Assembly (NCBI GenBank): GCA_004173235.1
Contig: SEAC01000015.1
Span: forward strand, 558,001-622,000
From: Chitinophagaceae bacterium
Lineage (GTDB): Bacteria; Bacteroidota; Bacteroidia; Chitinophagales; Chitinophagaceae
Length of the DNA: 64,000 nt
Direction: 5' to 3'
The notes beneath the pieces are model-generated. The model had not been told where the DNA came from. It made no database searches and saw nothing but the letters and a program-made list of their open reading frames with translations. This document shows, in pieces, positions 1 through 64,000 of this stretch (the first letter of the stretch is position 1; the number at the start of each line of letters is the position of its first letter). The translations under genes and the position numbers were made by a program.

Positions 1-222
1 ATTCACGGGCTTCCCGGCCTTATACTCGGTATGGGCATCCCGCGCCTGCACACCACATGGTTTGCTACGAAGGTTGATGTTTTCGACATCCCGATGAGCG
101 TGGTGAAACCGGAAACAAAAGGCAAGAAGATGACGCGCACGGCGCTGATGAAACACCTCGGCGACATCCTCCGCGAATGGGGCGTTTGGGGCAGCAAAAT
201 GGTGGTGAACTATACGATCTAA
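1..222 (+). CDS. GLPGLI family protein, C-terminal part (5' end outside window)
   Basis: The frame is open from base 1 to a TAA at 220-222, giving the last 73 residues of a longer protein. Residues 3-8 read GLPGLI, the motif after which this Bacteroidota-specific family of exported proteins is named. In this family the motif sits in the middle of the protein and is followed by a short strand-rich tail, as here. Function is unknown; members carry a signal peptide that would lie upstream of the window. The gene converges on the GH13 gene and shares a hairpin terminator with it. I am confident of the family and make no functional claim. Confidence 0.8.
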   Translation: MHGLPGLILGMGIPRLHTTWFATKVDVFDIPMSVVKPETKGKKMTRTALMKHLGDILREWGVWGSKMVVNYTI

Positions 223-257
223 TGCTCGCAGAAAATAAACGGAATTCACGCAAATGA

Positions 258-297
258 AAAAAGGGGCTGTCTCAAAACTAAGAGACAGCCCTTTTTA
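258..297. terminator. Bidirectional hairpin terminator
   Basis: A perfect 10-bp stem (264-273 with 282-291) and 8-base loop is flanked by an A-run on the left and a T-run on the right, so it can stop the GLPGLI gene on the plus strand and the GH13 gene on the minus strand. Confidence 0.85.
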
Positions 298-338
298 GTT
301 ATTTGATAGCAACGGTAAGCCTTCTTAGCTTGGCGAGA

Positions 339-2195
339 TCATTTTCCTAACTGCAGTATCCAGATCGTCTTGCCGGGAACTTTCCATTTTTCGTTGAGGT
401 TGAAGACTTCGTCGGTCACAATGCTATGCGCGGTTTTGAAGCCGGTAACACGCTCCGTAAAATGTTGCGGATCGACGGGTTTCTCACTGTCGGCTGTGTT
501 CATGATCACCATGACCGTGCCCGATGCATCGTAGCGGAAATAGGTGTATACACCGTCTGCCGGCAGGTATTGCATGAATTTGCCCGTCTTGATCGCGCCT
601 GACTGTTTCCGGAATTGCGCGATGGTCTTCACCCAGTCGTGCATTCCGCGGGCGGGCGCCTCGAGGCCTTCACCGGTAAAAGCGTTTTGTTTGTCGCCCG
701 CCCATCCGCCGGGGAAGTCGGCACGAACCAGCCCGTCCGGGTTCGATACACCTTTCATCAGCAACTCCGAGCCATAGTAGATCTGCGGGATGCCGCGCGT
801 GGTGAGCAGCCAGCCATAGGCCATCTTCATCTTTGCCGGGTCTTCGCCGAAGGTGGAGAACGCGCGCGTCATGTCGTGGTTGTCGAGGAAGACCACGTTG
901 TTCGATGCATCCTTGTAAAGGAAATCGTTGGCGAGCGTGGAATAGAGCCGGTTGACGCCTTCCGTCCAGCCAAAAGCCTGGTTCAACGCGGGCTGGATGC
1001 CGTAGTATAAGGTCTGGAAGTCGGTAGCACCCGTGAGGTTGCTCTTGTATTTTCCGTTGATGTTGTTGCGCACGAAATACGCCTGGTTGGCAACGCCGTG
1101 CACCCAGGTCTCACCAAAGATGGTCATTTTGGGATACTCCGCGTACAAGGCTGCGTTCCAGCGGTTCATGAACTCGAGGTTATTGTAGATATACGTATCC
1201 ACGCGCCATCCGTCGACACCGAATTCCTCCACGCTCCAGAGCGCCTGCTGGATGAGGAAATTGGCTACGTAAGGATTGTCCTGGTTCATGTCGGGCATCT
1301 GCTGCGTGAACCACCCATCCTCCATGATCTTACGCTCTTTGGGCGCAACATATGGATCCATCAGTGTCTGATCTTTGTAGTTCGTTTGCTGGTACGAGGG
1401 CCACTGGTGCAGCCAGCTTTTCATCGGTGCGTCCTGCACAAAGAAGTTCCAAAGGCCGCTATGGTTTGGAACGGCATCCTGTATCAGCTTCATTCCGCGC
1501 GCGTGCAGCGAATCGCTCAGCCGCTTGTAAGCATCATTGCCTCCGTAGCGCAGGTCTACCTGGTAGTGGTTGGTGATGGCATAGCCGTGCTCGGTGCGGT
1601 TGGGCATGTCGTTTTCAAATACCGGAGTAAGCCAAACGGCCGTGGCACCAAGGTCCTGGATGTAACCGAGGTGGTTGATGACGCCCTGCAGGTCGCCGCC
1701 ATGGCGGTGGTACATGGAATCGCGGTTGAGCGACTGATCGCGGTAGCCTTCGATGCGGTCGTTGCCGGGATCGCCGTTCGAAAAGCGATCCGGCATCAGG
1801 AAGTAAATAAGATCTTCAGAACGCACTCCCTGCGCATAGCGCGTGCCTTCGCCTGCGCGGCGCGGTTTGAGCTCGTAGTTGAACGAGCCTTTCGAGCTGC
1901 CCTTGCGCCAGTTGATCTTGACGGTGCCCGGCTTTGCGCCGGCTTTCACCACGAGGTCGAGAAAGGCGTAGTTGCTGTTCTCGGCAGGTGTAACTTTCTT
2001 CAGCTGCACCCGGCTGTCGGAAATGCTGAAGCTGTATTTGCCCGCATCCGTTCCGCGCAGCATCAGCTGCACGTTGGGGTTCTGCATGCCCACCCACCAG
2101 TTGGTTGGGTACACACCTTTGAGTTCGAGCGGTTGCGCAAAGGAAACGCCGCTGAATAACAGCAGCGTCCCACCAAGTAGTAATTTCTTGTTCAT
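339..2195 (-). CDS. GH13 alpha-amylase / neopullulanase-like (SusA-type), exported
   Basis: 618 residues. A signal peptide covers about residues 1-20 (MNKK, hydrophobic run, SFAQ). An N-terminal beta-sandwich of the cyclomaltodextrinase type (about 22-115) precedes the GH13 barrel. All four GH13 blocks are visible: DAVPNH (240-245), GWRVDTY with nucleophile Asp333, GETW with acid/base Glu362, and LDNHD near 437-441. A C-terminal beta domain closes the protein. Family members cleave alpha-glucans such as starch or pullulan in the periplasm or at the cell surface. The start lies one base from the stop of the sugar transporter gene upstream, so the two are likely co-transcribed and act together on maltodextrins. 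No SusC/SusD pair is in view. Confidence 0.9.
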   Translation of the reverse strand: MNKKLLLGGTLLLFSGVSFAQPLELKGVYPTNWWVGMQNPNVQLMLRGTDAGKYSFSISDSRVQLKKVTPAENSNYAFLDLVVKAGAKPGTVKINWRKGSSKGSFNYELKPRRAGEGTRYAQGVRSEDLIYFLMPDRFSNGDPGNDRIEGYRDQSLNRDSMYHRHGGDLQGVINHLGYIQDLGATAVWLTPVFENDMPNRTEHGYAITNHYQVDLRYGGNDAYKRLSDSLHARGMKLIQDAVPNHSGLWNFFVQDAPMKSWLHQWPSYQQTNYKDQTLMDPYVAPKERKIMEDGWFTQQMPDMNQDNPYVANFLIQQALWSVEEFGVDGWRVDTYIYNNLEFMNRWNAALYAEYPKMTIFGETWVHGVANQAYFVRNNINGKYKSNLTGATDFQTLYYGIQPALNQAFGWTEGVNRLYSTLANDFLYKDASNNVVFLDNHDMTRAFSTFGEDPAKMKMAYGWLLTTRGIPQIYYGSELLMKGVSNPDGLVRADFPGGWAGDKQNAFTGEGLEAPARGMHDWVKTIAQFRKQSGAIKTGKFMQYLPADGVYTYFRYDASGTVMVIMNTADSEKPVDPQHFTERVTGFKTAHSIVTDEVFNLNEKWKVPGKTIWILQLGK

Positions 2196-2196
2196 A

Positions 2197-3591
2197 TTAA
2201 ACGGGTCGATGTTCCAGAATTTCCATTTCGCTCACTTCGGGGTCGATCCCGCTGCCGCCCTTCTTCTCTTTGATCATAAAGAAGCAGATCATTGCGGCAA
2301 CGATCATCAGCCCGCCACCTAACTGCACGGCGAGCAGCATGTCGTTGTTGAGCACGTTGTTCATCAGCCATTTGAAACCCAGCGATGCCATGATCTCCGG
2401 CAAAACGATGAAGAAGTTGAAGATACCCATGTAGATCCCGATCTTCTTGGGGGGCAACACGCCGCCCAGCATCGCGTAGGGCATCGAAAGGATCGAGGCC
2501 CAGGCAATGCCGACGCCCGTCATACACACATAAAGCATGTATTTATTGGTGACGAAGGCAACGCTGATGAGGCCCGCCGCACCGGCAAGCAGGCACAACG
2601 CGTGGGTTGTTTTACGTCCCAGCCGGTCTGCGATAGATGGTAGTATGAATGCAAACAGAAACGTAACAACGTTGTAGAACGCCAATGTAAGCCCGGCGAA
2701 ATCCTTGCCGTCGCCAAAGGCGGTATCTGTTTCCGAAGTGGCGCCAAACACGTGGTATGCAACGGCGAGGGAATAATAAAACCACATAAGAAAAAGTCCA
2801 GGCCACGTGAAGAATTGCACGAGCGACACGGCGCGCATCCGCGCAGGCATGTTGCGGATGGCCGAAACGATCTCGTTCACACCACCGCCAAATCCTTTGT
2901 TGCTTTCCTGCACTTTGTCTTTGAAACCTACGTCGGCAGGCGGGTATTCCTTTGTAGAGAAAACGGTCCACAGCACTGCAGCGAGAAAGAAGAATGCGCC
3001 GATATAGAATGAATATTTCACGTTGTCGGCAATCACGCCGGCTTCGGCCGTGTTGGCCATGTTGAACCAGTTGCGGAGCACCCAGGGCAACGAAGAAGCA
3101 ACGCTGCCGCCGAGGCCGATCATCAGGCTTTGCATTACAAAACCGCGATTGAGCTGGCTGTCGGGCAACTTGTCGGCTACGAAGGCGCGGAACGGCTCCA
3201 TGGCCACGTTGCCAAATACGTCCATTACCCAAAGCAGGCCCGCGGCCATCCACAGCGTAGGGCTATGCGGCATCAGGATCAGCGCGATGGAACTCAGAAT
3301 GGCGCCCACGAGAAAATAAGGTCGGCGGCGGCCCCACTTCGGATGCCAGGTGCGGTCGCTCATATAACCGATGATCGGTTGCACAAGCAGGCCGGTGAGC
3401 GGCGCGGCAAGAAACAGCAAAGGAATATCGTCGGCATTGGCACCAAGCACCTTGTAGATCGGGCCCATGTTGGCGCGCTGCAGGTCCCAGCCAAACTGGA
3501 TACCAAAAAAGCCCACGCTCATGTTGATGATCTGGGTAAGAGAAAGACGGGGTTTGTGTGTTCCGGAGGCAATCGGTGTGTTGGCAGCCAT
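2197..3591 (-). CDS. MFS sugar transporter, sucrose/maltose (SUT-like) type
   Basis: 464 residues with about 12 hydrophobic segments. Near the N-terminus there is a GWDLQ-type first helix, then a loop with GYMSDRTW and GRRRPYF, the signature of the sucrose/maltose proton symporters related to plant SUT and Caulobacter-type maltose transporters. The ATG at 3591 (MAANTP) is preferred; a TTG lies nine bases upstream. It sits directly before the GH13 gene, so uptake of maltose or maltodextrin into the cytoplasm is the likely role (inference from context). Upstream there is a weak TAnnTTTG-like box only. Confidence 0.85.
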   Translation of the reverse strand: MAANTPIASGTHKPRLSLTQIINMSVGFFGIQFGWDLQRANMGPIYKVLGANADDIPLLFLAAPLTGLLVQPIIGYMSDRTWHPKWGRRRPYFLVGAILSSIALILMPHSPTLWMAAGLLWVMDVFGNVAMEPFRAFVADKLPDSQLNRGFVMQSLMIGLGGSVASSLPWVLRNWFNMANTAEAGVIADNVKYSFYIGAFFFLAAVLWTVFSTKEYPPADVGFKDKVQESNKGFGGGVNEIVSAIRNMPARMRAVSLVQFFTWPGLFLMWFYYSLAVAYHVFGATSETDTAFGDGKDFAGLTLAFYNVVTFLFAFILPSIADRLGRKTTHALCLLAGAAGLISVAFVTNKYMLYVCMTGVGIAWASILSMPYAMLGGVLPPKKIGIYMGIFNFFIVLPEIMASLGFKWLMNNVLNNDMLLAVQLGGGLMIVAAMICFFMIKEKKGGSGIDPEVSEMEILEHRPV

Positions 3592-3657
3592 AGCAATCAA
3601 TCTTGATTGGCGAAAGTTAATAAGTAATCCGCAAGTATTGTGTTTTCAAGACACATT

Positions 3658-3760
3658 TAATGAGTAATGAGTAATGAGTAATGAGTGAGGGCAGCTGCTC
3701 TAACAAGAAAAATGCCCCAACAACCGGGGCACTCTCATTACTGATTATTCATTTCTGATT
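3658..3760. repeat. Short-unit intergenic repeat with inverted arms (locus A)
   Basis: The left arm (3658-3689) is four copies of a 7-bp TAATGAG-type unit. The right arm (3734-3760) carries inverted, degraded copies (CTCATTA, then variants). The glgC terminator lies between the arms, and the right arm ends 7 bases before the glgC stop codon. See the finding on the whole family. Confidence 0.75.
3708..3731 (-). terminator. glgC terminator
   Basis: Stem TGCCCC/GGGGCA (3713-3718 with 3726-3731). Read on the minus strand it is followed by five T residues, as expected for termination after glgC. Confidence 0.65.
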
Positions 3761-3767
3761 CCCGGTC

Positions 3768-5042
3768 TCACGCGCCCAGTGTAAAGCCGTTGGGCAGCAC
3801 CGAGCCTTTCTTGATCACTACGATGCCATCCTTAATGGTGTACAGTGGGTGGTCTCCGTCTTCCAGGTGCGTGCCGCCAATGATGCGCACATCGTCGCCG
3901 ATGCGGATGTCCTTGTCGATGATCGCATTTTGAATATGGCAGCGCGCACCGATGCCGAGCACGGGAAGGCCGTGCTGCTGGTCGTTTGCGATATCCTCGA
4001 GGGTTTCGAAATAGTCGTTGCCCATCAGGTAAGAGCCGATGATGGTGCTGTCGTGACCGATACGCGAACGAATGCCCACGATGGAATTTTCGATGTGCGC
4101 GGCATTGATGATCGAGCCTTCGGCGATCAGCGTTTTATCGAGCTTCGTGCCGCTGATCTTTGCTGGCGGAAGCATGCGCGCACGCGTGTAAATGGCCTTC
4201 GAATTATCAAAGAGATTGAACGCCGGGATCTCGTCGGTGAGGGCGAGGTTGGCCTCGTAAAATGCCCGGATATTGCCGATGTCTTCCCAATAACCTTCGT
4301 ATTGGAACGATGCCACGCGGTACTTATTGATGGAGTCGGGAATGATGTTCTTGCCGAAGTCGGCCGACTCGGCGTGTTCCTTTTCCAGCAGGTCGAAGAG
4401 CAGGTTGCGGTTGAAGATGTAGATGCCCATCGATGCGAGGTATTGGCGGCCTTTGCTGCGCATCTCATCGCCGGTGTCGGATACCCATTCTTCAATGCCG
4501 GTCTTCGGCTTTTCGATGAAAGATGTGATGAGCCCCTCCTCGCTCGACTTGAGAATACCGAACTCGGAAGCTTCCTTCGCCGTTACCGGGATGGTGGCAA
4601 TGGTGATGTCGGCATTGCGCGCCTTGTGCTCCTCGAGCATCCGCACGAAGTCGAGTTGGTATAGTTGGTCGCCCGAAAGAATAAGCACGTATTCGGCAGG
4701 GAATGGCCGCAGGTGGCGCAGGCCCTGGCGCACCGCATCCGCAGTACCCTGAAACCATGTGAAGTTGTCGGGCGTTTGCTCTGCTGCAAGTATGTCTACG
4801 AACGCGCTGCTGAACGCACTGAAGTGGTACGTGTTTTTAATATGCCGGTTGAGCGATGCGGAGTTATACATCGTGAGCACGAACATCCTGCTGATGCCCG
4901 AATTGAGGCAGTTGGAAATGGGAATGTCGACGAGGCGGTATTTACCGGCGATGGGTACGGCGGGCTTGGAGCGCGTAGCGGTGAGCGGGTACAAGCGGGT
5001 GCCGGCGCCTCCTCCTAAGATCACGGATAACATTTCTTTCAT
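3768..5042 (-). CDS. glgC: Glucose-1-phosphate adenylyltransferase
   Basis: 424 residues, normal family length. It makes ADP-glucose from ATP and glucose 1-phosphate, the committed step of glycogen synthesis. The N-terminal nucleotidyltransferase domain opens with GGGAGTRLYPLT and contains KPAVPIAGKYRLVDIPIS, a typical ADP-glucose pyrophosphorylase start. The C-terminal third has the hexapeptide pattern of the left-handed beta-helix. It lies downstream of glgA on the same strand with a 37-base gap, so the two probably form an operon. The repeat-bearing spacer and terminator separate it from the transporter gene. Confidence 0.95.
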   Translation of the reverse strand: MKEMLSVILGGGAGTRLYPLTATRSKPAVPIAGKYRLVDIPISNCLNSGISRMFVLTMYNSASLNRHIKNTYHFSAFSSAFVDILAAEQTPDNFTWFQGTADAVRQGLRHLRPFPAEYVLILSGDQLYQLDFVRMLEEHKARNADITIATIPVTAKEASEFGILKSSEEGLITSFIEKPKTGIEEWVSDTGDEMRSKGRQYLASMGIYIFNRNLLFDLLEKEHAESADFGKNIIPDSINKYRVASFQYEGYWEDIGNIRAFYEANLALTDEIPAFNLFDNSKAIYTRARMLPPAKISGTKLDKTLIAEGSIINAAHIENSIVGIRSRIGHDSTIIGSYLMGNDYFETLEDIANDQQHGLPVLGIGARCHIQNAIIDKDIRIGDDVRIIGGTHLEDGDHPLYTIKDGIVVIKKGSVLPNGFTLGA

Positions 5043-5079
5043 AGCCTGTCTTTATTTCTAATTGTTAAGTTAGGTGTTT

Positions 5080-6501
5080 TCAACCGCGTGCCGATTCGTA
5101 GAGCTCCTGGTATGCCTGTGCAGAAGCATTCCACGAAAAGTCGAGCCGCATCATATGGCTTTGCATCCATTGCAGCAGGTCCGTGCTGTCGTGGTAGAGG
5201 GCCAGGGCACGGCCAACGGAGTAAACGACATCGCTTACATCGGCATTGTCGAACCGAATGCCATAACCTTGCCATTCGCCAAAGTCGCGCACCGTGTCGC
5301 GCAGTCCGCCCGTGCTGCGCACCATCGGCACCGTGCCATAGCGCAGTGCATACATCTGGTTGAGGCCGCAAGGCTCCACGCGGCTCGGCATCAGCAGGAA
5401 GTCGGCGCCCGCATACATCAGGTGGCTCAGCGTTTCATTGTACCCGATGAACACGTTCACATAACCCTGGAACTGGTACTTCAGCGTTTCGAGCGAGGTT
5501 TCCACGGCGGGGTCGCCGGAGCCAAGCACGAGAAACTGCGCGCTGCCGTGGTGCTGGTAGATGGATTGGCGAATGGCTTCAGGCAGTATGTCGGCGGCCT
5601 TCTCTCCTACCAGGCGGCCAATGAAAACAAACAGCGGTTTCTCTTTGTCGAGGCCGAAGCGCTCGCAGAGTTCCTTCTTGTTTTTTCGTTTGCCTTCACG
5701 CACGTCCTTGTGGCTGTAGTTCTTCACCAGCATCGGGTCGGTGGCCGGGTCCCACACTTCGGTGTCGATGCCGTTGAGGATGCCTGCGCATTTGCCCCGT
5801 TCGTAATTCATCAGCGCCTCGAGTCCGTTGGCGGACTGCCGCAGTTCCTCCATATACGAAGGGCTGACCGTGGTGACGCGCCAGGCGCAGCGCACAGCCG
5901 ATGCCAGCGGGTTGATGGTATTTTCCCAATCGAGCAGGCCCCACTTCCAATTGTCGTATGCCGGAATGAGATTGACCCGGTCCCAACCCATCCAGCCCTG
6001 GTATTGGGCGTTGTGGATGGTGAACACCGTTGGTATGTGCGCCAGCCGCTGAAATGCGAAGCAGTGCTGGAGCATGAAAGGCACGAGGCCCGTATGGTGG
6101 TCGTGGCAATGAATAACGTCGGGCTGATGCTCCCACTTGCTCAGCCAGTCGCACACAGCGATCTGAAAGGCAACGAACCGGTCGGTGTCGTCGTCGTAGC
6201 CGTACACCTTTTCCCGGTCAAGGAGGCCGTTGATGTCTACGAGATACAGGTCGAAGCCAAGCTTGTTGGTTTTCTCCTTGATAATGGCATAGTTGAAATA
6301 CTGCGCTCCGAGAAATTGACCTCCTTCGTGCACCAGCTCGAAATCGTTATCGTACAAGAACTTCGTGCGGTACATGGGCATCACCACTTTGGCCACGTTG
6401 CCGAGCGCCACCTGGTATTTGGGCAGCGCGCCCACCACATCTCCCAACCCGCCGGCTTTGGCCACGGGATAACATTCTGCCGATATATGAATCACCTCCA
6501 T
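5080..6501 (-). CDS. glgA: Glycogen synthase (GT5), full length
   Basis: 473 residues, full length for bacterial GlgA. It transfers glucose from ADP-glucose to the growing alpha-1,4-glucan. The N-terminus has the KAGGLGDVVGALPKY loop that binds the sugar nucleotide, and the C-terminal Rossmann domain has the SRVEPCGLNQMYALRYG and STGGLRDTV segments of GT5. It precedes glgC. A second, half-length GT5 homologue lies at 58998-59813, so this is the enzyme expected to be active. Its 5' end is divergent from the FHS transporter gene. Confidence 0.93.
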   Translation of the reverse strand: MEVIHISAECYPVAKAGGLGDVVGALPKYQVALGNVAKVVMPMYRTKFLYDNDFELVHEGGQFLGAQYFNYAIIKEKTNKLGFDLYLVDINGLLDREKVYGYDDDTDRFVAFQIAVCDWLSKWEHQPDVIHCHDHHTGLVPFMLQHCFAFQRLAHIPTVFTIHNAQYQGWMGWDRVNLIPAYDNWKWGLLDWENTINPLASAVRCAWRVTTVSPSYMEELRQSANGLEALMNYERGKCAGILNGIDTEVWDPATDPMLVKNYSHKDVREGKRKNKKELCERFGLDKEKPLFVFIGRLVGEKAADILPEAIRQSIYQHHGSAQFLVLGSGDPAVETSLETLKYQFQGYVNVFIGYNETLSHLMYAGADFLLMPSRVEPCGLNQMYALRYGTVPMVRSTGGLRDTVRDFGEWQGYGIRFDNADVSDVVYSVGRALALYHDSTDLLQWMQSHMMRLDFSWNASAQAYQELYESARG

Positions 6502-6674
6502 GCTTGTGTGTTGACTGCGTCAAATTAAGAAGCTTTCGTTCCACTATGCCCGCTGCTTTGAAAATCTTTTTATCAACAGCGTATACCCGTCCGGCCGCCC
6601 AATTCAATTTGTAGTTATTTTGGCGTTCAATACCCCCGCCAGGATCACCAAAAAAATAACGAAAGCAAGCAATT

Positions 6675-8555
6675 ATGGCTACTGCAATGAACAGCTCGGG
6701 CACCTCTGTGCAGGGATCCTCCGCAACCAACTACGGGGCACTAAGCACCCTCGTAACCGTTTTTTTCTTCTGGGGCTTCATCGCTGCCGGCAACAGCGTA
6801 TTCATCCCTTTTTGCAAACACTACTTCGCGCTCGACCAGTTCCAGAGCCAGCTGGTAGACTTCGCGTTCTACCTTGCTTACTACATCGGCGCGCTGCTCC
6901 TCTTTATCTTCGGCACGTTCCAGGGCCGCGACCAGGTGGGGCGCTGGGGTTATAAGCGGAGTATCGTTTACGGACTTTTGTTCTCCGCGTTAGGCGCCAT
7001 CGCGATGATACTGGCCGTGCGCGGCAACACCTTCGCGGGCATGCTGGTGGGACTGTTCATCGTTGCGCTCGGCTTCTCGCTGCAGCAAACCGCGGCACAG
7101 CCTTTCGCCATTTCGCTGGGCGACCCGGCCACCGGCACCAGCCGTGTAAACCTCGGCGGCGGCATCAACTCGTTCGGCACCATGATCGGACCCATCATCG
7201 TTGCGTACGTGCTTTTCAGCACCACCAAGGCGTTCAACGACAAGATGATCCAGTCGCTCGGCCTCGATAAGGTGATCATGCTGTATGCCGGCGTGGGCGT
7301 TCTGTTCATCGCGGCAGCGGCGCTCTTCTTCTTTTCGAAGAAAGTTCCCGACGGCGTTTCATTGGAAAAGACCGAGCGTGCATCGAAGGCGCTCACTACG
7401 CTGCTGCTCATCACCGTATTACTCATTGCATTGTTTGCGCCGGTCTTTGCATCGTATCGCAGCGACGAACAAAAGCGCATCGACGAAGTAGCTGCTTCCA
7501 TCGAGCCGCAAATGGCCGTCCACGATTCGCTCCAGCACCTGAAGGCTCCAACGCCTGCCGACGAAGCACAGGTGGGCGTTATAGAGGCGCAAACGAAACC
7601 GCAGACCGACGAGATCAACAGCCTCCGCAAGCCGCTGGAAGAAAGCCGGATGAAATACCTGTTCGGTGCGCTCATCGTTGTGGTGGGCGGTCTCCTCATT
7701 GCCAACAGCGCCGCACGGCGCAAGCCTGCTGGCTGGGGCGCCATGCAATACCCGCAACTGGTGCTCGGTATGCTTGCCATCTTCGTATACGTGGGTGTGG
7801 AAGTGACCACGGTGAGCAACCTCGGAGAGCTGCTGAAGCAGAAAGCATTTGGCGGGCTCCAGTCTTCGGAAGTGGCTCCTTATGTAACCATGTATTGGGG
7901 CGGACTGATGATCGGGCGCTGGACCGGCGCCATTTCGGTGTTCAACATCACTGCGTCAACGAAACGGATGCTGATGTTCTTAGTGCCGCTGCTCGCGTTC
8001 GCGATCATACTCGCGGTTATTTATCTCTCCGGGTATGACGTGTCGGTATTCAAGTTCTTCATCCTTTGCGTGCTGGTGCAGATGGCTGGCTTCTATCTAT
8101 CGAAAGACCGCCCTGCGCAAACGCTTTTGATCTTTTCCGCACTCGGCCTGGTGGCGATGCTGATCGGCATCTTCAGCACCGGCCAAACGGCGATCTATGC
8201 ATTCCTGAGCGGAGGACTGTTTTGCTCCATCATGTGGCCGGCCATCTTCACGCTTTCCATCGCAGGGCTCGGTCGCTATACCACGCAGGGATCGGCTTTT
8301 CTCATCATGATGATCCTCGGTGGCGGCATCATCCCTCCCATCCAGGGCAAGCTGGCCGACTTCATCCAGAGCCGGTCTGCAGAGGCGGGTTATGGCATTC
8401 ACCAATCGTATTGGGTGCCCGTGTTGTGCTTTGCCTACCTTGCGTTCTTTGCTTTTGCCGTACGGGGCATCCTGCGCCGGCAAGGCATTGACTACGAGCG
8501 GCAGGCCGGCGACGACACCGTGGCAACTGTCCCCGAAGTGAGCACGGAAGTATAA
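6675..8555 (+). CDS. FHS-family sugar MFS transporter with a large central insertion
   Basis: 626 residues, against about 410-440 for the fucose/glucose-galactose (FucP/GluP) family it resembles. The start ([12 protein letters not shown]) and the [13 protein letters not shown] and [15 protein letters not shown] segments match this family. The extra length is between the two halves: a hydrophobic helix near residues 240-262, a hydrophilic stretch of about 70 residues rich in Glu/Lys/Gln, and a second helix (about 325-345). The ROK sugar kinase starts 22 bases downstream, so import followed by phosphorylation of glucose or a similar sugar is likely. Confidence 0.88.
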
Positions 8556-8577
8556 TACCAACCCTTATCAAACTACC

Positions 8578-9546
8578 ATGGACCTATCTCAGGAAATAGC
8601 GATCGGCATCGACATCGGCGGCACCAACACGAAGTGGGGACTAGTGAACCACCGCGGTGAGATCGTGCGCAAGGGCGAGCTGCGCACGGACGCATACGAA
8701 GATGTGAACGACTTCATCGGCGCCTTACACCAAACGCTGCAGCCTATCATTGCCGAAGAAAGCAAAGGCCAGCTTGTGAAAGGCATCGGCGTGGGCGCGC
8801 CCAACGGCAACTATTATAAAGGAACCATCGAGTATGCGCCCAACCTGCATTGGAAGGGCGTCATTCCACTCACACAGCTGATGACCGAGCGCTTCGGCGT
8901 GCCCTGCTCGCTTACCAACGATGCCAATGCGGCCGCGGTTGGCGAAATGATGTACGGCGCCGCGCGCGGCATGAAAGACTTCATCATGATTACGCTCGGC
9001 ACGGGCGTGGGCTCGGGCATCGTGGCCAATGGCCAGCTGATACTCGGGCACGACGGCTTCGCGGGCGAGCTCGGACATACCTGCATCCGTCCCGGCGGCC
9101 GCCTTCACTGGGGCACAGGCCTGCGCGGCTCGCTCGAAGCGTATTGCTCGGCAACCGGCATCGTGCTTACGGCCAGGGAGCTGATGGAACAATCGGATGA
9201 ACCCAGCGCCCTCCGCAAAGTCAGCGGCGATGGCCTCAACTCGCGGAAGATCTTCGAACTGGCCGAAGCAGGGGATGCGCTTGCCGCAGAAGTTTACCGC
9301 TTCACCGGCCAGGTGCTGGGTGAGGCGCTGGCCAACTTCGTGATGTTCTCATCACCCGAGGCCATCATCCTTTTCGGCGGTGTCATCAAGGCCGGCGACC
9401 TGCTGATGAATCCCACACGCGAACACATGGAGGCCAACCTCCTGCCCATTTTCCGCGACAAAGTGAAGCTCGTATTCAGCGAGCTCAAAGAAGCCGATGC
9501 CGCGATATTGGGGGCGAGTGCGTTGGTGTGGGAGATCAAGGACTAG
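8578..9546 (+). CDS. ROK family sugar kinase (glucokinase-like)
   Basis: 322 residues. The phosphate-binding loop GIDIGGTNTKWG is near the start, and the catalytic NDANAAAVGE and TLGTGVGSGI follow. GELGH carries the conserved His167. The usual CxCGxxGCxE zinc signature is changed: the region reads HWGTGLRGSLE (177-187), with Trp178, Thr180 and Ser185 at the places of the three Cys. The active-site residues are otherwise intact, so the enzyme may still work without structural zinc. It is probably translated from the same mRNA as the sugar transporter upstream. Confidence 0.88.
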   Translation: MDLSQEIAIGIDIGGTNTKWGLVNHRGEIVRKGELRTDAYEDVNDFIGALHQTLQPIIAEESKGQLVKGIGVGAPNGNYYKGTIEYAPNLHWKGVIPLTQLMTERFGVPCSLTNDANAAAVGEMMYGAARGMKDFIMITLGTGVGSGIVANGQLILGHDGFAGELGHTCIRPGGRLHWGTGLRGSLEAYCSATGIVLTARELMEQSDEPSALRKVSGDGLNSRKIFELAEAGDALAAEVYRFTGQVLGEALANFVMFSSPEAIILFGGVIKAGDLLMNPTREHMEANLLPIFRDKVKLVFSELKEADAAILGASALVWEIKD

Positions 9547-9668
9547 TTTACAGTTTACAGTTTTCAGTTTCGAGTTGGCATAAGCCATATGGAAAAGGAG
9601 GCTGCTCATCGAGCAGCCTCCTTTTTAGGTTCAGACCTTACTATAAAACTGTACACTGAAAACTTCTA
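9544..9668. repeat. Short-unit intergenic repeat with inverted arms (locus B)
   Basis: The left arm (9544-9576) has four imperfect copies of TTTACAG/TTTTCAG right after the kinase stop. The right arm (9645-9668) has inverted copies (AAAACTG, ACACTGAAAACTT) and ends on the lipA stop codon. A strong terminator lies between. Confidence 0.8.
9593..9626. terminator. Bidirectional hairpin terminator
   Basis: Perfect 11-bp stem (9597-9607 with 9611-9621) with a 3-base loop, four A on the left and five T on the right; it serves the convergent ROK kinase and lipA. Confidence 0.9.
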
Positions 9669-10577
9669 ACTCCTCGCAAGCTCCCACTCCTTCCGTCCCA
9701 AACCTGCAAAAACGTGCCGCTCGCTGTGGTAGGAAGAGCGAACCAAGGGGCCGCTTTCTACGTAGTCGAGGCCCATCTCGTAACCGGCGTCTCGGTATTC
9801 GGCAAATTCGTCGGGATGCACGAAGCGCTCAACGGGAAGGTGTTTGCGGGTAGGCTGGAGATACTGGCCAATGGTTACCACGTCGCAGCCGGCGTCGCGC
9901 AGGTCGCGCATCGTTTGCAATACTTCTTCTTTCGTTTCGCCGAGGCCAAGCATGATGCCGCTCTTGGTGCGGATGCCACCTGCCTTAAGGGTGCTGATCA
10001 CTTCCATGGAGCGCCAGTATTTGGCCTGGATGCGCACCTGGCGGGTGAGGCGTTCTACCGTTTCGATATTGTGCGAGATCACCTCGGGTGCCGCGTCGAT
10101 GAGGCGCTGGATGTCGTCTTTCTTTCCTTTGAAATCCGGGATGAGCGTCTCAAGGGTCGTATCGGGGTTGAGCGACTTAACGGCTTTGATGGTGTTGTGC
10201 CAGATGGTGGAACCGCCATCTTTCAGCTCGTCGCGGTCTACCGATGTGATCACGGCGTGCTTCACTTTCATGAGGTGGATGGCCTCGGCTACGCGTTGCG
10301 GCTCATCCCAGTCGAGCTCGGGTGGACGCCCCGTGGCTACGGCGCAAAATCCGCAGCTGCGCGTGCACACGTTTCCAAGGATCATGAATGTGGCTGTTCC
10401 GGCGCCCCAGCACTCGCCCATGTTGGGACAATTGCCGCTTTCACAGATGGTGTGCAGCTTGTGCGTGTCCACCAGCCCGCGCACGTGCTTATAATTTTCG
10501 CCGATCGGGAGCTTAACACGCAGCCAGTCGGGCTTGGCCCTTTTCACAGGTTGATCACTAACCGAATTACACGACAT
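9666..10577 (-). CDS. lipA: Lipoyl synthase
   Basis: 303 residues, normal length. This radical-SAM enzyme inserts two sulfurs into octanoyl-protein to form lipoate for 2-oxoacid dehydrogenases and the glycine cleavage system. The auxiliary-cluster motif [12 protein letters not shown] and the radical-SAM motif CTRSCGFC are both present, and the C-terminus has the conserved RSSYH. The start at 10577 is required because [10 protein letters not shown] belongs to the conserved N-terminus. A -7 box lies only four bases before the ATG, so the message may be leaderless. The E1-beta gene at 27798 encodes a subunit of a complex that needs lipoate. Confidence 0.97.
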
Positions 10578-10581
10578 GGTG

Positions 10582-10589
10582 CAAAAATA
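10582..10589 (-). promoter_or_regulatory. lipA -7 box (TATTTTTG)
   Basis: Exact match to TAnnTTTG on the minus strand, four bases before the lipA ATG. This predicts transcription starting at or next to the start codon. No clear -33 TTG was found at the usual spacing. Confidence 0.55.
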
Positions 10590-10618
10590 CGATAATGCCC
10601 GGTTTGCCGGGATGCGGG

Positions 10619-11416
10619 CTACCCTTTCCTGCCGCCGAACACGTAGGCAACGTGCAGCTGGAGAAACAGCTTCTTTGGATCGTTGTAAACCAGCTGCTCG
10701 ATGCCCTGGCCATATCCTTCGAGGCTAAAGCCGATCTGAACCGCCTGCATCCGCTCGTTGTAGCGGTTGAAGTCGAAGCGGAGCCCAAACTTGAGGTAAG
10801 CGCCCGGGCGCACCTGCAGTTCATTCCAGCCCTTGCCGATGCCCGATGAACCGAGAATGGGCGAGCTGCTGATGCCGAGGAATTTCAGGGAGTCGGCGCT
10901 CTCGTATTTAACGGCCCGCTTGTCGGGGCCTTCCTGGATGTCGATGTAATAAGGACGCAGCAGGCCCAGCGAAAGTCCGCCCTGCCCGAAGGCGATGACG
11001 GCCACGCCGTTCTTGTTGCCCTTCTGACCCAGGATGTACTCGCGGCCGAAGCCCAGTTTTACCTGGTAGAAGTTATTGATCTTACCGTAGATATACGAGT
11101 TGTTGAACGTGCCGTTGTTGTTGCTTCCCTTTTCTTCTTTCGGGTGCTTCACCTCGGTGAGCTCCATCGCATACACGTTCGTCCAACGTGGTGTTTTGCG
11201 TCGCCCGATCTCGAGAAAAAGGCCGTAGCCGTTGCTCCGCAGCTGCAAGCCGAAGGCCGTTTGCTTGCGGTAGATGAGCACACCTTCCTCTTCCTGCTTG
11301 ATGAGGGCGTCGATCTTCTTGTTTTTCTCGGTGCGTTTCTCTTTGCGCTGCGATTGCTGGGCATTGCCCTCGAAAGCAAGCAGCACCAGGCATAGTACGG
11401 GAATCAGTTTTTTCAC
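10619..11416 (-). CDS. Exported protein, probable outer-membrane beta-barrel, function unknown
   Basis: 265 residues from a GTG at 11416; a TTG nine bases earlier is the alternative. The start [21 protein letters not shown] is a clean signal peptide ending in a Bacteroidota-typical AQ site. It is followed by a charged Arg/Lys/Glu stretch (about 22-45), then alternating hydrophobic and glycine/aromatic segments ([49 protein letters not shown]) that look like beta-strands. The last strand runs to the C-terminus as in outer-membrane barrels. I do not recognise a named family. Confidence 0.6.
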
Positions 11417-11438
11417 GATCGTCAAACGGTTGTAAGCG

Positions 11439-11446
11439 TAAATTTA
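11439..11446. promoter_or_regulatory. Palindromic TAAATTTA box shared by two divergent genes
   Basis: The palindrome differs from TAnnTTTG only at the last base on either strand. It lies 22 bases before the GTG of the barrel-like gene and 23 bases before the ATG of the OsmC gene. A shared -7 element is an inference from position. Confidence 0.35.
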
Positions 11447-11469
11447 TGCACAAATCAACACAAAAAGCT

Positions 11470-11883
11470 ATGACGTCGACGGTTCGTTACGAAGGAGCCC
11501 TGCGCACCACCTGCACGCATCTCCAATCGGGCTCCGCGTTTGAGACGGATGCGCCCGTAGACAACCACGGATTGGGCGAACGCTTCTCGCCTACCGACCT
11601 GATGGCAACTTCGCTTGCCACCTGCATGGCCACCGTCATGGGCATCAAGGCGCGCACCATGGGCTTCGACCTCGACGGCCTCACCGTTGACGTGGAGAAG
11701 ATCATGAAGGCCGAGCCGCGCCGCGTCGGAGGCATCAACCTCACCTTTCGCATTCCCGAAAGCCTGCAGTCGCTGGATGCCAAATGGCGCGACATCCTCA
11801 AGCACACCGGCAACACCTGTCCCGTTGCCCATAGCCTTCACCCCGACCTCGAAGTAAAGGTTGATTGGGGTGCGTGGAGCTAA
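11470..11883 (+). CDS. OsmC/Ohr family protein
   Basis: 137 residues from the ATG at 11470; an in-frame ATG at 11446 is rejected because it overlaps the putative promoter box and adds residues not typical of the family. The two cysteines of the peroxidase centre are present, in SLATCMATVMG and in NTCPVAHSL. Family members reduce organic hydroperoxides through these thiols. The sequence resembles the YhfA-like branch more than Ohr. The 3' end is 6 bases from the convergent DUF2851 gene. Confidence 0.85.
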   Translation: MTSTVRYEGALRTTCTHLQSGSAFETDAPVDNHGLGERFSPTDLMATSLATCMATVMGIKARTMGFDLDGLTVDVEKIMKAEPRRVGGINLTFRIPESLQSLDAKWRDILKHTGNTCPVAHSLHPDLEVKVDWGAWS

Positions 11884-11889
11884 TCCGAT

Positions 11890-13173
11890 CTAAGTGCGCA
11901 TTGCAACCGGAACGTCGCGTTTCAACAATGCACAACCTACGGCACAATCCAGACAGCGCTTTTCGCGGCAATAATTCTTTTCGAGGTAGAGCAAAGCCTG
12001 TCCGTCGGCCGCACCCGTTGCACTGATGCCGGCAGCAGCAAAGCGACGCAGCACCTTATTGTCTTCAACAGTCAGTCCGCGCATCCAGTGAAGTGCGCGC
12101 TCTTTCAATTCGGGCTTGCCTTGCAGGTGCCCGTAAGCAAAAAGCACGGGGATCAGCGTGTTGAGAAAAAGGCTTTCCACAAACGCGTCTCCGGGCTTTT
12201 TTGGAGCATAAGCGGAGGTTTCATCAAAGCGATAATGATAGTGCCAATAGTCGTTGGCAGTAACGGCAAACCACTCGCGAACTTCACTAGGGTCCCCGGC
12301 TTCGAGCAGGCGGGGGAACAAATGCTCCTGTGCTTGCCACAGAGCCGCGAGCTGTGCCAGCCGCACCGTTGGAAACGCGGGCGGACGCATCCTTAAAAAA
12401 TGAACCGCCCGGTGCACTTGCGTCAATGGATGCAGCTTTTGCAGGTAGCGATATTCGCGCTGCAGCATCAGCGGATAATCTTCCTGCAGGTGCCCGTGGA
12501 GCAGGTTTGCCTGTCCCAGCAGGAGTGCTTCCAACGCATGAATGCTCCCACGATAGCGAAGCAGCAGCGTTGCGGGCAGAGTGCGCGCCACTTCCTCAAA
12601 GGCATCGCTGTTGACGGTCATCCCGAAGTTGCGCGCCAGCATCCACCAGAACACTTCCTCCCAGTCGTTGCGTGCCTCGGCAAGCAGCTTTTCGATGCGT
12701 GCTGTTTTTTCAAGAAGACGCTCTACCAGCAACCGGTCCTTCCATGCCGTCCACACAAGAGCGGGCACCAGAAGCACTTCTTTCTCGCAGGGAATAAAGC
12801 CCTCCTGCTGCAGCAATTGCTCGTAGTGTTCGAGGAGCAACGTCGATACGTGCGGTTGCAATTCGAGCACGGGCAAGGTAGGATCTGCCGTGGCGCGATC
12901 GTGCTCATACACCACGTGCAGGATCACGTTGCGGTAATTCGGGTCGGCGCTGTGCTTGTGCCTGTCCCAGTCGGAAGTGCGGAGGTGTAGTTCTACGGAT
13001 CCTGCCAGGAGTGCCGGCCCGATGCGGATCCGCGCTTCCATGAAGTCGGGACCCTCGTTCTGGTTGTAGCGTCCGCGGTCGATGATCTGCACGGGTTCGC
13101 CGGCGTCGGTGCACAAGGGCCCTGCGCTGAAATACCCGAATTGCCACAGAAAGTGGAAGAGTCGTTCGGTCAT
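11890..13173 (-). CDS. DUF2851 family protein
   Basis: 427 residues. The N-terminus (TERLFHFLWQFGYF, then RGRYNQNEGPDFMEARIRIG and GSVELHLRTSDWDRHKH) is the conserved face of DUF2851, a family found mostly in Bacteroidota with no established activity. The clustered Asp/Glu/His residues in GPDF, ELH and SDWDRH hint at a metal site (inference). A short cysteine pair pattern near the C-terminus (NYCREKRCLDCAVGCALL) could bind metal. It follows maf by 18 bases on the same strand. Confidence 0.8.
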   Translation of the reverse strand: MTERLFHFLWQFGYFSAGPLCTDAGEPVQIIDRGRYNQNEGPDFMEARIRIGPALLAGSVELHLRTSDWDRHKHSADPNYRNVILHVVYEHDRATADPTLPVLELQPHVSTLLLEHYEQLLQQEGFIPCEKEVLLVPALVWTAWKDRLLVERLLEKTARIEKLLAEARNDWEEVFWWMLARNFGMTVNSDAFEEVARTLPATLLLRYRGSIHALEALLLGQANLLHGHLQEDYPLMLQREYRYLQKLHPLTQVHRAVHFLRMRPPAFPTVRLAQLAALWQAQEHLFPRLLEAGDPSEVREWFAVTANDYWHYHYRFDETSAYAPKKPGDAFVESLFLNTLIPVLFAYGHLQGKPELKERALHWMRGLTVEDNKVLRRFAAAGISATGAADGQALLYLEKNYCREKRCLDCAVGCALLKRDVPVAMRT

Positions 13174-13191
13174 ATGATGGTGCTTTGGTAC

Positions 13192-13752
13192 TCAGAACGA
13201 GCTGAGTGCCTGCACCACGCGGCTTACCGGCAGCCCCATCACGTTGTAGAAGTCGCCCCGGATCGACTTGATGCCCACCACGCCGATCCATTCCTGGATG
13301 GCATAGGCGCCGGCCTTGTCGTACGGGCGGTACTTGTCTACGTAGAAGCGCGCCATTTCTTCCGTCACCGGGTGAAATTCCACTTCCGTGACATCGTGAA
13401 AGAGCAGTTGCTGTTCATCGCGGCGCAGCGCCACACCCGTGATCACACGATGCGTGCGTGCGCTGAGGCGGAGCAGCGTAGCGATCGCTTCTTCCCTGCC
13501 GGCAGGCTTGCCAATGATGTCGTCGTCAAGCACCACGATGGTGTCGGCGGCGATCACCGTTTGCCCGGGCACGGTGGGCGCGATGGCTGCGGCCTTGTCG
13601 CGCGCGATGTGCTCGGCTACCTCCGCCGGCGCCAGTCCCGGGGGAAAGCTCTCGTCGGTATTGGCCACGCGGATGTCGAAAGGAATCTCTGCCCATTCGA
13701 GCAGCTGTTTGCGGCGGGGACTTTGCGAGGCCAGGATGTAGCGTTCGGTCAT
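13192..13752 (-). CDS. maf: Maf-like nucleoside triphosphate pyrophosphatase
   Basis: 186 residues from the ATG at 13752. It opens with the Maf signature ILASQSPRRKQLL and contains AADTIVVLDDDIIGKP and the KAGAYAIQ region. Maf proteins hydrolyse non-canonical or modified nucleotides such as dTTP/UTP analogues and keep them out of nucleic acids. The start is two bases after the stop of the upstream prenyltransferase gene, so translation is probably coupled. This follows the order kdsC-ubiA-maf that recurs in Bacteroidota. Confidence 0.93.
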   Translation of the reverse strand: MTERYILASQSPRRKQLLEWAEIPFDIRVANTDESFPPGLAPAEVAEHIARDKAAAIAPTVPGQTVIAADTIVVLDDDIIGKPAGREEAIATLLRLSARTHRVITGVALRRDEQQLLFHDVTEVEFHPVTEEMARFYVDKYRPYDKAGAYAIQEWIGVVGIKSIRGDFYNVMGLPVSRVVQALSSF

Positions 13753-13754
13753 AT

Positions 13755-14678
13755 TCAAAAATACACCCGGAAGAACAGCATCGAAAGTATCCCTGCCAGC
13801 ATGATCCATTTCGCCAGGCGGCTCAGGTTGCTAAAGTCCGAAGTGCCCGTGGCTTTGAGATGGGAAAAGAACAGGTAAATCAGGGGAAAAATCACGCAGA
13901 TTACGGAGAAAATCACCGCGGCCCACCAGCGGAATTGCAGTACATAGAGCTGCAGCACGATGAGCGCTCCCAGCAACACGACGATCCATACCGTTGTATA
14001 AATCTTCGTAGCGATAAGGCCGGTAACGATGGGAAGCGTGCGGCAGCCATAGCGCCGGTCGCCTTCCATGTCTTCCACGTCTTTGATCGCTTCGCGAATG
14101 AGCGAAAGCACGAACGCGAACCCTGCATAAAGGAACGCGATGCGGAAGTACTTGATGGTTGCAACATCCTGCCCTGCACCAAATGCGCCGCGGAACGGCA
14201 CCTGCGCAAAAAACAGGATGAGGATCGTCCAGGCTGTCAGCGCCGAAATAAGCACGTTGCCGATCAGCAGTTTTTTCTTGAGCGAGGTGGAGTAGAGCCA
14301 GAGCAACAGTATAACTACGGCATTGGCTATAATCAGGTAGCTTTTGTGAAAGCCTACTGCAAACACCGTTGCCAGCAACCCCATCGTGCTCAGCGCCCAG
14401 TGCCAGAAGATGGCCCAACGCCGCGAGATGATGCGGTTGATGACGTTCTTCTCGGGCTTGTTTACGAGGTCGATGTTGAGGTCGAAGTAATCGTTGATAA
14501 CATACCCGCCGGCAGCGATGAGCACCGATGCCGCGATGAGCCAGGCGAGCCGCACCGGTGGCACCTCGGGATGATACAAGGGAACAAAAACACAGAAATA
14601 GAAAAGCAGCTGCGTCAGCACGATGAAGAGCAGGTTGGTCCAGCGTACCAGCTTGAAGAACGCAGCGATGGATCTCAT
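13755..14678 (-). CDS. UbiA-type prenyltransferase (geranylgeranylglycerol-phosphate geranylgeranyltransferase-like)
   Basis: 307 residues with about eight or nine membrane helices. The first Asp-rich motif NDYFDLNIDLVNKPEK and the second, around DVEDMEGDRRYG, are the Mg-prenyl-diphosphate sites of the UbiA superfamily. In this kdsC-ubiA-maf context the Bacteroidota member is usually called a (geranyl)geranylglyceryl-phosphate prenyltransferase; the true acceptor here is not shown by sequence. It starts five bases after kdsC and ends two bases before maf. Confidence 0.85.
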   Translation of the reverse strand: MRSIAAFFKLVRWTNLLFIVLTQLLFYFCVFVPLYHPEVPPVRLAWLIAASVLIAAGGYVINDYFDLNIDLVNKPEKNVINRIISRRWAIFWHWALSTMGLLATVFAVGFHKSYLIIANAVVILLLWLYSTSLKKKLLIGNVLISALTAWTILILFFAQVPFRGAFGAGQDVATIKYFRIAFLYAGFAFVLSLIREAIKDVEDMEGDRRYGCRTLPIVTGLIATKIYTTVWIVVLLGALIVLQLYVLQFRWWAAVIFSVICVIFPLIYLFFSHLKATGTSDFSNLSRLAKWIMLAGILSMLFFRVYF

Positions 14679-14683
14679 CTCAT

Positions 14684-15205
14684 TTATTTGGAAGTGAGAC
14701 CTGCCTCGTAGTGCCAGTGCCCGTTTTGACGCAATACCTTTTCAATCACATCCCGCACGCACCCCGCTCCACCATTCACAGTGGAAATATAGCGGCTTGC
14801 TTCTTTCACTTCCTGAACCGCGTCGGCAGGGCAACAAGGCAAACCGACAACAGAAAGCGCCGGAAGGTCCGGAAGGTCATCACCCATAAAGACCGCCGTT
14901 TGCAGGTCCAGTTGTTCTTCTTCGGCAAACCGTTGCAGGAAGCCGCGCTTGTCTTTGACGGCCGTGAAGATATCGGTCAGTCCAAGGTATTGAAGGCGCT
15001 CTACCACCGGCGCCGAGTAAGCACCGGAAACGATCACCACGCGATAACCGTTGCGCAAGGCGAGCTGCAATGCCAGTCCATCCTTGATGCTCATCCTGCG
15101 CGCCTGCACGCCATTTTCCAACAGCAACACCATGCTGTCGGTGAGCACGCCATCCACATCGAAGATGAAGGTGCGTGTGGATTTGAATTGGTCGAGCAGT
15201 TCCAT
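14684..15205 (-). CDS. kdsC: HAD phosphatase, KDO-8-phosphate phosphatase-like
   Basis: 173 residues, the size of KdsC. HAD motif I is FDVDGVLTDS, motif II is IVSGAYS, Lys lies in VKDKRGFL, and motif III is MGDDLPDLPAL. KdsC releases phosphate from KDO-8-phosphate in lipopolysaccharide core synthesis. No KDO transferase is nearby, so the substrate rests on family resemblance. It heads the kdsC-ubiA-maf-DUF2851 row. Confidence 0.88.
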   Translation of the reverse strand: MELLDQFKSTRTFIFDVDGVLTDSMVLLLENGVQARRMSIKDGLALQLALRNGYRVVIVSGAYSAPVVERLQYLGLTDIFTAVKDKRGFLQRFAEEEQLDLQTAVFMGDDLPDLPALSVVGLPCCPADAVQEVKEASRYISTVNGGAGCVRDVIEKVLRQNGHWHYEAGLTSK

Positions 15206-15206
15206 A

Positions 15207-15281
15207 AAGTCTGATCTCTGATGTCTGACGTCTGATTTCAGGACTGTCTTATTACGTCAGACATCCCACATCCTACATCAG
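15207..15281. repeat. Short-unit intergenic repeat with inverted arms (locus C)
   Basis: Left arm (15208-15237): four copies of TCTGATG/TCTGACG. Right arm (15255-15281): inverted copies (GTCAGACATC, CACATCC, TACATCAG). The two arms can fold into a long imperfect hairpin between iscX and kdsC. No separate terminator stem lies in the 17-base centre. Confidence 0.8.
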
Positions 15282-15286
15282 CGATT

Positions 15287-15526
15287 TTACTTTTGATTGT
15301 CCCGCCACTCGTACACCCATTCGCTTTGGATGCGCTCGAGGTGGCCCTCATTCGATTCTTCGCGGGTGCCCACGAAGCCGGAAAGACTCAACACCCATTC
15401 GAGTAGGTCGGTGAAGCGGATGCGGTAGATCTTGCTTTCGGAGAAATCGTCACCGAACTTTTCGTAAAGCTTCAGGGCGATGTCTTCGTAGTCGTTCCAG
15501 TGAATAGGAGGCTCAAAATGGCTCAT
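15287..15526 (-). CDS. iscX: Fe-S cluster assembly protein IscX
   Basis: 79 residues from the ATG at 15526. The core (IHWNDYEDIALKLYEKF, then RFTDLLEWVLSL and GHLERIQSEWVYEW) matches IscX, the small acidic partner that binds IscS and adjusts iron and sulfur delivery. The position next to a 2Fe-2S ferredoxin gene is the classical isc arrangement, though iscS, iscU and hsc genes are not in this window. It lies 31 bases downstream of fdx. Confidence 0.88.
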   Translation of the reverse strand: MSHFEPPIHWNDYEDIALKLYEKFGDDFSESKIYRIRFTDLLEWVLSLSGFVGTREESNEGHLERIQSEWVYEWRDNQK

Positions 15527-15557
15527 AGCGTAAAATGAAAATAGCGATTGCAATTGG

Positions 15558-15893
15558 TTATTCGCCGAGGAACTGAGTTTGGTCCGGGAGCGTCACTTCC
15601 ACGTTGCCGTCGCCATCGAGCAGCAGGCACTGGCAGCCCAGGCGCGAGCTGAGGCGCGGGTTGACGGCGCGGTCGATGAAGTCCTCTTCCTTGTCGGTCA
15701 GTTCCTCCAGGTGATCTTCTCCTTTGTTCACGTAAAGGTGACAGGTGCTGCAGGCGCAAACGCCGCCGCAGTTATGGTGCAGGTCAATATCGTTCATCAG
15801 GGCCACTTCAAGCAGGCTGTAACCGGGCTGGATGTTTTCCAGCGTCACCGGTTGAAGGCCCGACTGCTCGAAGTTGAATTTGATCGTGTACAT
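15558..15893 (-). CDS. fdx: 2Fe-2S ferredoxin, adrenodoxin type
   Basis: 111 residues from the ATG at 15893. The cluster ligands are in NCGGVCACSTC (C-x5-C-x2-C, with an extra Cys inside the loop), and the fourth lies in SRLGCQC about 35 residues later. Such ferredoxins pass electrons in Fe-S cluster assembly. An exact TActTTTG box lies 19 bases upstream, which excludes the ATG at 15950. Confidence 0.9.
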   Translation of the reverse strand: MYTIKFNFEQSGLQPVTLENIQPGYSLLEVALMNDIDLHHNCGGVCACSTCHLYVNKGEDHLEELTDKEEDFIDRAVNPRLSSRLGCQCLLLDGDGNVEVTLPDQTQFLGE

Positions 15894-15912
15894 CAGTCGT
15901 TCGTTTCGGCCG

Positions 15913-15920
15913 CAAAAGTA
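15913..15920 (-). promoter_or_regulatory. fdx-iscX -7 box (TACTTTTG)
   Basis: Exact TAnnTTTG on the minus strand, 19 bases before the fdx ATG. Confidence 0.55.
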
Positions 15921-15941
15921 CGCCGGTCGGGTCGGAAAAGG

Positions 15942-15966
15942 CAAAGTCAAAATTCAAAAGTCAAAA
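15942..15966. repeat. Short-unit intergenic repeat, single arm (locus D)
   Basis: Three AAAGTC/AAAATTC/AAAAGTC-type 7-bp units in the spacer between the DUF2520 gene's 3' end and fdx. No inverted partner is visible. The same unit type recurs at locus I (41472-41557). Confidence 0.65.
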
Positions 15967-15971
15967 CCGAC

Positions 15972-16736
15972 CTACACGCTGCTCTTTTCCTGGATGCTTT
16001 GGGTGAACAGATCGTACAACGACAGAAGCCTTGGTTCACCGGCGAGCAGCCTGCGGTGGCGTTCGATAGTGACGTCATCATGCCGAAGCGCGGGCCCGGT
16101 CTGGCTTTCGCGCGGCGGCAGCTCCTGCACCCGCTCGGCAGTTTCGCGGATGAGCGGCAACAGCATTCGGAAATCGAGGTCCTGCCGGCGGCACCAGTCT
16201 TCCATCAACGCATAAATATGGTTCACGAAATTGTTGCAGAACACCGCGGCCAGGTGCAGGCGCAAACGCGCGGCGTCGTCGGCCGTGGCCACCTGGCTGG
16301 TGATGGTTTGGGCCAGCTCTTCCAGCTGGTGCAGCGTGAGCGCGTCGCCGGCGTCGATCAGCACTGGGATGTCGGGCAGGCGCTCACTGCTTTTGCGCAG
16401 GCTTTGGAGCGGATAGAACACACCCCAGTGTGGCGCGGCGCCCCGCAGCGTGTCGAGCGGAACGGAAGCAGCGGTATGTACCACCGTTCCTGCCGGAAGG
16501 TCGAGCTCGCGCCGCACTTCTTCGATGGCCAGGTCGGAAATGGCCAGCAGGTAGAGGTCGGCGCTGCGGTCCACGATCGTCCAGTGGTTCACCGATACCG
16601 AATCGAGCTCGTAGGCGAGCGCCGACGCGGCGGCGGCATCGCGGCCAAACACCTGAACGATGTGGTGCCCCGCGTTTCGAAGTTTGCGACCCAGGATGCT
16701 TGCCGTGTTGCCGGTACCGATGATGACGATGCGCAT
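15972..16736 (-). CDS. Rossmann-like and DUF2520 domain protein
   Basis: 254 residues from the ATG at 16736. The N-terminus MRIVIIGTGNTASILGRKL is a dinucleotide-binding fold with GxGNxA. The C-terminal half is helical and matches the DUF2520 layout (LAAVFCNNFVNHIYALMEDWCRR). This family resembles F420/NADP-dependent oxidoreductases and pyrroline-carboxylate reductase, but its substrate is unknown. In many Bacteroidota it stands next to kdsC; here fdx and iscX lie between them. Confidence 0.82.
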   Translation of the reverse strand: MRIVIIGTGNTASILGRKLRNAGHHIVQVFGRDAAAASALAYELDSVSVNHWTIVDRSADLYLLAISDLAIEEVRRELDLPAGTVVHTAASVPLDTLRGAAPHWGVFYPLQSLRKSSERLPDIPVLIDAGDALTLHQLEELAQTITSQVATADDAARLRLHLAAVFCNNFVNHIYALMEDWCRRQDLDFRMLLPLIRETAERVQELPPRESQTGPALRHDDVTIERHRRLLAGEPRLLSLYDLFTQSIQEKSSV

Positions 16737-16762
16737 GCTGCGAAGTTCCACCTTTCTGTGCT

Positions 16763-16770
16763 TAGTTTTG
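16763..16770 (+). promoter_or_regulatory. -7 box (TAGTTTTG) of the alpha/beta hydrolase gene
   Basis: Exact TAnnTTTG, 16 bases before the ATG at 16787. Confidence 0.5.
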
Positions 16771-16786
16771 AACCCGAACTTCGCCC

Positions 16787-17638
16787 ATGTCATTCAAAAA
16801 ACGTCTGGCCCTCTCTTTCATACGCACCAGGTTCGGCCTCCTGCACTTTTTTTCACCGCGGAAAGCCGTGGAGGCCGCCTTCCACCTGTTTACCACGCCG
16901 CAATACCGCAACCGCAAGGAGCTTCCTGCATTATACGAGGCTGCCGAGTCGCTGCAGTTCCGCTTCCAGGAATTCGACATACAGGGTTATCGCTGGAATG
17001 CCGCTGCTCCGCGGCGCGTGCTTGTGCTGCATGGCTTCGAGTCGAGCTTCGTCAACTTCGAGCAATATGTTCAACCGCTGGTAGACCGTGGCTTCTGCGT
17101 GCTGGGCTTCGATGCGCCTGCCCACGGCCGTAGCTCGGGGCACCAGATGAACGTACGTATATATATGGAGTTCATCGAAGCCATCCGCGACCGGTTCGGA
17201 CCGATCGATCGCTTCATGGGGCACTCGCTGGGCGGACTCTCGCTCTGCCTCGCTCTCGAAGAACAAGGACATACCGAAGGAGCGCGCGCCGTGCTCATTG
17301 CGGCGGCTACCGAAACGCGCACCGCCATCGACATGTATTTCAACATCGTGCGCCTCCCCCGCGCTATGCGCCCGGCCTTCGACCAGTTTATCGCCGACCG
17401 CGGCGGCCACCCGGTTGAGTGGTTTTCGGTGGCGCGGGCTATCCGCAACCTGCCCATACCGATCCTGTGGGTGCACGATGAAGACGACGAGCTCACGCCG
17501 CTTTCCGACGTAGAGCCTGTGCGCCGGGCAGGCCTTCCCAATGTGCAGTTCGTCATCACCAAAGGCCTCGGCCACCGCCGGATCTACCGCGACGGCGGCG
17601 TGGCGCAGAAGGTTATCGACTTCCTGAGTGCCGGCTGA
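16787..17638 (+). CDS. Alpha/beta hydrolase
   Basis: 283 residues, no signal peptide. The oxyanion segment LVLHGFESS, nucleophile elbow GHSLGG, acid in WVHDEDDE and final His in GLGHRR give a complete Ser-Asp-His triad. The order fits the esterase/lysophospholipase-like branch. The substrate cannot be named. It is divergent from the DUF2520 gene and precedes a second, unrelated hydrolase on the same strand. Confidence 0.82.
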   Translation: MSFKKRLALSFIRTRFGLLHFFSPRKAVEAAFHLFTTPQYRNRKELPALYEAAESLQFRFQEFDIQGYRWNAAAPRRVLVLHGFESSFVNFEQYVQPLVDRGFCVLGFDAPAHGRSSGHQMNVRIYMEFIEAIRDRFGPIDRFMGHSLGGLSLCLALEEQGHTEGARAVLIAAATETRTAIDMYFNIVRLPRAMRPAFDQFIADRGGHPVEWFSVARAIRNLPIPILWVHDEDDELTPLSDVEPVRRAGLPNVQFVITKGLGHRRIYRDGGVAQKVIDFLSAG

Positions 17639-17654
17639 TCCTTCCCGGCATCGG

Positions 17655-17677
17655 TCGTGGACGATTGACGATTCAAG
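17655..17677. repeat. Short-unit intergenic repeat, single arm (locus N)
   Basis: Two and a half imperfect copies of GACGATT in the 60-base gap between the two hydrolase genes. Small, and no inverted partner is seen. Confidence 0.45.
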
Positions 17678-17698
17678 TTTCCCGACTACTTTTAGCGA

Positions 17699-18313
17699 AT
17701 GGAGAAACTCTACACCTACCTCGCCCTCGGCGATTCTTATACAATCGGCGAGTCGGTAGCCATCCCTGAAAGCTTTCCCTACCAGGCCGTGCAGCGCCTG
17801 CGGGGCGACAAAAAGCACATCGCACCGCCGGAGATCATCGCACGCACCGGGTGGACCACCGACGAATTGCAGGCCGCCCTCACGGACTATACCTTCCTGA
17901 AGCAATACGATTTTGTTAGTCTCCTGATCGGTGTCAACAATCAATACCGCGGACGTGCGGTAGAGGACTTTACACCGGAATGCAGCGCGCTCCTCGAGCG
18001 GGCGGTGGCGCTGGCGGGCGGGAAAGCAGAAAACGTTTTCGTCTTTTCGATTCCCGACTACGGCGTCACTCCTTTTGCACGCGAAAAGAGCCTCGATGCG
18101 GTGAAGATCGCCACCGACATCGACCAGTTCAACGCAGCTGCGCGCGGGCTGGCGGCGCAATATGGCGCGCACTTCATCGACATCACCGAAGGCACGCGCG
18201 AAGCGGGCCGCGACCCTTCCTTGCTGGCTGCAGATGCGCTGCATCCGTCGGGCAAAGAATACGCGCGCTGGGCCATCCGCCTCGCCGAAACGATCGCCCT
18301 CCAACTGAAGTAA
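17699..18313 (+). CDS. SGNH/GDSL-family hydrolase, cytosolic
   Basis: 204 residues. Block I is ALGDSYTIGE with the nucleophile Ser, block III is LLIGVNNQ with the Asn, and block V is DALHPSGKEY with the Asp and His. That is the full SGNH set of lipase-like esterases. No signal peptide is present, so it acts inside the cell. The substrate is unknown. Confidence 0.85.
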   Translation: MEKLYTYLALGDSYTIGESVAIPESFPYQAVQRLRGDKKHIAPPEIIARTGWTTDELQAALTDYTFLKQYDFVSLLIGVNNQYRGRAVEDFTPECSALLERAVALAGGKAENVFVFSIPDYGVTPFAREKSLDAVKIATDIDQFNAAARGLAAQYGAHFIDITEGTREAGRDPSLLAADALHPSGKEYARWAIRLAETIALQLK

Positions 18314-18417
18314 CCCTTGCGTCAGGCCCGGCCGCAGGAAAAGCTGCTAAAAGAAAATGTCCTAATCTTGCTGAAATTCCCGTTGGCTGACCAGAAAACA
18401 ACGGACCCTGATGACGT

Positions 18418-21021
18418 ATGGCGAAGAACCTTTTAATTGTGGAGTCTCCTGCTAAGGCAAAGACCATTGAAAAGATCCTGGGAAAGGACTTCGAGGTGAA
18501 GAGCTGCTATGGCCATATCCGTGACCTCGAGAAGGGCGATATGGGCATCGATGTGCAGAACGGATTCCGTCCCCACTATAAAATTTCCGACGACAAGCAG
18601 AAAGTCGTTTCCGAACTGAAGTCCCTCGCGCGTAAGAGCGGCGAGGTTTGGCTCGCAACGGATGAGGACCGTGAAGGAGAAGCCATTTCGTGGCACCTTT
18701 GCGAAGTGCTCGGCCTCGATCCGCTGACTACCAAGCGCATCGTGTTCCACGAAATCACGAAGCCCGCCATCCTCGGCGCGGTAGAAAACCCGCGTACCGT
18801 GAACATGGACCTCGTGAACGCGCAGCAGGCCCGCCGGGTGCTCGATCGCATCGTTGGTTTCGAGCTCAGCCCCGTGTTGTGGCGCAAGATGAGCATGAAG
18901 AACAACCTCTCCGCCGGCCGCGTGCAGAGTGTTGCGGTGCGGATCATCGTGGAGCGCGAACGCGAGATCAACGCTTTCAGCAGCCAGAGCTCCTTCAAGC
19001 TGGAAGCGCTGTTCACTGCCGATGATGCCGGCGGCCGCCCCGTGACCTTCAAGGCGGAAGGCAACAAGTTCAGCAAAGCCGAAGACGCAGAAGCTTTCCT
19101 GGAAAGCTGCAAGGGCGCCAACTATACCGTAAAAGATATACAGGTGAAACCCACGCGCCGCTCGCCTGCTGCGCCCTTCACCACCTCCACGCTGCAGCAG
19201 GAAGCAAGCCGCAAGCTGGGGTACGGCGTTGCGCGCACGATGCTGCTGGCACAGAAGCTTTATGAAAGCGGTCTCATCACCTATATGCGTACCGACAGTG
19301 TCAACCTGAGTGATACTGCGCGGGGAGATATCCAGGGTGCCGTCAACAGCATGTACGGCGACCGCTACCACCAGCATCGCAAATACAAGAACAAGAACGA
19401 GTCGGCACAGGAAGCGCACGAAGCCATCCGACCCACGTACATGCAGCAAACCACCATCGACGACCCGGATACGCGTCGCCTTTATGAGCTGATCTGGAAG
19501 CGTACGATGGCCTCGCAGATGTCGGATGCGGAACTTGAAAAGACGATCGCCAAAATATCCATCTCCATCAATGGCGCTGAGCTGCAGGCAGAGGGTGAGG
19601 TGATGAAGTTCGAAGGCTTCATGAAAGTGTACCGCGAAAGCTCCGACGACGAAACGGAAGAAGAAGGTGCAGCCGAGGAGCAGAAGGAAGGCATGCTTCC
19701 GCCGCTCCGCCCGGGGCAGCAGCTTCCGATGAAGGCGATGAGCGCCATAGAGCGCTTTACGCGGCCGCAGCCACGCTACACGGAAGCATCGCTCGTAAAA
19801 AAACTTGAAGAGCTCGGCATCGGCCGTCCTTCCACCTACGCTCCCACTATTTCTACCATCCTCAAGCGGGGTTACGTGGAGAAGCGCGATAAAGATGGCG
19901 TGCGCCGCGAGTTCCGCGTGCTCACACTCCGCGACGACGTCATCACAAAACGCAGCGACAGTGAAAATACAGGTGCCGAAAAAAGCAAGCTATTCCCTAC
20001 CGACCTCGGTATGGTGGTGACCGACTTCCTGAAGCAATACTTCGACGACATCATGGATTACGGCTTTACCGCCCGCATCGAAGAAGAGTTCGACGAAGTG
20101 GCGCAAGGCAAGTTGCAGTGGAACAAGATGATCGGCGCCTTCTATAGCCCGTTCAAGAAGGATGTAGACAAGACCATTGAAACTGCGGAACGCATTTCTG
20201 GCGAGCGCGAGCTCGGCAACGACCCCGTGACCGGCAAGCAGATCATCGCGCGCATGGGCCGTTTTGGTCCGATGGTGCAGATCGGCAAGACCGACGACGA
20301 GGAAAAGCCCCGCTACGCGAAGCTGAAACAAAATCAAAGCATCGAAACGATCTCGCTTGCGGAAGCGCTGGAACTGTTTCAGCTGCCGAAGACGCTGGGC
20401 GAATACCAGGGCCAGGAAGTATCCGTCAACAGCGGGCGCTTCGGTCCGTATGTGAAATTCGGCGAGCAATTCGTTTCCATCCCCAAGGGCCACGACCCGA
20501 TGGATGTGGATATGGATGCAGCCATCGCGCTCATCACACAAAAGCAGGAAGCGGATGCGCCCATCGGCCACTACCAGGAGCAACCGGTGACCAAAGGCAA
20601 AGGCCGTTTTGGTCCTTTCCTGAAGTGGGGCGATCTGTACATCAACGTGCCGAAGGCTTACGATTACGACAATCTCACGCAGCATGACATCAATGAACTC
20701 GTAGGCAAAAAGCTCGAGAAGGAATCGAATCGCTTCATCCAGCAATGGCCCGAAGAAAAGATCACCATCGAAAACGGCCGCTGGGGCCCGTTCATCCGCT
20801 TTGGCAAAAAGATGCTGAAGTTGAGCCGCAGTGCCGAAGGCGAAAAGCTGACGCCCGAGCAGGCAGCGCAGCTTCCACTCGATAATGTGAAGAAGATGAT
20901 CGAGGAGCAGGTGCCGGATGCATTCACGAAGAAGGTGCGCGCGGCGGCATCGAAAGCGCCCGGGAAAAAAGCGGCTCCCAAAAAAGCGGCGGCGAAAAAA
21001 GCCGCACCTAAGAAAAAATAA
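18418..21021 (+). CDS. topA: DNA topoisomerase I
   Basis: 867 residues. It relaxes negative supercoils through a tyrosine-DNA intermediate. The TOPRIM domain opens with LLIVESPAKAKTIEKILG, and the acidic DEDREGE follows near residue 83. The active-site Tyr is in ITYMRTDSVNLS. In place of the Cys4 zinc fingers of E. coli TopA, the C-terminal part has several repeats of the form GRFGPxxxxG (about residues 612, 670, 725, 785), the TopA C-terminal repeat of Bacteroidota. The tail is a Lys/Ala/Pro-rich run of about 30 residues, probably contacting DNA. Confidence 0.96.
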   Translation: MAKNLLIVESPAKAKTIEKILGKDFEVKSCYGHIRDLEKGDMGIDVQNGFRPHYKISDDKQKVVSELKSLARKSGEVWLATDEDREGEAISWHLCEVLGLDPLTTKRIVFHEITKPAILGAVENPRTVNMDLVNAQQARRVLDRIVGFELSPVLWRKMSMKNNLSAGRVQSVAVRIIVEREREINAFSSQSSFKLEALFTADDAGGRPVTFKAEGNKFSKAEDAEAFLESCKGANYTVKDIQVKPTRRSPAAPFTTSTLQQEASRKLGYGVARTMLLAQKLYESGLITYMRTDSVNLSDTARGDIQGAVNSMYGDRYHQHRKYKNKNESAQEAHEAIRPTYMQQTTIDDPDTRRLYELIWKRTMASQMSDAELEKTIAKISISINGAELQAEGEVMKFEGFMKVYRESSDDETEEEGAAEEQKEGMLPPLRPGQQLPMKAMSAIERFTRPQPRYTEASLVKKLEELGIGRPSTYAPTISTILKRGYVEKRDKDGVRREFRVLTLRDDVITKRSDSENTGAEKSKLFPTDLGMVVTDFLKQYFDDIMDYGFTARIEEEFDEVAQGKLQWNKMIGAFYSPFKKDVDKTIETAERISGERELGNDPVTGKQIIARMGRFGPMVQIGKTDDEEKPRYAKLKQNQSIETISLAEALELFQLPKTLGEYQGQEVSVNSGRFGPYVKFGEQFVSIPKGHDPMDVDMDAAIALITQKQEADAPIGHYQEQPVTKGKGRFGPFLKWGDLYINVPKAYDYDNLTQHDINELVGKKLEKESNRFIQQWPEEKITIENGRWGPFIRFGKKMLKLSRSAEGEKLTPEQAAQLPLDNVKKMIEEQVPDAFTKKVRAAASKAPGKKAAPKKAAAKKAAPKKK

Positions 21022-21026
21022 GCAGA

Positions 21027-21048
21027 GAGGCCTTCGGGCCTCTTTTTT
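21027..21048 (+). terminator. topA terminator
   Basis: GAGGCC (21027-21032), TTCG loop, GGCCTC (21037-21042) and a run of six T. A stable UUCG-type hairpin just after the stop codon. Confidence 0.85.
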
Positions 21049-21140
21049 ATGTTGAAAACAATCTGCGCCGCGTGGCTGCTCCTTACGTAAACTTGCAGGA
21101 ACCCAACACGGCTTGGTATCATATTGGAAACAGTGCGTTT

Positions 21141-22007
21141 ATGGAACAAACCAAGGAGATATATGCCCTTCTGAACCTGATCGAAGATCCCGATGAGGAA
21201 GTGTTCGGCGCCGTGTCGAGCCGCATCGTGGAGTTCGGCCGCCAGATCGTTCCCAACCTGGAAAATCTTTGGGAGAACACGGTTAGCGAGCAGGTGCAGA
21301 ACCGCATTGAGATCCTGATCCATAAGCTGCACGTCACCGACCTGCGCGAAGACTTCCGTCAGTGGTCGCTTGCGGGCCACCACGACCTGATGGTGGGTGC
21401 CTTGCTCGCTGCAAAGTTCCAGTACCCCGATCTCACCACGGCCGCCATCGTGCAGGAAATTGAAAAGCTGCGACGCAACATATGGCTGGAGCTGAATAAC
21501 TACCTCACGCCGCTCGAGCAGGTGCGTATCGTTACGGGCATTCTTTACGGCTACTTTGGGTTGAAGGGCACCGAGACGGCCTATACCGACGTCAACGAAT
21601 TCCTGCTGCACAAAACGCTCGAAAGCCGCCGTGGCAACCAAGCGGGCAATGGCCTGCTTTACCTCATTCTTTGCGAGTTGCTCGACCTTCCGGTGCGCGC
21701 CATCGGCATTCCACGGCAGTTCATCCTCGCCTACTTCAAGCCTGGCTACAGCGCCGAAGATCTTGATCAGCCTATCAGCAAGATCGAGTTCTTCATTGAC
21801 CCTACTTCGGGAATGGTGTTCACCCACAAAGACCTCGAGTTGTATTTCAAGCGCATCCAGGTGCCGGCTGTTCCCTCCTACTTCCGCCCTTCGCCCAATA
21901 AGCGCGTCATTCAAACGCTGCTGCTGGAAATGGCGAAGTGCTTCGACAACGAGAAGGAATACTATAAAAAAGACGAGCTCGACGAGTTGGCGGACCTGTT
22001 GGATTAA
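21141..22007 (+). CDS. Transglutaminase-like superfamily protein
   Basis: 288 residues from the ATG at 21141. An in-frame start at 21072 is disfavoured because a TAAACTTG promoter-like box (21088-21095) lies inside that extension. The first 100 residues are helical and acidic. The middle (YLTPLEQVRIVTGILYGYFGLKG, then RRGNQAGNGLLYLILCELLDLPVRAIGIPRQFILAY) matches the SirB1/transglutaminase-like fold. The catalytic Cys position in RGNQAGNGLLY is not a Cys, so it is probably not a working protease or transglutaminase. The role is unknown. Confidence 0.75.
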   Translation: MEQTKEIYALLNLIEDPDEEVFGAVSSRIVEFGRQIVPNLENLWENTVSEQVQNRIEILIHKLHVTDLREDFRQWSLAGHHDLMVGALLAAKFQYPDLTTAAIVQEIEKLRRNIWLELNNYLTPLEQVRIVTGILYGYFGLKGTETAYTDVNEFLLHKTLESRRGNQAGNGLLYLILCELLDLPVRAIGIPRQFILAYFKPGYSAEDLDQPISKIEFFIDPTSGMVFTHKDLELYFKRIQVPAVPSYFRPSPNKRVIQTLLLEMAKCFDNEKEYYKKDELDELADLLD

Positions 22008-22029
22008 GTGAAGGGAGGAAGCAACGATT

Positions 22030-22113
22030 CACCGCGAAGCAGCGAAGACAAGAACATTCCACGCAACGTGCGTACTTCTTTATGGAAGCCTTTTTTGCTT
22101 CTTTCTTCGCGGT
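22030..22113. repeat. Short-unit intergenic repeat with inverted arms (locus E)
   Basis: The left arm has ACCGCGAAG then CAGCGAAGAC (22031-22049). The right arm has CTTCTTTCTTCGCGGT (22098-22113). ACCGCGAAG pairs perfectly with CTTCGCGGT. A small ACGCA/TGCGT hairpin (22061-22073) sits between. Both flanking genes are on the plus strand. Confidence 0.75.
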
Positions 22114-22126
22114 TAAAAACCTTCTT

Positions 22127-22134
22127 TATCTTTA
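22127..22134 (+). promoter_or_regulatory. -7 box-like TATCTTTA before the tRNA-binding protein gene
   Basis: One mismatch to TAnnTTTG, seven bases before the ATG at 22142, the same spacing as at panD. Confidence 0.4.
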
Positions 22135-22141
22135 AAATCTT

Positions 22142-22480
22142 ATGTCGCTTATCACTTGGCAGGACTTTGAAAAAATCGATATCCGCACGGGCACCGTCGT
22201 GTCGGCGGAGGAGTTTGAAGGCGCACGCAAGCCTGCCTACAAGCTGCAGGTCGACTTCGGGCCTGAGCTGGGCGTGAAGCGCTCTTCGGCGCAGATAACA
22301 GCGCACTACAACCCGCTCGATCTGATCGGCACGCAGGTATTGGCGGTGGTAAACTTCCCTCCGAAGCAGATCGCAAATTTCTTTTCGGAATGCCTCGTGC
22401 TCGGCATCTACGACGATGCGGGCGACGTGGTGCTGCTGCAGCCCCGCACCGCGGTGTCCAACGGATCTAAAGTAGGATGA
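22142..22480 (+). CDS. CsaA-like tRNA-binding protein
   Basis: 112 residues. The fold is a single OB-type tRNA-binding domain: FEKIDIRTGTVVSAEEF, then KPAYKLQVDFGPELGVKRSSAQIT and VLAVVNFPPKQI, matching CsaA and the C-terminal domain of some methionyl-tRNA synthetases. CsaA homologues bind tRNA and have been linked to chaperone activity. The stop overlaps the start of ogt by four bases, so the two are translationally coupled. Confidence 0.88.
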   Translation: MSLITWQDFEKIDIRTGTVVSAEEFEGARKPAYKLQVDFGPELGVKRSSAQITAHYNPLDLIGTQVLAVVNFPPKQIANFFSECLVLGIYDDAGDVVLLQPRTAVSNGSKVG

Positions 22481-22956
22481 TGCGCACTTGTATTTCTACA
22501 CCCATCGGCTTCCTGCACATTTCATCCGAAGATGGAAAGATATCCGTCATTCATTTCAGTGATGAACCGCTTGAAGGCCGGTACGACAAAGCTCCGGAAC
22601 TGGAAGCATGCATGCGGCAGCTCGAAGAATATTTTGCGGGCTCGCGAACCGTTTTCGATTTCCCGATGCAGCAGAATGGAACGGAGTTTCAGCAACGCGT
22701 GTGGCAAGGGTTGCTAGCCATTCCCTTCGGCCGCACACAGAGTTACATGGAGTTGTCCAAACGCCTGGGCGATGTCAAGGCCATCCGCGCCGTAGGCACT
22801 GCCAACGGCCGCAACAACCTCGCTATCGTAGTTCCCTGCCACCGCGTCATCGGCTCCGACCGCTCGCTAACCGGCTACGCCGGCGGACTCCACCGTAAGC
22901 AATGGCTACTGGCGCACGAGGCAAAATTTGCGCGCGGAGTCCAGACTTTGTTTTAG
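22477..22956 (+). CDS. ogt: Methylated-DNA-[protein]-cysteine S-methyltransferase
   Basis: 159 residues. The active-site motif IVVPCHRVIGSD contains the acceptor Cys, and the helix-turn-helix segment (QQRVWQGLLAIPFGRTQSY and RAVGTANGRNNLA) is intact. It repairs O6-methylguanine by a one-time transfer of the alkyl group. The ATGATG gives a possible second start three bases later. There is no AraC/Ada domain, so this is the Ogt form. Confidence 0.93.
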   Translation: MMRTCISTPIGFLHISSEDGKISVIHFSDEPLEGRYDKAPELEACMRQLEEYFAGSRTVFDFPMQQNGTEFQQRVWQGLLAIPFGRTQSYMELSKRLGDVKAIRAVGTANGRNNLAIVVPCHRVIGSDRSLTGYAGGLHRKQWLLAHEAKFARGVQTLF

Positions 22957-22978
22957 ATGTGCCCGACGGGCAATGACA

Positions 22979-23018
22979 CCAAAGGCGTCGCTCAAGCGAC
23001 GCCTTTGGCTACTTTTTT
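22979..23018. terminator. Bidirectional hairpin terminator after ogt and cdd
   Basis: A perfect 14-bp stem, CCAAAGGCGTCGCT (22979-22992) with its complement (22995-23008), 2-base nominal loop, followed by CTACTTTTTT. It lies between convergent ogt and cdd. Confidence 0.85.
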
Positions 23019-23032
23019 CACTTCTGTGCACT

Positions 23033-23518
23033 TCAGCGCAGCTCTTCACTCGTAAACGCAAGCGGCAGCAAAGCCTTCGCATTGTCGATCACGTACACCA
23101 CGCCGGTCATCCCGCCGAGGATCAGTTTGATGGGATGCCCGAGGCGCGACTCAAACTCCTGGAGCGACTGGCGGCAAATGCCACAGGGAGAGATCGGGTG
23201 ATCGCTTTTATGGCCCTCTCCTTTGTAGCTGATCGCGATAACGTCCACCGGAACACGCGGGAACACGGATGATGCGGAGGCAAGCAGCACGCGCTCCGCG
23301 CACAGGCCTACGGGGAACGATGCATTCTCCTGGTTGGAGCCGGTAATGATCTCGCCATTGGCCAGGCGCGCAACTGCACCTACCTGGAAGTGCGAATAAG
23401 GTGCGTATGCATTGGCAGTCACCTCACGTGCTTCATTGAGCAACCATTGTTCCTGCTCGTCCAGTTCGTCGATGCTGTCGTATACCTTGTAGTTGAATTC
23501 GAATTTTGTTTCTTTCAT
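23033..23518 (-). CDS. cdd: Cytidine deaminase
   Basis: 161 residues from the ATG at 23518 (MKETKF); another ATG at 23539 is possible. Zinc motif parts are CAERVLLA (the Cys-Ala-Glu form of the first motif) and PCGICRQ. It deaminates cytidine and deoxycytidine for pyrimidine salvage. N-terminal residues FNYKVYDSIDELDEQEQ are shared with Bacteroidota homologues and exclude a shorter start. It is downstream of lepB on the same strand but separated by a terminator and a repeat array. Confidence 0.92.
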   Translation of the reverse strand: MKETKFEFNYKVYDSIDELDEQEQWLLNEAREVTANAYAPYSHFQVGAVARLANGEIITGSNQENASFPVGLCAERVLLASASSVFPRVPVDVIAISYKGEGHKSDHPISPCGICRQSLQEFESRLGHPIKLILGGMTGVVYVIDNAKALLPLAFTSEELR

Positions 23519-23618
23519 GCTTTTTGTCGTTGGGTTCATAAACGCATTCTTGTTCACGTACGGAGACAAAAATGCCCCCCGATTCGCGGAGGGCAGTTAA
23601 AAATAAGAAATTCCGGGG

Positions 23619-23790
23619 AAATGCGCACGGAATTCACGGAACACACGGAATGCCTGCTTACTACCTTGGAAGAAATGCGCACGGAATGCTCGGAATACAC
23701 GGAATGTGTAACTGCTTCCCGAAAAAAAGACGTTGCACTGCAACGTCTCTCGTTCTTTTTCCGTGATTTCCGTGGATTCCGTGCGCCTCA
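23619..23790. repeat. Short-unit intergenic repeat with doubled left arm (locus F)
   Basis: Two left arms (23619-23654 and 23671-23707) each start GCGCACGGAAT and continue with CACGGAA/CTCGGAA units. The right arm (23756-23790) is the inverted form (CCGTGATTTCCGTGG and so on) and ends exactly on the lepB stop codon. The lepB terminator lies between the arms. Confidence 0.82.
23721..23748 (-). terminator. lepB terminator
   Basis: Stem AGACGTTG/CAACGTCT (23728-23735 with 23741-23748). On the minus strand it is followed by seven T. Confidence 0.8.
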
Positions 23791-25338
23791 CCTTACAATC
23801 CGGAAGATCCGGTTCCAGCGCGGGCCGCTATCATACGAGAACCAGATCATCCAGGCCTTGCCTACCACGCGGTCTTCGGGCACAAAGCCCCAGAAGCGGC
23901 TATCCTGCGACTCATGTCGGTTGTCACCCATCATCCAGTAGTAGTCCATTTTGAACGTATAGGTTGTAGTTTCCTTTCCGTTGACAAAGAACTTGCCGTT
24001 CTGCGTATAGAATTCGTTGTGCTCGTAGTTGCGGATGGCGCGCTCGTAAACACTATAGTTCTGCGCCGTGAGCTGGAGGGTAGCGCCCTTTTTCGGGATC
24101 CATAGCGGTCCGAAATAATCCACCGTCCACTTGTGCAGCGTGTCGTAGGGAAACAGGTTGTTGCCCCAATACGCCGGCTGCACATTTGCAGGATCTTCGA
24201 GCAGCGGGCGCAGGTTTTTAAATTGCGCATCGGCTTTCATATTCGCTACACCTTCGGCCGTCAGCATCATTTCGTATTGATTCTGGCCCTTCGGTTCGAA
24301 CTGGCTGGGGTCGTTGATGTCGACATTGAAGCGGCGCTTCATCGTTTCCTCATCGAGTTGCTGTCCGGCCGTTTCCACCCGGTAGCGGATCTGCGATTGC
24401 GGTGGTGCTTCAGCGGGCTGGCCGTTGATGAACACTTGTCCGCCGCGCACTTCGAGCTGGTCGCCGGCAACACCCACGCAGCGCTTGATGTAGTTGTCCG
24501 ACTTATCAATGGGATGCACCACGATCGGAAATTCCTCGCGGTTGGAAAGGATGTATTGCGCTTCCTGGCTGCCGCGCTCTGCCTGGCGCTTGATATCGTA
24601 ATAGGGACGCAGCGACTGGAAGTCGGGGTGGTTGATGACGGTGTCGCCTGCTGGGAAGTTGAAGACCACTACATCGCCCCGCTTCACGGGCGATGCGAAC
24701 CAACGCACATAAGGCAGCTGGATGAGCGTGCTGTAGGAGCGCGACTTCGTGCCGGGGATGTAGTTGTGCACGAAGGGAATGGAAAGCGGTGTATTTGGGA
24801 GACGCGGTCCGTAGCTGAACTTGCTCACGAACAGGAAGTCGTTCACGAGCAGCGTCTTTTCCATGGATCCGGAGGGAATGGTGTAGGCTTCAAAAACAAA
24901 AATGCGAATGAGCGTTGCCGCAACGATGGCAAACACGGCAGCATCCACCCACTCGCGCCAGCTGGGCTTCTTGTACATTTTAACGCGCTCCGGACCAATA
25001 AAGCGCGCGGCCTCATCGTTGGGTAAATACGAGATGTAACCTCCAAGCGTGAGTGCCGTAAGCGCGTGGCTGCCGAAGCTCCACTTGCCAAACACTTTCA
25101 CGAATTCGATATAAATGCCGAGCGTGATGAACCAGCCAACAACGGGAATCAATTGCCAGAAGAACCAATGTTTCGGACGCTTTGCGATGTCGAGCATCAC
25201 CCACGTGTTGTAAAAAGGAACAAGGCCTTTCCATCCGGGCTGGCCGGCTTTTGGAAAGAGGCGATGTAAACCGATGGCGGGAAGCAGGAAGATGAGAAGG
25301 GAAATGCCGAACACAATCAGGAAGTGGTCTAAGGCCAT
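23788..25338 (-). CDS. lepB: Signal peptidase I, long Bacteroidota form
   Basis: 516 residues, well above the usual length. It removes signal peptides from exported proteins at the inner membrane. The first about 110 residues hold four or so hydrophobic segments, including a GW..LVPFYNTWVMLDIAKRP block like DUF5684 membrane domains. The peptidase part has box B with the nucleophile in IPSGSMEKTLL, the general-base Lys in NYIKRCVGVAGD, and box E in MGDNRHESQDSR. A large insertion of about 150 residues between box D and box E explains the length and is common in this phylum. An exact -7 box lies 19 bases upstream. Confidence 0.93.
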   Translation of the reverse strand: MALDHFLIVFGISLLIFLLPAIGLHRLFPKAGQPGWKGLVPFYNTWVMLDIAKRPKHWFFWQLIPVVGWFITLGIYIEFVKVFGKWSFGSHALTALTLGGYISYLPNDEAARFIGPERVKMYKKPSWREWVDAAVFAIVAATLIRIFVFEAYTIPSGSMEKTLLVNDFLFVSKFSYGPRLPNTPLSIPFVHNYIPGTKSRSYSTLIQLPYVRWFASPVKRGDVVVFNFPAGDTVINHPDFQSLRPYYDIKRQAERGSQEAQYILSNREEFPIVVHPIDKSDNYIKRCVGVAGDQLEVRGGQVFINGQPAEAPPQSQIRYRVETAGQQLDEETMKRRFNVDINDPSQFEPKGQNQYEMMLTAEGVANMKADAQFKNLRPLLEDPANVQPAYWGNNLFPYDTLHKWTVDYFGPLWIPKKGATLQLTAQNYSVYERAIRNYEHNEFYTQNGKFFVNGKETTTYTFKMDYYWMMGDNRHESQDSRFWGFVPEDRVVGKAWMIWFSYDSGPRWNRIFRIVR

Positions 25339-25357
25339 CAGTATTTCTTTAAGCGAT

Positions 25358-25365
25358 CAAAATTA
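25358..25365 (-). promoter_or_regulatory. lepB -7 box (TAATTTTG)
   Basis: Exact TAnnTTTG on the minus strand, 19 bases before the lepB ATG. Confidence 0.5.
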
Positions 25366-25434
25366 GTTTTTTATATAGGTTGCGGGCCCGATATTACGCA
25401 AAGTTTTGCTAAAAACGCCCGCTGCATAAGCCCT

Positions 25435-26310
25435 ATGGACCGCTTCACCATACGAGACATTGAGAACCTGTGCCGCATCAAGGCACACACGCTGCGCATT
25501 TGGGAGCAGCGCTACGACTTCTTCCAGGCGAAACGTAAAGAGAGTCTTCATCGTTTTTACGATAGCGAAGATCTGCGGTTACTCCTGCAGGTGGCCTTCT
25601 TGTATCATGGTGGCTGGAAGGTTTCGCGCATCGCCGCACTGGGCGCCGCAGGTCTTAACGCTGCTGTGCAGGGCGCATTGCAGGAACCTACAAGCGATGA
25701 GCAGGATGTGGTGATGCTTCTGTCGTCGGCCTCTGTATTCGACGAACCGGCCTTCCGTTCGCGCCTCGATGCAATCGTGAAGCAAAAGGGTTTGGAGCAT
25801 GCCGTGCTGCAGGTTTGTTTCCCGTTTTTGCAGCGCGTTGGCGACCTCTGGCTTACCAATCACGTGGTGCCTGCGCAGGAACATTTTTCATCGTACCTCA
25901 TTCAGCATAAGATCATCGCGGAAACCGACAGCCTTCCACGCGTTGAGCCCAAACACCCGCCGGTGCTGCTTTTCACGCCGCGCGGCGAGCACCACGAGCT
26001 GCCCCTGCTTTTCCTGAACTACCTGCTTCGTTTTTACGGGTGGCCGGTCATTTATCTCGGCACCAACCAGGACGTGCTCCGCCTTCCGGAAGCCATCGAA
26101 GCGCAGGCAGAGGTGCTCTACCTGCACTTGCTTACCAACCTCACAGGCGATCTGCCCGACGATTACTTCGACACTTTGTGCAAGCGCTATCCCGCCAAAA
26201 CGATCGTCGCATCGGGCCGCGCGGTACACGACGCACAACGCTCCTTCCACAACCTGGTATTATTGAAAAGTGATGAAGCCATCACGCGTTTCGTGCGCAA
26301 CGGTCTTTAA
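25435..26310 (+). CDS. MerR-family regulator with CarH/LitR-type B12-binding region
   Basis: 291 residues. Residues 1-70 are a MerR winged helix (FTIRDIENLCRIKAHTLRIWEQRY). Residues about 100-165 form a helical cap with W139-x9-E149-H150, the motif that stacks over adenosylcobalamin in the photoreceptor CarH. Residues 175-285 look like the Rossmann B12 domain: TPRGEHHELPLLFLNYLLRFYGW, then VIYLGTNQ, with His187 in the place of the lower axial ligand. CarH dimers or tetramers repress carotenoid genes in the dark and release DNA in light. No carotenoid gene is in the window. Its TAA overlaps the TAA of the convergent sigma-54 regulator. Confidence 0.8.
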   Translation: MDRFTIRDIENLCRIKAHTLRIWEQRYDFFQAKRKESLHRFYDSEDLRLLLQVAFLYHGGWKVSRIAALGAAGLNAAVQGALQEPTSDEQDVVMLLSSASVFDEPAFRSRLDAIVKQKGLEHAVLQVCFPFLQRVGDLWLTNHVVPAQEHFSSYLIQHKIIAETDSLPRVEPKHPPVLLFTPRGEHHELPLLFLNYLLRFYGWPVIYLGTNQDVLRLPEAIEAQAEVLYLHLLTNLTGDLPDDYFDTLCKRYPAKTIVASGRAVHDAQRSFHNLVLLKSDEAITRFVRNGL

Positions 26311-27470
26311 TGCGGAAGCACATAGCTGCTCACATCTTCGGGTGTGATCGTTTTTCCGGAAAGGATGACCAGGCGCTCCACTACGTTGCGCAGCTCGCGG
26401 ATGTTCCCGGTCCAGTTGTGTTGTTGCAGGTGTTTCAACGCATCCTCACTAATGCTCTTCTTGGGAATGCCGTAATCGGAACAGATATCCTTGAGGAAGT
26501 AGTTGACCAGGAGCGGAATGTCTTCGCGCCGCTCGTTGAGTGAGGGCACATGAATAAGGATGACGCCGAGGCGGTGGTACAGGTCGAGACGGAAACGTTT
26601 CTCCTCCACTTCCTTCAGCAGGTCTTTGTTGGTTGCCGCCACCACCCGTACATCTACGGATATGTCTTTGTCGGCGCCTACCCGCGTAATCTTTCCCTCC
26701 TGCAATGCGCGTAGCACCTTGGCTTGCGCACTCAGGCTCATATCGCCGATCTCGTCGAGAAAGAGCGTCCCGCCATTGGCTTGCTCAAACTTGCCGATGC
26801 GTTGCTTGATGGCCGACGTGAATGATCCTTTCTCGTGGCCAAACAGTTCGCTCTCGATCAGCTCGGAAGGTATCGCCGCGCAGTTTACTTCCACGATGGG
26901 AGATTCGGCACGCGCGCTCTTCTGGTGCAGCCAGCGCGCCACCAGTTCTTTACCCGAACCGTTCTCGCCCGTGATGAGCACACGCGCCTCTGTAGGCGCC
27001 ACCTTCTCGATCGTTTCCTTGATCTTTTGAATGGGCGCGGATTCACCAACCATTTCCTGCACCTTCTGCACACGACGACGAAGCGTTTTGTTCTCTCCTA
27101 CCAGGCTGTAGCGCTCTTTTGCGTTGCGAATGGTTACCAGGAGCCGGTTGAGGTCCGGTGGCTTTTGAATGAAGTCGTAGGCGCCCTTCTTCACCGCTTC
27201 CACTGCAGTTTCAATGGTGCCGTGGCCGGATATCATGATGATGGGAACGTCGGGGTTGATCTCGTTGGCCTTCTGCAGAAATTCGAGTCCATCGATCTTC
27301 GGCATCTTGATGTCGCAGAGCACCACATCGTAAGTTTTTTTCTGAAAGCAACGGAGTCCTTCTTCGCCATCGGCAGCTTCGTCTATTTCGTATCCTTCAA
27401 ATCCGAGAATCTCTGAAAGTGTTTTGCGGATGGCCTTTTCGTCGTCGATCAGGAGGATGGAGCTGCTCAT
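26307..27470 (-). CDS. Sigma-54-dependent response regulator lacking a DNA-binding domain
   Basis: 387 residues from the ATG at 27470. The receiver domain (1-120) has the acidic pair LIDDE, phospho-acceptor Asp53 in VLCDIKMP, and Lys in IQKPP. The AAA+ domain has Walker A GENGSGKE, the sigma-54 contact loop as GSFTSA (usually GAFTGA), and Walker B FLDEIGD. The protein ends about 18 residues after the NIRELRNVVERL segment, so the Fis-type helix-turn-helix of NtrC/AtoC is absent. It may act from solution on sigma-54 polymerase. The partner histidine kinase is not in the window. Confidence 0.88.
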   Translation of the reverse strand: MSSSILLIDDEKAIRKTLSEILGFEGYEIDEAADGEEGLRCFQKKTYDVVLCDIKMPKIDGLEFLQKANEINPDVPIIMISGHGTIETAVEAVKKGAYDFIQKPPDLNRLLVTIRNAKERYSLVGENKTLRRRVQKVQEMVGESAPIQKIKETIEKVAPTEARVLITGENGSGKELVARWLHQKSARAESPIVEVNCAAIPSELIESELFGHEKGSFTSAIKQRIGKFEQANGGTLFLDEIGDMSLSAQAKVLRALQEGKITRVGADKDISVDVRVVAATNKDLLKEVEEKRFRLDLYHRLGVILIHVPSLNERREDIPLLVNYFLKDICSDYGIPKKSISEDALKHLQQHNWTGNIRELRNVVERLVILSGKTITPEDVSSYVLPH

Positions 27471-27797
27471 TCTGTCCGGGTAATTTATGGAAACTGGGAG
27501 ATGCAAATCTATTGCCGTGCTTCGGGTGGACGGCAGCGCGAAAATAAGCAACGGACAACGCGTTCGACTTCGGCGCGCGCTAAAAAAAGAAAAGGCCGGA
27601 TAGAAATCCAGCCTCGTGTAAAATCCAATATCCTATGAAAAACCGAGACAAAGATGCACAGAAAAACGGAAAAACAAAACTTTTGACGCGTTATTTTTTG
27701 TTGGGCAACTATGTGAAAATGAAAAAGTTGCGCAGTCGTGCGCAACTTTTCAATTCTTTACCCCAATCTGAGGAAGGGCCTCCTCAGGCGGTTTTGG
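27471..27797. other. 327-base intergenic region with two terminator-like hairpins
   Basis: Lies between pdhB and the response regulator, both on the minus strand. It holds the strong pdhB terminator (27723-27750) and a second hairpin (27582-27613; GGCTGGAT/ATCCGGCC read on the minus strand, one wobble, followed by a T-rich run). The part in between is A/T-rich. I see no open reading frame of convincing size and no clear TAnnTTTG box. Confidence 0.6.
27723..27750 (-). terminator. pdhB terminator
   Basis: Perfect 12-bp stem AAAAGTTGCGCA/TGCGCAACTTTT with a 4-base loop, T-run on both strands. Confidence 0.88.
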
Positions 27798-28784
27798 CTA
27801 TTTCTGGAGGTACATCACTTCCTTCACCAGCTTCACCGTACGCGGCACGTCGGGGAGCGCTGCAGCTACGAGGTTTGGCGCATAGTGGAGCGGCGCGTCG
27901 GCGGCCGTAATCCGACGGATTGGCGCGTCGAGGTAGTCGAAGCCTTCCTTCTGGATGCGATAGGTGATTTCCGAAGAAATGGATGCAAACGGCCACTGTT
28001 CTTCAACGATCACAAGGCGGTTGGTTTTCTTCACGCTTTCGAGGATGGTCATCCAGTCGAGCGGACGTATCGTGCGCAGGTCGATCACCTCGGCGGAAAT
28101 GCCTTCCTTCTCGAGCTCGGCTGCGGCACCCAGGGCCACCTTCATCATCTTGTTGAATGAAACGATAGTAACATCGCTGCCTTGCTTTTTTACGTCGGCC
28201 TTGCCGAGCGGGATGTAGTATTCTTCTTCAGGAACCTCGCCCTTGTCGCCATAGGCAAGCTCGGCTTCCATGAACATCACGGGATCTTCTTCGTATCGGA
28301 TAGCCTGTTTGAGCAAGCCTTTCGCATCGTAGGGATTGCTGGTGGAGACCACCTTCAGGCCCGGAATGTTTGCGTAGAGCGACTCGAACGCGGTGGAGTG
28401 CTGCGCACCGAGCTGCCCGGCCGAGCCGTTGGGCCCGCGGAAAACGATGGGACACGTGATCTGGCCGCCGCTCATCGCCAGCATCTTGGATGCGGTGTTG
28501 AGGATCTGGTCGAGTGCCAGCACGCCGAAGTTCCAGGTCATGAACTCCACGATGGGACGCAGGCCGTTTTGTGCAGCACCCACTCCTACCGCGGCAAAAC
28601 CGAGCTCGGCGATGGGTGTGTCAATCACGCGCTTGGCGCCGAATTCGGCGAGCATACCCTGGCTTACCTTGTAGGCTCCATTGTATTCAGCCACTTCTTC
28701 ACCCATCAGGAACACGCGCTCGTCGCGGCGCATTTCTTCAGACATGGCTTCGCGGATGGCTTCACGTAAGGTAATCGTTCTCAT
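27798..28784 (-). CDS. pdhB: Pyruvate dehydrogenase E1 component, beta subunit
   Basis: 328 residues, normal length for the separate beta subunit of an alpha2beta2 E1. It works with E1-alpha, E2 and E3 to turn pyruvate into acetyl-CoA. The thiamine-diphosphate-binding Glu lies in the MGEEVAEYNGAYKVSQGM region; FMTWNFGVLALDQI and GGQITCPIVFRGPNG are characteristic, and the C-terminal transketolase domain carries VIDLRTIRPLD. The alpha subunit and E2 are not adjacent, so the genes of the complex are split in this genome. Its promoter is well defined. Confidence 0.94.
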   Translation of the reverse strand: MRTITLREAIREAMSEEMRRDERVFLMGEEVAEYNGAYKVSQGMLAEFGAKRVIDTPIAELGFAAVGVGAAQNGLRPIVEFMTWNFGVLALDQILNTASKMLAMSGGQITCPIVFRGPNGSAGQLGAQHSTAFESLYANIPGLKVVSTSNPYDAKGLLKQAIRYEEDPVMFMEAELAYGDKGEVPEEEYYIPLGKADVKKQGSDVTIVSFNKMMKVALGAAAELEKEGISAEVIDLRTIRPLDWMTILESVKKTNRLVIVEEQWPFASISSEITYRIQKEGFDYLDAPIRRITAADAPLHYAPNLVAAALPDVPRTVKLVKEVMYLQK

Positions 28785-28803
28785 TCTTCGATTTTAACGG
28801 GGG

Positions 28804-28835
28804 CAAATGTACACTAATTAGCATTGGTTTTGCAA
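28804..28835 (-). promoter_or_regulatory. pdhB promoter: TTG - 21 bases - TACATTTG
   Basis: The minus strand has TTG (28833-28835) and TACATTTG (28804-28811), close to the Bacteroidota sigma-ABfr consensus. The -7 box is 19 bases before the pdhB ATG. Confidence 0.65.
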
Positions 28836-28846
28836 GAAGATGAGCC

Positions 28847-29125
28847 ATGGATACAACACAGGTCGTTGGCATCGTTGCCGGAATCCTCACCGCCTCTTCG
28901 CTCCTGCCCCAGGTAGTAAAAACCATGAAGGAGAAGAAGGCTGCGGAAGTCTCGAAAGCCATGCTCGCCACGCTCATGGGCGGCGTTGCGCTCTGGATCG
29001 TTTACGGCTTCCTGCGCAGCGATATCCCGATCATTGTTACCAATTGCTTCTCGCTGCTCGTGAACATCGCGATGATGATCCTTCGCATCAAGTATGGGGA
29101 CAAGGAAGAGAAAGAAAGAGAATAA
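28847..29125 (+). CDS. SemiSWEET-type sugar transporter (PQ-loop)
   Basis: 92 residues with three membrane helices, the size of a bacterial SemiSWEET half-transporter that works as a dimer. The PQ motif is in SSLLPQVVKTMKEKK (about residues 18-32), and the third helix has the conserved Asn in NCFSLLVNIAMM. Family members move small sugars such as glucose or sucrose down a gradient. It is divergent from pdhB and converges on the thiolase gene across a repeat array. Confidence 0.85.
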   Translation: MDTTQVVGIVAGILTASSLLPQVVKTMKEKKAAEVSKAMLATLMGGVALWIVYGFLRSDIPIIVTNCFSLLVNIAMMILRIKYGDKEEKERE

Positions 29126-29240
29126 CCGCAAAGAAAGTAAGAAAAGAAGGTGACGCTAGGCATGAACAATAAGCAACGGCACGCACAGCGAGCCGTTTCA
29201 TGACGTCTTTGCACAATCTTCTTCTCTCCTTTCCTTTGCG
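29125..29240. repeat. Short-unit intergenic repeat with inverted arms (locus G)
   Basis: Left arm ACCGCAAAG, AAAGTAAG, AAAAGAAGG (29125-29150) begins on the last base of the SemiSWEET gene. The right arm (29217-29240) has CTTCTTCTCTCC, TTTCCTTTGCG. About 65 bases of unrecognised sequence lie between, and no terminator stem was found. Confidence 0.7.
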
Positions 29241-29256
29241 ATTTTAAACGCCTTTC

Positions 29257-30444
29257 TTATCCAATCTTTTCGATCACCATGGCCGATGCACCACCTCCGC
29301 CGTTGCAAATGCCCGCGGCGCCATAGCGTCCGCCATTTTGCTTCAACACGTTGATGAGCGTTACGATGATGCGCGCGCCGCTGCAACCGAGCGGGTGCCC
29401 GATGGAAACTGCGCCGCCATGTACGTTCACTTTTGCCGGGTCGAGGTTCATTTTGCGTGTGTTGACGATACCTACAACGGAAAACGCCTCATTCAGCTCT
29501 ACGAAAGCGATGTCGCTCATTTGCAGCCCCGCGCGCTTAACTGCGGCAGGCACCGCGATGCTGGGCGTAGTGGTGAACCAAACCGGCTCCTGCTCGGCAT
29601 CCGCATAACCACGAATGACCGCAAGGGGCTTGATGCCCAGCTCTTCGGCCTTTTCGCGGCTCATAAGCACAACGGCTGCAGCGCCGTCGTTCATGGTGCT
29701 GGCATTGGCTGCGGTTACGGTGCCTTCCTTGCCAAATGCGGGACGCAGGCCTGCTATCTTGTCGAACTTCACGTTCCAGGGTTCTTCGTCCTTGCTTACC
29801 ACGATGGTGTCGCCTTTCCTGGACGGTATTTCTACGGGAATCACTTCCTCGCTGAACTTTCCTTCTTCCCAGGCTTTCTGGCTGCGCTGGTAGCTTTCTA
29901 CGGCAAAGGCATCCTGCTCTTCGCGCGAGATGGCGTTTTCGCTGGCGCAGAAGTCGGCAGCATTGCCCATTGCGGTGCCACTGTAGCAATCGGTGAGACC
30001 GTCTTTCGCCAGGCCATCCACGAGTCCGGTGTTGCCGTATTTGTTGCCCCAGCGCAGGCTTTCCACATAAAAGGGCACCTGGCTCATGCTTTCCATGCCG
30101 CCGGCAACTACGATGTCGTTGTCGCCGAGCAAAATGCTCTGCGCGCCTTGCGCGATGGCCTTCATGCCGGAGGCGCATACCTTATTGACGGTGGTGCACA
30201 CAACATGGTCGGGGAGACCGGCATAGCGCGCGGCCTGGCGGGCAGGTGCCTGTCCGAGGTTGGCCTGGATCACACAGCCCATGAGCACTTCGTTGACCTG
30301 GGCTGGCTCGATGCCGGCGCGCTCAACGGCTGCCTTGATGGCCGCGGCGCCGAGACGCGTAGCAGGCACATCTTTCAAAGCGCCGCCGAAAGAGCCGATG
30401 GGCGTACGAACGGCCGAAACGATATAAACTTCCTTTTGATTCAT
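29257..30444 (-). CDS. Acetyl-CoA C-acetyltransferase (thiolase)
   Basis: 395 residues from the ATG at 30444, typical thiolase II length. The nucleophile is Cys90 in NKVCASGMKA, the second site His is in SIGHPLGCSGARI, and the last Cys is in GICNGGGGASAM. It condenses two acetyl-CoA or splits acetoacetyl-CoA. The start chosen is 18 bases downstream of an exact -7 box, which rules out the longer frame. Neighbours do not show whether it serves breakdown or synthesis; an HMG-CoA lyase is encoded at 54393. Confidence 0.94.
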   Translation of the reverse strand: MNQKEVYIVSAVRTPIGSFGGALKDVPATRLGAAAIKAAVERAGIEPAQVNEVLMGCVIQANLGQAPARQAARYAGLPDHVVCTTVNKVCASGMKAIAQGAQSILLGDNDIVVAGGMESMSQVPFYVESLRWGNKYGNTGLVDGLAKDGLTDCYSGTAMGNAADFCASENAISREEQDAFAVESYQRSQKAWEEGKFSEEVIPVEIPSRKGDTIVVSKDEEPWNVKFDKIAGLRPAFGKEGTVTAANASTMNDGAAAVVLMSREKAEELGIKPLAVIRGYADAEQEPVWFTTTPSIAVPAAVKRAGLQMSDIAFVELNEAFSVVGIVNTRKMNLDPAKVNVHGGAVSIGHPLGCSGARIIVTLINVLKQNGGRYGAAGICNGGGGASAMVIEKIG

Positions 30445-30462
30445 ATAGCGTGGTTTGCGCCG

Positions 30463-30470
30463 CAAAGATA
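30463..30470 (-). promoter_or_regulatory. Thiolase -7 box (TATCTTTG)
   Basis: Exact TAnnTTTG on the minus strand, 18 bases before the ATG. Confidence 0.55.
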
Positions 30471-30511
30471 AGCTCCAATAGCTGTACCTTCGCGTTTCGC
30501 ATCCAGCCCCG

Positions 30512-32407
30512 ATGACCTTCCGATTTTTGCTTGCCCTGCTAACCCTGATCTGCCTGCAGACCCTCAACCCACATCGGGCTGTAGCGCAATGCACCGGCGG
30601 CATCAACACCTTTCCTTACCTCGCCGACTTTGAGCTCACCGACGAAAACTGGGTAACTGGCGGCGTAGCCAGCGACTGGATCTGGGGCATACCCCACAAG
30701 CCCGTCATCAACAGCGCAGGCAGCGGCCAGCGTTGCTGGATCACGGGCGGTTTGCAATACACGGTTTACAACGACAATGAGAATTCGTGGCTGATGAGCC
30801 CTTGCTTTGATTTCACTGGCCTGGTGAATCCGTATATCCGATTCCAGCTTTTTTGGGAAACCGAGCGCAAGTACGATGGTGCAAGCCTGCAATACTCCAT
30901 CGACGGTGGCAGCAGTTGGACGACTCTCGGATCCAATGCCGATTACCTTGCCTGCCCCGGGAGCAACTGGTTCAATACCGGCAACATCACTACCCTCGGC
31001 TCCGACGGCTGGTCGGGCAACGCACAGTCGACATCGCCCTGCCCCGGTGGCGCAGGCAGCGGCTCGGGTGGATGGGTAACCGCCGGCCGCGCAGTGCCGC
31101 AACTTGCTGGCCGCAATGCCGTTCGTTTTCGCTTCCGCTTTGCCGCGGGAAGCCGCTGCAACGAGTACGACGGTTTCGCCATCGACAACGTTTGGATCGG
31201 TGAGCTGCAGCCGGCCAGCGCAGACTTCTCCTTCAATTGCTCCACGAGCCGCACCGGTAGCTTTGCACCAATAAACATCGGCTGCGGCGATACCTACTTA
31301 TGGGACTTCGGCGACCCCGGCACCGGTAGTGCCAATGCCTCTACGCTCACCAGTCCCACGCACACATTCAGCCATTCGGGCGATTTTCTGGTTACACTGC
31401 GCGTGACCACGGGCGGAGGTGCGATTGCCACCACCACCAAGACGGTCCGCGTGCTCGACGTGTCGGCGAACGTGGTGCAGCCTATCCGCTGCAACGGCGG
31501 CGGCACAGGATCGCTGGAAGCTGTGGCGACGCCTGCCGGCAGCTACGTTTACAACTGGTCGACCACCCCCACGCAAACCACGCAGATCGCGAGCGGGCTG
31601 GCGCCTGGCGCCTACACTTTAGAAATACGGGGAGGCAATGTATGCGCCGTACGGGTAAGTGGCGCGCTTTCCGATCCTCCGCCCGTTACGCACACCGCAA
31701 CACACAGCGATGCGCGCTGCGGCGCTGCCAATGGAAACGCCGAGATCACACCCGCCGGTGGTGTAGGACCTTACTCTTTCACCTGGACAGTTGGATCGGG
31801 TTCTACACCGAACAATATCCGCGGCGACCTGCCCGCCGGCGACTATGCCGTGGCCATCGCCGATGCTTACGGATGCCCCGATACGGCACGCTTCCAGATC
31901 GGTAACAACACCGACCTGCCCGTCACGCTCGGGAATGATACGGTGCTTTGCAAAGGCGAGACCGTCATGCTCCAGCCCCGCCCGGGTCCCTATGCTTCCT
32001 ACCAATGGCAGGACGGAAGCGCAGCATCGGCGTACCGCGTATCTCAAACCGGAACCTACGTAGTGCAGGTAAGTGATGCCGATGGTTGTAGAAATACGGC
32101 ATCCGTGAACGTAACCGTAGATTGCTCCGACGTTTCCTTCCCTAATGCATTCTCTCCCGATGGCAACGGGCGCAACGATCGCTTTGGTCCGCTGGGCAAT
32201 CTCGGAGCGCTTTCCTCCTACACGCTTCGCATCTATGGTCGTTGGGGACAGGTGGTATTTGAAACCAACAATCCTTTTCAGCAATGGGACGGACGCGTTG
32301 CCGGTAACAATGGAGGTAGCCAGGTGTATGTGTGGGTGGCGCAATACAGGCTGGTGCGTCACGACGGGATGCAAACCCGCAAAGGCACGCTGCTGCTGAT
32401 CCGCTGA
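30512..32407 (+). CDS. Exported cell-surface protein with PKD domain and T9SS type B sorting domain
   Basis: 631 residues. Signal peptide about 1-25 (hydrophobic run, AVAQ). Residues 30-230 form a jelly-roll-like region with a WITGG and SPCFDFTGL pattern seen in MAM/choice-of-anchor domains. A PKD domain lies around 255-315 (DTYLWDFGDPGTG, then HTFSHSGDFLVTLRV). Two short repeats of the SprB type follow (about 320-470), then an Ig-like domain. The C-terminal 90 residues begin VSFPNAFSPDGNGRNDRFG and contain YTLRIYGRWGQVVFE, the gliding-motility-type (type B) sorting signal of type IX secretion. The ligand is unknown. Confidence 0.9.
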   Translation: MTFRFLLALLTLICLQTLNPHRAVAQCTGGINTFPYLADFELTDENWVTGGVASDWIWGIPHKPVINSAGSGQRCWITGGLQYTVYNDNENSWLMSPCFDFTGLVNPYIRFQLFWETERKYDGASLQYSIDGGSSWTTLGSNADYLACPGSNWFNTGNITTLGSDGWSGNAQSTSPCPGGAGSGSGGWVTAGRAVPQLAGRNAVRFRFRFAAGSRCNEYDGFAIDNVWIGELQPASADFSFNCSTSRTGSFAPINIGCGDTYLWDFGDPGTGSANASTLTSPTHTFSHSGDFLVTLRVTTGGGAIATTTKTVRVLDVSANVVQPIRCNGGGTGSLEAVATPAGSYVYNWSTTPTQTTQIASGLAPGAYTLEIRGGNVCAVRVSGALSDPPPVTHTATHSDARCGAANGNAEITPAGGVGPYSFTWTVGSGSTPNNIRGDLPAGDYAVAIADAYGCPDTARFQIGNNTDLPVTLGNDTVLCKGETVMLQPRPGPYASYQWQDGSAASAYRVSQTGTYVVQVSDADGCRNTASVNVTVDCSDVSFPNAFSPDGNGRNDRFGPLGNLGALSSYTLRIYGRWGQVVFETNNPFQQWDGRVAGNNGGSQVYVWVAQYRLVRHDGMQTRKGTLLLIR

Positions 32408-32522
32408 ACCCCTGCCGAACTGATACGTTCAATGGAGTTCAGTATGCAAGTCTCGCGCGCTTCCTTTTGCCCACAGGTGATGAAAGAGGCACGGATTCAA
32501 GCCTTGTAAGAGCAAAATGAAA

Positions 32523-32543
32523 AAGGGCCCGAAGGCCCTTCTA
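32523..32543. terminator. Hairpin terminator after the T9SS cargo gene
   Basis: AAGGGCC (32523-32529), CGAA loop, GGCCCTT (32534-32540), A-run on the left, T-rich on the right. It probably works in both directions. Confidence 0.75.
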
Positions 32544-32564
32544 TATTTCAATCTTTCAAATGCT

Positions 32565-32607
32565 CATTTCACATCTCACATTTCACATCTCACATCTCGC
32601 ATCTTAC
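32565..32607. repeat. Short-unit intergenic repeat, single arm (locus H)
   Basis: About six copies of CACATCT/CACATTT. The array stops one base before the yceI stop codon. The terminator is on its left, where the opposite arm would be expected; no such arm is visible. Confidence 0.8.
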
Positions 32608-32608
32608 T

Positions 32609-33139
32609 TTATCCCTGTTTCACCACCTGGATCTCCGCGTGGATCTTGATGTCGTCGCCTACAACTACCTGGCCGGCCTCGGTAACAGCGCTCCAGGTAA
32701 GTCCGAACTCCTTGCGGCTGATCTTGCCCGAAACAGTAAAACCAGCTTTGGTCTGGCCATACGGGTCAACCACGATGCCGCCGAATTCGACGTTCAGCGT
32801 GATGGGCTTGCTGATGCCGCGGATCGTAAGATCGCCGTGGAGCTTGGCTTCATCGCCGCTGCCTTCGTATTTGCGGCCAACAAACGTCAGTTGCGCGTGT
32901 TCATCTGCATTGAAGAAGTCGGCCGACTTCAGGTGCGTATCCCGCTGCTGGTTGTTGGTGTCGATGGAGTCGATATCGGCACTGAACGCGATGCGCGATG
33001 CCGTGTTGAAATCGTCGCCTTCAGTGTCTACTTCCAGGTCAAACTTTTTGAAATAGCCGGTCACCGTGGTGATCATCAGGTGACGTACTTTGAATAACAC
33101 CTCGCTGTGCGTGGGGTCTAGCTTCCAGGTAATTGCCAT
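32609..33139 (-). CDS. YceI family protein, cytosolic form
   Basis: 176 residues without a signal peptide, whereas many YceI proteins are periplasmic. The lipocalin-like barrel pattern is clear: WKLDPTHSEVLFKVRHLMIT, then SADFFNADEHAQLTF and HGDLTIRGISKPITL. YceI proteins bind isoprenoid-type ligands in a deep pocket. The physiological role here is unknown. A TAacTTCG box about 36 bases upstream of the ATG is one mismatch from the -7 consensus. Confidence 0.88.
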   Translation of the reverse strand: MAITWKLDPTHSEVLFKVRHLMITTVTGYFKKFDLEVDTEGDDFNTASRIAFSADIDSIDTNNQQRDTHLKSADFFNADEHAQLTFVGRKYEGSGDEAKLHGDLTIRGISKPITLNVEFGGIVVDPYGQTKAGFTVSGKISRKEFGLTWSAVTEAGQVVVGDDIKIHAEIQVVKQG

Positions 33140-33267
33140 AACTGTGGTTTTAGTTGAATAATCAATGTTGTAACATCGAAGTTAATGCAATTCCATTCCC
33201 CCACCAAATTTTTCTTGGGCAGCTACCCAACAAGAATTTCGCGCCGAAAGCAGGGCACCGCTATCTG

Positions 33268-33741
33268 TTAGAACACCAATGTCTGCACCGGAGCCTGCGG
33301 CTTTTGGCGCTTCGCGAAAAGCTTCAGCACCAGACCCGTCGTTAGCCCGCCGAGCGTGTACAACGCGACGGTCATCAGTTGGGTGGGAACCGTTCGTGCG
33401 CCTGGCTTTGGATCCAGCCCCATCGGCTCCGGCAGCAGAACGGCTCCCACGCCTGCCGCCAGGCCGAGCACCATGCTGCGCCACACCACGTTACGGCTGT
33501 TCACACCGCCAAGGCTGTAAAAAAGCGCATTGGCTATCACGTCGCCGGCCATGGTATACAGGAACAATTTTTCAGCAGAGGGCTGCTTTCCATCAACCTT
33601 GGCGATCACCTTGCGCAGCGCTTCCATGCCCAGCCGGTCCATCCTCGGAGCCTTCGGCACGGTGCGCCGCACCGTTTCGTGCGTTGCCGTGAGCAGGCCT
33701 GCACCGGCCAGTCCGCTCAACAATACCTGTGAAATACGCAT
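33268..33741 (-). CDS. Small membrane protein of unknown function
   Basis: 157 residues. Hydrophobic segments lie near 5-18, 60-80, 88-105 and 120-142, so three or four membrane passages are likely. A basic stretch RRTVPKAPRMDRLGMEALRK separates the first two. I do not recognise the family. It is followed by about 130 bases without a gene before yceI, and dnaG ends 45 bases upstream. Confidence 0.6.
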   Translation of the reverse strand: MRISQVLLSGLAGAGLLTATHETVRRTVPKAPRMDRLGMEALRKVIAKVDGKQPSAEKLFLYTMAGDVIANALFYSLGGVNSRNVVWRSMVLGLAAGVGAVLLPEPMGLDPKPGARTVPTQLMTVALYTLGGLTTGLVLKLFAKRQKPQAPVQTLVF

Positions 33742-33786
33742 AATCGTTTATGGACACAAAAGAGGAAAAGCGTGCCACTTTCGGGC

Positions 33787-35643
33787 TCAGCGTATGATGA
33801 CCGTTCCGAGCTTCTCCGTCAGTTCTCGCTCCATTTGCTTCAGTGTCTGATGTGTGATCATCAGCGTCATCTGCTGGTCGGGGGTGGCCTTCTCGAGGTC
33901 GCTGTCGTTCTGCAGCATGAGCCGGCGGATCTTGCGCAGCTTCAGGTATCCGATCGATGACTCCACTTCCTCGTGCGTGGTGTCGCGTTGCGTAAGCAGG
34001 AAGTTACCGAGCACATCGTTCTCCTTGTTGATGGTATGCTTGAAGCCGCTCCAGTCTTGCTGGAACAGCGATTTCTGGTAGCCAGCCGATTGCGCCGCTT
34101 CGGATTTCCAGAACTTGCTTTCCTCGTGGGCAAAATGCAGGAGCGAAACGGCAAAAGCACTGAGTTCGCTGTCGGGGTGGTAAATGAAAACGTTCTTATC
34201 CGGGAGCTGGCCATGAGCCAGCAGCTCGCGGTAAACAGCAATCAGCTTCAACACGATGGCGCTTTCAAAGAGGTCTTCTTCAGGAAGCTCTGCGAGCACA
34301 TACTCGGCGATGAGCTGGCCGTTCCATTGCTTTGCGCCGTGCTCCAGCAACACCCGCGCTATCTCGCGCTCCTGCAGCTCGTCGCGGAATAGGAGCTGAA
34401 ACGTATGGTCATCGAGGGAGGGCGCTTCGCTGGGTTGCACCTGCTCCGACAGTTGCTGCGCTTCCTCGAACGGGAGCTTTTGCTCCTGTTTCGAAATACG
34501 GTCGCGGATGAATTTGTTAACGAGGTTGGTGAACCCCGACTCGTCGATGCGTAACAATTGCGCGCATTGGCGGATGTAATCCTGCTGCTTCGTGAAGTCT
34601 TCGGCGCGGTCGATCTTCGCGATCGTCTCTGCGATCTGGTTCACCACGGTTGCCTTGCGCGCCGCATCGTCGCCGGCATCGCGCAACGACACTTCGAGCT
34701 GAAACAGCACCACGTCCTGCTTATGGTGTGCGATGAAGTTGCGGAATTCCACCGCGCCCACCTTCTGCACATAGGAGTCCGGATCTTCGCCGTCGGGGAT
34801 CAGCACCACCTTCACGTTGAGCCCTTCTTCCAGGGCCATATCGAGCCCGCGCAAGGCAGCCTTGATGCCGGCACCGTCGCCGTCGTAAATGATGGTGAGG
34901 TTCTTCGTGAACTTCTTTACCAATCGCAGTTGGTCGGTGGTGAGCGATGTGCCGCCGGAGGCCACAACATTTTCCACCCCCGCCTGATGCAGCGAAAGCA
35001 CGTCGGTGTATCCCTCTACCAGCAGGCATTCATCGAACTTGTCGACGGCTTGCCGCGCGAAGTAAAGACCGTAGAGGATCTTGCTTTTGATATAAAGCTC
35101 GTTCTCCGGGGTATTGATATACTTCGGAGCGCGATCGTTCTTTTTGATCAGCCGCGCGCCGAACCCGATGACACGGCCGCTCGGGTTGTGCACGGGAAAG
35201 ATGATCCGGTCGCGGTAGTTGTCAACCCACTCGTTGTTGCGAAATGCAATGAGGCCCGCCTTCTGCGTCAGCTCCCGGTTGTATTGCTGCTGGAATGCAG
35301 CCTTTGCAAAGAGGTCGCGCTTGTCGGGGTTGTAGCCCACGCCAAACTTGCGGAGCGTTTCTTCGGTGAAGCCGCGCGCTTCGAGAAGCCAGCGCAAAGC
35401 CTCCACGTAAGAGAACTTTTCGTGCTCCATCACGAAAGAAATGCTGTTGCCGCTCTTGCCGCAACCAAAACATTTGTAGATCCCTTTCGCGGGCGACACG
35501 GTAAACGAAGGCGTGCGCTCGTTGTGAAACGGGCAAAGACCAAGGTAGTTGGCCCCGCGCCGCTTGAGGCGTACGAAATTACCTACCACGTCGAGCACGT
35601 CGACGCGGTCCTGGATAGCCTGTATGGTTTGCGGAGTAATCAC
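33787..35643 (-). CDS. dnaG: DNA primase
   Basis: 618 residues from a GTG at 35643 (VITPQTIQAIQDRVDV). Another in-frame GTG at 35688 is rejected because an exact -7 box lies between the two. The CHC2 zinc finger is CPFH...CFGC (N-terminal), the TOPRIM domain has VEGYTDVLSLHQAG and IYDGDGAG, and the C-terminal helicase-binding region is about 150 residues. It makes RNA primers at replication forks. In several bacteria dnaG sits with rpsU and rpoD; that is not the case here. Confidence 0.95.
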   Translation of the reverse strand: MITPQTIQAIQDRVDVLDVVGNFVRLKRRGANYLGLCPFHNERTPSFTVSPAKGIYKCFGCGKSGNSISFVMEHEKFSYVEALRWLLEARGFTEETLRKFGVGYNPDKRDLFAKAAFQQQYNRELTQKAGLIAFRNNEWVDNYRDRIIFPVHNPSGRVIGFGARLIKKNDRAPKYINTPENELYIKSKILYGLYFARQAVDKFDECLLVEGYTDVLSLHQAGVENVVASGGTSLTTDQLRLVKKFTKNLTIIYDGDGAGIKAALRGLDMALEEGLNVKVVLIPDGEDPDSYVQKVGAVEFRNFIAHHKQDVVLFQLEVSLRDAGDDAARKATVVNQIAETIAKIDRAEDFTKQQDYIRQCAQLLRIDESGFTNLVNKFIRDRISKQEQKLPFEEAQQLSEQVQPSEAPSLDDHTFQLLFRDELQEREIARVLLEHGAKQWNGQLIAEYVLAELPEEDLFESAIVLKLIAVYRELLAHGQLPDKNVFIYHPDSELSAFAVSLLHFAHEESKFWKSEAAQSAGYQKSLFQQDWSGFKHTINKENDVLGNFLLTQRDTTHEEVESSIGYLKLRKIRRLMLQNDSDLEKATPDQQMTLMITHQTLKQMERELTEKLGTVIIR

Positions 35644-35657
35644 TGAAAAGCGGGCGG

Positions 35658-35665
35658 CAAAGATA
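35658..35665 (-). promoter_or_regulatory. dnaG -7 box (TATCTTTG)
   Basis: Exact TAnnTTTG on the minus strand, 14 bases before the GTG used here as the dnaG start. Confidence 0.55.
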
Positions 35666-35843
35666 CTCGTTCGGGCAGTACGGCGCACTGTGCCCTATGC
35701 CTGTGTTTGGTAGAATATACCATTAAAAATGAAAAGAAAATATTCTTTGTTTGACGCCGCTGCCCCTACTTTTAAAGAGCCATCCCTGATTGCATCTGTG
35801 AGGAAGAGAAGTGCATTAATTAACCTCTTAAAACCTTCTTCTC

Positions 35844-36221
35844 ATGGTTCAGACCGATCCCGCACAGCTCACGGCCGAAACCGCCGAATGGCGGCAGATC
35901 CTGCGCAACTACCGCGACGAATTCCAGGAGTGCAAAAAAATGCTCCAGGATTCGGCCCGGCAAACGGCCAAAGATCAATTAGCAGAGCTCGAACATTTCG
36001 ACAACCAGTTTCACATTCAGCTGATCAACATTCACGACCTGAAACAGGCGATCAAGCAGCACGAAAAGCGCTTTGCCTATGAACGCGCACAGGGTTACAA
36101 TCTTTCCAACGATACCTATGCCGAGCACGAGCGGCTGCTGGATGCCTTTTTAGTTCTGGAAAATAACCTCCAGCAACTCCGGGGTGAATTCCGGGATTTC
36201 GTGAACGCTACCAATTGTTAG
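35844..36221 (+). CDS. Small coiled-coil protein of unknown function
   Basis: 125 residues, almost entirely predicted helix: heptad-like Leu/Ile spacing runs through WRQILRNYRDEFQECKKML, HIQLINIHDLKQAIKQHEKR and LVLENNLQQLRGEF. No signal peptide. I do not recognise a family. The last four codons and the stop form part of the terminator hairpin. It may share a transcript with the EF-G-like gene only by read-through. Confidence 0.65.
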   Translation: MVQTDPAQLTAETAEWRQILRNYRDEFQECKKMLQDSARQTAKDQLAELEHFDNQFHIQLINIHDLKQAIKQHEKRFAYERAQGYNLSNDTYAEHERLLDAFLVLENNLQQLRGEFRDFVNATNC

Positions 36222-36237
36222 GTAGCGTTTCTTTTTT
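36204..36237 (+). terminator. Terminator overlapping the 3' end of the coiled-coil gene
   Basis: AACGCTACC (36204-36212) pairs with GGTAGCGTT (36221-36229), then a T-run. The left half is coding and the TAG stop (36219-36221) lies in the loop. Confidence 0.8.
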
Positions 36238-36301
36238 CTGACGTTCCGTTCCGCTTTGCGGGATGTGCAGGCTGGTACCTATCACTGTAAAACCTACCGT
36301 C

Positions 36302-38437
36302 ATGGCAGAATTTGACACGGCCCACGTTAAGAACATCGTTCTGCTGGGCCACGCCGGATCGGGGAAGACCTCGCTGGCAGAATGCATGCTCTTCGAAGCA
36401 GGCCTCATTTCGCGCCGCGGATCGGTTGCCGAACGCAATACCGTCGGCGACTACCACGAGCTGGAGCACGAGCGCGGCAACTCGATCTTTTCTAAACTCC
36501 TGCACACGCGCTGGCGCGGCTACAAGATCAACCTGCTTGATACGCCGGGTTATAACGATTTTGTGGGCGACGTACTATCAGCATTGCGTGTGGCCGATAC
36601 GGGCGTGTTGCTGCTCAACGCGGTGAACGGCGTCGAGGTGGGCGCCGATGTGATCTGGCAATACACCGAGCGGTTCCGGACGCCGATGATCTTCGCCATC
36701 AATAAGCTCGATCACGACAAAGCAGATTACGACCGCACGCTGAAGGAAGCGCGTGATCACTTTGGTGCGCGCGTGACCGTGATCCAATACCCGGTGCAAA
36801 CCGGGGCGGGCTTTCACGAGATCGTGGATGTGCTGCAGATGAAGCTGTATACATTTCGCGACAGCGGTGGCAAACCCGAAAAACTACCGATCCCTGACGC
36901 GGAGCGCGCGCGTGCGGAGCAACTGCACCGCGAACTGGTGGAAACGGTTGCAAGCGTGGATGAAACGCTGATGGAGCATTACTTCGACAAAGGCGAACTC
37001 GAAGAGGACGAATTGAAAGCCGGCTTCCGCAAGGCAATGATCGCACACGAAATCTTCCCGCTGTTCTGCCTCTCTGCCGAACGCAACATGGGCTCCGGCC
37101 GGCTCATGGGATTCATCGACAACGTGTGCCCCAGCGCCAACGAGCTTCCGCCGCAAATGGCGCGCAGCGGTGAAGAGTTGCCCTGTGACGCCGCCGGACC
37201 GGCCTGCATCTTCATTTACAAAACCGTCTCCGAATCGCATGTGGGCGAGCTCTCCTATTTCAAGGTTTTCAGCGGAACGGTGAAGCCGGGGATGGAGCTG
37301 GTGAACGAATTGAACGGCGTCATCGAAAAGATTTCGCAACTCTTTCTTCTTGAAGGAAACAAGCGCATACCCGTTACCGAGCTTGTTGCAGGCGACATCG
37401 GCGCAACCCTGAAGTTGAAGAATACGCACGTCAACAACACGCTGCATGTGAAGGGCCGGAATTACGAGCTTACACCCATTGCCTTCCCGCCGTCCAACAT
37501 GACGGTTGCCATTGAAGCAGTGAAGAAAGGCGAAGAGGAAAAGCTTTCCCTCGCACTCCACCAGCTGCGCGAAGAAGATCCGACCCTGCTCGTGGAAGTT
37601 TCTCCGGAGCTGAAGCAAACCCTGCTTCATTGCCAGGGCGACATGCACCTGGCCGTGGCGAAATGGAAGATCGAGAGCGGCTCGCGCCTGGAAGTGCGTT
37701 TCGTGAAACCACGCATCCCCTATCGCGAAACGATCTGCACCGGTGCGGAAGCCAGCTATCGTCACAAAAAACAATCTGGTGGGGCGGGACAATTTGCCGA
37801 AGTGCACCTCCGAATCGACCCCTGGTACGAGGATATGTCCGATCCCGCAGGGCTCAACGTGCGCGGTCGCGAGCTGCATGACCTGCCCTGGGGAGGCAAG
37901 CTCGCCTTTTACAACTGCATCGTTGGCGGAGCCATAGATGCGCGCTTTCTTCCATCGATACTAAAGGGTGTGATGGAAAAGATGCATGAAGGGCCGCTTA
38001 CCGGCTCGTATGTGCGCGACGTGCGCGTGTGCGTGTTTGACGGCAAGATGCATCCGGTGGACTCAAACGATATTTCTTTCAAGATCGCCGGTATGATGGC
38101 TTTCCGCGAAGCTTTCCGGAATGCCGATCCGCAGGTGCTGGAGCCGGTGTACCACGTAGAGGTACTCAGCCCCGAAGAACTCACGGGAGCCGTGATGGGC
38201 GAGTTGCAAAGCCGTCGCGGGCTCGTGGAAGGAATGGAAACCGAAGGCCACTTTCAGAAGATCGGGGCGCGCGTTCCGCTGGCAGAGCTGCACGGCTTTT
38301 CTTCAGCGCTGCGTTCGATCACCCAGGGCCGTGCAAAATTCAGTACCCGCCTCGACGATTATGTGCCGATGCAATACGAGGCGCAGAAGAAGCTGACTGA
38401 AGCCTATCGCAGAACGGAAGCGGAAGCGCTGGCTTAG
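36302..38437 (+). CDS. Elongation factor G-like protein (EF-G-2 type paralogue)
   Basis: 711 residues from the ATG at 36302. It has all five EF-G domains: G1 GHAGSGKT (16-23), G3 DTPGYNDF (80-87), G4 NKLD, then domains II-V with the C-terminal HGFSSALRSITQGRAKF. Two changes stand out. Switch I reads EHERGNSI rather than EQERGITI, and the catalytic His of DTPGH is Tyr84. Both recall the EF-G-2 group of secondary translation GTPases rather than the main fusA. The role could be a stress or recycling variant; no ribosomal protein operon is near. Confidence 0.85.
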   Translation: MAEFDTAHVKNIVLLGHAGSGKTSLAECMLFEAGLISRRGSVAERNTVGDYHELEHERGNSIFSKLLHTRWRGYKINLLDTPGYNDFVGDVLSALRVADTGVLLLNAVNGVEVGADVIWQYTERFRTPMIFAINKLDHDKADYDRTLKEARDHFGARVTVIQYPVQTGAGFHEIVDVLQMKLYTFRDSGGKPEKLPIPDAERARAEQLHRELVETVASVDETLMEHYFDKGELEEDELKAGFRKAMIAHEIFPLFCLSAERNMGSGRLMGFIDNVCPSANELPPQMARSGEELPCDAAGPACIFIYKTVSESHVGELSYFKVFSGTVKPGMELVNELNGVIEKISQLFLLEGNKRIPVTELVAGDIGATLKLKNTHVNNTLHVKGRNYELTPIAFPPSNMTVAIEAVKKGEEEKLSLALHQLREEDPTLLVEVSPELKQTLLHCQGDMHLAVAKWKIESGSRLEVRFVKPRIPYRETICTGAEASYRHKKQSGGAGQFAEVHLRIDPWYEDMSDPAGLNVRGRELHDLPWGGKLAFYNCIVGGAIDARFLPSILKGVMEKMHEGPLTGSYVRDVRVCVFDGKMHPVDSNDISFKIAGMMAFREAFRNADPQVLEPVYHVEVLSPEELTGAVMGELQSRRGLVEGMETEGHFQKIGARVPLAELHGFSSALRSITQGRAKFSTRLDDYVPMQYEAQKKLTEAYRRTEAEALA

Positions 38438-38573
38438 AAATGGCAGGTTTTATCGGCGGAAATCGGTGGTTCAACCGCGAATTCTACGGTTGAGGCTATT
38501 GACCATAGGTTTTATGATTTATTCGATTAACTTGTTTTCTGCAAGCAAGTCCTACTCACTAAATCGTCCACCT

Positions 38574-38825
38574 ATGCATGCCTACTTTCGTAACCACCAG
38601 CTCTATCTTGCCGAGAAATCTGCCTGGCTTGAGCGCCAGACGCAAAAGACCAGCAAGCGGGCTATCATGAAGATCGAAAGCCTCAAGCTGATCTTGCAGG
38701 CCGGAGAAGACTTCGAACAAATCCGCCTCGTGGAAAAGCTTGTCAAGGATTCCCTTCTGACCAGCATCCCCGGACAATCCGTTCTGCACCGCGAAGGTTT
38801 CTACAAATACAACCTCCGCAACTAA
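38574..38825 (+). CDS. Small hypothetical protein
   Basis: 83 residues from the ATG at 38574; a longer frame from 38466 would add an unlikely Leu/Ser-rich start. The protein is basic and helical (AEKSAWLERQTQKTSKRAIMKIESLKLILQ) with a conserved-looking C-terminus SVLHREGFYKYNLRN. A strong terminator right after the stop supports real transcription. Not recognised. Confidence 0.55.
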   Translation: MHAYFRNHQLYLAEKSAWLERQTQKTSKRAIMKIESLKLILQAGEDFEQIRLVEKLVKDSLLTSIPGQSVLHREGFYKYNLRN

Positions 38826-38846
38826 GCAAACCAACGTTGATAATCG

Positions 38847-38872
38847 AGCAGGTCTGAAGACCTGCTTTTTTG
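38847..38872 (+). terminator. Terminator of the 83-residue gene
   Basis: AGCAGGTCT/AGACCTGCT (38847-38855 with 38858-38866) followed by six T. Confidence 0.85.
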
Positions 38873-38903
38873 TTCCCGCCAGGCAGCAAGCGCCGTTGTC
38901 AAA

Positions 38904-38932
38904 GCAAAAGGCCACCGTGGGCGGCCTTTTGC
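38904..38932 (-). terminator. Terminator of the glycosidase gene
   Basis: GCAAAAGGCC (38904-38913) with GGCCTTTTGC (38923-38932). The TTTT inside the stem arm is a typical minus-strand terminator form. Confidence 0.7.
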
Positions 38933-38948
38933 TAATCCAATTGCGGTA

Positions 38949-40091
38949 TCAAACCGTCACTTCTGACACTGCACGCTTTTGTTGTCGTGCTTCTGCAATG
39001 AACCGGCGCAGGAAGTCTACTTCGTCCTGGCGGTATGCTTCGCCGTTGGCGCGGAAGATGTCGTGAAACCAGAGTTCAGGCTCGTTGTCGTAAGTGATCT
39101 GCCAGCTGTCCCACGGGCAGTGCGTATTCGACTTGCCGGCCACGAAACCCCAGTTGTAGGCATTTACACCATATTCGTGAAACAGCGGGAGGATATCCTG
39201 GAAGGTGTTGCCGAAAGGGCGCGCCATGTACTCCGTGCAATAGAGCGGCCGGCCGAAGCGGCTCAGCTGCTGAATGCGTCGCTCCATGCCGTCGCGGTTG
39301 GCGTAGCAGTGAAAAGAGATCAGGTCGGAATGCGTGAACATATAATTGTCGATCACGGAGGCGGTATCGTCGGAAGCCCAGTTCTCGCCTTCCTGCCAGG
39401 GCGCCATGGTGATGGGTTGATCGGGGCCGATGCCACGCACCCAGCGAATGGTCTTCTTCAGCAGTTCCAACGACAGCTCGGCCTTGTGCTTCACGTAATA
39501 GTCGTCTTTGTACGAAGACAGATTCATGTTGTCGGGCTCGTTGTAGAGGTCCCAGATCACCACTCGCTCGTCGTGCTTGAAGTGGTTCACGATGCCATGA
39601 ACATACTCGTATAGGTCGTCGTAGCGGTCGGGGTTATTGAGAACGTCGAAGCCGGGACATTGCACCCAGCCGGAATTGTGCACGTTGTGTTTGGGCGCTC
39701 GCTGCTTACCGAGCTTCGGGTTGGGATCCCACACGGCATCGAACAAAACAAACATGGTGCGGATGCCGTGCTTCTGCGCGATCGCAAGGAATAGGTCGAT
39801 GCGATAGAGGAAGCCTGCGCTGTCCTCTTCCCACAGCAGGTGGTGCAGAAACACCCGCACGGTGTTGAACCCGAGCGATTCGGCCCAGCCCAGTTCTTTG
39901 TCAATAAGAAACGGATCGAAGGTGTCGGCCTGCCACATTTCGAGTTGATTGATGGCATTGTGCGGCACAAAGTTGCAGCCAACGAGCCAGCCGGTGTTGC
40001 GCTGCCATTCGGCAGTTTTCTCCAACGACCAGCGGTAACTCATCTCGGGGTCTTGCCCCGTGGCGGAAGCGTTCAATACGAATGGTTGCAT
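38949..40091 (-). CDS. Glycoside hydrolase, clan A (GH5-like), cytosolic
   Basis: 380 residues from the ATG at 40091 (MQPFVLNASATG); a later ATG at 40043 is possible. Clan-A features: FNTVRVFLHHLLWEED on an early strand, acid/base Glu in VIWDLYNEPDN, His/Tyr in SFHCYANRDGM, and nucleophile Glu in YCTEYMARPFG. No signal peptide, so it should act on an imported oligosaccharide or glycoside. The next genes are galK (divergent) and galM. The substrate is not shown by sequence; similar proteins are often labelled 1,4-beta-xylanase by homology only. Confidence 0.82.
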   Translation of the reverse strand: MQPFVLNASATGQDPEMSYRWSLEKTAEWQRNTGWLVGCNFVPHNAINQLEMWQADTFDPFLIDKELGWAESLGFNTVRVFLHHLLWEEDSAGFLYRIDLFLAIAQKHGIRTMFVLFDAVWDPNPKLGKQRAPKHNVHNSGWVQCPGFDVLNNPDRYDDLYEYVHGIVNHFKHDERVVIWDLYNEPDNMNLSSYKDDYYVKHKAELSLELLKKTIRWVRGIGPDQPITMAPWQEGENWASDDTASVIDNYMFTHSDLISFHCYANRDGMERRIQQLSRFGRPLYCTEYMARPFGNTFQDILPLFHEYGVNAYNWGFVAGKSNTHCPWDSWQITYDNEPELWFHDIFRANGEAYRQDEVDFLRRFIAEARQQKRAVSEVTV

Positions 40092-40301
40092 GGCTTGAAA
40101 AATGGGCTTGTGATAGATACCGGAGTTAGAACGCAAAGTAACCAAAACAGGTTGCGGCGGCGGTTGCCAAATCGGGTTAAAAGGGACGAATGCTCGGTGA
40201 AAAAAGGTTTTTGCGCGTTGGGCACACAGGCCCGATTTTTACAGTGCTGAGACGCAGGAAATCAACGCGTTATTGCACATCCATTTTAAAAGAAACCGCA
40301 G

Positions 40302-41462
40302 ATGAACAGTAGCCCGATCGTAAGGAAAGTGAGCCAGGTGTTTTCAGAGCAATGGGGCGGCACCCCCCTCCTTGCGCGGTCGCCCGGCCGGATCAACATT
40401 ATAGGTGAACATACCGATTACAATGAAGGCTTTGTGCTTCCTGCAGCCATCGACAAATCCGTGTACGTGGCGGTGGGCAAGCGCGACGACGACCGCATCG
40501 AGCTGCGTGCGCTTGAATTCAACGATAGATACAGCACCACGGTGGCTGAAATTGCGCCGCGGCCCGGTCAATGGACCAATTACATCCTCGGCGTGGTGGC
40601 GCAGTTCCAAAAGCGCGGGGTCGAAATAGGTGGATTCAACCTGGTCATCGACGGCGAAGTGCCTTTCGGAGCAGGACTCTCCTCTTCCGCTGCGGTGGAA
40701 TGTGCCACCGCGTTTGCGCTCAATGAATTGTTCGGTTGGAACGTGCCGCGCGAAGAGCTCATCTACATCGCCCAGAAAGCGGAACACGAATACGCGGGTG
40801 TGCTTTGCGGCATCATGGACCAGTTCGCTTCCGTTTTTGGTAAAAGCGGCCACGTGGTGCGGCTCGACTGCCGTTCGATGGACTACCGCTATGTGCCCTG
40901 CGACCTCGGCGACTACAAACTTCTTTTGCTGAATACGAACGTGAAGCACTCGCTATCGTCATCCGAATACAACGTGCGCAGGCAACAATGTGAAGCGGGC
41001 GTTTCGATGGTGCAGGAACGCTACCCCGATGTAAAAAGCCTCCGCGACGTGACCGTGCCGCAGCTGCAGGAATGCGTAGAGCCGCGCGATGAGCTCATCT
41101 TCCGTCGCTGCAAGTACGTGGTGGAGGAAAGCGAGCGCCTCCTCGAAGCCTGCGCTGACCTGGAACGGGGCGACCTGGTGGAACTGGGAATGAAGCTGTA
41201 TCGCACCCATCGCGGGCTGAGTGAAGAGTACGAAGTGAGCTGCACCGAACTGGATTTCCTGGTGAACTCCGTACGCGAAAACGACGCAGTACTGGGTGCG
41301 CGCATGATGGGTGGCGGCTTCGGAGGCTGCACGCTCAACATCGTTCGTGCAGATGCGATCGATGCACTGGTTGCGGAACTGGCACCCGCCTACCACGCAG
41401 CCACCGGCCTGGAGCTCACGCCCATCGTGGTGACCATCGGCGATGGAACGTCGCTCGCGTGA
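40302..41462 (+). CDS. galK: Galactokinase
   Basis: 386 residues, usual length. The galactokinase signature GRINIIGEHTDYNEGFVLP is near the N-terminus, the ATP loop is PFGAGLSSSAAVE, and the third GHMP motif is MMGGGFGGCTLNIV. It phosphorylates galactose at C1 in the Leloir pathway. galM lies downstream in convergent orientation. galT and galE are not in view. Confidence 0.95.
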   Translation: MNSSPIVRKVSQVFSEQWGGTPLLARSPGRINIIGEHTDYNEGFVLPAAIDKSVYVAVGKRDDDRIELRALEFNDRYSTTVAEIAPRPGQWTNYILGVVAQFQKRGVEIGGFNLVIDGEVPFGAGLSSSAAVECATAFALNELFGWNVPREELIYIAQKAEHEYAGVLCGIMDQFASVFGKSGHVVRLDCRSMDYRYVPCDLGDYKLLLLNTNVKHSLSSSEYNVRRQQCEAGVSMVQERYPDVKSLRDVTVPQLQECVEPRDELIFRRCKYVVEESERLLEACADLERGDLVELGMKLYRTHRGLSEEYEVSCTELDFLVNSVRENDAVLGARMMGGGFGGCTLNIVRADAIDALVAELAPAYHAATGLELTPIVVTIGDGTSLA

Positions 41463-41471
41463 GAGGGGAAT

Positions 41472-41557
41472 GCAAAAGTAAAAATTCAAAAGTCAAAAGC
41501 GAAGGCGGTACTATGCTAAAGAAGAACCAGTTTGCCTTTTCACTTTTTACTTCTCCC
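41472..41557. repeat. Short-unit intergenic repeat with inverted arms (locus I)
   Basis: Left arm (41472-41503): CAAAAGTAAAAATTCAAAAG-type units ten bases after galK. Right arm (41534-41557): inverted GCCTTTTCACTTTTTACTTC, covering the galM stop codon and two or three of its last codons. Confidence 0.78.
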
Positions 41558-42620
41558 CCAGGAACGTGAATTCCGTTCGGCTGCTGAATCTTTCCCCGGG
41601 CCGTAGTTCTACGGATGGAAACGCGCTTTGATTGGGAGAGTCGGGGAAATGCTGGGTCTCCAAACAGAATGCGGACCGGCGCTCGTCGGTGAGGCCGTAT
41701 TTCAGGCGTTTTGAAGCCTTAAGATAATTTCCCGTATACAGTTGAATGCCGGGTTCTGTGGTATGGATCGCCATCCGGATGCCGCTGTCATCGCCGGTGG
41801 CCACTGCTGCGAGCCTGAAATTCTCGCCGCTATCGATCAGCACGAAGTTGTGATCATAACCGGCGCCGTGCACCAGCTGCGGGTGATCTGCATCGATCTC
41901 CGCTCCTATCCTTTTGGGCTTACTGAAGTCGAATGGTGTGTTTACTACAAATGCCAGGTCGCCAGTGGGAATGAGGAATTCATCTACAGGCGTGTAGTGG
42001 CCTGCATTAATGAACAATGTATGATCGAGCGCGCTGCCGCTCCCCTGTCCATTCAGATTGAAGTACGCATGGTTGCACACATTGAGCACCGTCGGGGCGT
42101 CTGTAGTTGCTTCGAATTCCACGCGAAGACCGTTGTTGGAGAGTGCATAACGAACCTTGAGCTCGAGGTTTCCCGGAAATCCTTCATCGCCGTCAGGGCT
42201 GCGATGGCGCATGAGGAGCTCTTCGTCGGATGCCGAAACCACCTCCCATATTGCTGCATTGAAACCAACGATGCCACCGTGCAGGCTGTTGGGCGCATTG
42301 TTGATGGCCAGGGTGTAATCCTTCCCGTCGAGGGAAAAGCGGCCGCGTGCGATGCGGTTGGCATAGCGGCCCACGATGGCGCCGTGGTAATCTCCGTCTT
42401 CGATGTATTGCTCGATGTTGTCGAATCCAAGCACGATGTCGCGCCGCTGACCCTTCTTATCAGGAACGAAAAGCGCCACGAGCCTTGCACCGTAGTTGGT
42501 AATGGCAGCCGTGATGCCGTCTTTCTGCAACCAGAACAGCCCGGTGTCTTTCCCGTTAATCGTGTTCTGAAAAGCGCTGCCGTCGAGCGCAGCGCGCGGA
42601 TCGGGATGCGTAAGGGCCAT
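41547..42620 (-). CDS. galM: Aldose 1-epimerase (mutarotase)
   Basis: 357 residues. It interconverts alpha and beta anomers of galactose and glucose. Conserved elements are the substrate-side Arg in GRYANRIARGRF, His in NSLHGGIVGF, His in NHAYFNLNGQ, and Glu in VELRPGE near the C-terminus. No signal peptide is present, while many Bacteroidota homologues are exported. It ends in the repeat shared with galK and follows the GH1-RmlD gene by 13 bases. Confidence 0.92.
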   Translation of the reverse strand: MALTHPDPRAALDGSAFQNTINGKDTGLFWLQKDGITAAITNYGARLVALFVPDKKGQRRDIVLGFDNIEQYIEDGDYHGAIVGRYANRIARGRFSLDGKDYTLAINNAPNSLHGGIVGFNAAIWEVVSASDEELLMRHRSPDGDEGFPGNLELKVRYALSNNGLRVEFEATTDAPTVLNVCNHAYFNLNGQGSGSALDHTLFINAGHYTPVDEFLIPTGDLAFVVNTPFDFSKPKRIGAEIDADHPQLVHGAGYDHNFVLIDSGENFRLAAVATGDDSGIRMAIHTTEPGIQLYTGNYLKASKRLKYGLTDERRSAFCLETQHFPDSPNQSAFPSVELRPGERFSSRTEFTFLGEK

Positions 42621-42633
42621 AAGGTCGTTTCAT

Positions 42634-44823
42634 TTAGTCCATCAGTTCCACGTGCCGGGTCTTCGCTGCAAAGTAACGATGGAACGCGTTTGCGGCATCG
42701 GGGAGCATTTGTCCTTTTTCCGTATGCAAAACGCTGTTGTGTGGCCGACGCGCCGGGAGTCCTAGTGCAGCAGTGGGCACGGTTTCGATCAGAGAAGCAT
42801 CGAGCCCCGCACGCTCCGCAACCATATACGCCAGCTCGGCCCAGGAAAATGCGCCACGGTTAGCGAGGTGACGGATGCCACCCGCCCGGTCGATGAGCAG
42901 GTCAAGCGCTGCATGCACAAGGTCGGGAACATAGGTGGGCGATACCAGTTGGTCGGAAGCTACGCGGAGCGGTTGGCCGAGCGACAGCGTTTCTTCTACC
43001 CAGTGGAAAAAGTTGTAGCGATCCCAGGGCCCGAAGAAGGCGCTGGTGCGCAGCATCAGGGCGTCAGGATACGCCGACAGCACCGCTTGCTCAGCCCGGG
43101 CTTTGCTTTCGCCATACACATTCAGTGGTGCCACCGCATCGCTTTCCACGTAGCCCGTCGCTTTCTGTCCGTCGAAAACGAGGTCGGAAGAAAAGCTGGC
43201 GAGCGGAATGCCGAAGCGGGCGCAGGCGAGCGCCAGTTGCGCGGGGCCGTCAGCATTGTCCCGGAAGCAGGCTTCAGCATCGCTTTCGGCATCGTCCACG
43301 CGCACGTAGCCCGCCGCATTGATCACTGCCCAGGGACGTATCTCGCCCAAAGCGGCCATAACCGATTCGGGATTGGCGATATCGCAGTCCTCGCGCCCCG
43401 CGAGCACGTAAGAAAGCGAACGTTCGCGGCATATGCGCGCGAAGGCCTGGCCAAGCGTGCCCCGCTTGCCGACAATGAGTATGGGTTGCCGTTGTTTGGG
43501 TGTAGTACGGGCTTCCTGGAGCGGGAGCAGCGGCGGCACCAAAAACCGGTTTCCCCGCTGCCACCAGCCCTTTCCGGCCGCAAGCTCTTCGAAGTGCGGT
43601 GTGCGACCCAACTCCTGCAGGAAATGCGCGAGCGCCGTTGGCCTTGCAATGCCTCCGCGGATGTCGAACGCGCCAGGCTCGTAATCGCAATCGGTGCAGG
43701 TGAGCAACTTGTTCCAGCCAAAAGACCCCATAAGTGCCCACGAGGTCACCCCACGCAGGTCGTAGCCCTCACTGCGCAGGGCAGCGCACGCGTCCCACGC
43801 CTGCTTGAACCAACGCAGCTGATCTTCGCGGTGGCAGTTGAGGTGCACCTCGGTAACTGCCATCGGCAAGCCGAAGCGCTCCGCGGCTTCCGGTAATAAT
43901 ACGGGAAGACCCGACGGCTCGTCAAGGGGCACGCGAACCGCTTCAACGTCTACGTAGCGGTGACGCCGGTTGCCTCCCGGTTGCAACTGGGGATATTGAT
44001 GAAGGCGCTCGTCGAGGAAGCGTTCAGATGTTACATAGTAATTGAACCCGCAGATATCGGGTGGACACGGGTTTTCGATGAAGAAGCGGAGTTCTTCTTC
44101 CTCAATGCCCCATGTCTTGAAATATTTCCACAAACGGTGGCGTTCGTTGAGCCGGCCGCACAGTATGTCGAAGGTGAGCCAGCGGCGCTCGTTCTCAAAC
44201 CGTGCCTGGTAAGCCAGTTTAGGAGTGCTGTATGTTTTGCCGAGGTCTTCGGTCTGAACCAGTTTGGCGCCTGGATTCACTTGCCGGATAGCTTGCATCG
44301 CCAGCACCGTTCCCTTCAATTCGTGAAGAAGGCAACGAAGAAAGCTGCGATCGTCGCGGGCATGCGGATACCACAAGCCGTACAAGCCACTGAAGCGCGC
44401 TGTGGTGAGCGGCTCGTTGACCGGCGTATAGTATTCGACCCACGGGAATTGCTTCGCCACCTTGCCGGCATATGCTGCAAGTTGTTCGGGGAATCCCGGA
44501 TCGAGCAGGCTGGTATGCTGGGGCCCGCTGCCGTGATGCACAAGCGTTGCGATCACATCAATGCCACGGCCGCGGTAGTATTCCAGTTGTTCCGTTGAAT
44601 AACTCCAATCGATCACCTCACCTGCTTCCGGTTGGTGCTTCTCCCATAACACGGGGAAGCGCAGCTTCCGAATGCCCAGTGAAGCAATAGAATCCGAATT
44701 CGGTTGTACGTATAGATTGGCAAGGGCAAACTGGTCGAGGTAGCGGTCGCCTACACGATTGATGGTGCATTCAAGACCGCCCCAAAGTTCCAGCTCACCG
44801 GCCATGGGCGTGTGTGCTACCAT
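42634..44823 (-). CDS. Fusion of a GH1-like glycosidase and an RmlD-type sugar-nucleotide reductase
   Basis: 729 residues from the ATG at 44823 (a TTG at 44844 is the alternative). Residues 1-420 resemble family 1 glycosidases: acid/base Glu137 in YTPVNEPL and nucleophile Glu325 in AVTEVHL. Residues about 447-725 are a short-chain reductase of the dTDP-4-dehydrorhamnose reductase type, with GKRGTLGQ for NAD(P), NAAGYVRVDDAE, and the Tyr570-x3-Lys574 pair in VYGESKARAE. Both active sites look complete. A glycosyltransferase ends 30 bases upstream, so a role in making a particular glycan is likely. The fusion is not obviously a sequencing artefact, since the linker has no break. Confidence 0.85.
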   Translation of the reverse strand: MVAHTPMAGELELWGGLECTINRVGDRYLDQFALANLYVQPNSDSIASLGIRKLRFPVLWEKHQPEAGEVIDWSYSTEQLEYYRGRGIDVIATLVHHGSGPQHTSLLDPGFPEQLAAYAGKVAKQFPWVEYYTPVNEPLTTARFSGLYGLWYPHARDDRSFLRCLLHELKGTVLAMQAIRQVNPGAKLVQTEDLGKTYSTPKLAYQARFENERRWLTFDILCGRLNERHRLWKYFKTWGIEEEELRFFIENPCPPDICGFNYYVTSERFLDERLHQYPQLQPGGNRRHRYVDVEAVRVPLDEPSGLPVLLPEAAERFGLPMAVTEVHLNCHREDQLRWFKQAWDACAALRSEGYDLRGVTSWALMGSFGWNKLLTCTDCDYEPGAFDIRGGIARPTALAHFLQELGRTPHFEELAAGKGWWQRGNRFLVPPLLPLQEARTTPKQRQPILIVGKRGTLGQAFARICRERSLSYVLAGREDCDIANPESVMAALGEIRPWAVINAAGYVRVDDAESDAEACFRDNADGPAQLALACARFGIPLASFSSDLVFDGQKATGYVESDAVAPLNVYGESKARAEQAVLSAYPDALMLRTSAFFGPWDRYNFFHWVEETLSLGQPLRVASDQLVSPTYVPDLVHAALDLLIDRAGGIRHLANRGAFSWAELAYMVAERAGLDASLIETVPTAALGLPARRPHNSVLHTEKGQMLPDAANAFHRYFAAKTRHVELMD

Positions 44824-44853
44824 CCGGATGCTTTTCGTCAACAAATTGCCGCC

Positions 44854-46056
44854 TCAGCGCGACTGCGTAGAAACGAAGGAAGTGTCGGCTTCGCTCGTTG
44901 ATTGGGTGCGCGACTGAACGCGCGCCTCGATGTGCTGGGCCATCTGGCTCCAGGTGCGATCCCAGGAGTTGCCCGCAAGGAATGCATCCACGCGGGTCAG
45001 CCATGGTGCCGGATCCTGCACGGCGAGAAGCGCATCGCCGGCTGCGATAAATTCTTCAGCGTTAGCAGCGATATGCACCAGCTTATTATCGCCGTATGGA
45101 GAAACCACATCACGAATGGGTGTGGAAATCACCGGCTTGCCTGCTGCAAGGTATTCCGGGGTTTTTGTGGGGCTGATGAAGCGCGTCGATTCGTTTTGAG
45201 CAAAGGGGATTGTGGCCACGTCCCATCCGGCGAGGTAATGTGGAAGCTCTTTATAGTTCTTTCCACCGAGGTAGTGGATGTTCGCGTTTTTGGGAAGCGT
45301 CGCAGGGTCGATTTTTACGACGGGCCCGATGAGCACAAACTGCCAGTCGGGGCGTGCAGTAGCGGCCGCTGCGATCATTTCAATATCGAAGCGCTCGTCG
45401 ATAACGCCATAGAATCCGAAGCGCGGATGCGGAATATGTGCCTGGTCGGCCGGATCCTGCACAATGCCGCGCGCAGCTGCGAAGTGTGCACGGTCGATGC
45501 TGCTGGGGAACGGATAGATCGCAGGGTGCGTATGTTTCTTCGCTTCATAAATGCTGTAGCCGCCCGTGAAAACGACGTCGGCTTTTTTGAGCAGGCGCTG
45601 TTCGTTTTCCTTAAGCGCTACCGGTGCAAATTTGAAGGCGGAGAGTTCGTCCATGCAATCGTAAACCGTTACGGTTGGCTCCAGGTGCTCGGTGAACGGA
45701 AGAGCCATCGGTGTGTAGTACCAGCTGCAATATTTGTTGATCTCCATTACCGACACAAGGTCGTTGAGCAGTTCGCGCTGGCTGCCCAGCACTTCTTCTT
45801 CCGACAAGCCATGCTGAAGAAAGGGAACGACCACATATACGTTCCTGGTCGTTTCGTTGATCTGCAGGCGGTTGCTGCCATCGTGGAAGATGGGCTCTTC
45901 AATGAAAAAAACCCGGGTGTGTTTGGCAAAACGGCTCAGCAGGTGCTGCGGTCGCTGGTAGACGAAGTCCCAGCGCAGGTGTGAAAAGCAGAGCAGGTCC
46001 ATCTTGCTGAGCTGAGGCCAGTTGGCGTTAGGAGTGTCAATCATACCCCCTACCAT
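44854..46056 (-). CDS. Glycosyltransferase, GT4-like
   Basis: 400 residues from 46056; ATGs at 46044 and before MDLLCFSHLRW are alternatives. The start of the core (DLLCFSHLRWDFVYQRPQHLLSRFAKH) is a recognisable hallmark of a glycosyltransferase group found beside UDP-galactopyranose mutase genes in many bacteria (family knowledge, from memory). The C-terminal GT-B half has RFGFYGVIDERFD, then PTKTPEYLAAGKPVISTP, the E-x7-E nucleotide-sugar region. No glf gene is in the window. The last 25 residues are Ser/Thr/Gln-rich. Likely co-transcribed with the GH1-RmlD fusion and galM. Confidence 0.85.
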   Translation of the reverse strand: MVGGMIDTPNANWPQLSKMDLLCFSHLRWDFVYQRPQHLLSRFAKHTRVFFIEEPIFHDGSNRLQINETTRNVYVVVPFLQHGLSEEEVLGSQRELLNDLVSVMEINKYCSWYYTPMALPFTEHLEPTVTVYDCMDELSAFKFAPVALKENEQRLLKKADVVFTGGYSIYEAKKHTHPAIYPFPSSIDRAHFAAARGIVQDPADQAHIPHPRFGFYGVIDERFDIEMIAAAATARPDWQFVLIGPVVKIDPATLPKNANIHYLGGKNYKELPHYLAGWDVATIPFAQNESTRFISPTKTPEYLAAGKPVISTPIRDVVSPYGDNKLVHIAANAEEFIAAGDALLAVQDPAPWLTRVDAFLAGNSWDRTWSQMAQHIEARVQSRTQSTSEADTSFVSTQSR

Positions 46057-46164
46057 GCTATTAGTGTGCCAGCGGAACTCATCCGCTGCGAGCCCTAGGT
46101 GTAACCGGCTATGCCAGAAGGATGTAGAACTATTTCCACCGGTTTCCCCGAACGGGTGAAATGA

Positions 46165-46192
46165 AAAATGCCGCTCGTTGGAGCGGCATTTT
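46165..46192 (-). terminator. Terminator of the 154-residue hypothetical gene
   Basis: Perfect 12-bp stem AAAATGCCGCTC/GAGCGGCATTTT with a 4-base loop directly after the stop codon. Confidence 0.88.
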
Positions 46193-46193
46193 A

Positions 46194-46658
46194 TCAGGCA
46201 GTAACTGCTTTTCGTTTGCGGGAAGGCTTTGCTTCCACGAGGATCTCATCGGTCTCCACAAGCACGTCGAGCACTTCGGATTTTCGGAAATTCATGGCGT
46301 TCCAAACATGGTCGAGCGTTACCTGCTCCGAGCTTTCGTAACCCGCTGCAACCAGTTTATTCCAGCTGCTTTCGCGGTTGAGGTCTGTAGCAATTTTTGA
46401 GGTGGATTTGGGGTGGGCTACCCAGAGGCGTGTATCTTCCTTGAGCGCCGGCATGATGTCGTGAAGGATGTTGTTCAACTGCGTTTCACTTACCGCGAAA
46501 ACCAATGCGAAATCCAATTTGCGGGTGCGAAGCAGTGGAGTGAGATTTTTGGCGAAAGACAACTTTGCGAATTGCTTTTCGATGGAGGAAGGAAGGCCCT
46601 GGATCAATATCGTTTTTTCATTCTTCAGCTGTAACTTCTCAACAATTGTTTGTGACAT
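46194..46658 (-). CDS. Hypothetical protein, possibly DUF3052-like
   Basis: 154 residues. The pattern (IVEKLQLKNEKTILIQGLPSS, then LVFAVSETQLNNILHDIMPAL, RLWVAHPKSTSK, SWNKLVAAGYESSEQVTLDHVWNAMNFRK) reminds me of a small Bacteroidota family related to DUF3052, but I am not certain. The C-terminus is basic (KPSRKRKAVTA). It has its own promoter and terminator and so is a single-gene unit. Confidence 0.65.
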   Translation of the reverse strand: MSQTIVEKLQLKNEKTILIQGLPSSIEKQFAKLSFAKNLTPLLRTRKLDFALVFAVSETQLNNILHDIMPALKEDTRLWVAHPKSTSKIATDLNRESSWNKLVAAGYESSEQVTLDHVWNAMNFRKSEVLDVLVETDEILVEAKPSRKRKAVTA

Positions 46659-46726
46659 ACTTTTTTCAGGGTTTTGTGAACAAGCAGTGGAGGGTTTTGG
46701 CGGGGTTTTTCACACAAACAGATGTG

Positions 46727-46756
46727 CAAAAGTACATAAAAATGCTATATGTACAA
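46727..46756 (-). promoter_or_regulatory. Canonical Bacteroidota promoter: TTG - 19 bases - TACTTTTG
   Basis: The minus strand has TTG (46754-46756) and TACTTTTG (46727-46734) at exactly 19 bases, the best match to the consensus in the window. It predicts a leader of about 60 bases for the hypothetical gene. Confidence 0.75.
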
Positions 46757-46768
46757 GCTTGATGCAAA

Positions 46769-46795
46769 GAAAAACCCCGCCCAAGGCGAGGTTTT
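46769..46795 (-). terminator. Terminator of the M48 protease gene
   Basis: An 11-bp stem with one G-U wobble (46771-46781 with 46785-46795). T-run on the minus strand. Confidence 0.75.
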
Positions 46796-46843
46796 GCCGT
46801 TCACGCAACGGCGAGTGTGCGATTACACTGGCGGTTTGCGCGT

Positions 46844-47659
46844 TTATTTTCCAGCGGGCTTGTAGAATTTCATCGCTTCGGGCAGCCACTGCTTGATCTG
46901 GCGGATACGTGTAGCATCCGATGGGTGGCTGCTGAGGATCTCCGGTTGCTGTGCTCCTCCGGCCTGCGCCATGCGCTCCCACAGTGCCACCGATTCGTTG
47001 GGGTTATAGCCTGCCATCGCCATCCAGATAAGACCGTAGTGGTCCGCTTCCGACTCCTGCTTGCGCGAGAAGGGCAACGTTCCCAGCACTGTAGAACCAA
47101 CGCCGTAAGCCTGCAAGAAAAGATTTTGGGTGGCAGAAGGCTTGTTGCTTACTGCGAGTGCGAGCGCCGAACCGAGTCCTTGCTGCACCATGCCCTGGCT
47201 CATCCGCTCGTTACCGTGCTGAAAGAGCGCGTGGCAGATCTCGTGGCCGATGACGGCTGCGAGCGCAGCTTCGTTACGCGTTACCGGAAGCAGGCCTGTA
47301 TACACCACGATCTTTCCACCCGGCATACACCAGGCATTGACCTGCTTGTCGTTTACGAGGTTGTATTCCCACTTATATCCTTCGAGGCGATCGGAGATTC
47401 CGTTTTGCTTGTGGTAGGCGACTACTGCGTTCACAAGACGCTGCCCTACGCGGCGCACCATTTCAGCATCGCGGTCGGCCGAAGGACTGACCACGCGGGC
47501 GGTGTTGAGGAATTCGCGGTATTGTTGATTGCCCATCGTCTGCAGCTCCGATTCGGGAAGCAGGCTCAGCTGGCTGCGTCCGGTGATGGGGTTCTTGGCG
47601 CAACCGATGATGATAGCCGAGCTAATGAAGAAAGCCGTTACGGTTCTAACGATATTCAT
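46844..47659 (-). CDS. M48 family zinc metallopeptidase, lipoprotein
   Basis: 271 residues. The first 20 residues are a lipoprotein signal with lipobox IIGC. The zinc motif is AAVIGHEICHALFQHG (HExxH), with the third ligand in ESEADHYGLIWM. Layout and size fit the YcaL/LoiP/BepA-like periplasmic proteases involved in outer-membrane quality control. It has no TPR domain. It follows plsY but is separated by a terminator. Confidence 0.9.
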   Translation of the reverse strand: MNIVRTVTAFFISSAIIIGCAKNPITGRSQLSLLPESELQTMGNQQYREFLNTARVVSPSADRDAEMVRRVGQRLVNAVVAYHKQNGISDRLEGYKWEYNLVNDKQVNAWCMPGGKIVVYTGLLPVTRNEAALAAVIGHEICHALFQHGNERMSQGMVQQGLGSALALAVSNKPSATQNLFLQAYGVGSTVLGTLPFSRKQESEADHYGLIWMAMAGYNPNESVALWERMAQAGGAQQPEILSSHPSDATRIRQIKQWLPEAMKFYKPAGK

Positions 47660-47715
47660 ATGGAGTCCAAATTTTGTAAAGCGGGGTCAAGAATGATACC
47701 AATAAGGACCAAAAG

Positions 47716-47740
47716 AAACGTCCCGCGGGGCGGGACGTTT
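47716..47740 (-). terminator. plsY terminator
   Basis: AAACGTCCCG/CGGGACGTTT (47716-47725 with 47731-47740), then a T-containing run on the minus strand. Confidence 0.8.
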
Positions 47741-47750
47741 GAATAACATT

Positions 47751-48398
47751 TTATTTACGGTTGCGCCGTTTGCGGTCGCGGTATTTGAGGATGGGAACCT
47801 TGCTCTCGTTCCCTTTCAGGATGCGGCCAATATTCTTTTGGTGCGTAAGCAACACGAGCATACCCACGGTGACTGCAAAAATGCGGTAAAGGTGTTCGGG
47901 CTCGTTGAAGATGAAGAGTATAAAGATGGGGAATGCCGCGCTTGCAAGTATGGAGCTCAGCGAGACATAACGCGTGAGGTAGAGCACGAGAATAAAGATC
48001 CCCACGCAGCAAAGTGCCACGTTGGGCTGAATGCCGAGGACCATGCCGAACAATGATGCCACACCCTTTCCGCCGCGGAAGTTGGCCCAGATCGGAAAGA
48101 TGTGACCAAGCACCGCTGCCAGGCCCAGGCCGAGCTGCATGTTTACCAGGTAGAGGTCATCCTGGGATGCATCGGTAAGGAAAAAGACGAGCTTGACGGC
48201 TACGATCGCTTTCAGCATATCGACGATCATCACGAAGGTGCCCCAGCGGGAACCGAGAACGCGATAGGTGTTGGTGGCTCCCGAGTTGCCGCTACCATAA
48301 TCACGGATGTCTACTCCGAAAAAGTACTGGCTCGTCCACACCGCGGTAGGGATACTACCGATCAGGTATGCGACCAGGATCAGCAAAAGTTCATTCAT
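47751..48398 (-). CDS. plsY: Glycerol-3-phosphate acyltransferase PlsY
   Basis: 215 residues from the ATG at 48398 (a TTG six bases upstream is less likely). Membrane protein with the three PlsY motifs: GSGNSGATNTYR, FRGGKGVAS and, later, LTHQKNIGRILKG. It uses acyl-phosphate to acylate glycerol 3-phosphate, the first step of phospholipid synthesis. The basic tail KYRDRKRRNRK is cytosolic. An exact -7 box lies 23 bases upstream. Confidence 0.94.
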   Translation of the reverse strand: MNELLLILVAYLIGSIPTAVWTSQYFFGVDIRDYGSGNSGATNTYRVLGSRWGTFVMIVDMLKAIVAVKLVFFLTDASQDDLYLVNMQLGLGLAAVLGHIFPIWANFRGGKGVASLFGMVLGIQPNVALCCVGIFILVLYLTRYVSLSSILASAAFPIFILFIFNEPEHLYRIFAVTVGMLVLLTHQKNIGRILKGNESKVPILKYRDRKRRNRK

Positions 48399-48421
48399 GT
48401 GCAAGGCGGGTTGAAGTGGGC

Positions 48422-48429
48422 CAAAATTA
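48422..48429 (-). promoter_or_regulatory. plsY -7 box (TAATTTTG)
   Basis: Exact TAnnTTTG on the minus strand, 23 bases before the plsY ATG. Confidence 0.5.
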
Positions 48430-48471
48430 GTGCAATCGGCGCAGAGGATGCTGTTAAATCGGGCGAAAGCA

Positions 48472-49278
48472 TTATAATTTGTTAACGAACCCTAAGGAGA
48501 TCCAATTACCCCGTTCCGTATAACGTTGAGGCACAAAGCCACGGGCGGTATACACCTCTTCTATGGCGCCGCGGTCTTCGATCAAAAGTCCGCTGAGTAA
48601 CAGGTAACCACCAGGCACAACCGCTTTTTGCAGGTAATCGGCATAATCGATCAATACGTTGCGATTGATATTGGCCAGCACAATGTCGAAGCGCTCCCCT
48701 TCTGGCAAATCTGCACTCAGCGCCACTTTCACGTTTCTGGACGCGTTGCGTACACAATTCTCTTCGGCATTTTCGAGGCTCCATTGGTCGTTGTCGATAG
48801 CGATCACTTCACTTGCTCCGAGTTTATCCGCAAGTATGGCGAGCACGCCCGTGCCGGTGCCGAAATCGAACACGCGCTTGCCGGTGAAATCGAGTGTTTC
48901 CATAGCCTGCATCATCTGCCAGGTCGTGGCGTGGTGCCCTGTTCCGAAGCTCATTTTCGGCGTGATGAGCAGCTCGTGACGCACGCCTGAGATGGGCTCG
49001 TGAAAGTGCGCGCGCACCGCCACAAAATCGTTCACGATCACGGGCGGAAAGTTCTTCTCCCATTCGGCATTCCAGTTGCGTGCACCGATCGTTTCCACGG
49101 TGAAAGGGAAATCCTTAAGGAGCCCGGCGAACGCTTCGGGTTCAAAGTTCTGCGCTTCGATGTACGCAAGGATCCGGTCGTCCTGCTGCTCGAAGCCGGT
49201 CGCTGTTTCTTCGAGCAAACCAATGATCGTTTCCTGCGCGGCGGCATCTGCCGCAATCGAAATCTGTACGTGGTTCAT
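48472..49278 (-). CDS. prmA: Ribosomal protein L11 methyltransferase
   Basis: 268 residues. The N-terminal L11-recognition domain is followed by TPKMSFGTGHHATT and the SAM motif VFDFGTGTGVLAI, with ANINRNVLIDYA (the NPPY-like post-motif). It trimethylates ribosomal protein L11. The gene stands between pnp upstream (own terminator) and plsY downstream. Confidence 0.93.
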   Translation of the reverse strand: MNHVQISIAADAAAQETIIGLLEETATGFEQQDDRILAYIEAQNFEPEAFAGLLKDFPFTVETIGARNWNAEWEKNFPPVIVNDFVAVRAHFHEPISGVRHELLITPKMSFGTGHHATTWQMMQAMETLDFTGKRVFDFGTGTGVLAILADKLGASEVIAIDNDQWSLENAEENCVRNASRNVKVALSADLPEGERFDIVLANINRNVLIDYADYLQKAVVPGGYLLLSGLLIEDRGAIEEVYTARGFVPQRYTERGNWISLGFVNKL

Positions 49279-49315
49279 TGTCTTTTGTTGAGATCAGGCA
49301 TCCGCCGTAAAAGAA

Positions 49316-49354
49316 GAAAGGCTGCCTCCCAAAGTTTCGGGGCGACAGCCTTTC
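49316..49354 (-). terminator. pnp terminator
   Basis: GAAAGGCTG (49316-49324) with CAGCCTTTC (49346-49354) and a T-rich stretch on the minus strand. Confidence 0.75.
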
Positions 49355-49372
49355 GTACGATGCGTTTAATGA

Positions 49373-51853
49373 TCAAAGCATATCATCCGGGCCCAGCTCA
49401 GGGTGGCTTCCCTGGTCGGCGGACGGCTGCTGCTGCTGTTGTTGTTGTTGTTGTTGTTGTTGCGGTTGCTCTCCACCGTTAGAAGGGCCGTTTTGCATTC
49501 CAGTGTCGCCATCGCCACCGCGTGCTTCACGACGCTCTTCGCGGCGATCATTGCGCTCCATCCGGCGGTCGCCTCCACGGTCATCGCGGCGGTCTCCACG
49601 GTCACGACGGTCGCCACCACGGTCATCGCGGCGGTCTCCGCGATCGCGGCGATCACCACCACGGTCATCACGGCGGTCGCCACGGTCCGAGCGCTCGCGG
49701 CGATCTTCAACGTGCCCTTCCGGTTTCGGCATCAGCACCTTGCGGCTCAGTTTGAATTTGCCGGTCTTCTGATCCACGCCAATGAGTTTCACCTTGATCA
49801 TCTCACCTTCGCTAAGCACGCCATCGAGCGTTTCGAGACGCTTCCAGCTTACTTCGGAGATGTGCATCAGTCCCTGCTTTCCGGGCATGAATTCTACAAA
49901 GGCGCCATAAGGCATGATCGAGATCACTTTGCCTTCGTATTCGCCCCCTTCTTCAGGCACTTCCACGATTCCTTTCACCCATGCCAGCGCCTTGTCTACG
50001 CCTTCTTTAATGGCGCCAAAGATGGCTACTTCGCCCTGGTCGTTCTTTTCTTCGATGTTGATGGTGGTACCGGTTTCGCGCTGGATCTGTTGGATGATCT
50101 TGCCGCCAGGCCCGATCACTGCGCCGATGAACTCGCGGTCGATATAGATCTTCACGGTACGCGGTGCGTGCGGCTTCACGTCTTCACGGTGCGCCGGCAT
50201 GCACTGCTCCATTGCTTCAAGGATGTGCATCCGTCCGCGGCGTGCCTGCTCCAGTGCCTGGCGCATCACGTCCATCGAAAGGCCGTCAACCTTGATATCC
50301 ATCTGCACTCCGCAGATACCGTCGCGGGTGCCGGTTACTTTAAAGTCCATGTCACCGAGGTGGTCTTCGTCGCCGAGGATGTCGGTAAGAACGGCAAACT
50401 TGTCGCCTTTGGTGATGAGTCCCATCGCAACACCGGAAATGTGCTTTTTGAAAGGCACACCGGCATCCATGAGGGCGAGACAGCCTGCGCAAACGGTAGC
50501 CATCGACGAAGAGCCGTTGGATTCGAGGATGTCGCTGACCACGCGCACCGTGTAGGAATATTCCGCGCCGGGCATCATCTGCTTGAGCGAGCGGAGCGCC
50601 AGGTTACCATGACCTACTTCGCGACGGCTTGCGGCGCGGAGGAATTTCACTTCGCCCGTAGAGAACGGCGGGAAGTTGTAGTGGAGAAGGAACTTGGTAT
50701 AGTCCGACTTGGCAGCGCTTTCCACCAGCAGCTCGTCGAGCGGGGTGCCGAGGGTAACGGTGGTCAGGGATTGTGTTTCTCCACGGGTGAACAGCGCCGA
50801 TCCATGGGGACCGGGAAGCACATCCACTTCCATGTCGAGCGGGCGCACCTGGTCGAGGCTGCGGCCGTCGAGGCGGATGCGATCGTTGAGGATCATATCG
50901 CGTACCGTGTGGTACTGCAGGTCGGAAATGTAGTTGCCCACGAGACGCTTGGTGAGATCTGGCAGGTCTTCGCCTTCCGCGAGGTTGGCCTCGGCCTTGA
51001 GTGCCGTGATCACTTCGTCTTTAACAGCCTTGTAGGCTTCTTTGCGTTGTGCTTTAGGGTATTGTGCGCGCGCGATTTCCGCCATGCGCTTTTCGCCGAG
51101 CTCGTTCACGCGGGTGCGGAGCGTTTCGTCCTGATCGGGCTTCGGGTAGTCGCGCTTGGCGCCTACACCTACCATCGCGCGGAGTTCTTCCTGCGCTTTG
51201 ATCTGTATGCGGATCGCGTCGTGCGCCAGCTCGATCACCTTGATTAGGTCTTCTTCGCTGCACTCTTTCGCTTCGCCTTCCACCATCATGATATTCTTTT
51301 CGGTGGCGGCGATGATGAAGTCCATATCGCTCAGCGTCATCTGCGACCGGGTGGGGTTGATGATGTATTCACCGTTGATGCGGCTTACGCGCACTTCGGA
51401 GATGACCTCCTGGATGGGAACGGTGGAAACCGCGAGGGCGGCCGATGCAGCCAGGCAGGCCATGGCGTCGGGCATGATCTCGGGGTCGGAAGAAATGAGG
51501 GTGATGATCACCTGCACTTCGCAGAAGTAGTCTTCGGGGAACAGCGGGCGAAGGGCGCGGTCAACCAGGCGCGAAGTGAGTACTTCGTAGTCGTTGAGGC
51601 GGCCTTCACGCTTGAAGAACGAGCCGGGAATGCGGCCTGCGGAGGCGAACTTCTCCATATAGTCTACGGAGAGGGGGAAGAAGGATTGGCCGGGTTTCGG
51701 CTCTTCGGTGGCCACAACGGTGGCAAGCAATACGCAATTGCCCTGGCGAACGGTTACGGAACCGTCGGCCTGGCGGGCGAGGCGACCCGACTCGATCGTG
51801 ACTTCGCGGCCACCACCGATGTCGAATGATTTGGAAAATTTTTGGGTCAACAT
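49373..51853 (-). CDS. pnp: Polynucleotide phosphorylase with a long repetitive C-terminal tail
   Basis: 826 residues from the ATG at 51853, against about 700-720 for standard PNPase. Order: first RNase PH domain, helical domain, second RNase PH domain, KH (VIGPGGKIIQQIQRETG) and S1 (YEGKVISIMPYGAFVEFMPG). The added tail of about 110 residues has three 14-residue units rich in Arg, Gly and Asp, then a run of 12 Gln and an acidic end. PNPase degrades mRNA from the 3' end in the RNA degradosome. The rpsO-pnp order is the classical one. The tail may add RNA contacts or protein docking (inference). Confidence 0.95.
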   Translation of the reverse strand: MLTQKFSKSFDIGGGREVTIESGRLARQADGSVTVRQGNCVLLATVVATEEPKPGQSFFPLSVDYMEKFASAGRIPGSFFKREGRLNDYEVLTSRLVDRALRPLFPEDYFCEVQVIITLISSDPEIMPDAMACLAASAALAVSTVPIQEVISEVRVSRINGEYIINPTRSQMTLSDMDFIIAATEKNIMMVEGEAKECSEEDLIKVIELAHDAIRIQIKAQEELRAMVGVGAKRDYPKPDQDETLRTRVNELGEKRMAEIARAQYPKAQRKEAYKAVKDEVITALKAEANLAEGEDLPDLTKRLVGNYISDLQYHTVRDMILNDRIRLDGRSLDQVRPLDMEVDVLPGPHGSALFTRGETQSLTTVTLGTPLDELLVESAAKSDYTKFLLHYNFPPFSTGEVKFLRAASRREVGHGNLALRSLKQMMPGAEYSYTVRVVSDILESNGSSSMATVCAGCLALMDAGVPFKKHISGVAMGLITKGDKFAVLTDILGDEDHLGDMDFKVTGTRDGICGVQMDIKVDGLSMDVMRQALEQARRGRMHILEAMEQCMPAHREDVKPHAPRTVKIYIDREFIGAVIGPGGKIIQQIQRETGTTINIEEKNDQGEVAIFGAIKEGVDKALAWVKGIVEVPEEGGEYEGKVISIMPYGAFVEFMPGKQGLMHISEVSWKRLETLDGVLSEGEMIKVKLIGVDQKTGKFKLSRKVLMPKPEGHVEDRRERSDRGDRRDDRGGDRRDRGDRRDDRGGDRRDRGDRRDDRGGDRRMERNDRREERREARGGDGDTGMQNGPSNGGEQPQQQQQQQQQQQQPSADQGSHPELGPDDML
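49427..49462. repeat. 12-codon CAA/CAG run in pnp
   Basis: On the coding strand eight CAA codons follow four CAG codons or vice versa, giving 12 Gln in a row. A length-variable tract is likely at replication. Confidence 0.85.
49560..49700. repeat. About 42-bp tandem repeat encoding the Arg/Gly/Asp units of pnp
   Basis: Three closely similar 42-bp units, differing at a few third positions, encode RGDRRDDRGGDRRD-type units. A partial unit lies on each side. Confidence 0.8.
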
Positions 51854-51960
51854 CTGTTGAAATTTAGGCCCGGAGAGAGTTTGGAGATTTCGGCGGGCTC
51901 CGGGCGGGTTAGTGAAACGTGCGGGCGCACGCAAGCGAAGGCAGGAACGCCTGAAAAGCA

Positions 51961-52002
51961 AAAAGCCCTCCCCAAAGCGCGGGAGGGTCAGGAAGGGCTT
52001 TT
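51961..52002 (-). terminator. rpsO-pnp intergenic terminator with two competing hairpins
   Basis: The outer pairing is AAAAGCCCT with AGGGCTTTT; the inner is CCCTCCC with GGGAGGG. Both use the bases at 51966-51969, so they exclude each other. Either one is followed by a T-run on the minus strand. Confidence 0.7.
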
Positions 52003-52004
52003 AC

Positions 52005-52274
52005 TTATTTGCGGATGCCTAATTTCTCAATAAGGCTGCGGTAACCTTCGAGGTTATGCTTTTGCAGGTAGTTGAGCAAGCGGCGGCGCTTACCAACAAG
52101 TTGCATCAGTCCACGGTGCGTGGAGAAGTCTTTTTTGTTCTGCTGGAGGTGAGCAGAAATCTGGGCCATGCGCTCAGTGATAAGCGCGATCTGGCCTTCA
52201 ATGGAACCTGTGTTCTTTTCGGTACCGGCGTACTGTGTAAAAATGCCGGCTTTCTTTTCTTTCGATAAAGGCAT
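52005..52274 (-). CDS. rpsO: 30S ribosomal protein S15
   Basis: 89 residues, the standard size. Motifs include GSIEGQIALITERMAQISAHL and STHRGLMQLVGKRRRLLNYL, which contact 16S rRNA. pnp follows 151 bases downstream. The predicted leader from the -7 box is about 61 bases and could carry autoregulation, but I see no defined pseudoknot. Confidence 0.97.
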   Translation of the reverse strand: MPLSKEKKAGIFTQYAGTEKNTGSIEGQIALITERMAQISAHLQQNKKDFSTHRGLMQLVGKRRRLLNYLQKHNLEGYRSLIEKLGIRK

Positions 52275-52335
52275 TGTTTCGGGTTTTGTCAGGCATCCCC
52301 ATTGGAAGCCTATTTCGGTTTACTTATTTGAGGTG

Positions 52336-52343
52336 CAAAGGTA
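52336..52343 (-). promoter_or_regulatory. rpsO -7 box (TACCTTTG)
   Basis: Exact TAnnTTTG on the minus strand, 61 bases before the rpsO ATG. Confidence 0.55.
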
Positions 52344-52355
52344 GGGGAATTAGAT

Positions 52356-52462
52356 CAAAGTTTAGAGTTTTCAGTTTCCAGTTTGAGAGCGAAAGAGCGA
52401 GCCTCCTGCGCTTAAACCTGAAGTTGTTGCTATCCAAAACTGAAAACTGAAGACTCAAAACT
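52356..52462. repeat. Short-unit intergenic repeat with inverted arms (locus J)
   Basis: Left arm (52357-52389): GTTTAGA, GTTTTCA, GTTTCCA, GTTTGAG. Right arm (52434-52462): inverted CCAAAACTGAAAACTGAAG-type units. It lies between divergent rpsO and miaE. The unit type is close to locus B. Confidence 0.8.
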
Positions 52463-52474
52463 TATTTTCGCCGC

Positions 52475-53086
52475 ATGGAACCCCTTTCCTCCGACGCCCG
52501 CGCCATCCTCGGCCTCGAACTACCTACGGATCCGCGCTGGGTGGACCTGGCGGCGCTGTCGCTGGCGGAAATCCTTACCGACCACGCCTGGTGCGAGCAG
52601 AAGGCGGCCATCACGTGCATTACCATCCTCCAGCGCAACAGCGACCGGGCGGCGGTGGTGGAAGCGCTGGCGCCGATCGTGACTGAAGAGTGGGGCCACT
52701 TCCGGCTGGTGCTCGCCGAGCTGAAAAAACGGGGCTTGCAACTGGGGCGTCAGCGCAAAGACGACTACGTGAACCGGCTGTTGACTTTTGCCCAGAAGGG
52801 GGGCTCGCACGACGATCGCTTTCTCGACCACCTGCTGATGATGGCGTTGATCGAAGCGCGCTCCTGCGAGCGCTTCAAGCGGCTCAGCGAGGGCCTCGAC
52901 GACCCGCAGCTCCGCAAATTTTACCGTCGTTTCATGGAAAGTGAAGCGGGTCATTATGCGCTGTTCATCGAGCTGGCGGAAACGCATGTGCCGAAGGAAA
53001 AAGTGCGCGAGCGTTGGGGTGAGTGGCTGGCGTTTGAGGCGGCGTTGATGAAGGAGTTACCGGTGCGTGGGGACCGCATCCACTAA
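52475..53086 (+). CDS. miaE: tRNA-(ms2io6A) hydroxylase
   Basis: 203 residues. A ferritin-like di-iron protein: ligands are in DHAWCEQKAA, EEWGHF, EARSCERF and ESEAGHYALF. MiaE hydroxylates the ms2i6A37 base of tRNA. Length and motif order fit well. A TAttTTCG box, one mismatch from consensus, lies just before the ATG. The gene converges on the GSCFA gene across repeat locus K. Confidence 0.9.
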   Translation: MEPLSSDARAILGLELPTDPRWVDLAALSLAEILTDHAWCEQKAAITCITILQRNSDRAAVVEALAPIVTEEWGHFRLVLAELKKRGLQLGRQRKDDYVNRLLTFAQKGGSHDDRFLDHLLMMALIEARSCERFKRLSEGLDDPQLRKFYRRFMESEAGHYALFIELAETHVPKEKVRERWGEWLAFEAALMKELPVRGDRIH

Positions 53087-53391
53087 CCGCCGCACCCCCC
53101 GACCCCCTCTCCGGAAACCGGAGAGGGGGGCATCCGCACCCCCTACCCCCTCTCCAGCCGGTTGCGCCATCACAACTCAAAGGTACCGTCAGCTTCTGGC
53201 AAGCCACCTGATGGGAAAAACACCATTTCGTCAGAAAATTCCCACCAGATTCTGTTCCATTCCTCATACGCGTCGAGACGGAGGGAGGCAACTTTGTGTA
53301 CAGAACTTGTAATAGAACTTAAAACTGGAGAGGGGGCAGGGGGTGAGGAATTCCCTCTCCGGTTTCCGGAGAGGGATAAAGGGTGAGGAGT
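53087..53391. repeat. Large inverted repeat array with C-rich units (locus K)
   Basis: This 305-base spacer has a left arm (53087-53161) with CACCCCC and CCCCTCTCC units plus a palindrome CCCTCTCCGGAAACCGGAGA. The right arm (53324-53391) is its inverse, including CCCTCTCCGGTTTCCGGAGA. The 162 bases between carry no gene or repeat I can name. The left arm starts on the base after the miaE stop, and the right arm ends on the base before the GSCFA stop. Confidence 0.85.
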
Positions 53392-54393
53392 TCAGGAAAA
53401 ATGCGCCAGCTCCGCACCAAAATCCAACCCAGGATACCTCCCCTGCAGCTCCTGCACCTTTTCAAACTGCGCCCGCAAAAAATCGCGGTGCGCCCGCGTA
53501 TCAGGGAAATTAGGACGGTGCTTCCGGGCGATGTTCAACTTGCGGATCTCCTCGATCAGCCTGCGTGTTTCCGGCGTGCAGTACGTTTCCAGGAACTTCT
53601 CCAGCACAAAGCCCGTGGCCAGGTAATTCGGATGTACGAGATCCTCAGCGTAGAAGCGATAATCGCGGAGCACATCCACCACGAGTTCGTAGGAAGGAAA
53701 GTAATAGAGCCGGTCAAACTTGCCCACAAGGTGATGCACCGCTTCCAGCAGGCGCGCCTTGCTTCGGTTGTTCTCCACTACCCCATCGCGGATATGCCGC
53801 ACGGGAGAGATCGTGAACAGGAACTTCAGTTGGGGGTTGAAGCGGAAAAGGCGGTGCAGGGTATTGTCCAGTAGTTCTACGGTCTCGTCGATGCCCAGCA
53901 TGTGCTTGCAGAACCAGGTGCCCGGGGCACGGTGGCAATTGGCCACGCCTCCACCGCCAGCAAGCGATTGAGCCGGCTTCACTGCGGCTTGCTGAAGACG
54001 GTAGCTGAACGAAGAGCCGAGCGTGATGATCAGCCAGTCGGCTTCTTTCAAAAACCCGTGGGCTCGCGTTTGCGCCTCGTTCAAACCCGCCACCACTGCA
54101 TCAGCATTGGTGCCCGAAAATCGGCTGTGGTGATTCCAGCTATGCCAAACGCCGTTCAATTCGAAGAGATCGCTTCTAGCATAGGGTTGCGGGTCGATAT
54201 AACTCTGGAGGCTGCGACACACGGAGGCCGGATCGAAAAGAATTCCGTTTGGATTTTGCAGCACCTGGAACTTGAGCTCCTGAAGTGCGTTGCCAATGTG
54301 CTCGGTAAAACAGGAGCCGATCGAAAGGATCCGCTCGCCGGGCGCCATCCGCACACCTGGATCGGGAATTTGCACGGGGAGCATCAGTTCCAT
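53392..54393 (-). CDS. GSCFA domain protein
   Basis: 333 residues. The naming motif appears as SIGSCFTEHIGNAL near residue 25. Further conserved parts are GVWHSWNHHSRFSG and WLIITLGSSFSYR. The family resembles SGNH hydrolases/acyltransferases and its role is not known. The ATG shares bases with the TGA of the HMG-CoA lyase gene, so translation is coupled. Confidence 0.88.
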   Translation of the reverse strand: MELMLPVQIPDPGVRMAPGERILSIGSCFTEHIGNALQELKFQVLQNPNGILFDPASVCRSLQSYIDPQPYARSDLFELNGVWHSWNHHSRFSGTNADAVVAGLNEAQTRAHGFLKEADWLIITLGSSFSYRLQQAAVKPAQSLAGGGGVANCHRAPGTWFCKHMLGIDETVELLDNTLHRLFRFNPQLKFLFTISPVRHIRDGVVENNRSKARLLEAVHHLVGKFDRLYYFPSYELVVDVLRDYRFYAEDLVHPNYLATGFVLEKFLETYCTPETRRLIEEIRKLNIARKHRPNFPDTRAHRDFLRAQFEKVQELQGRYPGLDFGAELAHFS

Positions 54394-55256
54394 CAGCCGA
54401 AGATTGCTCCAGCCATCTGCAACGATTCCTGCAGGGCCGTTTCATTGAGTTGCAGCGGCTCGCCTTTCTCGCGGAAGAAGTCGAGCAGCCATTCCGTATT
54501 CATATTGCCCACAAGCTCGTCGTCGGCCATAGGACAGCCGCCAATGCCTTTCAGAGCGCCATCGAAACGGCGGCATCCAGCATCCCAGGCGGCACGCACC
54601 TTGTCACGCCAGCCATCGGCCGTAGCGTGCAGGTGCACTCCGATTTCCGTGTTGGGTAAGGCTTTTACCAGGTAGCCCGTGATGCTTGCGATCTGCGCGG
54701 GCGTAGCGAGGCCGACGGTATCCGCGAGCGAAATGATGGGAACACCGATCGCCACGAGCGTGCTCACCCACTCCAACACCACATGCTCACTCCACAGGTC
54801 GCCGTAGGGGTTGCCGAAGCCCATGGAGATGTAGACCACTAGCTGCTTGTTGTGCGCAACGCACAATTGCTGGATGGCACGCACGCGTTCCAGAGCTTCT
54901 GCAATGGAACCGTTCGTATTGCGCTGTTGAAAGGTTTCTGAAACGGAAAAAGGAAAGCCAAGGTAGGCGATCTCGGTATGGCTCACCGCAGCTTCGGCAC
55001 CGCGTTCGTTGGCAATGATGGCCAACAAGTTCGTGCCGGTGTTTTGCAAATCAAGGCCAGCAAGTACCTCGGCCGTATCGGCCATTTGCGGAATGGCCTT
55101 CGGCGATACAAAACTGCCGAAGTCGAGCGTGTCGAAACCTACGCGCAGCAGCTTGTTGAGGTATTCGATCTTCGTTGCCGTCGGGATCATCGTTTTCCAT
55201 CCCTGCATCGCATCGCGCGGACATTCCACCAACCGTATAGCTTTGTGCATACTCAT
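54393..55256 (-). CDS. Hydroxymethylglutaryl-CoA lyase
   Basis: 287 residues. HMG-CoA is cleaved to acetoacetate and acetyl-CoA at the end of leucine breakdown. Catalytic features are VECPRDAMQG at the start, the metal His pair in IGVHLHAT, and the Cys loop KGIGGCPMADDELVGN. The start overlaps the rlmB stop by four bases (ATGA). It belongs to the aldolase-type TIM barrels of the DRE family. Other leucine genes are not in the window. Confidence 0.92.
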   Translation of the reverse strand: MSMHKAIRLVECPRDAMQGWKTMIPTATKIEYLNKLLRVGFDTLDFGSFVSPKAIPQMADTAEVLAGLDLQNTGTNLLAIIANERGAEAAVSHTEIAYLGFPFSVSETFQQRNTNGSIAEALERVRAIQQLCVAHNKQLVVYISMGFGNPYGDLWSEHVVLEWVSTLVAIGVPIISLADTVGLATPAQIASITGYLVKALPNTEIGVHLHATADGWRDKVRAAWDAGCRRFDGALKGIGGCPMADDELVGNMNTEWLLDFFREKGEPLQLNETALQESLQMAGAIFG

Positions 55257-56020
55257 TGTTTCATTCGTTGCTTCATCGCTTCGTAAAGGATCATACCGGT
55301 TGCCACCGAAACGTTGAGCGATTCAAACCCGGTGGGCATGGGGATTGAAAAACGGTCGTCGCAGATCTTCATCAATACCGAATTGATGCCGCGCTCCTCT
55401 CCACCCATCACGATCGCAACGGGCTCGTTGAATGCGATGTCGAAGGTCTTTTTCTCCGCCGTCATCTCGGAGGCCAGCACGCGGATGCCGTTCATGCGCA
55501 GTTCATCTACGGCCTTCATCAGGCTGTTGACGCGACACACGGGCAATTGCTCGAGCGCTCCTGCCGACGTGAGCACCGCGTCTTCGTTGAGCGCGCCTAC
55601 GCCTTTGTCGGGAATGATCAGCGCCTGCACGCCCATGCTCCATGCGGTGCGGGCAATGCCGCCGATGTTGCGGATATCGGTCACGCCATCAAGGATAAGA
55701 AACATCGGAACCTCGCCGTTATCGACCACAAAGGAGATCATCTGCTGCAGGTCGTGATATTGCACCCTCGAGAGCAGCGCTACGCAGCCACCATGTTCGC
55801 CAACGTTGAAGCCGTTGAGCTTATCTGCCGGCACATAATTTATGGGCACGCCAGCTTTCTCGGCAGCTTTACGAATTTCACCCTGCAACACGGTTGAAGC
55901 GGTCTTTTGCAGGTAGATGCGGTCGAGTGCGCGCCCCTCGGAGAGTGCTTCCAGGATGGCACTGCGGCCGGCGAGCAACATATTCTTTTTGGGTCGCTGC
56001 GGGGAGCGGAAATTTTTCAC
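55253..56020 (-). CDS. rlmB: 23S rRNA 2'-O-methyltransferase RlmB/TrmH family
   Basis: 255 residues from a GTG at 56020; the ATG at 55981 (MLLAGRSAILEAL) is the alternative. The SpoU core has LDGVTDIRNIGGIARTA (motif 1), MGGEERGI (motif 2) and IPMPTGFESLNVSVATG (motif 3). The short N-terminal domain binds RNA. An exact -7 box four bases before the GTG is the same geometry as lipA. It heads the unit rlmB - HMG-CoA lyase - GSCFA. Confidence 0.88.
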   Translation of the reverse strand: MKNFRSPQRPKKNMLLAGRSAILEALSEGRALDRIYLQKTASTVLQGEIRKAAEKAGVPINYVPADKLNGFNVGEHGGCVALLSRVQYHDLQQMISFVVDNGEVPMFLILDGVTDIRNIGGIARTAWSMGVQALIIPDKGVGALNEDAVLTSAGALEQLPVCRVNSLMKAVDELRMNGIRVLASEMTAEKKTFDIAFNEPVAIVMGGEERGINSVLMKICDDRFSIPMPTGFESLNVSVATGMILYEAMKQRMKQ

Positions 56021-56024
56021 GGGG

Positions 56025-56032
56025 CAAAGATA
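56025..56032 (-). promoter_or_regulatory. rlmB -7 box (TATCTTTG)
   Basis: Exact TAnnTTTG on the minus strand, four bases before the GTG start. Confidence 0.5.
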
Positions 56033-56086
56033 AAGAGAAAGGGTGCTGGAGCTCTTAGGTTCCGGAGAGAGCAGTGGTGCGTCTTT

Positions 56087-56120
56087 ACCAATAAACCATT
56101 GAACCAATCAACCACTAAAT
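56087..56120. repeat. Short-unit intergenic repeat, single arm (locus L)
   Basis: About four copies of AACCAAT/AACCATT next to the metK terminator. No inverted partner is visible. Confidence 0.7.
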
Positions 56121-56122
56121 AA

Positions 56123-56142
56123 AAAGCCCCTTTCGGGGCTTT
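56123..56142 (-). terminator. metK terminator
   Basis: AAAGCCCC/GGGGCTTT (56123-56130 with 56135-56142), T-run on the minus strand, three bases after the metK stop. Confidence 0.85.
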
Positions 56143-56145
56143 GAA

Positions 56146-57396
56146 TCAGATTCCAAATGCTTTGCGCACCTTGCCAACGTAGTCCAGCTTTTCCCAGGTG
56201 AACAGTTCCACCTTTTTGTTGATGGTCTTTCCACCGGGCTGAATGAAGGTCTTGGTAACCACTTCAGGCTTGCGTCCCATATGTCCGTAGGCAGCTGTTT
56301 CACTATAGATCGGGTTGCGCAGTTTCAGGCGCTGCTCGATGAAGTAAGGACGCATGTCGAAGATGGATTTCACCAGGTCGGCAATCTCGCCGTCGGTCAT
56401 TTCCACTTTCGCGGTGCCGTACGTATTCACGTTGATGCTCGTGGGCTCCGCAACGCCGATGGCGTAGGAAACCTGCACCAGCACTTCGTCGCACACACCG
56501 GCAGCCACGAGGTTCTTGGCAATGTGACGCGTGGCGTAAGCAGCCGATCGGTCCACCTTCGAAGGATCTTTTCCGGAGAAGGCACCACCACCGTGCGCGC
56601 CTTTGCCACCGTAGGTATCCACGATGATCTTGCGGCCCGTAAGCCCCGTGTCGCCGTGCGGTCCGCCGATAACGAACTTACCCGTAGGGTTGATATGGTA
56701 TTTGATACCGTCGTTGAACAGCTTCGCGTATTTCTTGTATTTCGACTTCACCCGCGGAATGAGAATGTTGATGATGTCCTTGCGGATCTGGTCGGCCATC
56801 TTCTTTTCGGTATCGAAGTCGTCGTGCTGCGTCGACACAACGATGGCGTCGATGCGCACGGGACGGTTGTTATCGTCATACTCGAGCGTCACCTGGCTTT
56901 TCGCATCGGGACGCAGGTATTTGATCTGCTTGTTCTCGCGGCGCAGCACGGCCAGCTCCAGCAGCAGCTTGTGCGCGAGGTCAAGCGCAAGCGGCATGAA
57001 ATCTTCCGTTTCGTTGCTGGCGTAACCGAACATCATGCCCTGGTCGCCGGCGCCCTGCTCTTCTTTCTTCTGGCGATCCACACCCTGGTTGATATCCGAC
57101 GACTGCTCGTGGATGGCAGACAGGATACCGCAGGAGTTCGCTTCGAACATATACTCGCTCTTGGTGTAGCCGATCTTGCGGATGACGCCGCGAGCAATCT
57201 CCTGCACGTCGAGGTAAGCTTTCGATTTCACCTCGCCGGCAAGCACCACCTGCCCTGTAGTTACCAGCGTTTCGCAGGCAACCTTGGATTGCGGATCGAA
57301 GGCAAGAAAATGGTCGATGAGGGCGTCGGAGATCTGGTCGGCAACTTTATCGGGATGGCCTTCCGATACGCTTTCAGATGTAAAGAGATAAGGCAT
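56146..57396 (-). CDS. metK: S-adenosylmethionine synthase
   Basis: 416 residues from the ATG at 57396 ([20 protein letters not shown]), which matches the invariant start of MetK. Other motifs are [12 protein letters not shown] and [19 protein letters not shown]. It makes SAM from methionine and ATP. The length is normal for Bacteroidota, which carry a short insertion. There is no SAM riboswitch: the predicted leader is only about 35 bases. Confidence 0.97.
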
Positions 57397-57430
57397 GAGT
57401 GGCTGAAAATTGATGGGTTGGAAAATAAAA

Positions 57431-57453
57431 CAGGGTGCAAATATAGCACCCTG
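57431..57453 (-). terminator. DUF4270 gene terminator
   Basis: CAGGGTGC/GCACCCTG (57431-57438 with 57446-57453), 7-base loop, followed on the minus strand by TTTTATTTT. The loop contains most of the metK -7 box. Confidence 0.8.
57438..57445 (-). promoter_or_regulatory. metK -7 box (TATATTTG), inside the upstream terminator
   Basis: Exact TAnnTTTG on the minus strand, 41 bases before the metK ATG. It occupies the loop plus one stem base of the terminator. Confidence 0.55.
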
Positions 57454-57472
57454 TCGTATTAGAAAGTTAAGG

Positions 57473-58966
57473 CTATGGAAGCCGCGAATAGACGATGCGG
57501 AGGCGCATTCGCTTGGAGGGGTCGGCAAAAGTGCCTCCACCAAGCACTGCACGACCTTGCGCGATGCGCGAAATGCCATAGATGGAGCGGCCGGCGCGCG
57601 GGAAGCGGGCATCGGCTACACGCACCTTGTAAGGAGCAAACAATTTCAACTGGTCGTTGCTCACATTATGCAGCAGCACCTGCTGCACATAAAGGCTCAT
57701 GTTGAAACGATACGTGTTGTCGGTTTTAAGACTGCCGCCGAAGATGCTGCTCACTGCGCCGCTGCTTCCGAGCAGTGCCGACAAAGAGTCGTCGCGGATC
57801 TGAAGCATCGAATCGCCGGAACGGCGGCCCAGGTACATGGCAGCGGGTGGCGTAAAGACGTCGCTGCTTGCAGAGGGAACGATGGATGCAACAAGCTCGG
57901 CGCGGTGTACGAGTTTGTTGGTCATCGTATCAAGACCCGGAATGCGCAGGTAAATGGCGCTGCCCGGCTCGGTTTGCACATAAGCCTTGTCTTCGCTGGC
58001 ACCGAGGTTGCTCAGGTAAGTAAGCCAGTTGTTGGCCGGGGTGCGACGAATGATGTTGGCTTGCGTGGCACGCGCCTTCAGCGTCGAAGTGTCGCCGGAA
58101 GAATACGTGGCGCTGTAGCCCGCACCAAACAAACCGTGGTAGAACGCCGCCGAAGTCGTATCAATGACGCCGTTGCGCTTCACGCGGAAATACACCTGCA
58201 CCTTGCTCTTGGCGCTGTCGAGGAGGTTGAAGTAACCCAGGCCGTTGCCGGCCATATCAGCTTTCACTGCAAGCCCGTGGTGCTTGTTGTAAAAGGAAGT
58301 AAAAGTGCCATAGTGTGCTGTCGTTGAGTCAACGATCAATGCGTTGGCGAAGGCTGCAAAGTTGGTGAGCGGGATGCGCAGCACGTTGGCCACCTTGAGG
58401 GTATCACGCTTGCGGATGAGCAGCTGCGTGTCTTTCAGCTGGCTCAGCGAAAAGGTCTTCGAACCGAGCGTTGGCCCCGTAGCGAAGTCTGCATTCTGCG
58501 TGGTATAAAGCGCGCTGTCCTTGAAGTCGGCAGTTTGATCTACTTCCTGCACATGCACCGTCAAAGGCATCGTGCTGTCACCGTATTTATCAACGTAAGC
58601 GAGCGAAAGAACTACCGAGTCTACGCCAACAACCGAATCCTGGTGATAGAACTGGTAATAGGCAGGGCCATAAGTGGCCGGACCGTATTGAAAATAGATA
58701 TCAGCTTTTGTCGCTCCAAACTCCGGGTCGTTGGTGATTGCGCCAAGCGCCATCGCATCGTTGGGGCTTACCGTAGTGTTGCCGTTCCAACGACCGTTGT
58801 CGGTTTCTACGTCCAGGAAAGTTTCGAAGGTATTGATGTTGTCTACCGCAGGTACCAACCCGTTTCCGAGCTCGGTTGCTTCATTGATCTTGCGGCAGGA
58901 CTGAATTCCAAGGCTAAACGTCAGCAACAAGGCTGCCGGCAAAAGCAGCCAGTAAAGTTTCTTCAC
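57473..58966 (-). CDS. DUF4270 family lipoprotein
   Basis: 497 residues from a GTG at 58966 ([14 protein letters not shown]). Lipoprotein signal with Cys near residue 24 (IQSCRK). Beta-rich, with the DUF4270 pattern IYFQYG...[27 protein letters not shown] and a C-terminal [12 protein letters not shown]. The family is restricted to Bacteroidota and its function is unknown. It follows the GT5-like gene with a 31-base gap, a pairing I recall from related genomes. Confidence 0.85.
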
Positions 58967-58997
58967 ACGAAAGAATTATCGGTTTAAAAGGAGCGAA

Positions 58998-59813
58998 CTA
59001 CTTACCCGCAAGGTCGACATACAACTGTAAATAGTCTGTTAAATCAGACTCTGCATTGTAGGGCAAGGTCTTCTTGCCACGCACCTTGGAGAAGGCATCC
59101 ACAAGTGCCGGATCCACGTCGTCCGAACCGAAGGTGATCGCATCGGCATAGGTTGCGCCGCCACGGAACATCGCGGTGTTGTTGCTTTCCTTGAACGCCT
59201 CGAGGTCTTTCTCTTTCAGCGTTGCGTGGATGAGTGCCTTCTCGATGAAGTCGGCACCGAGGCTTTCTTCAAACGTGTTCTGGCCAAGGGTATACACCAC
59301 TTTGCTGTGTGCAAAAACGGGCTCCTTTTTATATACGGTTTTGAGGTAGGCAGGAATCAGCGCCGACATCCAGCCCGAGCAATGGATGATGTCGGGAGGC
59401 CAGCCGAATTTCTTCACGGTTTCGAGTGCACCCTTGCAAAAGAAAACGGTGCGGAGATCATTATCGTCATACCACTCTTCCTTTTCATCGGTGAAGACGA
59501 ACTTGCGCTTGAAGAGATCTTCGTTGTCGAGAAAATAAACCTGCAGGCGGGCGTTAGGAAGCGAAGCTACCTTGATCTGGAGGGGAAAGTCTTCATTGTC
59601 AACCGAGACGTTGATGCCCGAGAGACGCACCACTTCATGAAGGCGGTGACGGCGCTCGTTGATGGTACCGAAACGGGGCATGATGCAGCGCACTTCGAAA
59701 TTATTGTCGTTGGCCTTGATGGCCAGGCGGTTGACGATCTCGGAGAACTCTGTCAGCTCCAGGTAGGGCGACATCTCGTTGGCTATAAATAAAATTCTTT
59801 TCTTTGCTGACAT
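58998..59813 (-). CDS. Half-length GT5 (glycogen/starch synthase N-terminal domain) protein
   Basis: 271 residues from the ATG at 59813. The N-terminal Rossmann half of starch/glycogen synthase is clear: RILFIANEMSPYLELTEFSEIVNRL, RCIMPRFGTINERRHRLHEV, and PDIIHCSGWMSALIPAYLKTVY. The usual KxGGL loop is replaced by Thr/Glu residues, and the C-terminal ADP-glucose-binding half is missing. It is therefore unlikely to make glycogen. A full GlgA is encoded at 5080. It could be a binding or scaffold protein, and the conserved place next to panC suggests it is not a decaying gene. Confidence 0.82.
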   Translation of the reverse strand: MSAKKRILFIANEMSPYLELTEFSEIVNRLAIKANDNNFEVRCIMPRFGTINERRHRLHEVVRLSGINVSVDNEDFPLQIKVASLPNARLQVYFLDNEDLFKRKFVFTDEKEEWYDDNDLRTVFFCKGALETVKKFGWPPDIIHCSGWMSALIPAYLKTVYKKEPVFAHSKVVYTLGQNTFEESLGADFIEKALIHATLKEKDLEAFKESNNTAMFRGGATYADAITFGSDDVDPALVDAFSKVRGKKTLPYNAESDLTDYLQLYVDLAGK

Positions 59814-59848
59814 TGTAAACCCGGGTTTAGCCTTTATTAAAAGGTGTG

Positions 59849-59856
59849 CAAAGGTA
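59849..59856 (-). promoter_or_regulatory. GT5-like gene -7 box (TACCTTTG)
   Basis: Exact TAnnTTTG on the minus strand, 35 bases before the ATG. Confidence 0.5.
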
Positions 59857-59904
59857 ACCATAATTTGCCAATGCCGCTCCGGATAATGAATACGTGCCGC
59901 ATTC

Positions 59905-60747
59905 ATGATCATTTTCAAAACCGCCCGGGACCTCAGCGCCTGGCTGTCTGCGGCCGCTGCCGACGGACAGTCTACAGGGTTCGTGCCCACGATGGGCGCA
60001 CTCCACGAAGGCCACCTGTCGCTTGTCCGCCAATCGCGCGCTGCCAACGGCCGCACGGTGTGCAGCATCTTCGTCAACCCAACGCAATTCAACAACGCCG
60101 ACGACTTCAGCAATTACCCGGTGACCATCGAGAAGGACATCGAGTTGCTGCTGGGCGCTGGCTGTGATGCGCTCTTCCTGCCTTCGGTGCAGGAAGTGTA
60201 TCCGCCAGAGCATGTTAAAAAGCACTATGCACTCGGGCCCGTGGAGACGGTGCTCGAAGGAGCCTTCCGCCCCGGCCACTTCCAGGGCGTGTGCGAGGTA
60301 GTGGAGCGGCTGCTCGATATCGTTGCCCCGCAGCGCCTTTACCTGGGGCAAAAAGACTTCCAACAGTGCATGGTGTTGCAAAAGCTGCTCGCGCTTACGA
60401 GCAAGAACGCGCACACGGACCTGATCATCGCCCCTACCCTGCGCGAAGCCGACGGCCTCGCCATGAGCAGCCGTAACCTCCGGCTCAGCGACGATGAGCG
60501 TAAAGGCAGCATTGCGATCTTTCAGAACCTCGACCGCATCCGGCTTGCATTCGGCACGAAGGACAGCCGCGAGCTGGAAGCGGAAGCCAAATCCGATCTT
60601 GAGGGGAAAGGGTTTCGCGTAGACTATATCGCCATCTGCGAGCCCGCGACGCTTCTTCCCAAAACGGATGGCCGAAGACCCGCCGTTGTGCTCGCCGCCG
60701 CTTACCTCGGGCCTGTGCGCCTGATCGATAACCTCGTATTGTCGTAA
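59905..60747 (+). CDS. panC: Pantothenate synthetase
   Basis: 280 residues. It joins pantoate and beta-alanine with ATP. The adenylation motifs are VPTMGALHEGHLSLV and MSSRNLRLS. The start at 59905 fits the family length. panD follows, so the two enzymes of the beta-alanine branch are adjacent. It is divergent from the half-length GT5 gene. Confidence 0.95.
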   Translation: MIIFKTARDLSAWLSAAAADGQSTGFVPTMGALHEGHLSLVRQSRAANGRTVCSIFVNPTQFNNADDFSNYPVTIEKDIELLLGAGCDALFLPSVQEVYPPEHVKKHYALGPVETVLEGAFRPGHFQGVCEVVERLLDIVAPQRLYLGQKDFQQCMVLQKLLALTSKNAHTDLIIAPTLREADGLAMSSRNLRLSDDERKGSIAIFQNLDRIRLAFGTKDSRELEAEAKSDLEGKGFRVDYIAICEPATLLPKTDGRRPAVVLAAAYLGPVRLIDNLVLS

Positions 60748-60760
60748 CAACGTTAGCCAT

Positions 60761-60862
60761 CTGCCGTGAGCACGCATCATGAAAAGTATTGCAAAGCGCG
60801 CTGAATATTCCAATGGTCAGATGTGCAGCTCACGGTTCACGGCTCACGGTTCACGGTCTGCG
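60761..60862. repeat. Short-unit intergenic repeat with inverted arms (locus M)
   Basis: The right arm (60828-60858) is GCTCACGG, TTCACGG, CTCACGG, TTCACGG. The left arm is a single inverse copy, CTGCCGTGAGC (60761-60771). It lies between panC and panD, and the panD -7 box begins seven bases after it. Confidence 0.75.
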
Positions 60863-60865
60863 TCC

Positions 60866-60873
60866 TACCTTTG
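60866..60873 (+). promoter_or_regulatory. panD -7 box (TACCTTTG)
   Basis: Exact TAnnTTTG, seven bases before the ATG at 60881. It shows that panD can be transcribed apart from panC. Confidence 0.55.
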
Positions 60874-60880
60874 CGCCGCA

Positions 60881-61225
60881 ATGACCATCTCCGTTTTAAA
60901 ATCCAAAGTACACCGCGCCACCATCACCGAGGCTAACCTGCACTATGTGGGCAGCCTCACCCTCGATGAAGGCCTAATGGAAGCCGCCAACCTCATCGAA
61001 AACGAACAGGTGCAGGTAGTGAATGTCAACAACGGCGAGCGACTCGAAACCTATCTCATTAAAGGCAAGCGCGGCTCGGGCGTATGTTGCCTCAACGGGC
61101 CCGCCGCACGCAAGGGAATGGTTGGCGACGTCGTCGTGATCATTTCGTATGCCACCATGGATTTCGAAGAAGCGAAACGTTTTCAACCAGCCATCGTTTT
61201 CCCCCGCGACGGCAACCGGCTGTAA
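60881..61225 (+). CDS. panD: Aspartate 1-decarboxylase
   Basis: 114 residues from the ATG at 60881. Makes beta-alanine from aspartate with a pyruvoyl cofactor formed by self-cleavage between Gly24 and Ser25, here [10 protein letters not shown]. Other conserved parts are [12 protein letters not shown] and LNGPAARKG. Longer frames are rejected because they cross the repeat and promoter. Confidence 0.95.
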
Positions 61226-61275
61226 AGGCGGGTTAAACTTCTTGGCCCTTCGTTGTCAGGGAATTATATTGCCGT

Positions 61276-62325
61276 ATGAAGAAGCCTGTGCTCACGATCG
61301 TGCAATACCTGTTCTTCCTGGGACTGGGGCTCTTCTTCGTCTGGCTGTCGGTGAAAGACATCAGCGCCGACGACTGGGAAGCGATCAAGGATGCCATCAG
61401 CCGCTCCCGCCGCTGGCTGGTGGTGCCGGCATTCCTGCTGCTGGTGCTCGCGCACTACAGCCGTGCGTTGCGCTGGAAGATCCTGATGGAGCCGCTCGGC
61501 TATAAGCCCACCAATTTCAATGTTTTTGCCTCGGTGATGATCGGCTATCTCGTGAACGCAGCGGTGCCGCGCCTGGGAGAAGTGGTGAAATGCACGCTGC
61601 TCGCACGCTACGAGAAAACACGGGTAGACAAACTCGTGGGCACCATCGTGATGGAACGCGCCGTAGATGTCATCTGCCTTGTGGCAGCCTTCGCGGCCGC
61701 CTTCGTTTTCCAGGGGCACGTTATTACCGATCCCATCGTTGCTAAATTTTCCAGCCTTGCAAGCGACGGCAGCGGCAAGGTCTCCCGCGAGAAGCTGGTG
61801 CTGATCGTGGGCGGATTCCTTTTTGTCGTCGGGCTCGTCATTTTCCTGATGAAGCGCTTCGCGCATATCGATTTCGTAGGCAAGATCCGCAACGTGTTTT
61901 CGGGCATCGTCCATGGGCTTGGGTCCATTCGCTTCATCCGCCAGAAAGCGGGCTTCCTCATGCACACGCTCCTCATCTGGGGTTTGTACCTCAGCGGAAC
62001 AACGCTTGGGATCTACGCCCTCGAGGAAACAGCGCACCTGGGCGTGGGCGGCGGCCTTACCACACTCGTTCTGGGCAGCATCGGGATGGTGGTGACACCC
62101 GGCGGCATCGGCGCCTATCCACTGCTCATCGGCAAGCTGATGGGCTGGTATGGCCTCAACGAAGACACCATTGGCGTGGCGCTCGGCTGGATCCTTTGGG
62201 TGGTGCAAACACTGGTGACGCTGGTGGTTGGCCTTCTTTGCTTCGCGCTTCTTTCTTACCATAATAAAAACCGCACGCATGAAAGCACCGTTCTCGTACC
62301 GGACCAAGCTCCTGACACCCGATGA
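61276..62325 (+). CDS. Lysylphosphatidylglycerol synthase TM-region family protein
   Basis: 349 residues with about eight membrane helices. It matches the LPG-synthase transmembrane (YbhN/UPF0104) family: YSRALRWKILMEPLG, FNVFASVMIGYLVNAAVPRLGEVVK and the late GSIGMVVTPGGIGAYPLL. Family members move or modify lipids, but they lack the aminoacyl-transfer domain of MprF; the substrate here is unknown. Its end overlaps rfaE2 by 47 bases. Confidence 0.88.
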   Translation: MKKPVLTIVQYLFFLGLGLFFVWLSVKDISADDWEAIKDAISRSRRWLVVPAFLLLVLAHYSRALRWKILMEPLGYKPTNFNVFASVMIGYLVNAAVPRLGEVVKCTLLARYEKTRVDKLVGTIVMERAVDVICLVAAFAAAFVFQGHVITDPIVAKFSSLASDGSGKVSREKLVLIVGGFLFVVGLVIFLMKRFAHIDFVGKIRNVFSGIVHGLGSIRFIRQKAGFLMHTLLIWGLYLSGTTLGIYALEETAHLGVGGGLTTLVLGSIGMVVTPGGIGAYPLLIGKLMGWYGLNEDTIGVALGWILWVVQTLVTLVVGLLCFALLSYHNKNRTHESTVLVPDQAPDTR

Positions 62326-62767
62326 ATTGCAAAAGCAGGTTGCGCGCTGGCGGGTGATGGGCAAAACGATCGCCTTCACCAACGGCTGCTTCGACATCCT
62401 CCACGCAGGGCATATTGCTTCGCTCAGCGCGGCCGCCACCGAGGCCGACTACCTCGTTGTGGGCGTCAACAGCGACGCTTCGGTGAAGCGGCTGAAGGGC
62501 GAAAGCCGGCCGGTGAACGACCAGGATAGCCGCTCTGCCGTTCTGGCCTCGTTGTTGATGGTAGATGCGGTAGTAATTTTTGACGCAGATACACCGCGCG
62601 ACCTCATCGCTTCGTTTCTGCCCGATGCACTGGTGAAGGGAGGCGACTACAAAGTGGAAGACGTTGCCGGCGCGGCCGAAGTGCAGGCGGCAGGCGGACG
62701 AGTGGTGATCAACCCGATCTTAAACGGATTTTCAACGACAGGCATTATCGAAAAGCTGCGGCACTAA
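62279..62767 (+). CDS. rfaE2: D-glycero-beta-D-manno-heptose 1-phosphate adenylyltransferase
   Basis: 162 residues from the ATG at 62279. The cytidylyltransferase-fold motif is FTNGCFDILHAGHIASL, and the substrate side has GVNSDASVKRLKGESRPV and KGGDYKVEDV. It makes ADP-heptose for the lipopolysaccharide core. In Bacteroidota the adenylyltransferase is separate from the kinase, as here. The large overlap with the membrane protein gene suggests joint translation. Confidence 0.92.
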   Translation: MKAPFSYRTKLLTPDELQKQVARWRVMGKTIAFTNGCFDILHAGHIASLSAAATEADYLVVGVNSDASVKRLKGESRPVNDQDSRSAVLASLLMVDAVVIFDADTPRDLIASFLPDALVKGGDYKVEDVAGAAEVQAAGGRVVINPILNGFSTTGIIEKLRH

Positions 62768-62784
62768 GTCGCCCAACGAACCAT

Positions 62785-64000
62785 ATGAGTACGACCTTAC
62801 GACGAAAGATCATCCCGCGCGACATCAGCTGGCTCTCCTTCAACGGGCGGGTGCTGCAGGAAGCCGCCGACACTTCGGTGCCGCTGCCCGAGCGGATCCG
62901 CTTTCTCGGTATTTTTTCCAACAACCTCGACGAGTTCTTCCGTGTGCGCGTGGCCACGCTCAAGCGCATGATCCAGTTTGGCAGCAAGGCCAAAATGCAC
63001 CTCGAGCAAAACCCCGAGGCCATCCTCGAAGAGATCCAGATGATCGTGCTGAACCAGCAAACGGAATTCAACCGCATCTGGGAAGTGATCATGCAGGAGT
63101 TGCAGGAACAACAGATCTTTCTGATTACCGAAAAAGACCTGAACGAAGAGCAGCGCGCATTCGTGGAAGAATTTTATGACAGCGAGGTGAGCCCGAACGT
63201 CATCCCGCTGATGATCGAAAGCATCCCCGACTTTCCCTACCTGCGCGACAAGTCGATCTACCTCGGCGTGGTGCTTTCGAAGCAGGAAAGCGCGCTGAAA
63301 AGAAAATATGCCGTCATCGAAGTGCCCACGCGCTTCAACGACCGCTTCATCCTGCTCCCATCGCCACCCGACGAGAAACACATCATCCTCCTCGAAGATG
63401 TCATTCGCTTCAACCTCCCAACGATCTTCAGCTACTTCGGCTTCGATAAATACCAATCGAACGTTTTCAAGGTGACGCGCGATGCGGAGATCGATATAGA
63501 CAACGACATCGCCACCAACCTCATTCAAAAGCTGGAGAAGGGATTGAAGAGCCGCCGCAAGGGCAAGCCGGTGCGCTTCATATACGACAAGGAAATGGAC
63601 CCGGGCCTGCTCGAGTACCTCATACGCCGGATGAATCTTACCAAGCGCGACAACCTCATCCCCGGCGGGCGTATCCACAACTTCCGCCACTTCATGGACT
63701 TCCCTTCGTCGGTGTTCGATAAGAACAACAAAACGCGCAAGCCGTTCTGGCACCCGCTGCTGGAGCAAAACCGCGTGACCGACGTGGTGCTCGAGCGCGA
63801 CATCCTGCTGCACTTTCCCTATCATTCCTTTAACCCGGTGATTGACCTCCTTCGCGAGGCGGCCATCGATCCCGATGTGACCGCCATAAAGATCACCTGT
63901 TACCGGGTGGCGAAGAATTCGCGCATCCTGAACGCCTTGATCAACGCGGTGCGCAACGGGAAGCAGGTAACCGTGATGCTCGAACTGCGCGCACGTTTTG
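62785..64000 (+). CDS. ppk1: Polyphosphate kinase 1, N-terminal part (cut by window end)
   Basis: 405 codons from the ATG at 62785 to the window edge; a full PPK1 has about 690 residues. The N-terminal PPK domain is plain: RDISWLSFNGRVLQEA and IFSNNLDEFFRVRVATLKR. The middle domain includes FPYHSFNPVIDLLREAA and the start of the PLD-like catalytic domain (AIKITCYRV). PPK1 polymerises the gamma-phosphate of ATP into polyphosphate on the inner membrane. It lies 17 bases after rfaE2. Confidence 0.95.
   Translation, partial: MSTTLRRKIIPRDISWLSFNGRVLQEAADTSVPLPERIRFLGIFSNNLDEFFRVRVATLKRMIQFGSKAKMHLEQNPEAILEEIQMIVLNQQTEFNRIWEVIMQELQEQQIFLITEKDLNEEQRAFVEEFYDSEVSPNVIPLMIESIPDFPYLRDKSIYLGVVLSKQESALKRKYAVIEVPTRFNDRFILLPSPPDEKHIILLEDVIRFNLPTIFSYFGFDKYQSNVFKVTRDAEIDIDNDIATNLIQKLEKGLKSRRKGKPVRFIYDKEMDPGLLEYLIRRMNLTKRDNLIPGGRIHNFRHFMDFPSSVFDKNNKTRKPFWHPLLEQNRVTDVVLERDILLHFPYHSFNPVIDLLREAAIDPDVTAIKITCYRVAKNSRILNALINAVRNGKQVTVMLELRARF

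Follow-up and report, generated by a model that had tools for sequence, protein, structure and literature searches.

The window, a 64-kb stretch of DNA, lies in the genome of a Flaviaesturariibacter (Chitinophagaceae), a soil bacterium. Many of the intergenic gaps in this genome and in its relatives contain short runs of a 7-8-letter word, frequently faced by a run that is its mirror image. These runs are a class of short-unit intergenic tandem arrays, mostly of heptamers and octamers, and occur either as one array alone or as a pair of arms carrying one unit in opposite orientation. In other bacteria, such arrays have been named heptanucleotide simple sequence repeats. Nothing in the window reached the Rfam gathering score, and no tRNA was present.

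Fourteen loci (A to N; Table 1) had been listed as arrays in the initial annotation, nine of them with an inverse arm. Both properties were tested at each locus against 300 dinucleotide shuffles. Eleven loci were periodic: A, B, C, D, E, I, J, K, and N at period 7 (p <= 0.0033; p = 0.007 for E in the window-wide test), G at period 9, and M at period 8 (p = 0.003). Periodicity was weak at H (lag 8, p = 0.017). F and L do not belong to this class; F reached p = 0.053 at best (lag 8; inverse arm p = 0.073), and L (lag 7, p = 0.02) is a different, GC-rich element whose inverted match is another repeat type. No shuffle was as good as the complementary array arms of A, C, G, and K (0/300) or the long inverse match of H, which has no clear periodicity (0/300). 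At B, the terminator itself gives the best inverted match, and an array arm is visible at 9645-9665. The inverse arms of J (p = 0.050) and N (p = 0.067) were borderline, and D, E, I, and M showed no significant second arm. About 5 to 8 of the 14 loci, and not clearly nine, have an inverse arm.

Table 1. Arrays and arms at the loci of the window
Locus	Feature	Position	Strand	Basis or remark
A	left array, TAATGAG x4.1	3658..3686	+	period test
A	right arm, degenerate inverse of TAATGAG	3734..3760	-	inverted match beats all 300 shuffles
B	left array, TTTACAG/TTTTCAG, abuts stop codon	9547..9570	+	period test
B	right arm, AAAACTGTACACTGAAAACT	9645..9665	-	read from sequence; same-family arms in F. 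aridisoli
C	left array, TCTGATG	15210..15235	+	period test
C	right arm, CAGACATC..CACATCCTACATC	15254..15279	-	inverse-arm test
D	single array, AAAGTCA	15943..15966	+	period test; orientation exceptional within family
E	GACGATT x2	17660..17673	+	p 0.007
G	outer left array, period 9, CACGGAATT	23623..23651	+	period test
G	inner left array, period 9	23679..23706	+	
G	right arm, TTTCCGTGA, period 9, abuts next gene	23758..23786	-	inverse-arm test
H	left arm, purine-rich CGCAAAG.., weak period	29127..29149	+	
H	right arm	29218..29240	-	inverted match beats all 300 shuffles
I	single right-type array, CACATCT/CACATTT	32565..32604	-	inverse arm not significant, p 0.15
J	left array, AAAAGTC	41474..41499	+	period test
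J	right arm, borderline	41531..41546	-	p 0.050
K	left array, CAGTTTT, divergent gap	52358..52384	+	period test
K	right array, AAAACTG	52436..52463	-	inverse-arm test
M	array, ACCAATAA, period 8	56087..56114	-	period test
N	short left arm, CCGTGAGC, borderline	60764..60771	+	p 0.067
N	right array, TCACGGT/CTCACGG	60828..60857	-	period test

Across the 48 gaps of the window, scanned at lags 2-20, the lag-7 score was at least 12 in five gaps, against none in 100 shuffled sets; lag 14 scored in three gaps, and no other lag scored. In 504 kb of this genome, period 7 was found in 38/299 gaps and period 8 in 18/299 (0.15 each in shuffles), and no gap had a period of 3-6, 11, or 12. In coding controls, period 7 was absent, period 8 reached at most 0.4 per set, and period 9 at most 1.0. 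Among 74 topA loci of relatives, in which both sister genomes are counted, 69 of 995 gaps had period 7 and 40 had period 8, with 1 and 2, respectively, in one shuffle. The short-period intergenic repeats described initially are real and far above chance, having survived the comparison of gap periodicity with shuffled gaps. Their claimed unit length of 7-8 bp describes the dominant periods of this genome, but periods 9 and 10 belong to the spectrum as minor components. Among relatives, the class is present but patchy, and arrays are present or absent between sister species; the F. aridisoli topA locus (L060) has no array gap, and arrays occur elsewhere in that genome. Genes were called with our own codon-usage script rather than a standard gene finder, and some gap edges are therefore misplaced. 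Low-complexity and N-run stretches were removed only partly, and the F. flavus sample contains an N-run that contributes roughly one spurious gap per short lag. The relatives' set comprised 74 loci in the period scan and 72 in the strand, pair, TGA/TCA, arm, single-array, and hairpin analyses.

The units form families that recur across numerous gaps in this genome and in its sisters. The view that each locus has a private unit did not hold, since units recur in B and K, in D and J, and in the right arm of C and I. Named units in this genome number at least ten, and their periods are of four lengths. Between sister species, the copies within one array change in concert; at a given gap each time, CTCACGG became CTCACGC, CCGTSAG became TCGTSAA, and others changed likewise. 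At orthologous gaps, the design persists as the unit drifts in concert or gives way to another. One convergent gap followed through ten Niastella-group genomes carries several units, with two arms in several genomes and a hairpin in others. Between neighbouring heptamers, the exchange of TGA for TCA and back is far above the rate predicted from other changes. Variable columns per unit numbered 2.5, against 3.5 at random placement, and 109/117 arrays lay under the random mean, a result also expected from copying inside an array. A role as an all-frame stop-codon insulator was rejected: units contain stops in 79/110 cases (77 expected), and on both strands in 13 (23 expected). Single-strand self-structure was slightly below that of column-permuted arrays (61% of 261), a weak effect. 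With regard to Rho-type C-rich loading sites, the YC step is missing from some units.

Most array gaps (171/249) hold a single array, and 78/249 hold two or more. Where two arrays share a gap, inverted pairs of one unit are in excess: the 142 same-gap pairs comprised 41 inverted, 16 direct, 56 unrelated, and 29 of different period, against 215 inverted and 224 direct among 5869 between-gap pairs. The loop between arms measured 5 to 24 bp in 14 of the 41 two-armed elements. Arms of the same gap were no more alike in variant order than same-family arms elsewhere (p = 0.28), which leaves arm-to-arm copying without a signal. Different gaps mostly have unrelated spacers between their arms, and after masking of the arrays, six similar pairs were left among the 66 array gaps of this genome. 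The spacer was copied along in a 95-bp pair of Niastella vici (92.6%), in a 75-bp pair of F. flavus (86.7%), and, both in this genome and in F. flavus, in CGCAGAT elements of approximately 110-148 bp. In a comparison with MITEs, whole-element copies were limited to the CGCAGAT elements and a few pairs.

The orientation of the arrays follows a strand rule. Among the 210 arrays within 40 bp of a gap edge, the G-rich strand runs away from the nearest gene in 169 and toward it in 21, with 20 ties, and the rule is alike at gene starts and stops. Single-array gaps obey it as well (86 against 12 of 108; convergent 33:2, divergent 10:0); near 3' ends in tandem gaps, the bias is smaller (17:7, p = 0.064). 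The edge cut-off was our choice; without it, the counts are 61:20, 34:16, 20:0, and 132:41. Array-free gap edges at stop codons have no G skew in this genome (62:79) or in relatives (242:252). Because the 5' ends of array-free gaps are G-skewed in the same way, the rule is clearly specific to arrays only in its 3'-end part. Family orientation agreed in 117 of 137 assigned arrays, a figure inflated by assignment after the data were seen; 71/208 arrays were unassigned or ambiguous, CACATCT (10/16) and GACTTTT (4/7) being the worst cases. The composition test of the strand rule is independent of this assignment. Whatever sets the strand direction must act at gene edges irrespective of the strand on which the gene lies. 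A word that differs by species at one gap, together with a rule-bound strand direction, points to a process that repeatedly rewrites intergenic DNA.

The reading that we tentatively favour, at somewhat less than even likelihood, is that the arrays are tolerated, fast-turnover DNA without sequence-specific host function, subject to slippage turnover and to the spread of units between gaps. Slipped-strand synthesis would amplify and homogenise the unit inside a gap. A new gap would take its seed unit from an array elsewhere in the genome, by template switching into an array, because spacers are mostly not copied with the unit. Slippage had been proposed in the initial annotation, and the concerted change of array copies between sister species agrees with it; however, slippage by itself explains neither the inverted arms nor the strand rule nor the sharing of one unit among many unrelated gaps. 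Searches for Y1_Tnp, RVT_1, and Ku provided no enzyme or step for seeding. Whole-element transposition fits better for the spacer-copied elements of Niastella vici, F. flavus, and the CGCAGAT type, and the TGA/TCA swap has no place in the slippage-plus-seeding account.

The arrays might instead be non-autonomous mobile palindromes (REPIN- or MITE-like), moved whole by a transposase such as RAYT and with arms that are repetitive by chance. We consider this rather unlikely. A REP-like builder had been suggested initially, and the RAYT-like Y1 transposase genes for which a search was proposed do exist: Y1_Tnp has three matches in this genome, is present in both sisters, and occurs in 14/14 array-rich against 14/21 array-free topA-locus genomes. 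These matches supply the gene of a RAYT/REP (REPIN) system, RAYT and IS200-like both being candidate types, and the whole-element copies of a few families point the same way. However, the Flaviaesturariibacter Y1_Tnp genes lie, by eye, among short GC-rich palindromes, and an array lies within 330 bp of only 3/14 (L157, L161, and L164). Dispersed copies sharing a spacer are restricted to the few whole-element copies; the spacers of most array gaps are unrelated, unlike those of one REP-type element. At least ten units and four periods misfit a sequence-specific single-strand transposase, and six Niastella genomes have one strong Y1_Tnp match each (at least 74 bits, with all others close to the cut-off) but carry many units. 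RAYT-driven REP was rejected as the general cause on the position of the arrays and the unrelated spacers. In these counts, array-rich denotes a topA locus with at least three array gaps (14 used; L104, with 3/8 gaps, and L036, F. flavus itself, were omitted), and array-poor one with no array gap (21 of 37 such loci used). Loci with one or two array gaps were omitted, except for two searched for Y1_Tnp, both positive.

Functional two-armed hairpins, acting as bidirectional terminators or insulators whose architecture but not sequence is selected, are quite improbable. Array gaps are enriched between convergent genes in this genome (17/51, against 32/181 tandem and 10/67 divergent). At the Niastella-group convergent gap, a strong hairpin is present in three genomes that lack a two-armed element, and most two-armed genomes are, by eye, hairpin-free. 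Over many gaps, however, hairpins and arrays are not exclusive: in convergent gaps, a hairpin occurred in 15/28 array gaps against 54/84 others in the three Flaviaesturariibacter genomes (p = 0.37) and in 4/19 against 34/84 in relatives (p = 0.19). Hairpins were no commoner in array gaps than in other gaps, and terminator substitution, in which arms replace the hairpin, was rejected for want of a significant association. The convergent excess is weak in F. flavus (9/55) and not clear in F. aridisoli (2/19), arrays are found between divergent genes too, single-array gaps predominate, and arms inside a gap are no better matched. The terminator hairpin said to lie often between arms is present at A (a terminator-like GC stem, as read from the sequence), B, and G, but in the wider set a perfect stem of at least 7 between arms was found in 4/41 two-armed elements. 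With so few stems and arrays unlinked to hairpins, the terminator hairpin does not stand as a seed.

Very doubtful, in our estimate, is a telomere-like repeat-writing activity that would add 7-8-bp words at gene edges, G-rich strand 3' outward and often on both sides of a gap, from a lineage vocabulary rewritten over time. The TGA/TCA swap would be the mark of a repeat-writer that reads duplex TGA/TCA regardless of strand. Bidirectional end-extension, in which the two 3' ends of a break are extended telomere-like with one G-rich unit and then joined, is very improbable. It predicts the same unit on both sides in opposite orientation with the G-rich strand 3' into the gap, independent variant order of the arms, and an often short loop, in line with the values above. 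A reverse transcriptase as the repeat-adding enzyme of such end addition was rejected: RVT_1 had no match in this draft genome or either sister, and it was found in 10/14 array-rich and 8/21 array-poor genomes. Ku, found in 10/14 array-rich and 9/21 array-poor genomes, was not found in four of the 14 array-rich genomes, and Ku end joining was rejected. Moreover, a single break cannot place a terminator between the arms (A, B, and G), and if a lone arm were left by one break, its orientation should be independent of its position, yet the two are linked. Plain local slippage, in which each gap's repeats grow from local sequence, accords with the concerted unit change within a gap and with the published idea that 7 bp is the stretch contacting DNA polymerase (Mrazek, 2007, as cited in PMC4679880 and PMC4692102), but as the sole cause it is most improbable and already largely refuted because of the shared families, inverted same-unit pairs, and strand rule.

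Bacterial heptamer excess has been in print since 2007, its cause unproven (as cited in PMC4692102). Any cause is now jointly constrained by measurable features: strong 7- and 8-bp periods, numerous units in a single genome, pairs of one unit in inverted orientation, a transcription-blind strand rule, differing units at orthologous gaps, and the TGA/TCA toggle. These regularities make the origin of the excess testable, and they are relevant to intergenic sequence in regulation studies, strain typing, and promoter prediction.

RAYT-linked REP/REPIN elements are intergenic inverted pairs of fixed orientation. The present arrays share the intergenic inverted pairs and the fixed orientation, whereas the palindromes near the local Y1_Tnp genes are, by eye, of a different, GC-rich type. 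As approximately 7-bp tandem, over-represented, intergenic repeats, the arrays belong with the LSSR/STRR class. As here, heptanucleotides are over-represented in the long simple sequence repeats and STRR heptamers of cyanobacteria (Mrazek, 2007, and the Calothrix heptamers, both as cited in PMC4679880 and PMC4692102); inverted-arm families, a strand rule, and unit replacement are not among the published LSSR/STRR features that we found. TAACTGA direct repeats occur in Beggiatoaceae, Cyanobacteria, and Bacteroidetes (MacGregor, 2015; PMC4679880). They are likewise intergenic heptamers, TGA plus four bases, present in some Bacteroidetes, and relatives have shorter gaps without repeats. Unlike here, that report describes one unit, which in the Orange Guaymas genome lies mostly just ahead of start codons, with only one indirect repeat and rare related heptamers. 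GGGAATC and GGGGA(C/T)T heptamer arrays were described in Xanthomonas and Nostoc (Rehm et al., 2015; PMC4692102), with two close convergent arrays in 70 and 75 cases in two Xanthomonas genomes. Both sets consist of intergenic heptamers with heterogeneous units and paired convergent arrays close together, and sister species have altered arrays in the same gaps. As in the present set, the G-rich strand of those arrays lies beside the upstream ORF, and they are rare between divergent genes. Here, inverted pairs exceed direct ones (41 against 16), yet only 78/249 gaps hold at least two arrays, and the G-rich strand at the neighbouring gene reads into the gap (169:21; 86:12). In that report, one G-rich, quadruplex-forming unit type was followed per genome, whereas here there are many families with periods of 7 to 10, unit identity changes at a fixed gap, and several families lack G runs (CAGTTTT, TTTATTGG, AATCGTC, and TAATGAG, judged from the units alone). 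New in the present arrays are the G-rich strand directed away from the nearest gene, the design kept while the unit drifts or is replaced, and the TGA/TCA swap excess; the closest known systems are the convergent GGGAATC arrays of Xanthomonas (Rehm et al., 2015) and the TAACTGA repeats (MacGregor, 2015).

Short tandem repeats in intergenic gaps, hereafter arrays, form a class that is real, widespread, and poorly explained, and the rules described here are more detailed than those in the earlier accounts consulted. The window is part of contig C22, which belongs to a draft genome of 3.76 Mb; the topA of this genome shows 93% identity to that of F. aridisoli (G012) and 90% to that of F. flavus (G010). 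We infer that the host is a Flaviaesturariibacter species (Chitinophagaceae, Bacteroidota).

Self-matching at a distance of n bp (lag n) was scored in the 48 gaps of the window. Five gaps reached a score of at least 12 at lag 7, as did three gaps at lag 14, and the remaining lags between 2 and 20 gave none. Lag 7 never did so in 100 dinucleotide shuffles, and the short-period repeats reported in the initial annotation thus exceed the shuffled expectation. In a wider sample of the same genome (504 kb, 299 gaps, score ≥10), lags 7, 8, 9, and 10 were found in 38, 18, 5, and 7 gaps (shuffled means 0.15, 0.15, 0.2, and 0.15), and lags 3 to 6, 11, and 12 in none. Period 7, 8, or 9 occurred in 59 of the 299 gaps. 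The corresponding counts for lags 7 to 10 were 24, 15, 3, and 2 in F. flavus (480 kb, 312 gaps; shuffled means of approximately 1.1, inflated by one N-run) and 5, 5, 2, and 0 in F. aridisoli (199 kb, 128 gaps). In coding controls, lag 7 was absent, whereas lag 8 gave no more than 0.4 per set and lag 9 up to 1.0. Among 74 loci around topA (995 gaps), mostly from Chitinophagaceae and including both sisters, lag 7 was found in 69 gaps and lag 8 in 40, compared with 1 and 2 in one shuffle. Half of these loci (37/74) had no array; six Niastella species and some others were rich in arrays.

The units were thought to differ at each locus, a view that the wider sample does not bear out: families of units recur across many gaps, and 137 of the 208 arrays in the three Flaviaesturariibacter genomes were assigned to one, leaving 71 without assignment. 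Units common to many gaps include AAACTGA, CACATCT, CATCAGA, GACTTTT, CTCACGG, CTCATTA, and GACGATT (7 bp), CCAATAAA, CCCATTAC, and CCTTAGAA (8 bp), and AATTCCGTG (9 bp). Among period-7 or -8 arrays with at least three deviating letters, 109/117 had fewer variable columns than random placement (means 2.5 vs 3.5). When one Niastella gap region (a 1301-bp query that includes coding DNA) was searched in ten related genomes, matches ranged from 3 to at least 100 per genome, many in the array part; hence, the favoured word seems to differ among species. Of the loci counted among the short-unit arrays in the initial annotation, L is a different dispersed repeat, and F and H resemble decayed copies of some longer dispersed element more than they do 7-bp arrays (the inverse match at F was not significant, p 0.073). 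The repeats within a long ORF are probably a repetitive coding tail.

Other repeats in and around the window
Feature	Description	Position	Numbering
Locus F	ACCGCGAAG / CGCAAAG-type arms with inverse ends	22028-22116	window
Locus H	ACCGCGAAG / CGCAAAG-type arms with inverse ends	29127-29240	window
Locus L	separate dispersed repeat, CCCCCTACCCCCTCTCC with GGAGAGGGGGCAGGGGGTGAGG	53087-53391	window
Locus L repeat, further copy		~416035-416640	C22
Repeats in long ORF	tandem 9-, 21-, and 42-bp repeats	49426-49687	window
Dispersed palindromic element	gaps in this genome	91223, 278656, 297028, 310625, 348176, 494830	C22 position minus 178000

The families share a strand rule. Read outward from the nearest gene, the array strand carries more G than C in arrays lying within 40 bp of the gap edge (210 arrays, 20 ties). 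The ratios of G-rich to C-rich arrays were 46:4 in this genome, 26:7 in F. flavus, 16:0 in F. aridisoli, and 81:10 in the relatives (72 loci). Single-array gaps obey the rule (86:12, of 108), as do gaps flanked by convergent (33:2) or divergent genes (10:0); hence, it is independent of the direction of transcription. In tandem gaps the bias near 3' ends is less marked (17:7), and exceptions occur, such as locus D. Array-free gap edges show no G skew at 3' ends (62:79 in this genome, 242:252 in the relatives) and do show it at 5' ends, where the rule is thus not peculiar to arrays.

Two or more arrays were present in just 78 of 249 array gaps. Of 142 array pairs within one gap, 41 were inverted and 16 direct copies of one unit; between different gaps (5869 pairs), the numbers were 215 and 224. 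Inverted arms enclosed a loop of 46 bp (median), with a perfect stem of at least 7 in 4/41 cases. In the order of their variants, arms of the same gap were no more alike than same-family arms of other gaps (p 0.28).

Orthologous gaps were sought for 64 array gaps of this genome, and an ortholog was taken to have an array at any lag of 7-10 with a score ≥9. The F. aridisoli stretch held 24 of them, 11 with an array, and the F. flavus stretch 44, 13 with an array. Overall, 11/128 F. aridisoli gaps carry period-7-9 arrays, at a score ≥10, unlike the ≥9 of the ortholog comparison. Related units at one gap are often altered in all copies (CTCACGG to CTCACGC, CCGTSAG to TCGTSAA, and TCTGATG to TCAGATC), and other orthologous gaps hold unrelated units (TTTACAG vs TAATGCGG, and TTTATTGG vs GATGTTT). 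Units are likewise changed or replaced around topA in six Niastella species. Ten Niastella-group genomes were compared at a single convergent gap. Three have AACTTTGA-type arms there, and three have a hairpin accompanied by one arm at most; the others show a short palindromic run, a GAATATT-type pair, or 8-bp arms, either of AACTGAAT type or as a different pair.

With arrays masked, few similar pairs of array gaps were left; for the most part, then, an arm that recurs does not bring its spacer with it. Six pairs remained among 66 gaps in this genome (two CGCAGAT-element parts, a terminator, a promoter-like box, an array remnant, and a short stretch with a T run at its end). F. flavus had three pairs among 46 gaps (two terminators and one promoter-like box), and F. 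aridisoli none among 15. Some elements were nevertheless copied whole: those with CGCAGAT arms (~110-148 bp, present here and in F. flavus) and two pairs, one of 95 bp in Niastella vici and one of 75 bp in F. flavus. A dispersed palindromic element of ~110-148 bp, starting with AGAGAAAGAACGCAGATT and with a conserved spacer, has several copies in this genome and F. flavus. The account we prefer, and hold tentatively, is that arrays may turn over by slippage while units are copied between gaps.

An enzyme of the RAYT (TnpA_REP) type had been proposed for a search. RAYT-like genes exist, with three matches to the transposase domain Y1_Tnp in this genome and matches in both sisters (seven in F. 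aridisoli). By eye, 14 Flaviaesturariibacter Y1 genes are surrounded by other, GC-rich palindromes, and 3/14 have an array no more than 330 bp away; flank labels are approximate at five of 20 places (L164, L165, L167, L170, and L172), where the opposite-strand frame was used. Y1_Tnp was present in 14/14 array-rich (at least three array gaps) and 14/21 array-poor (none) genomes tested (one-sided hypergeometric ~0.02, in a test picked post hoc). RVT_1 (reverse transcriptase) had no match in any of the three Flaviaesturariibacter genomes, whose completeness is 92% (the present one), 85% (F. flavus), and 95% (F. aridisoli). Ku was present in 10/14 array-rich and 9/21 array-poor genomes.

The Y1_Tnp genes at L156-L169 encode ~150 aa and lie amid short GC-rich palindromes, and together these are perhaps a classical RAYT-REP system of Flaviaesturariibacter. 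In five Niastella genomes (L170-L174), a Y1_Tnp gene, 142 aa long in the three read in frame, apparently occupies one shared location, which is unusual for a transposase, beside a gene that we take to be aroB-like.

Neighbouring heptamers differ in a particular manner. G/C swaps (TGA to TCA) made up 58/109 differences in T.A context and 23/342 in all remaining contexts. The swap was seen in 30/204 heptamer arrays and in all four data sets (14 in this genome, 3 in F. flavus, 1 in F. aridisoli, and 12 in the relatives). Octamers showed no such excess (4/37 vs 25/229 elsewhere). TGA/TCA was also the top enriched trinucleotide among distinct heptamer units (44/110, expected 29). Since stop codons as such were not enriched in heptamer units, a translation trap is an unlikely source of the pattern. 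The cyanobacterial unit TTGGTCA fits a TSA-plus-four form (S being G or C).

The heptamer excess, convergent pairs of one unit, and the suggestion of a polymerase footprint have already been published (PMC4692102, PMC4679880, PMC4666352, PMC4060949); the 2007 work of Mrazek is known to us via citing papers. In the available portions of these four papers, mainly non-subscription literature, we found no description of genomes with many unit families that obey one strand rule, of units being replaced at a given gap, or of swaps between TGA and TCA. The published unit TAACTGA (PMC4679880) also fits the TSA-plus-four form. For Xanthomonas, Rehm et al. (PMC4692102) report a similar strand arrangement of one G-rich unit.
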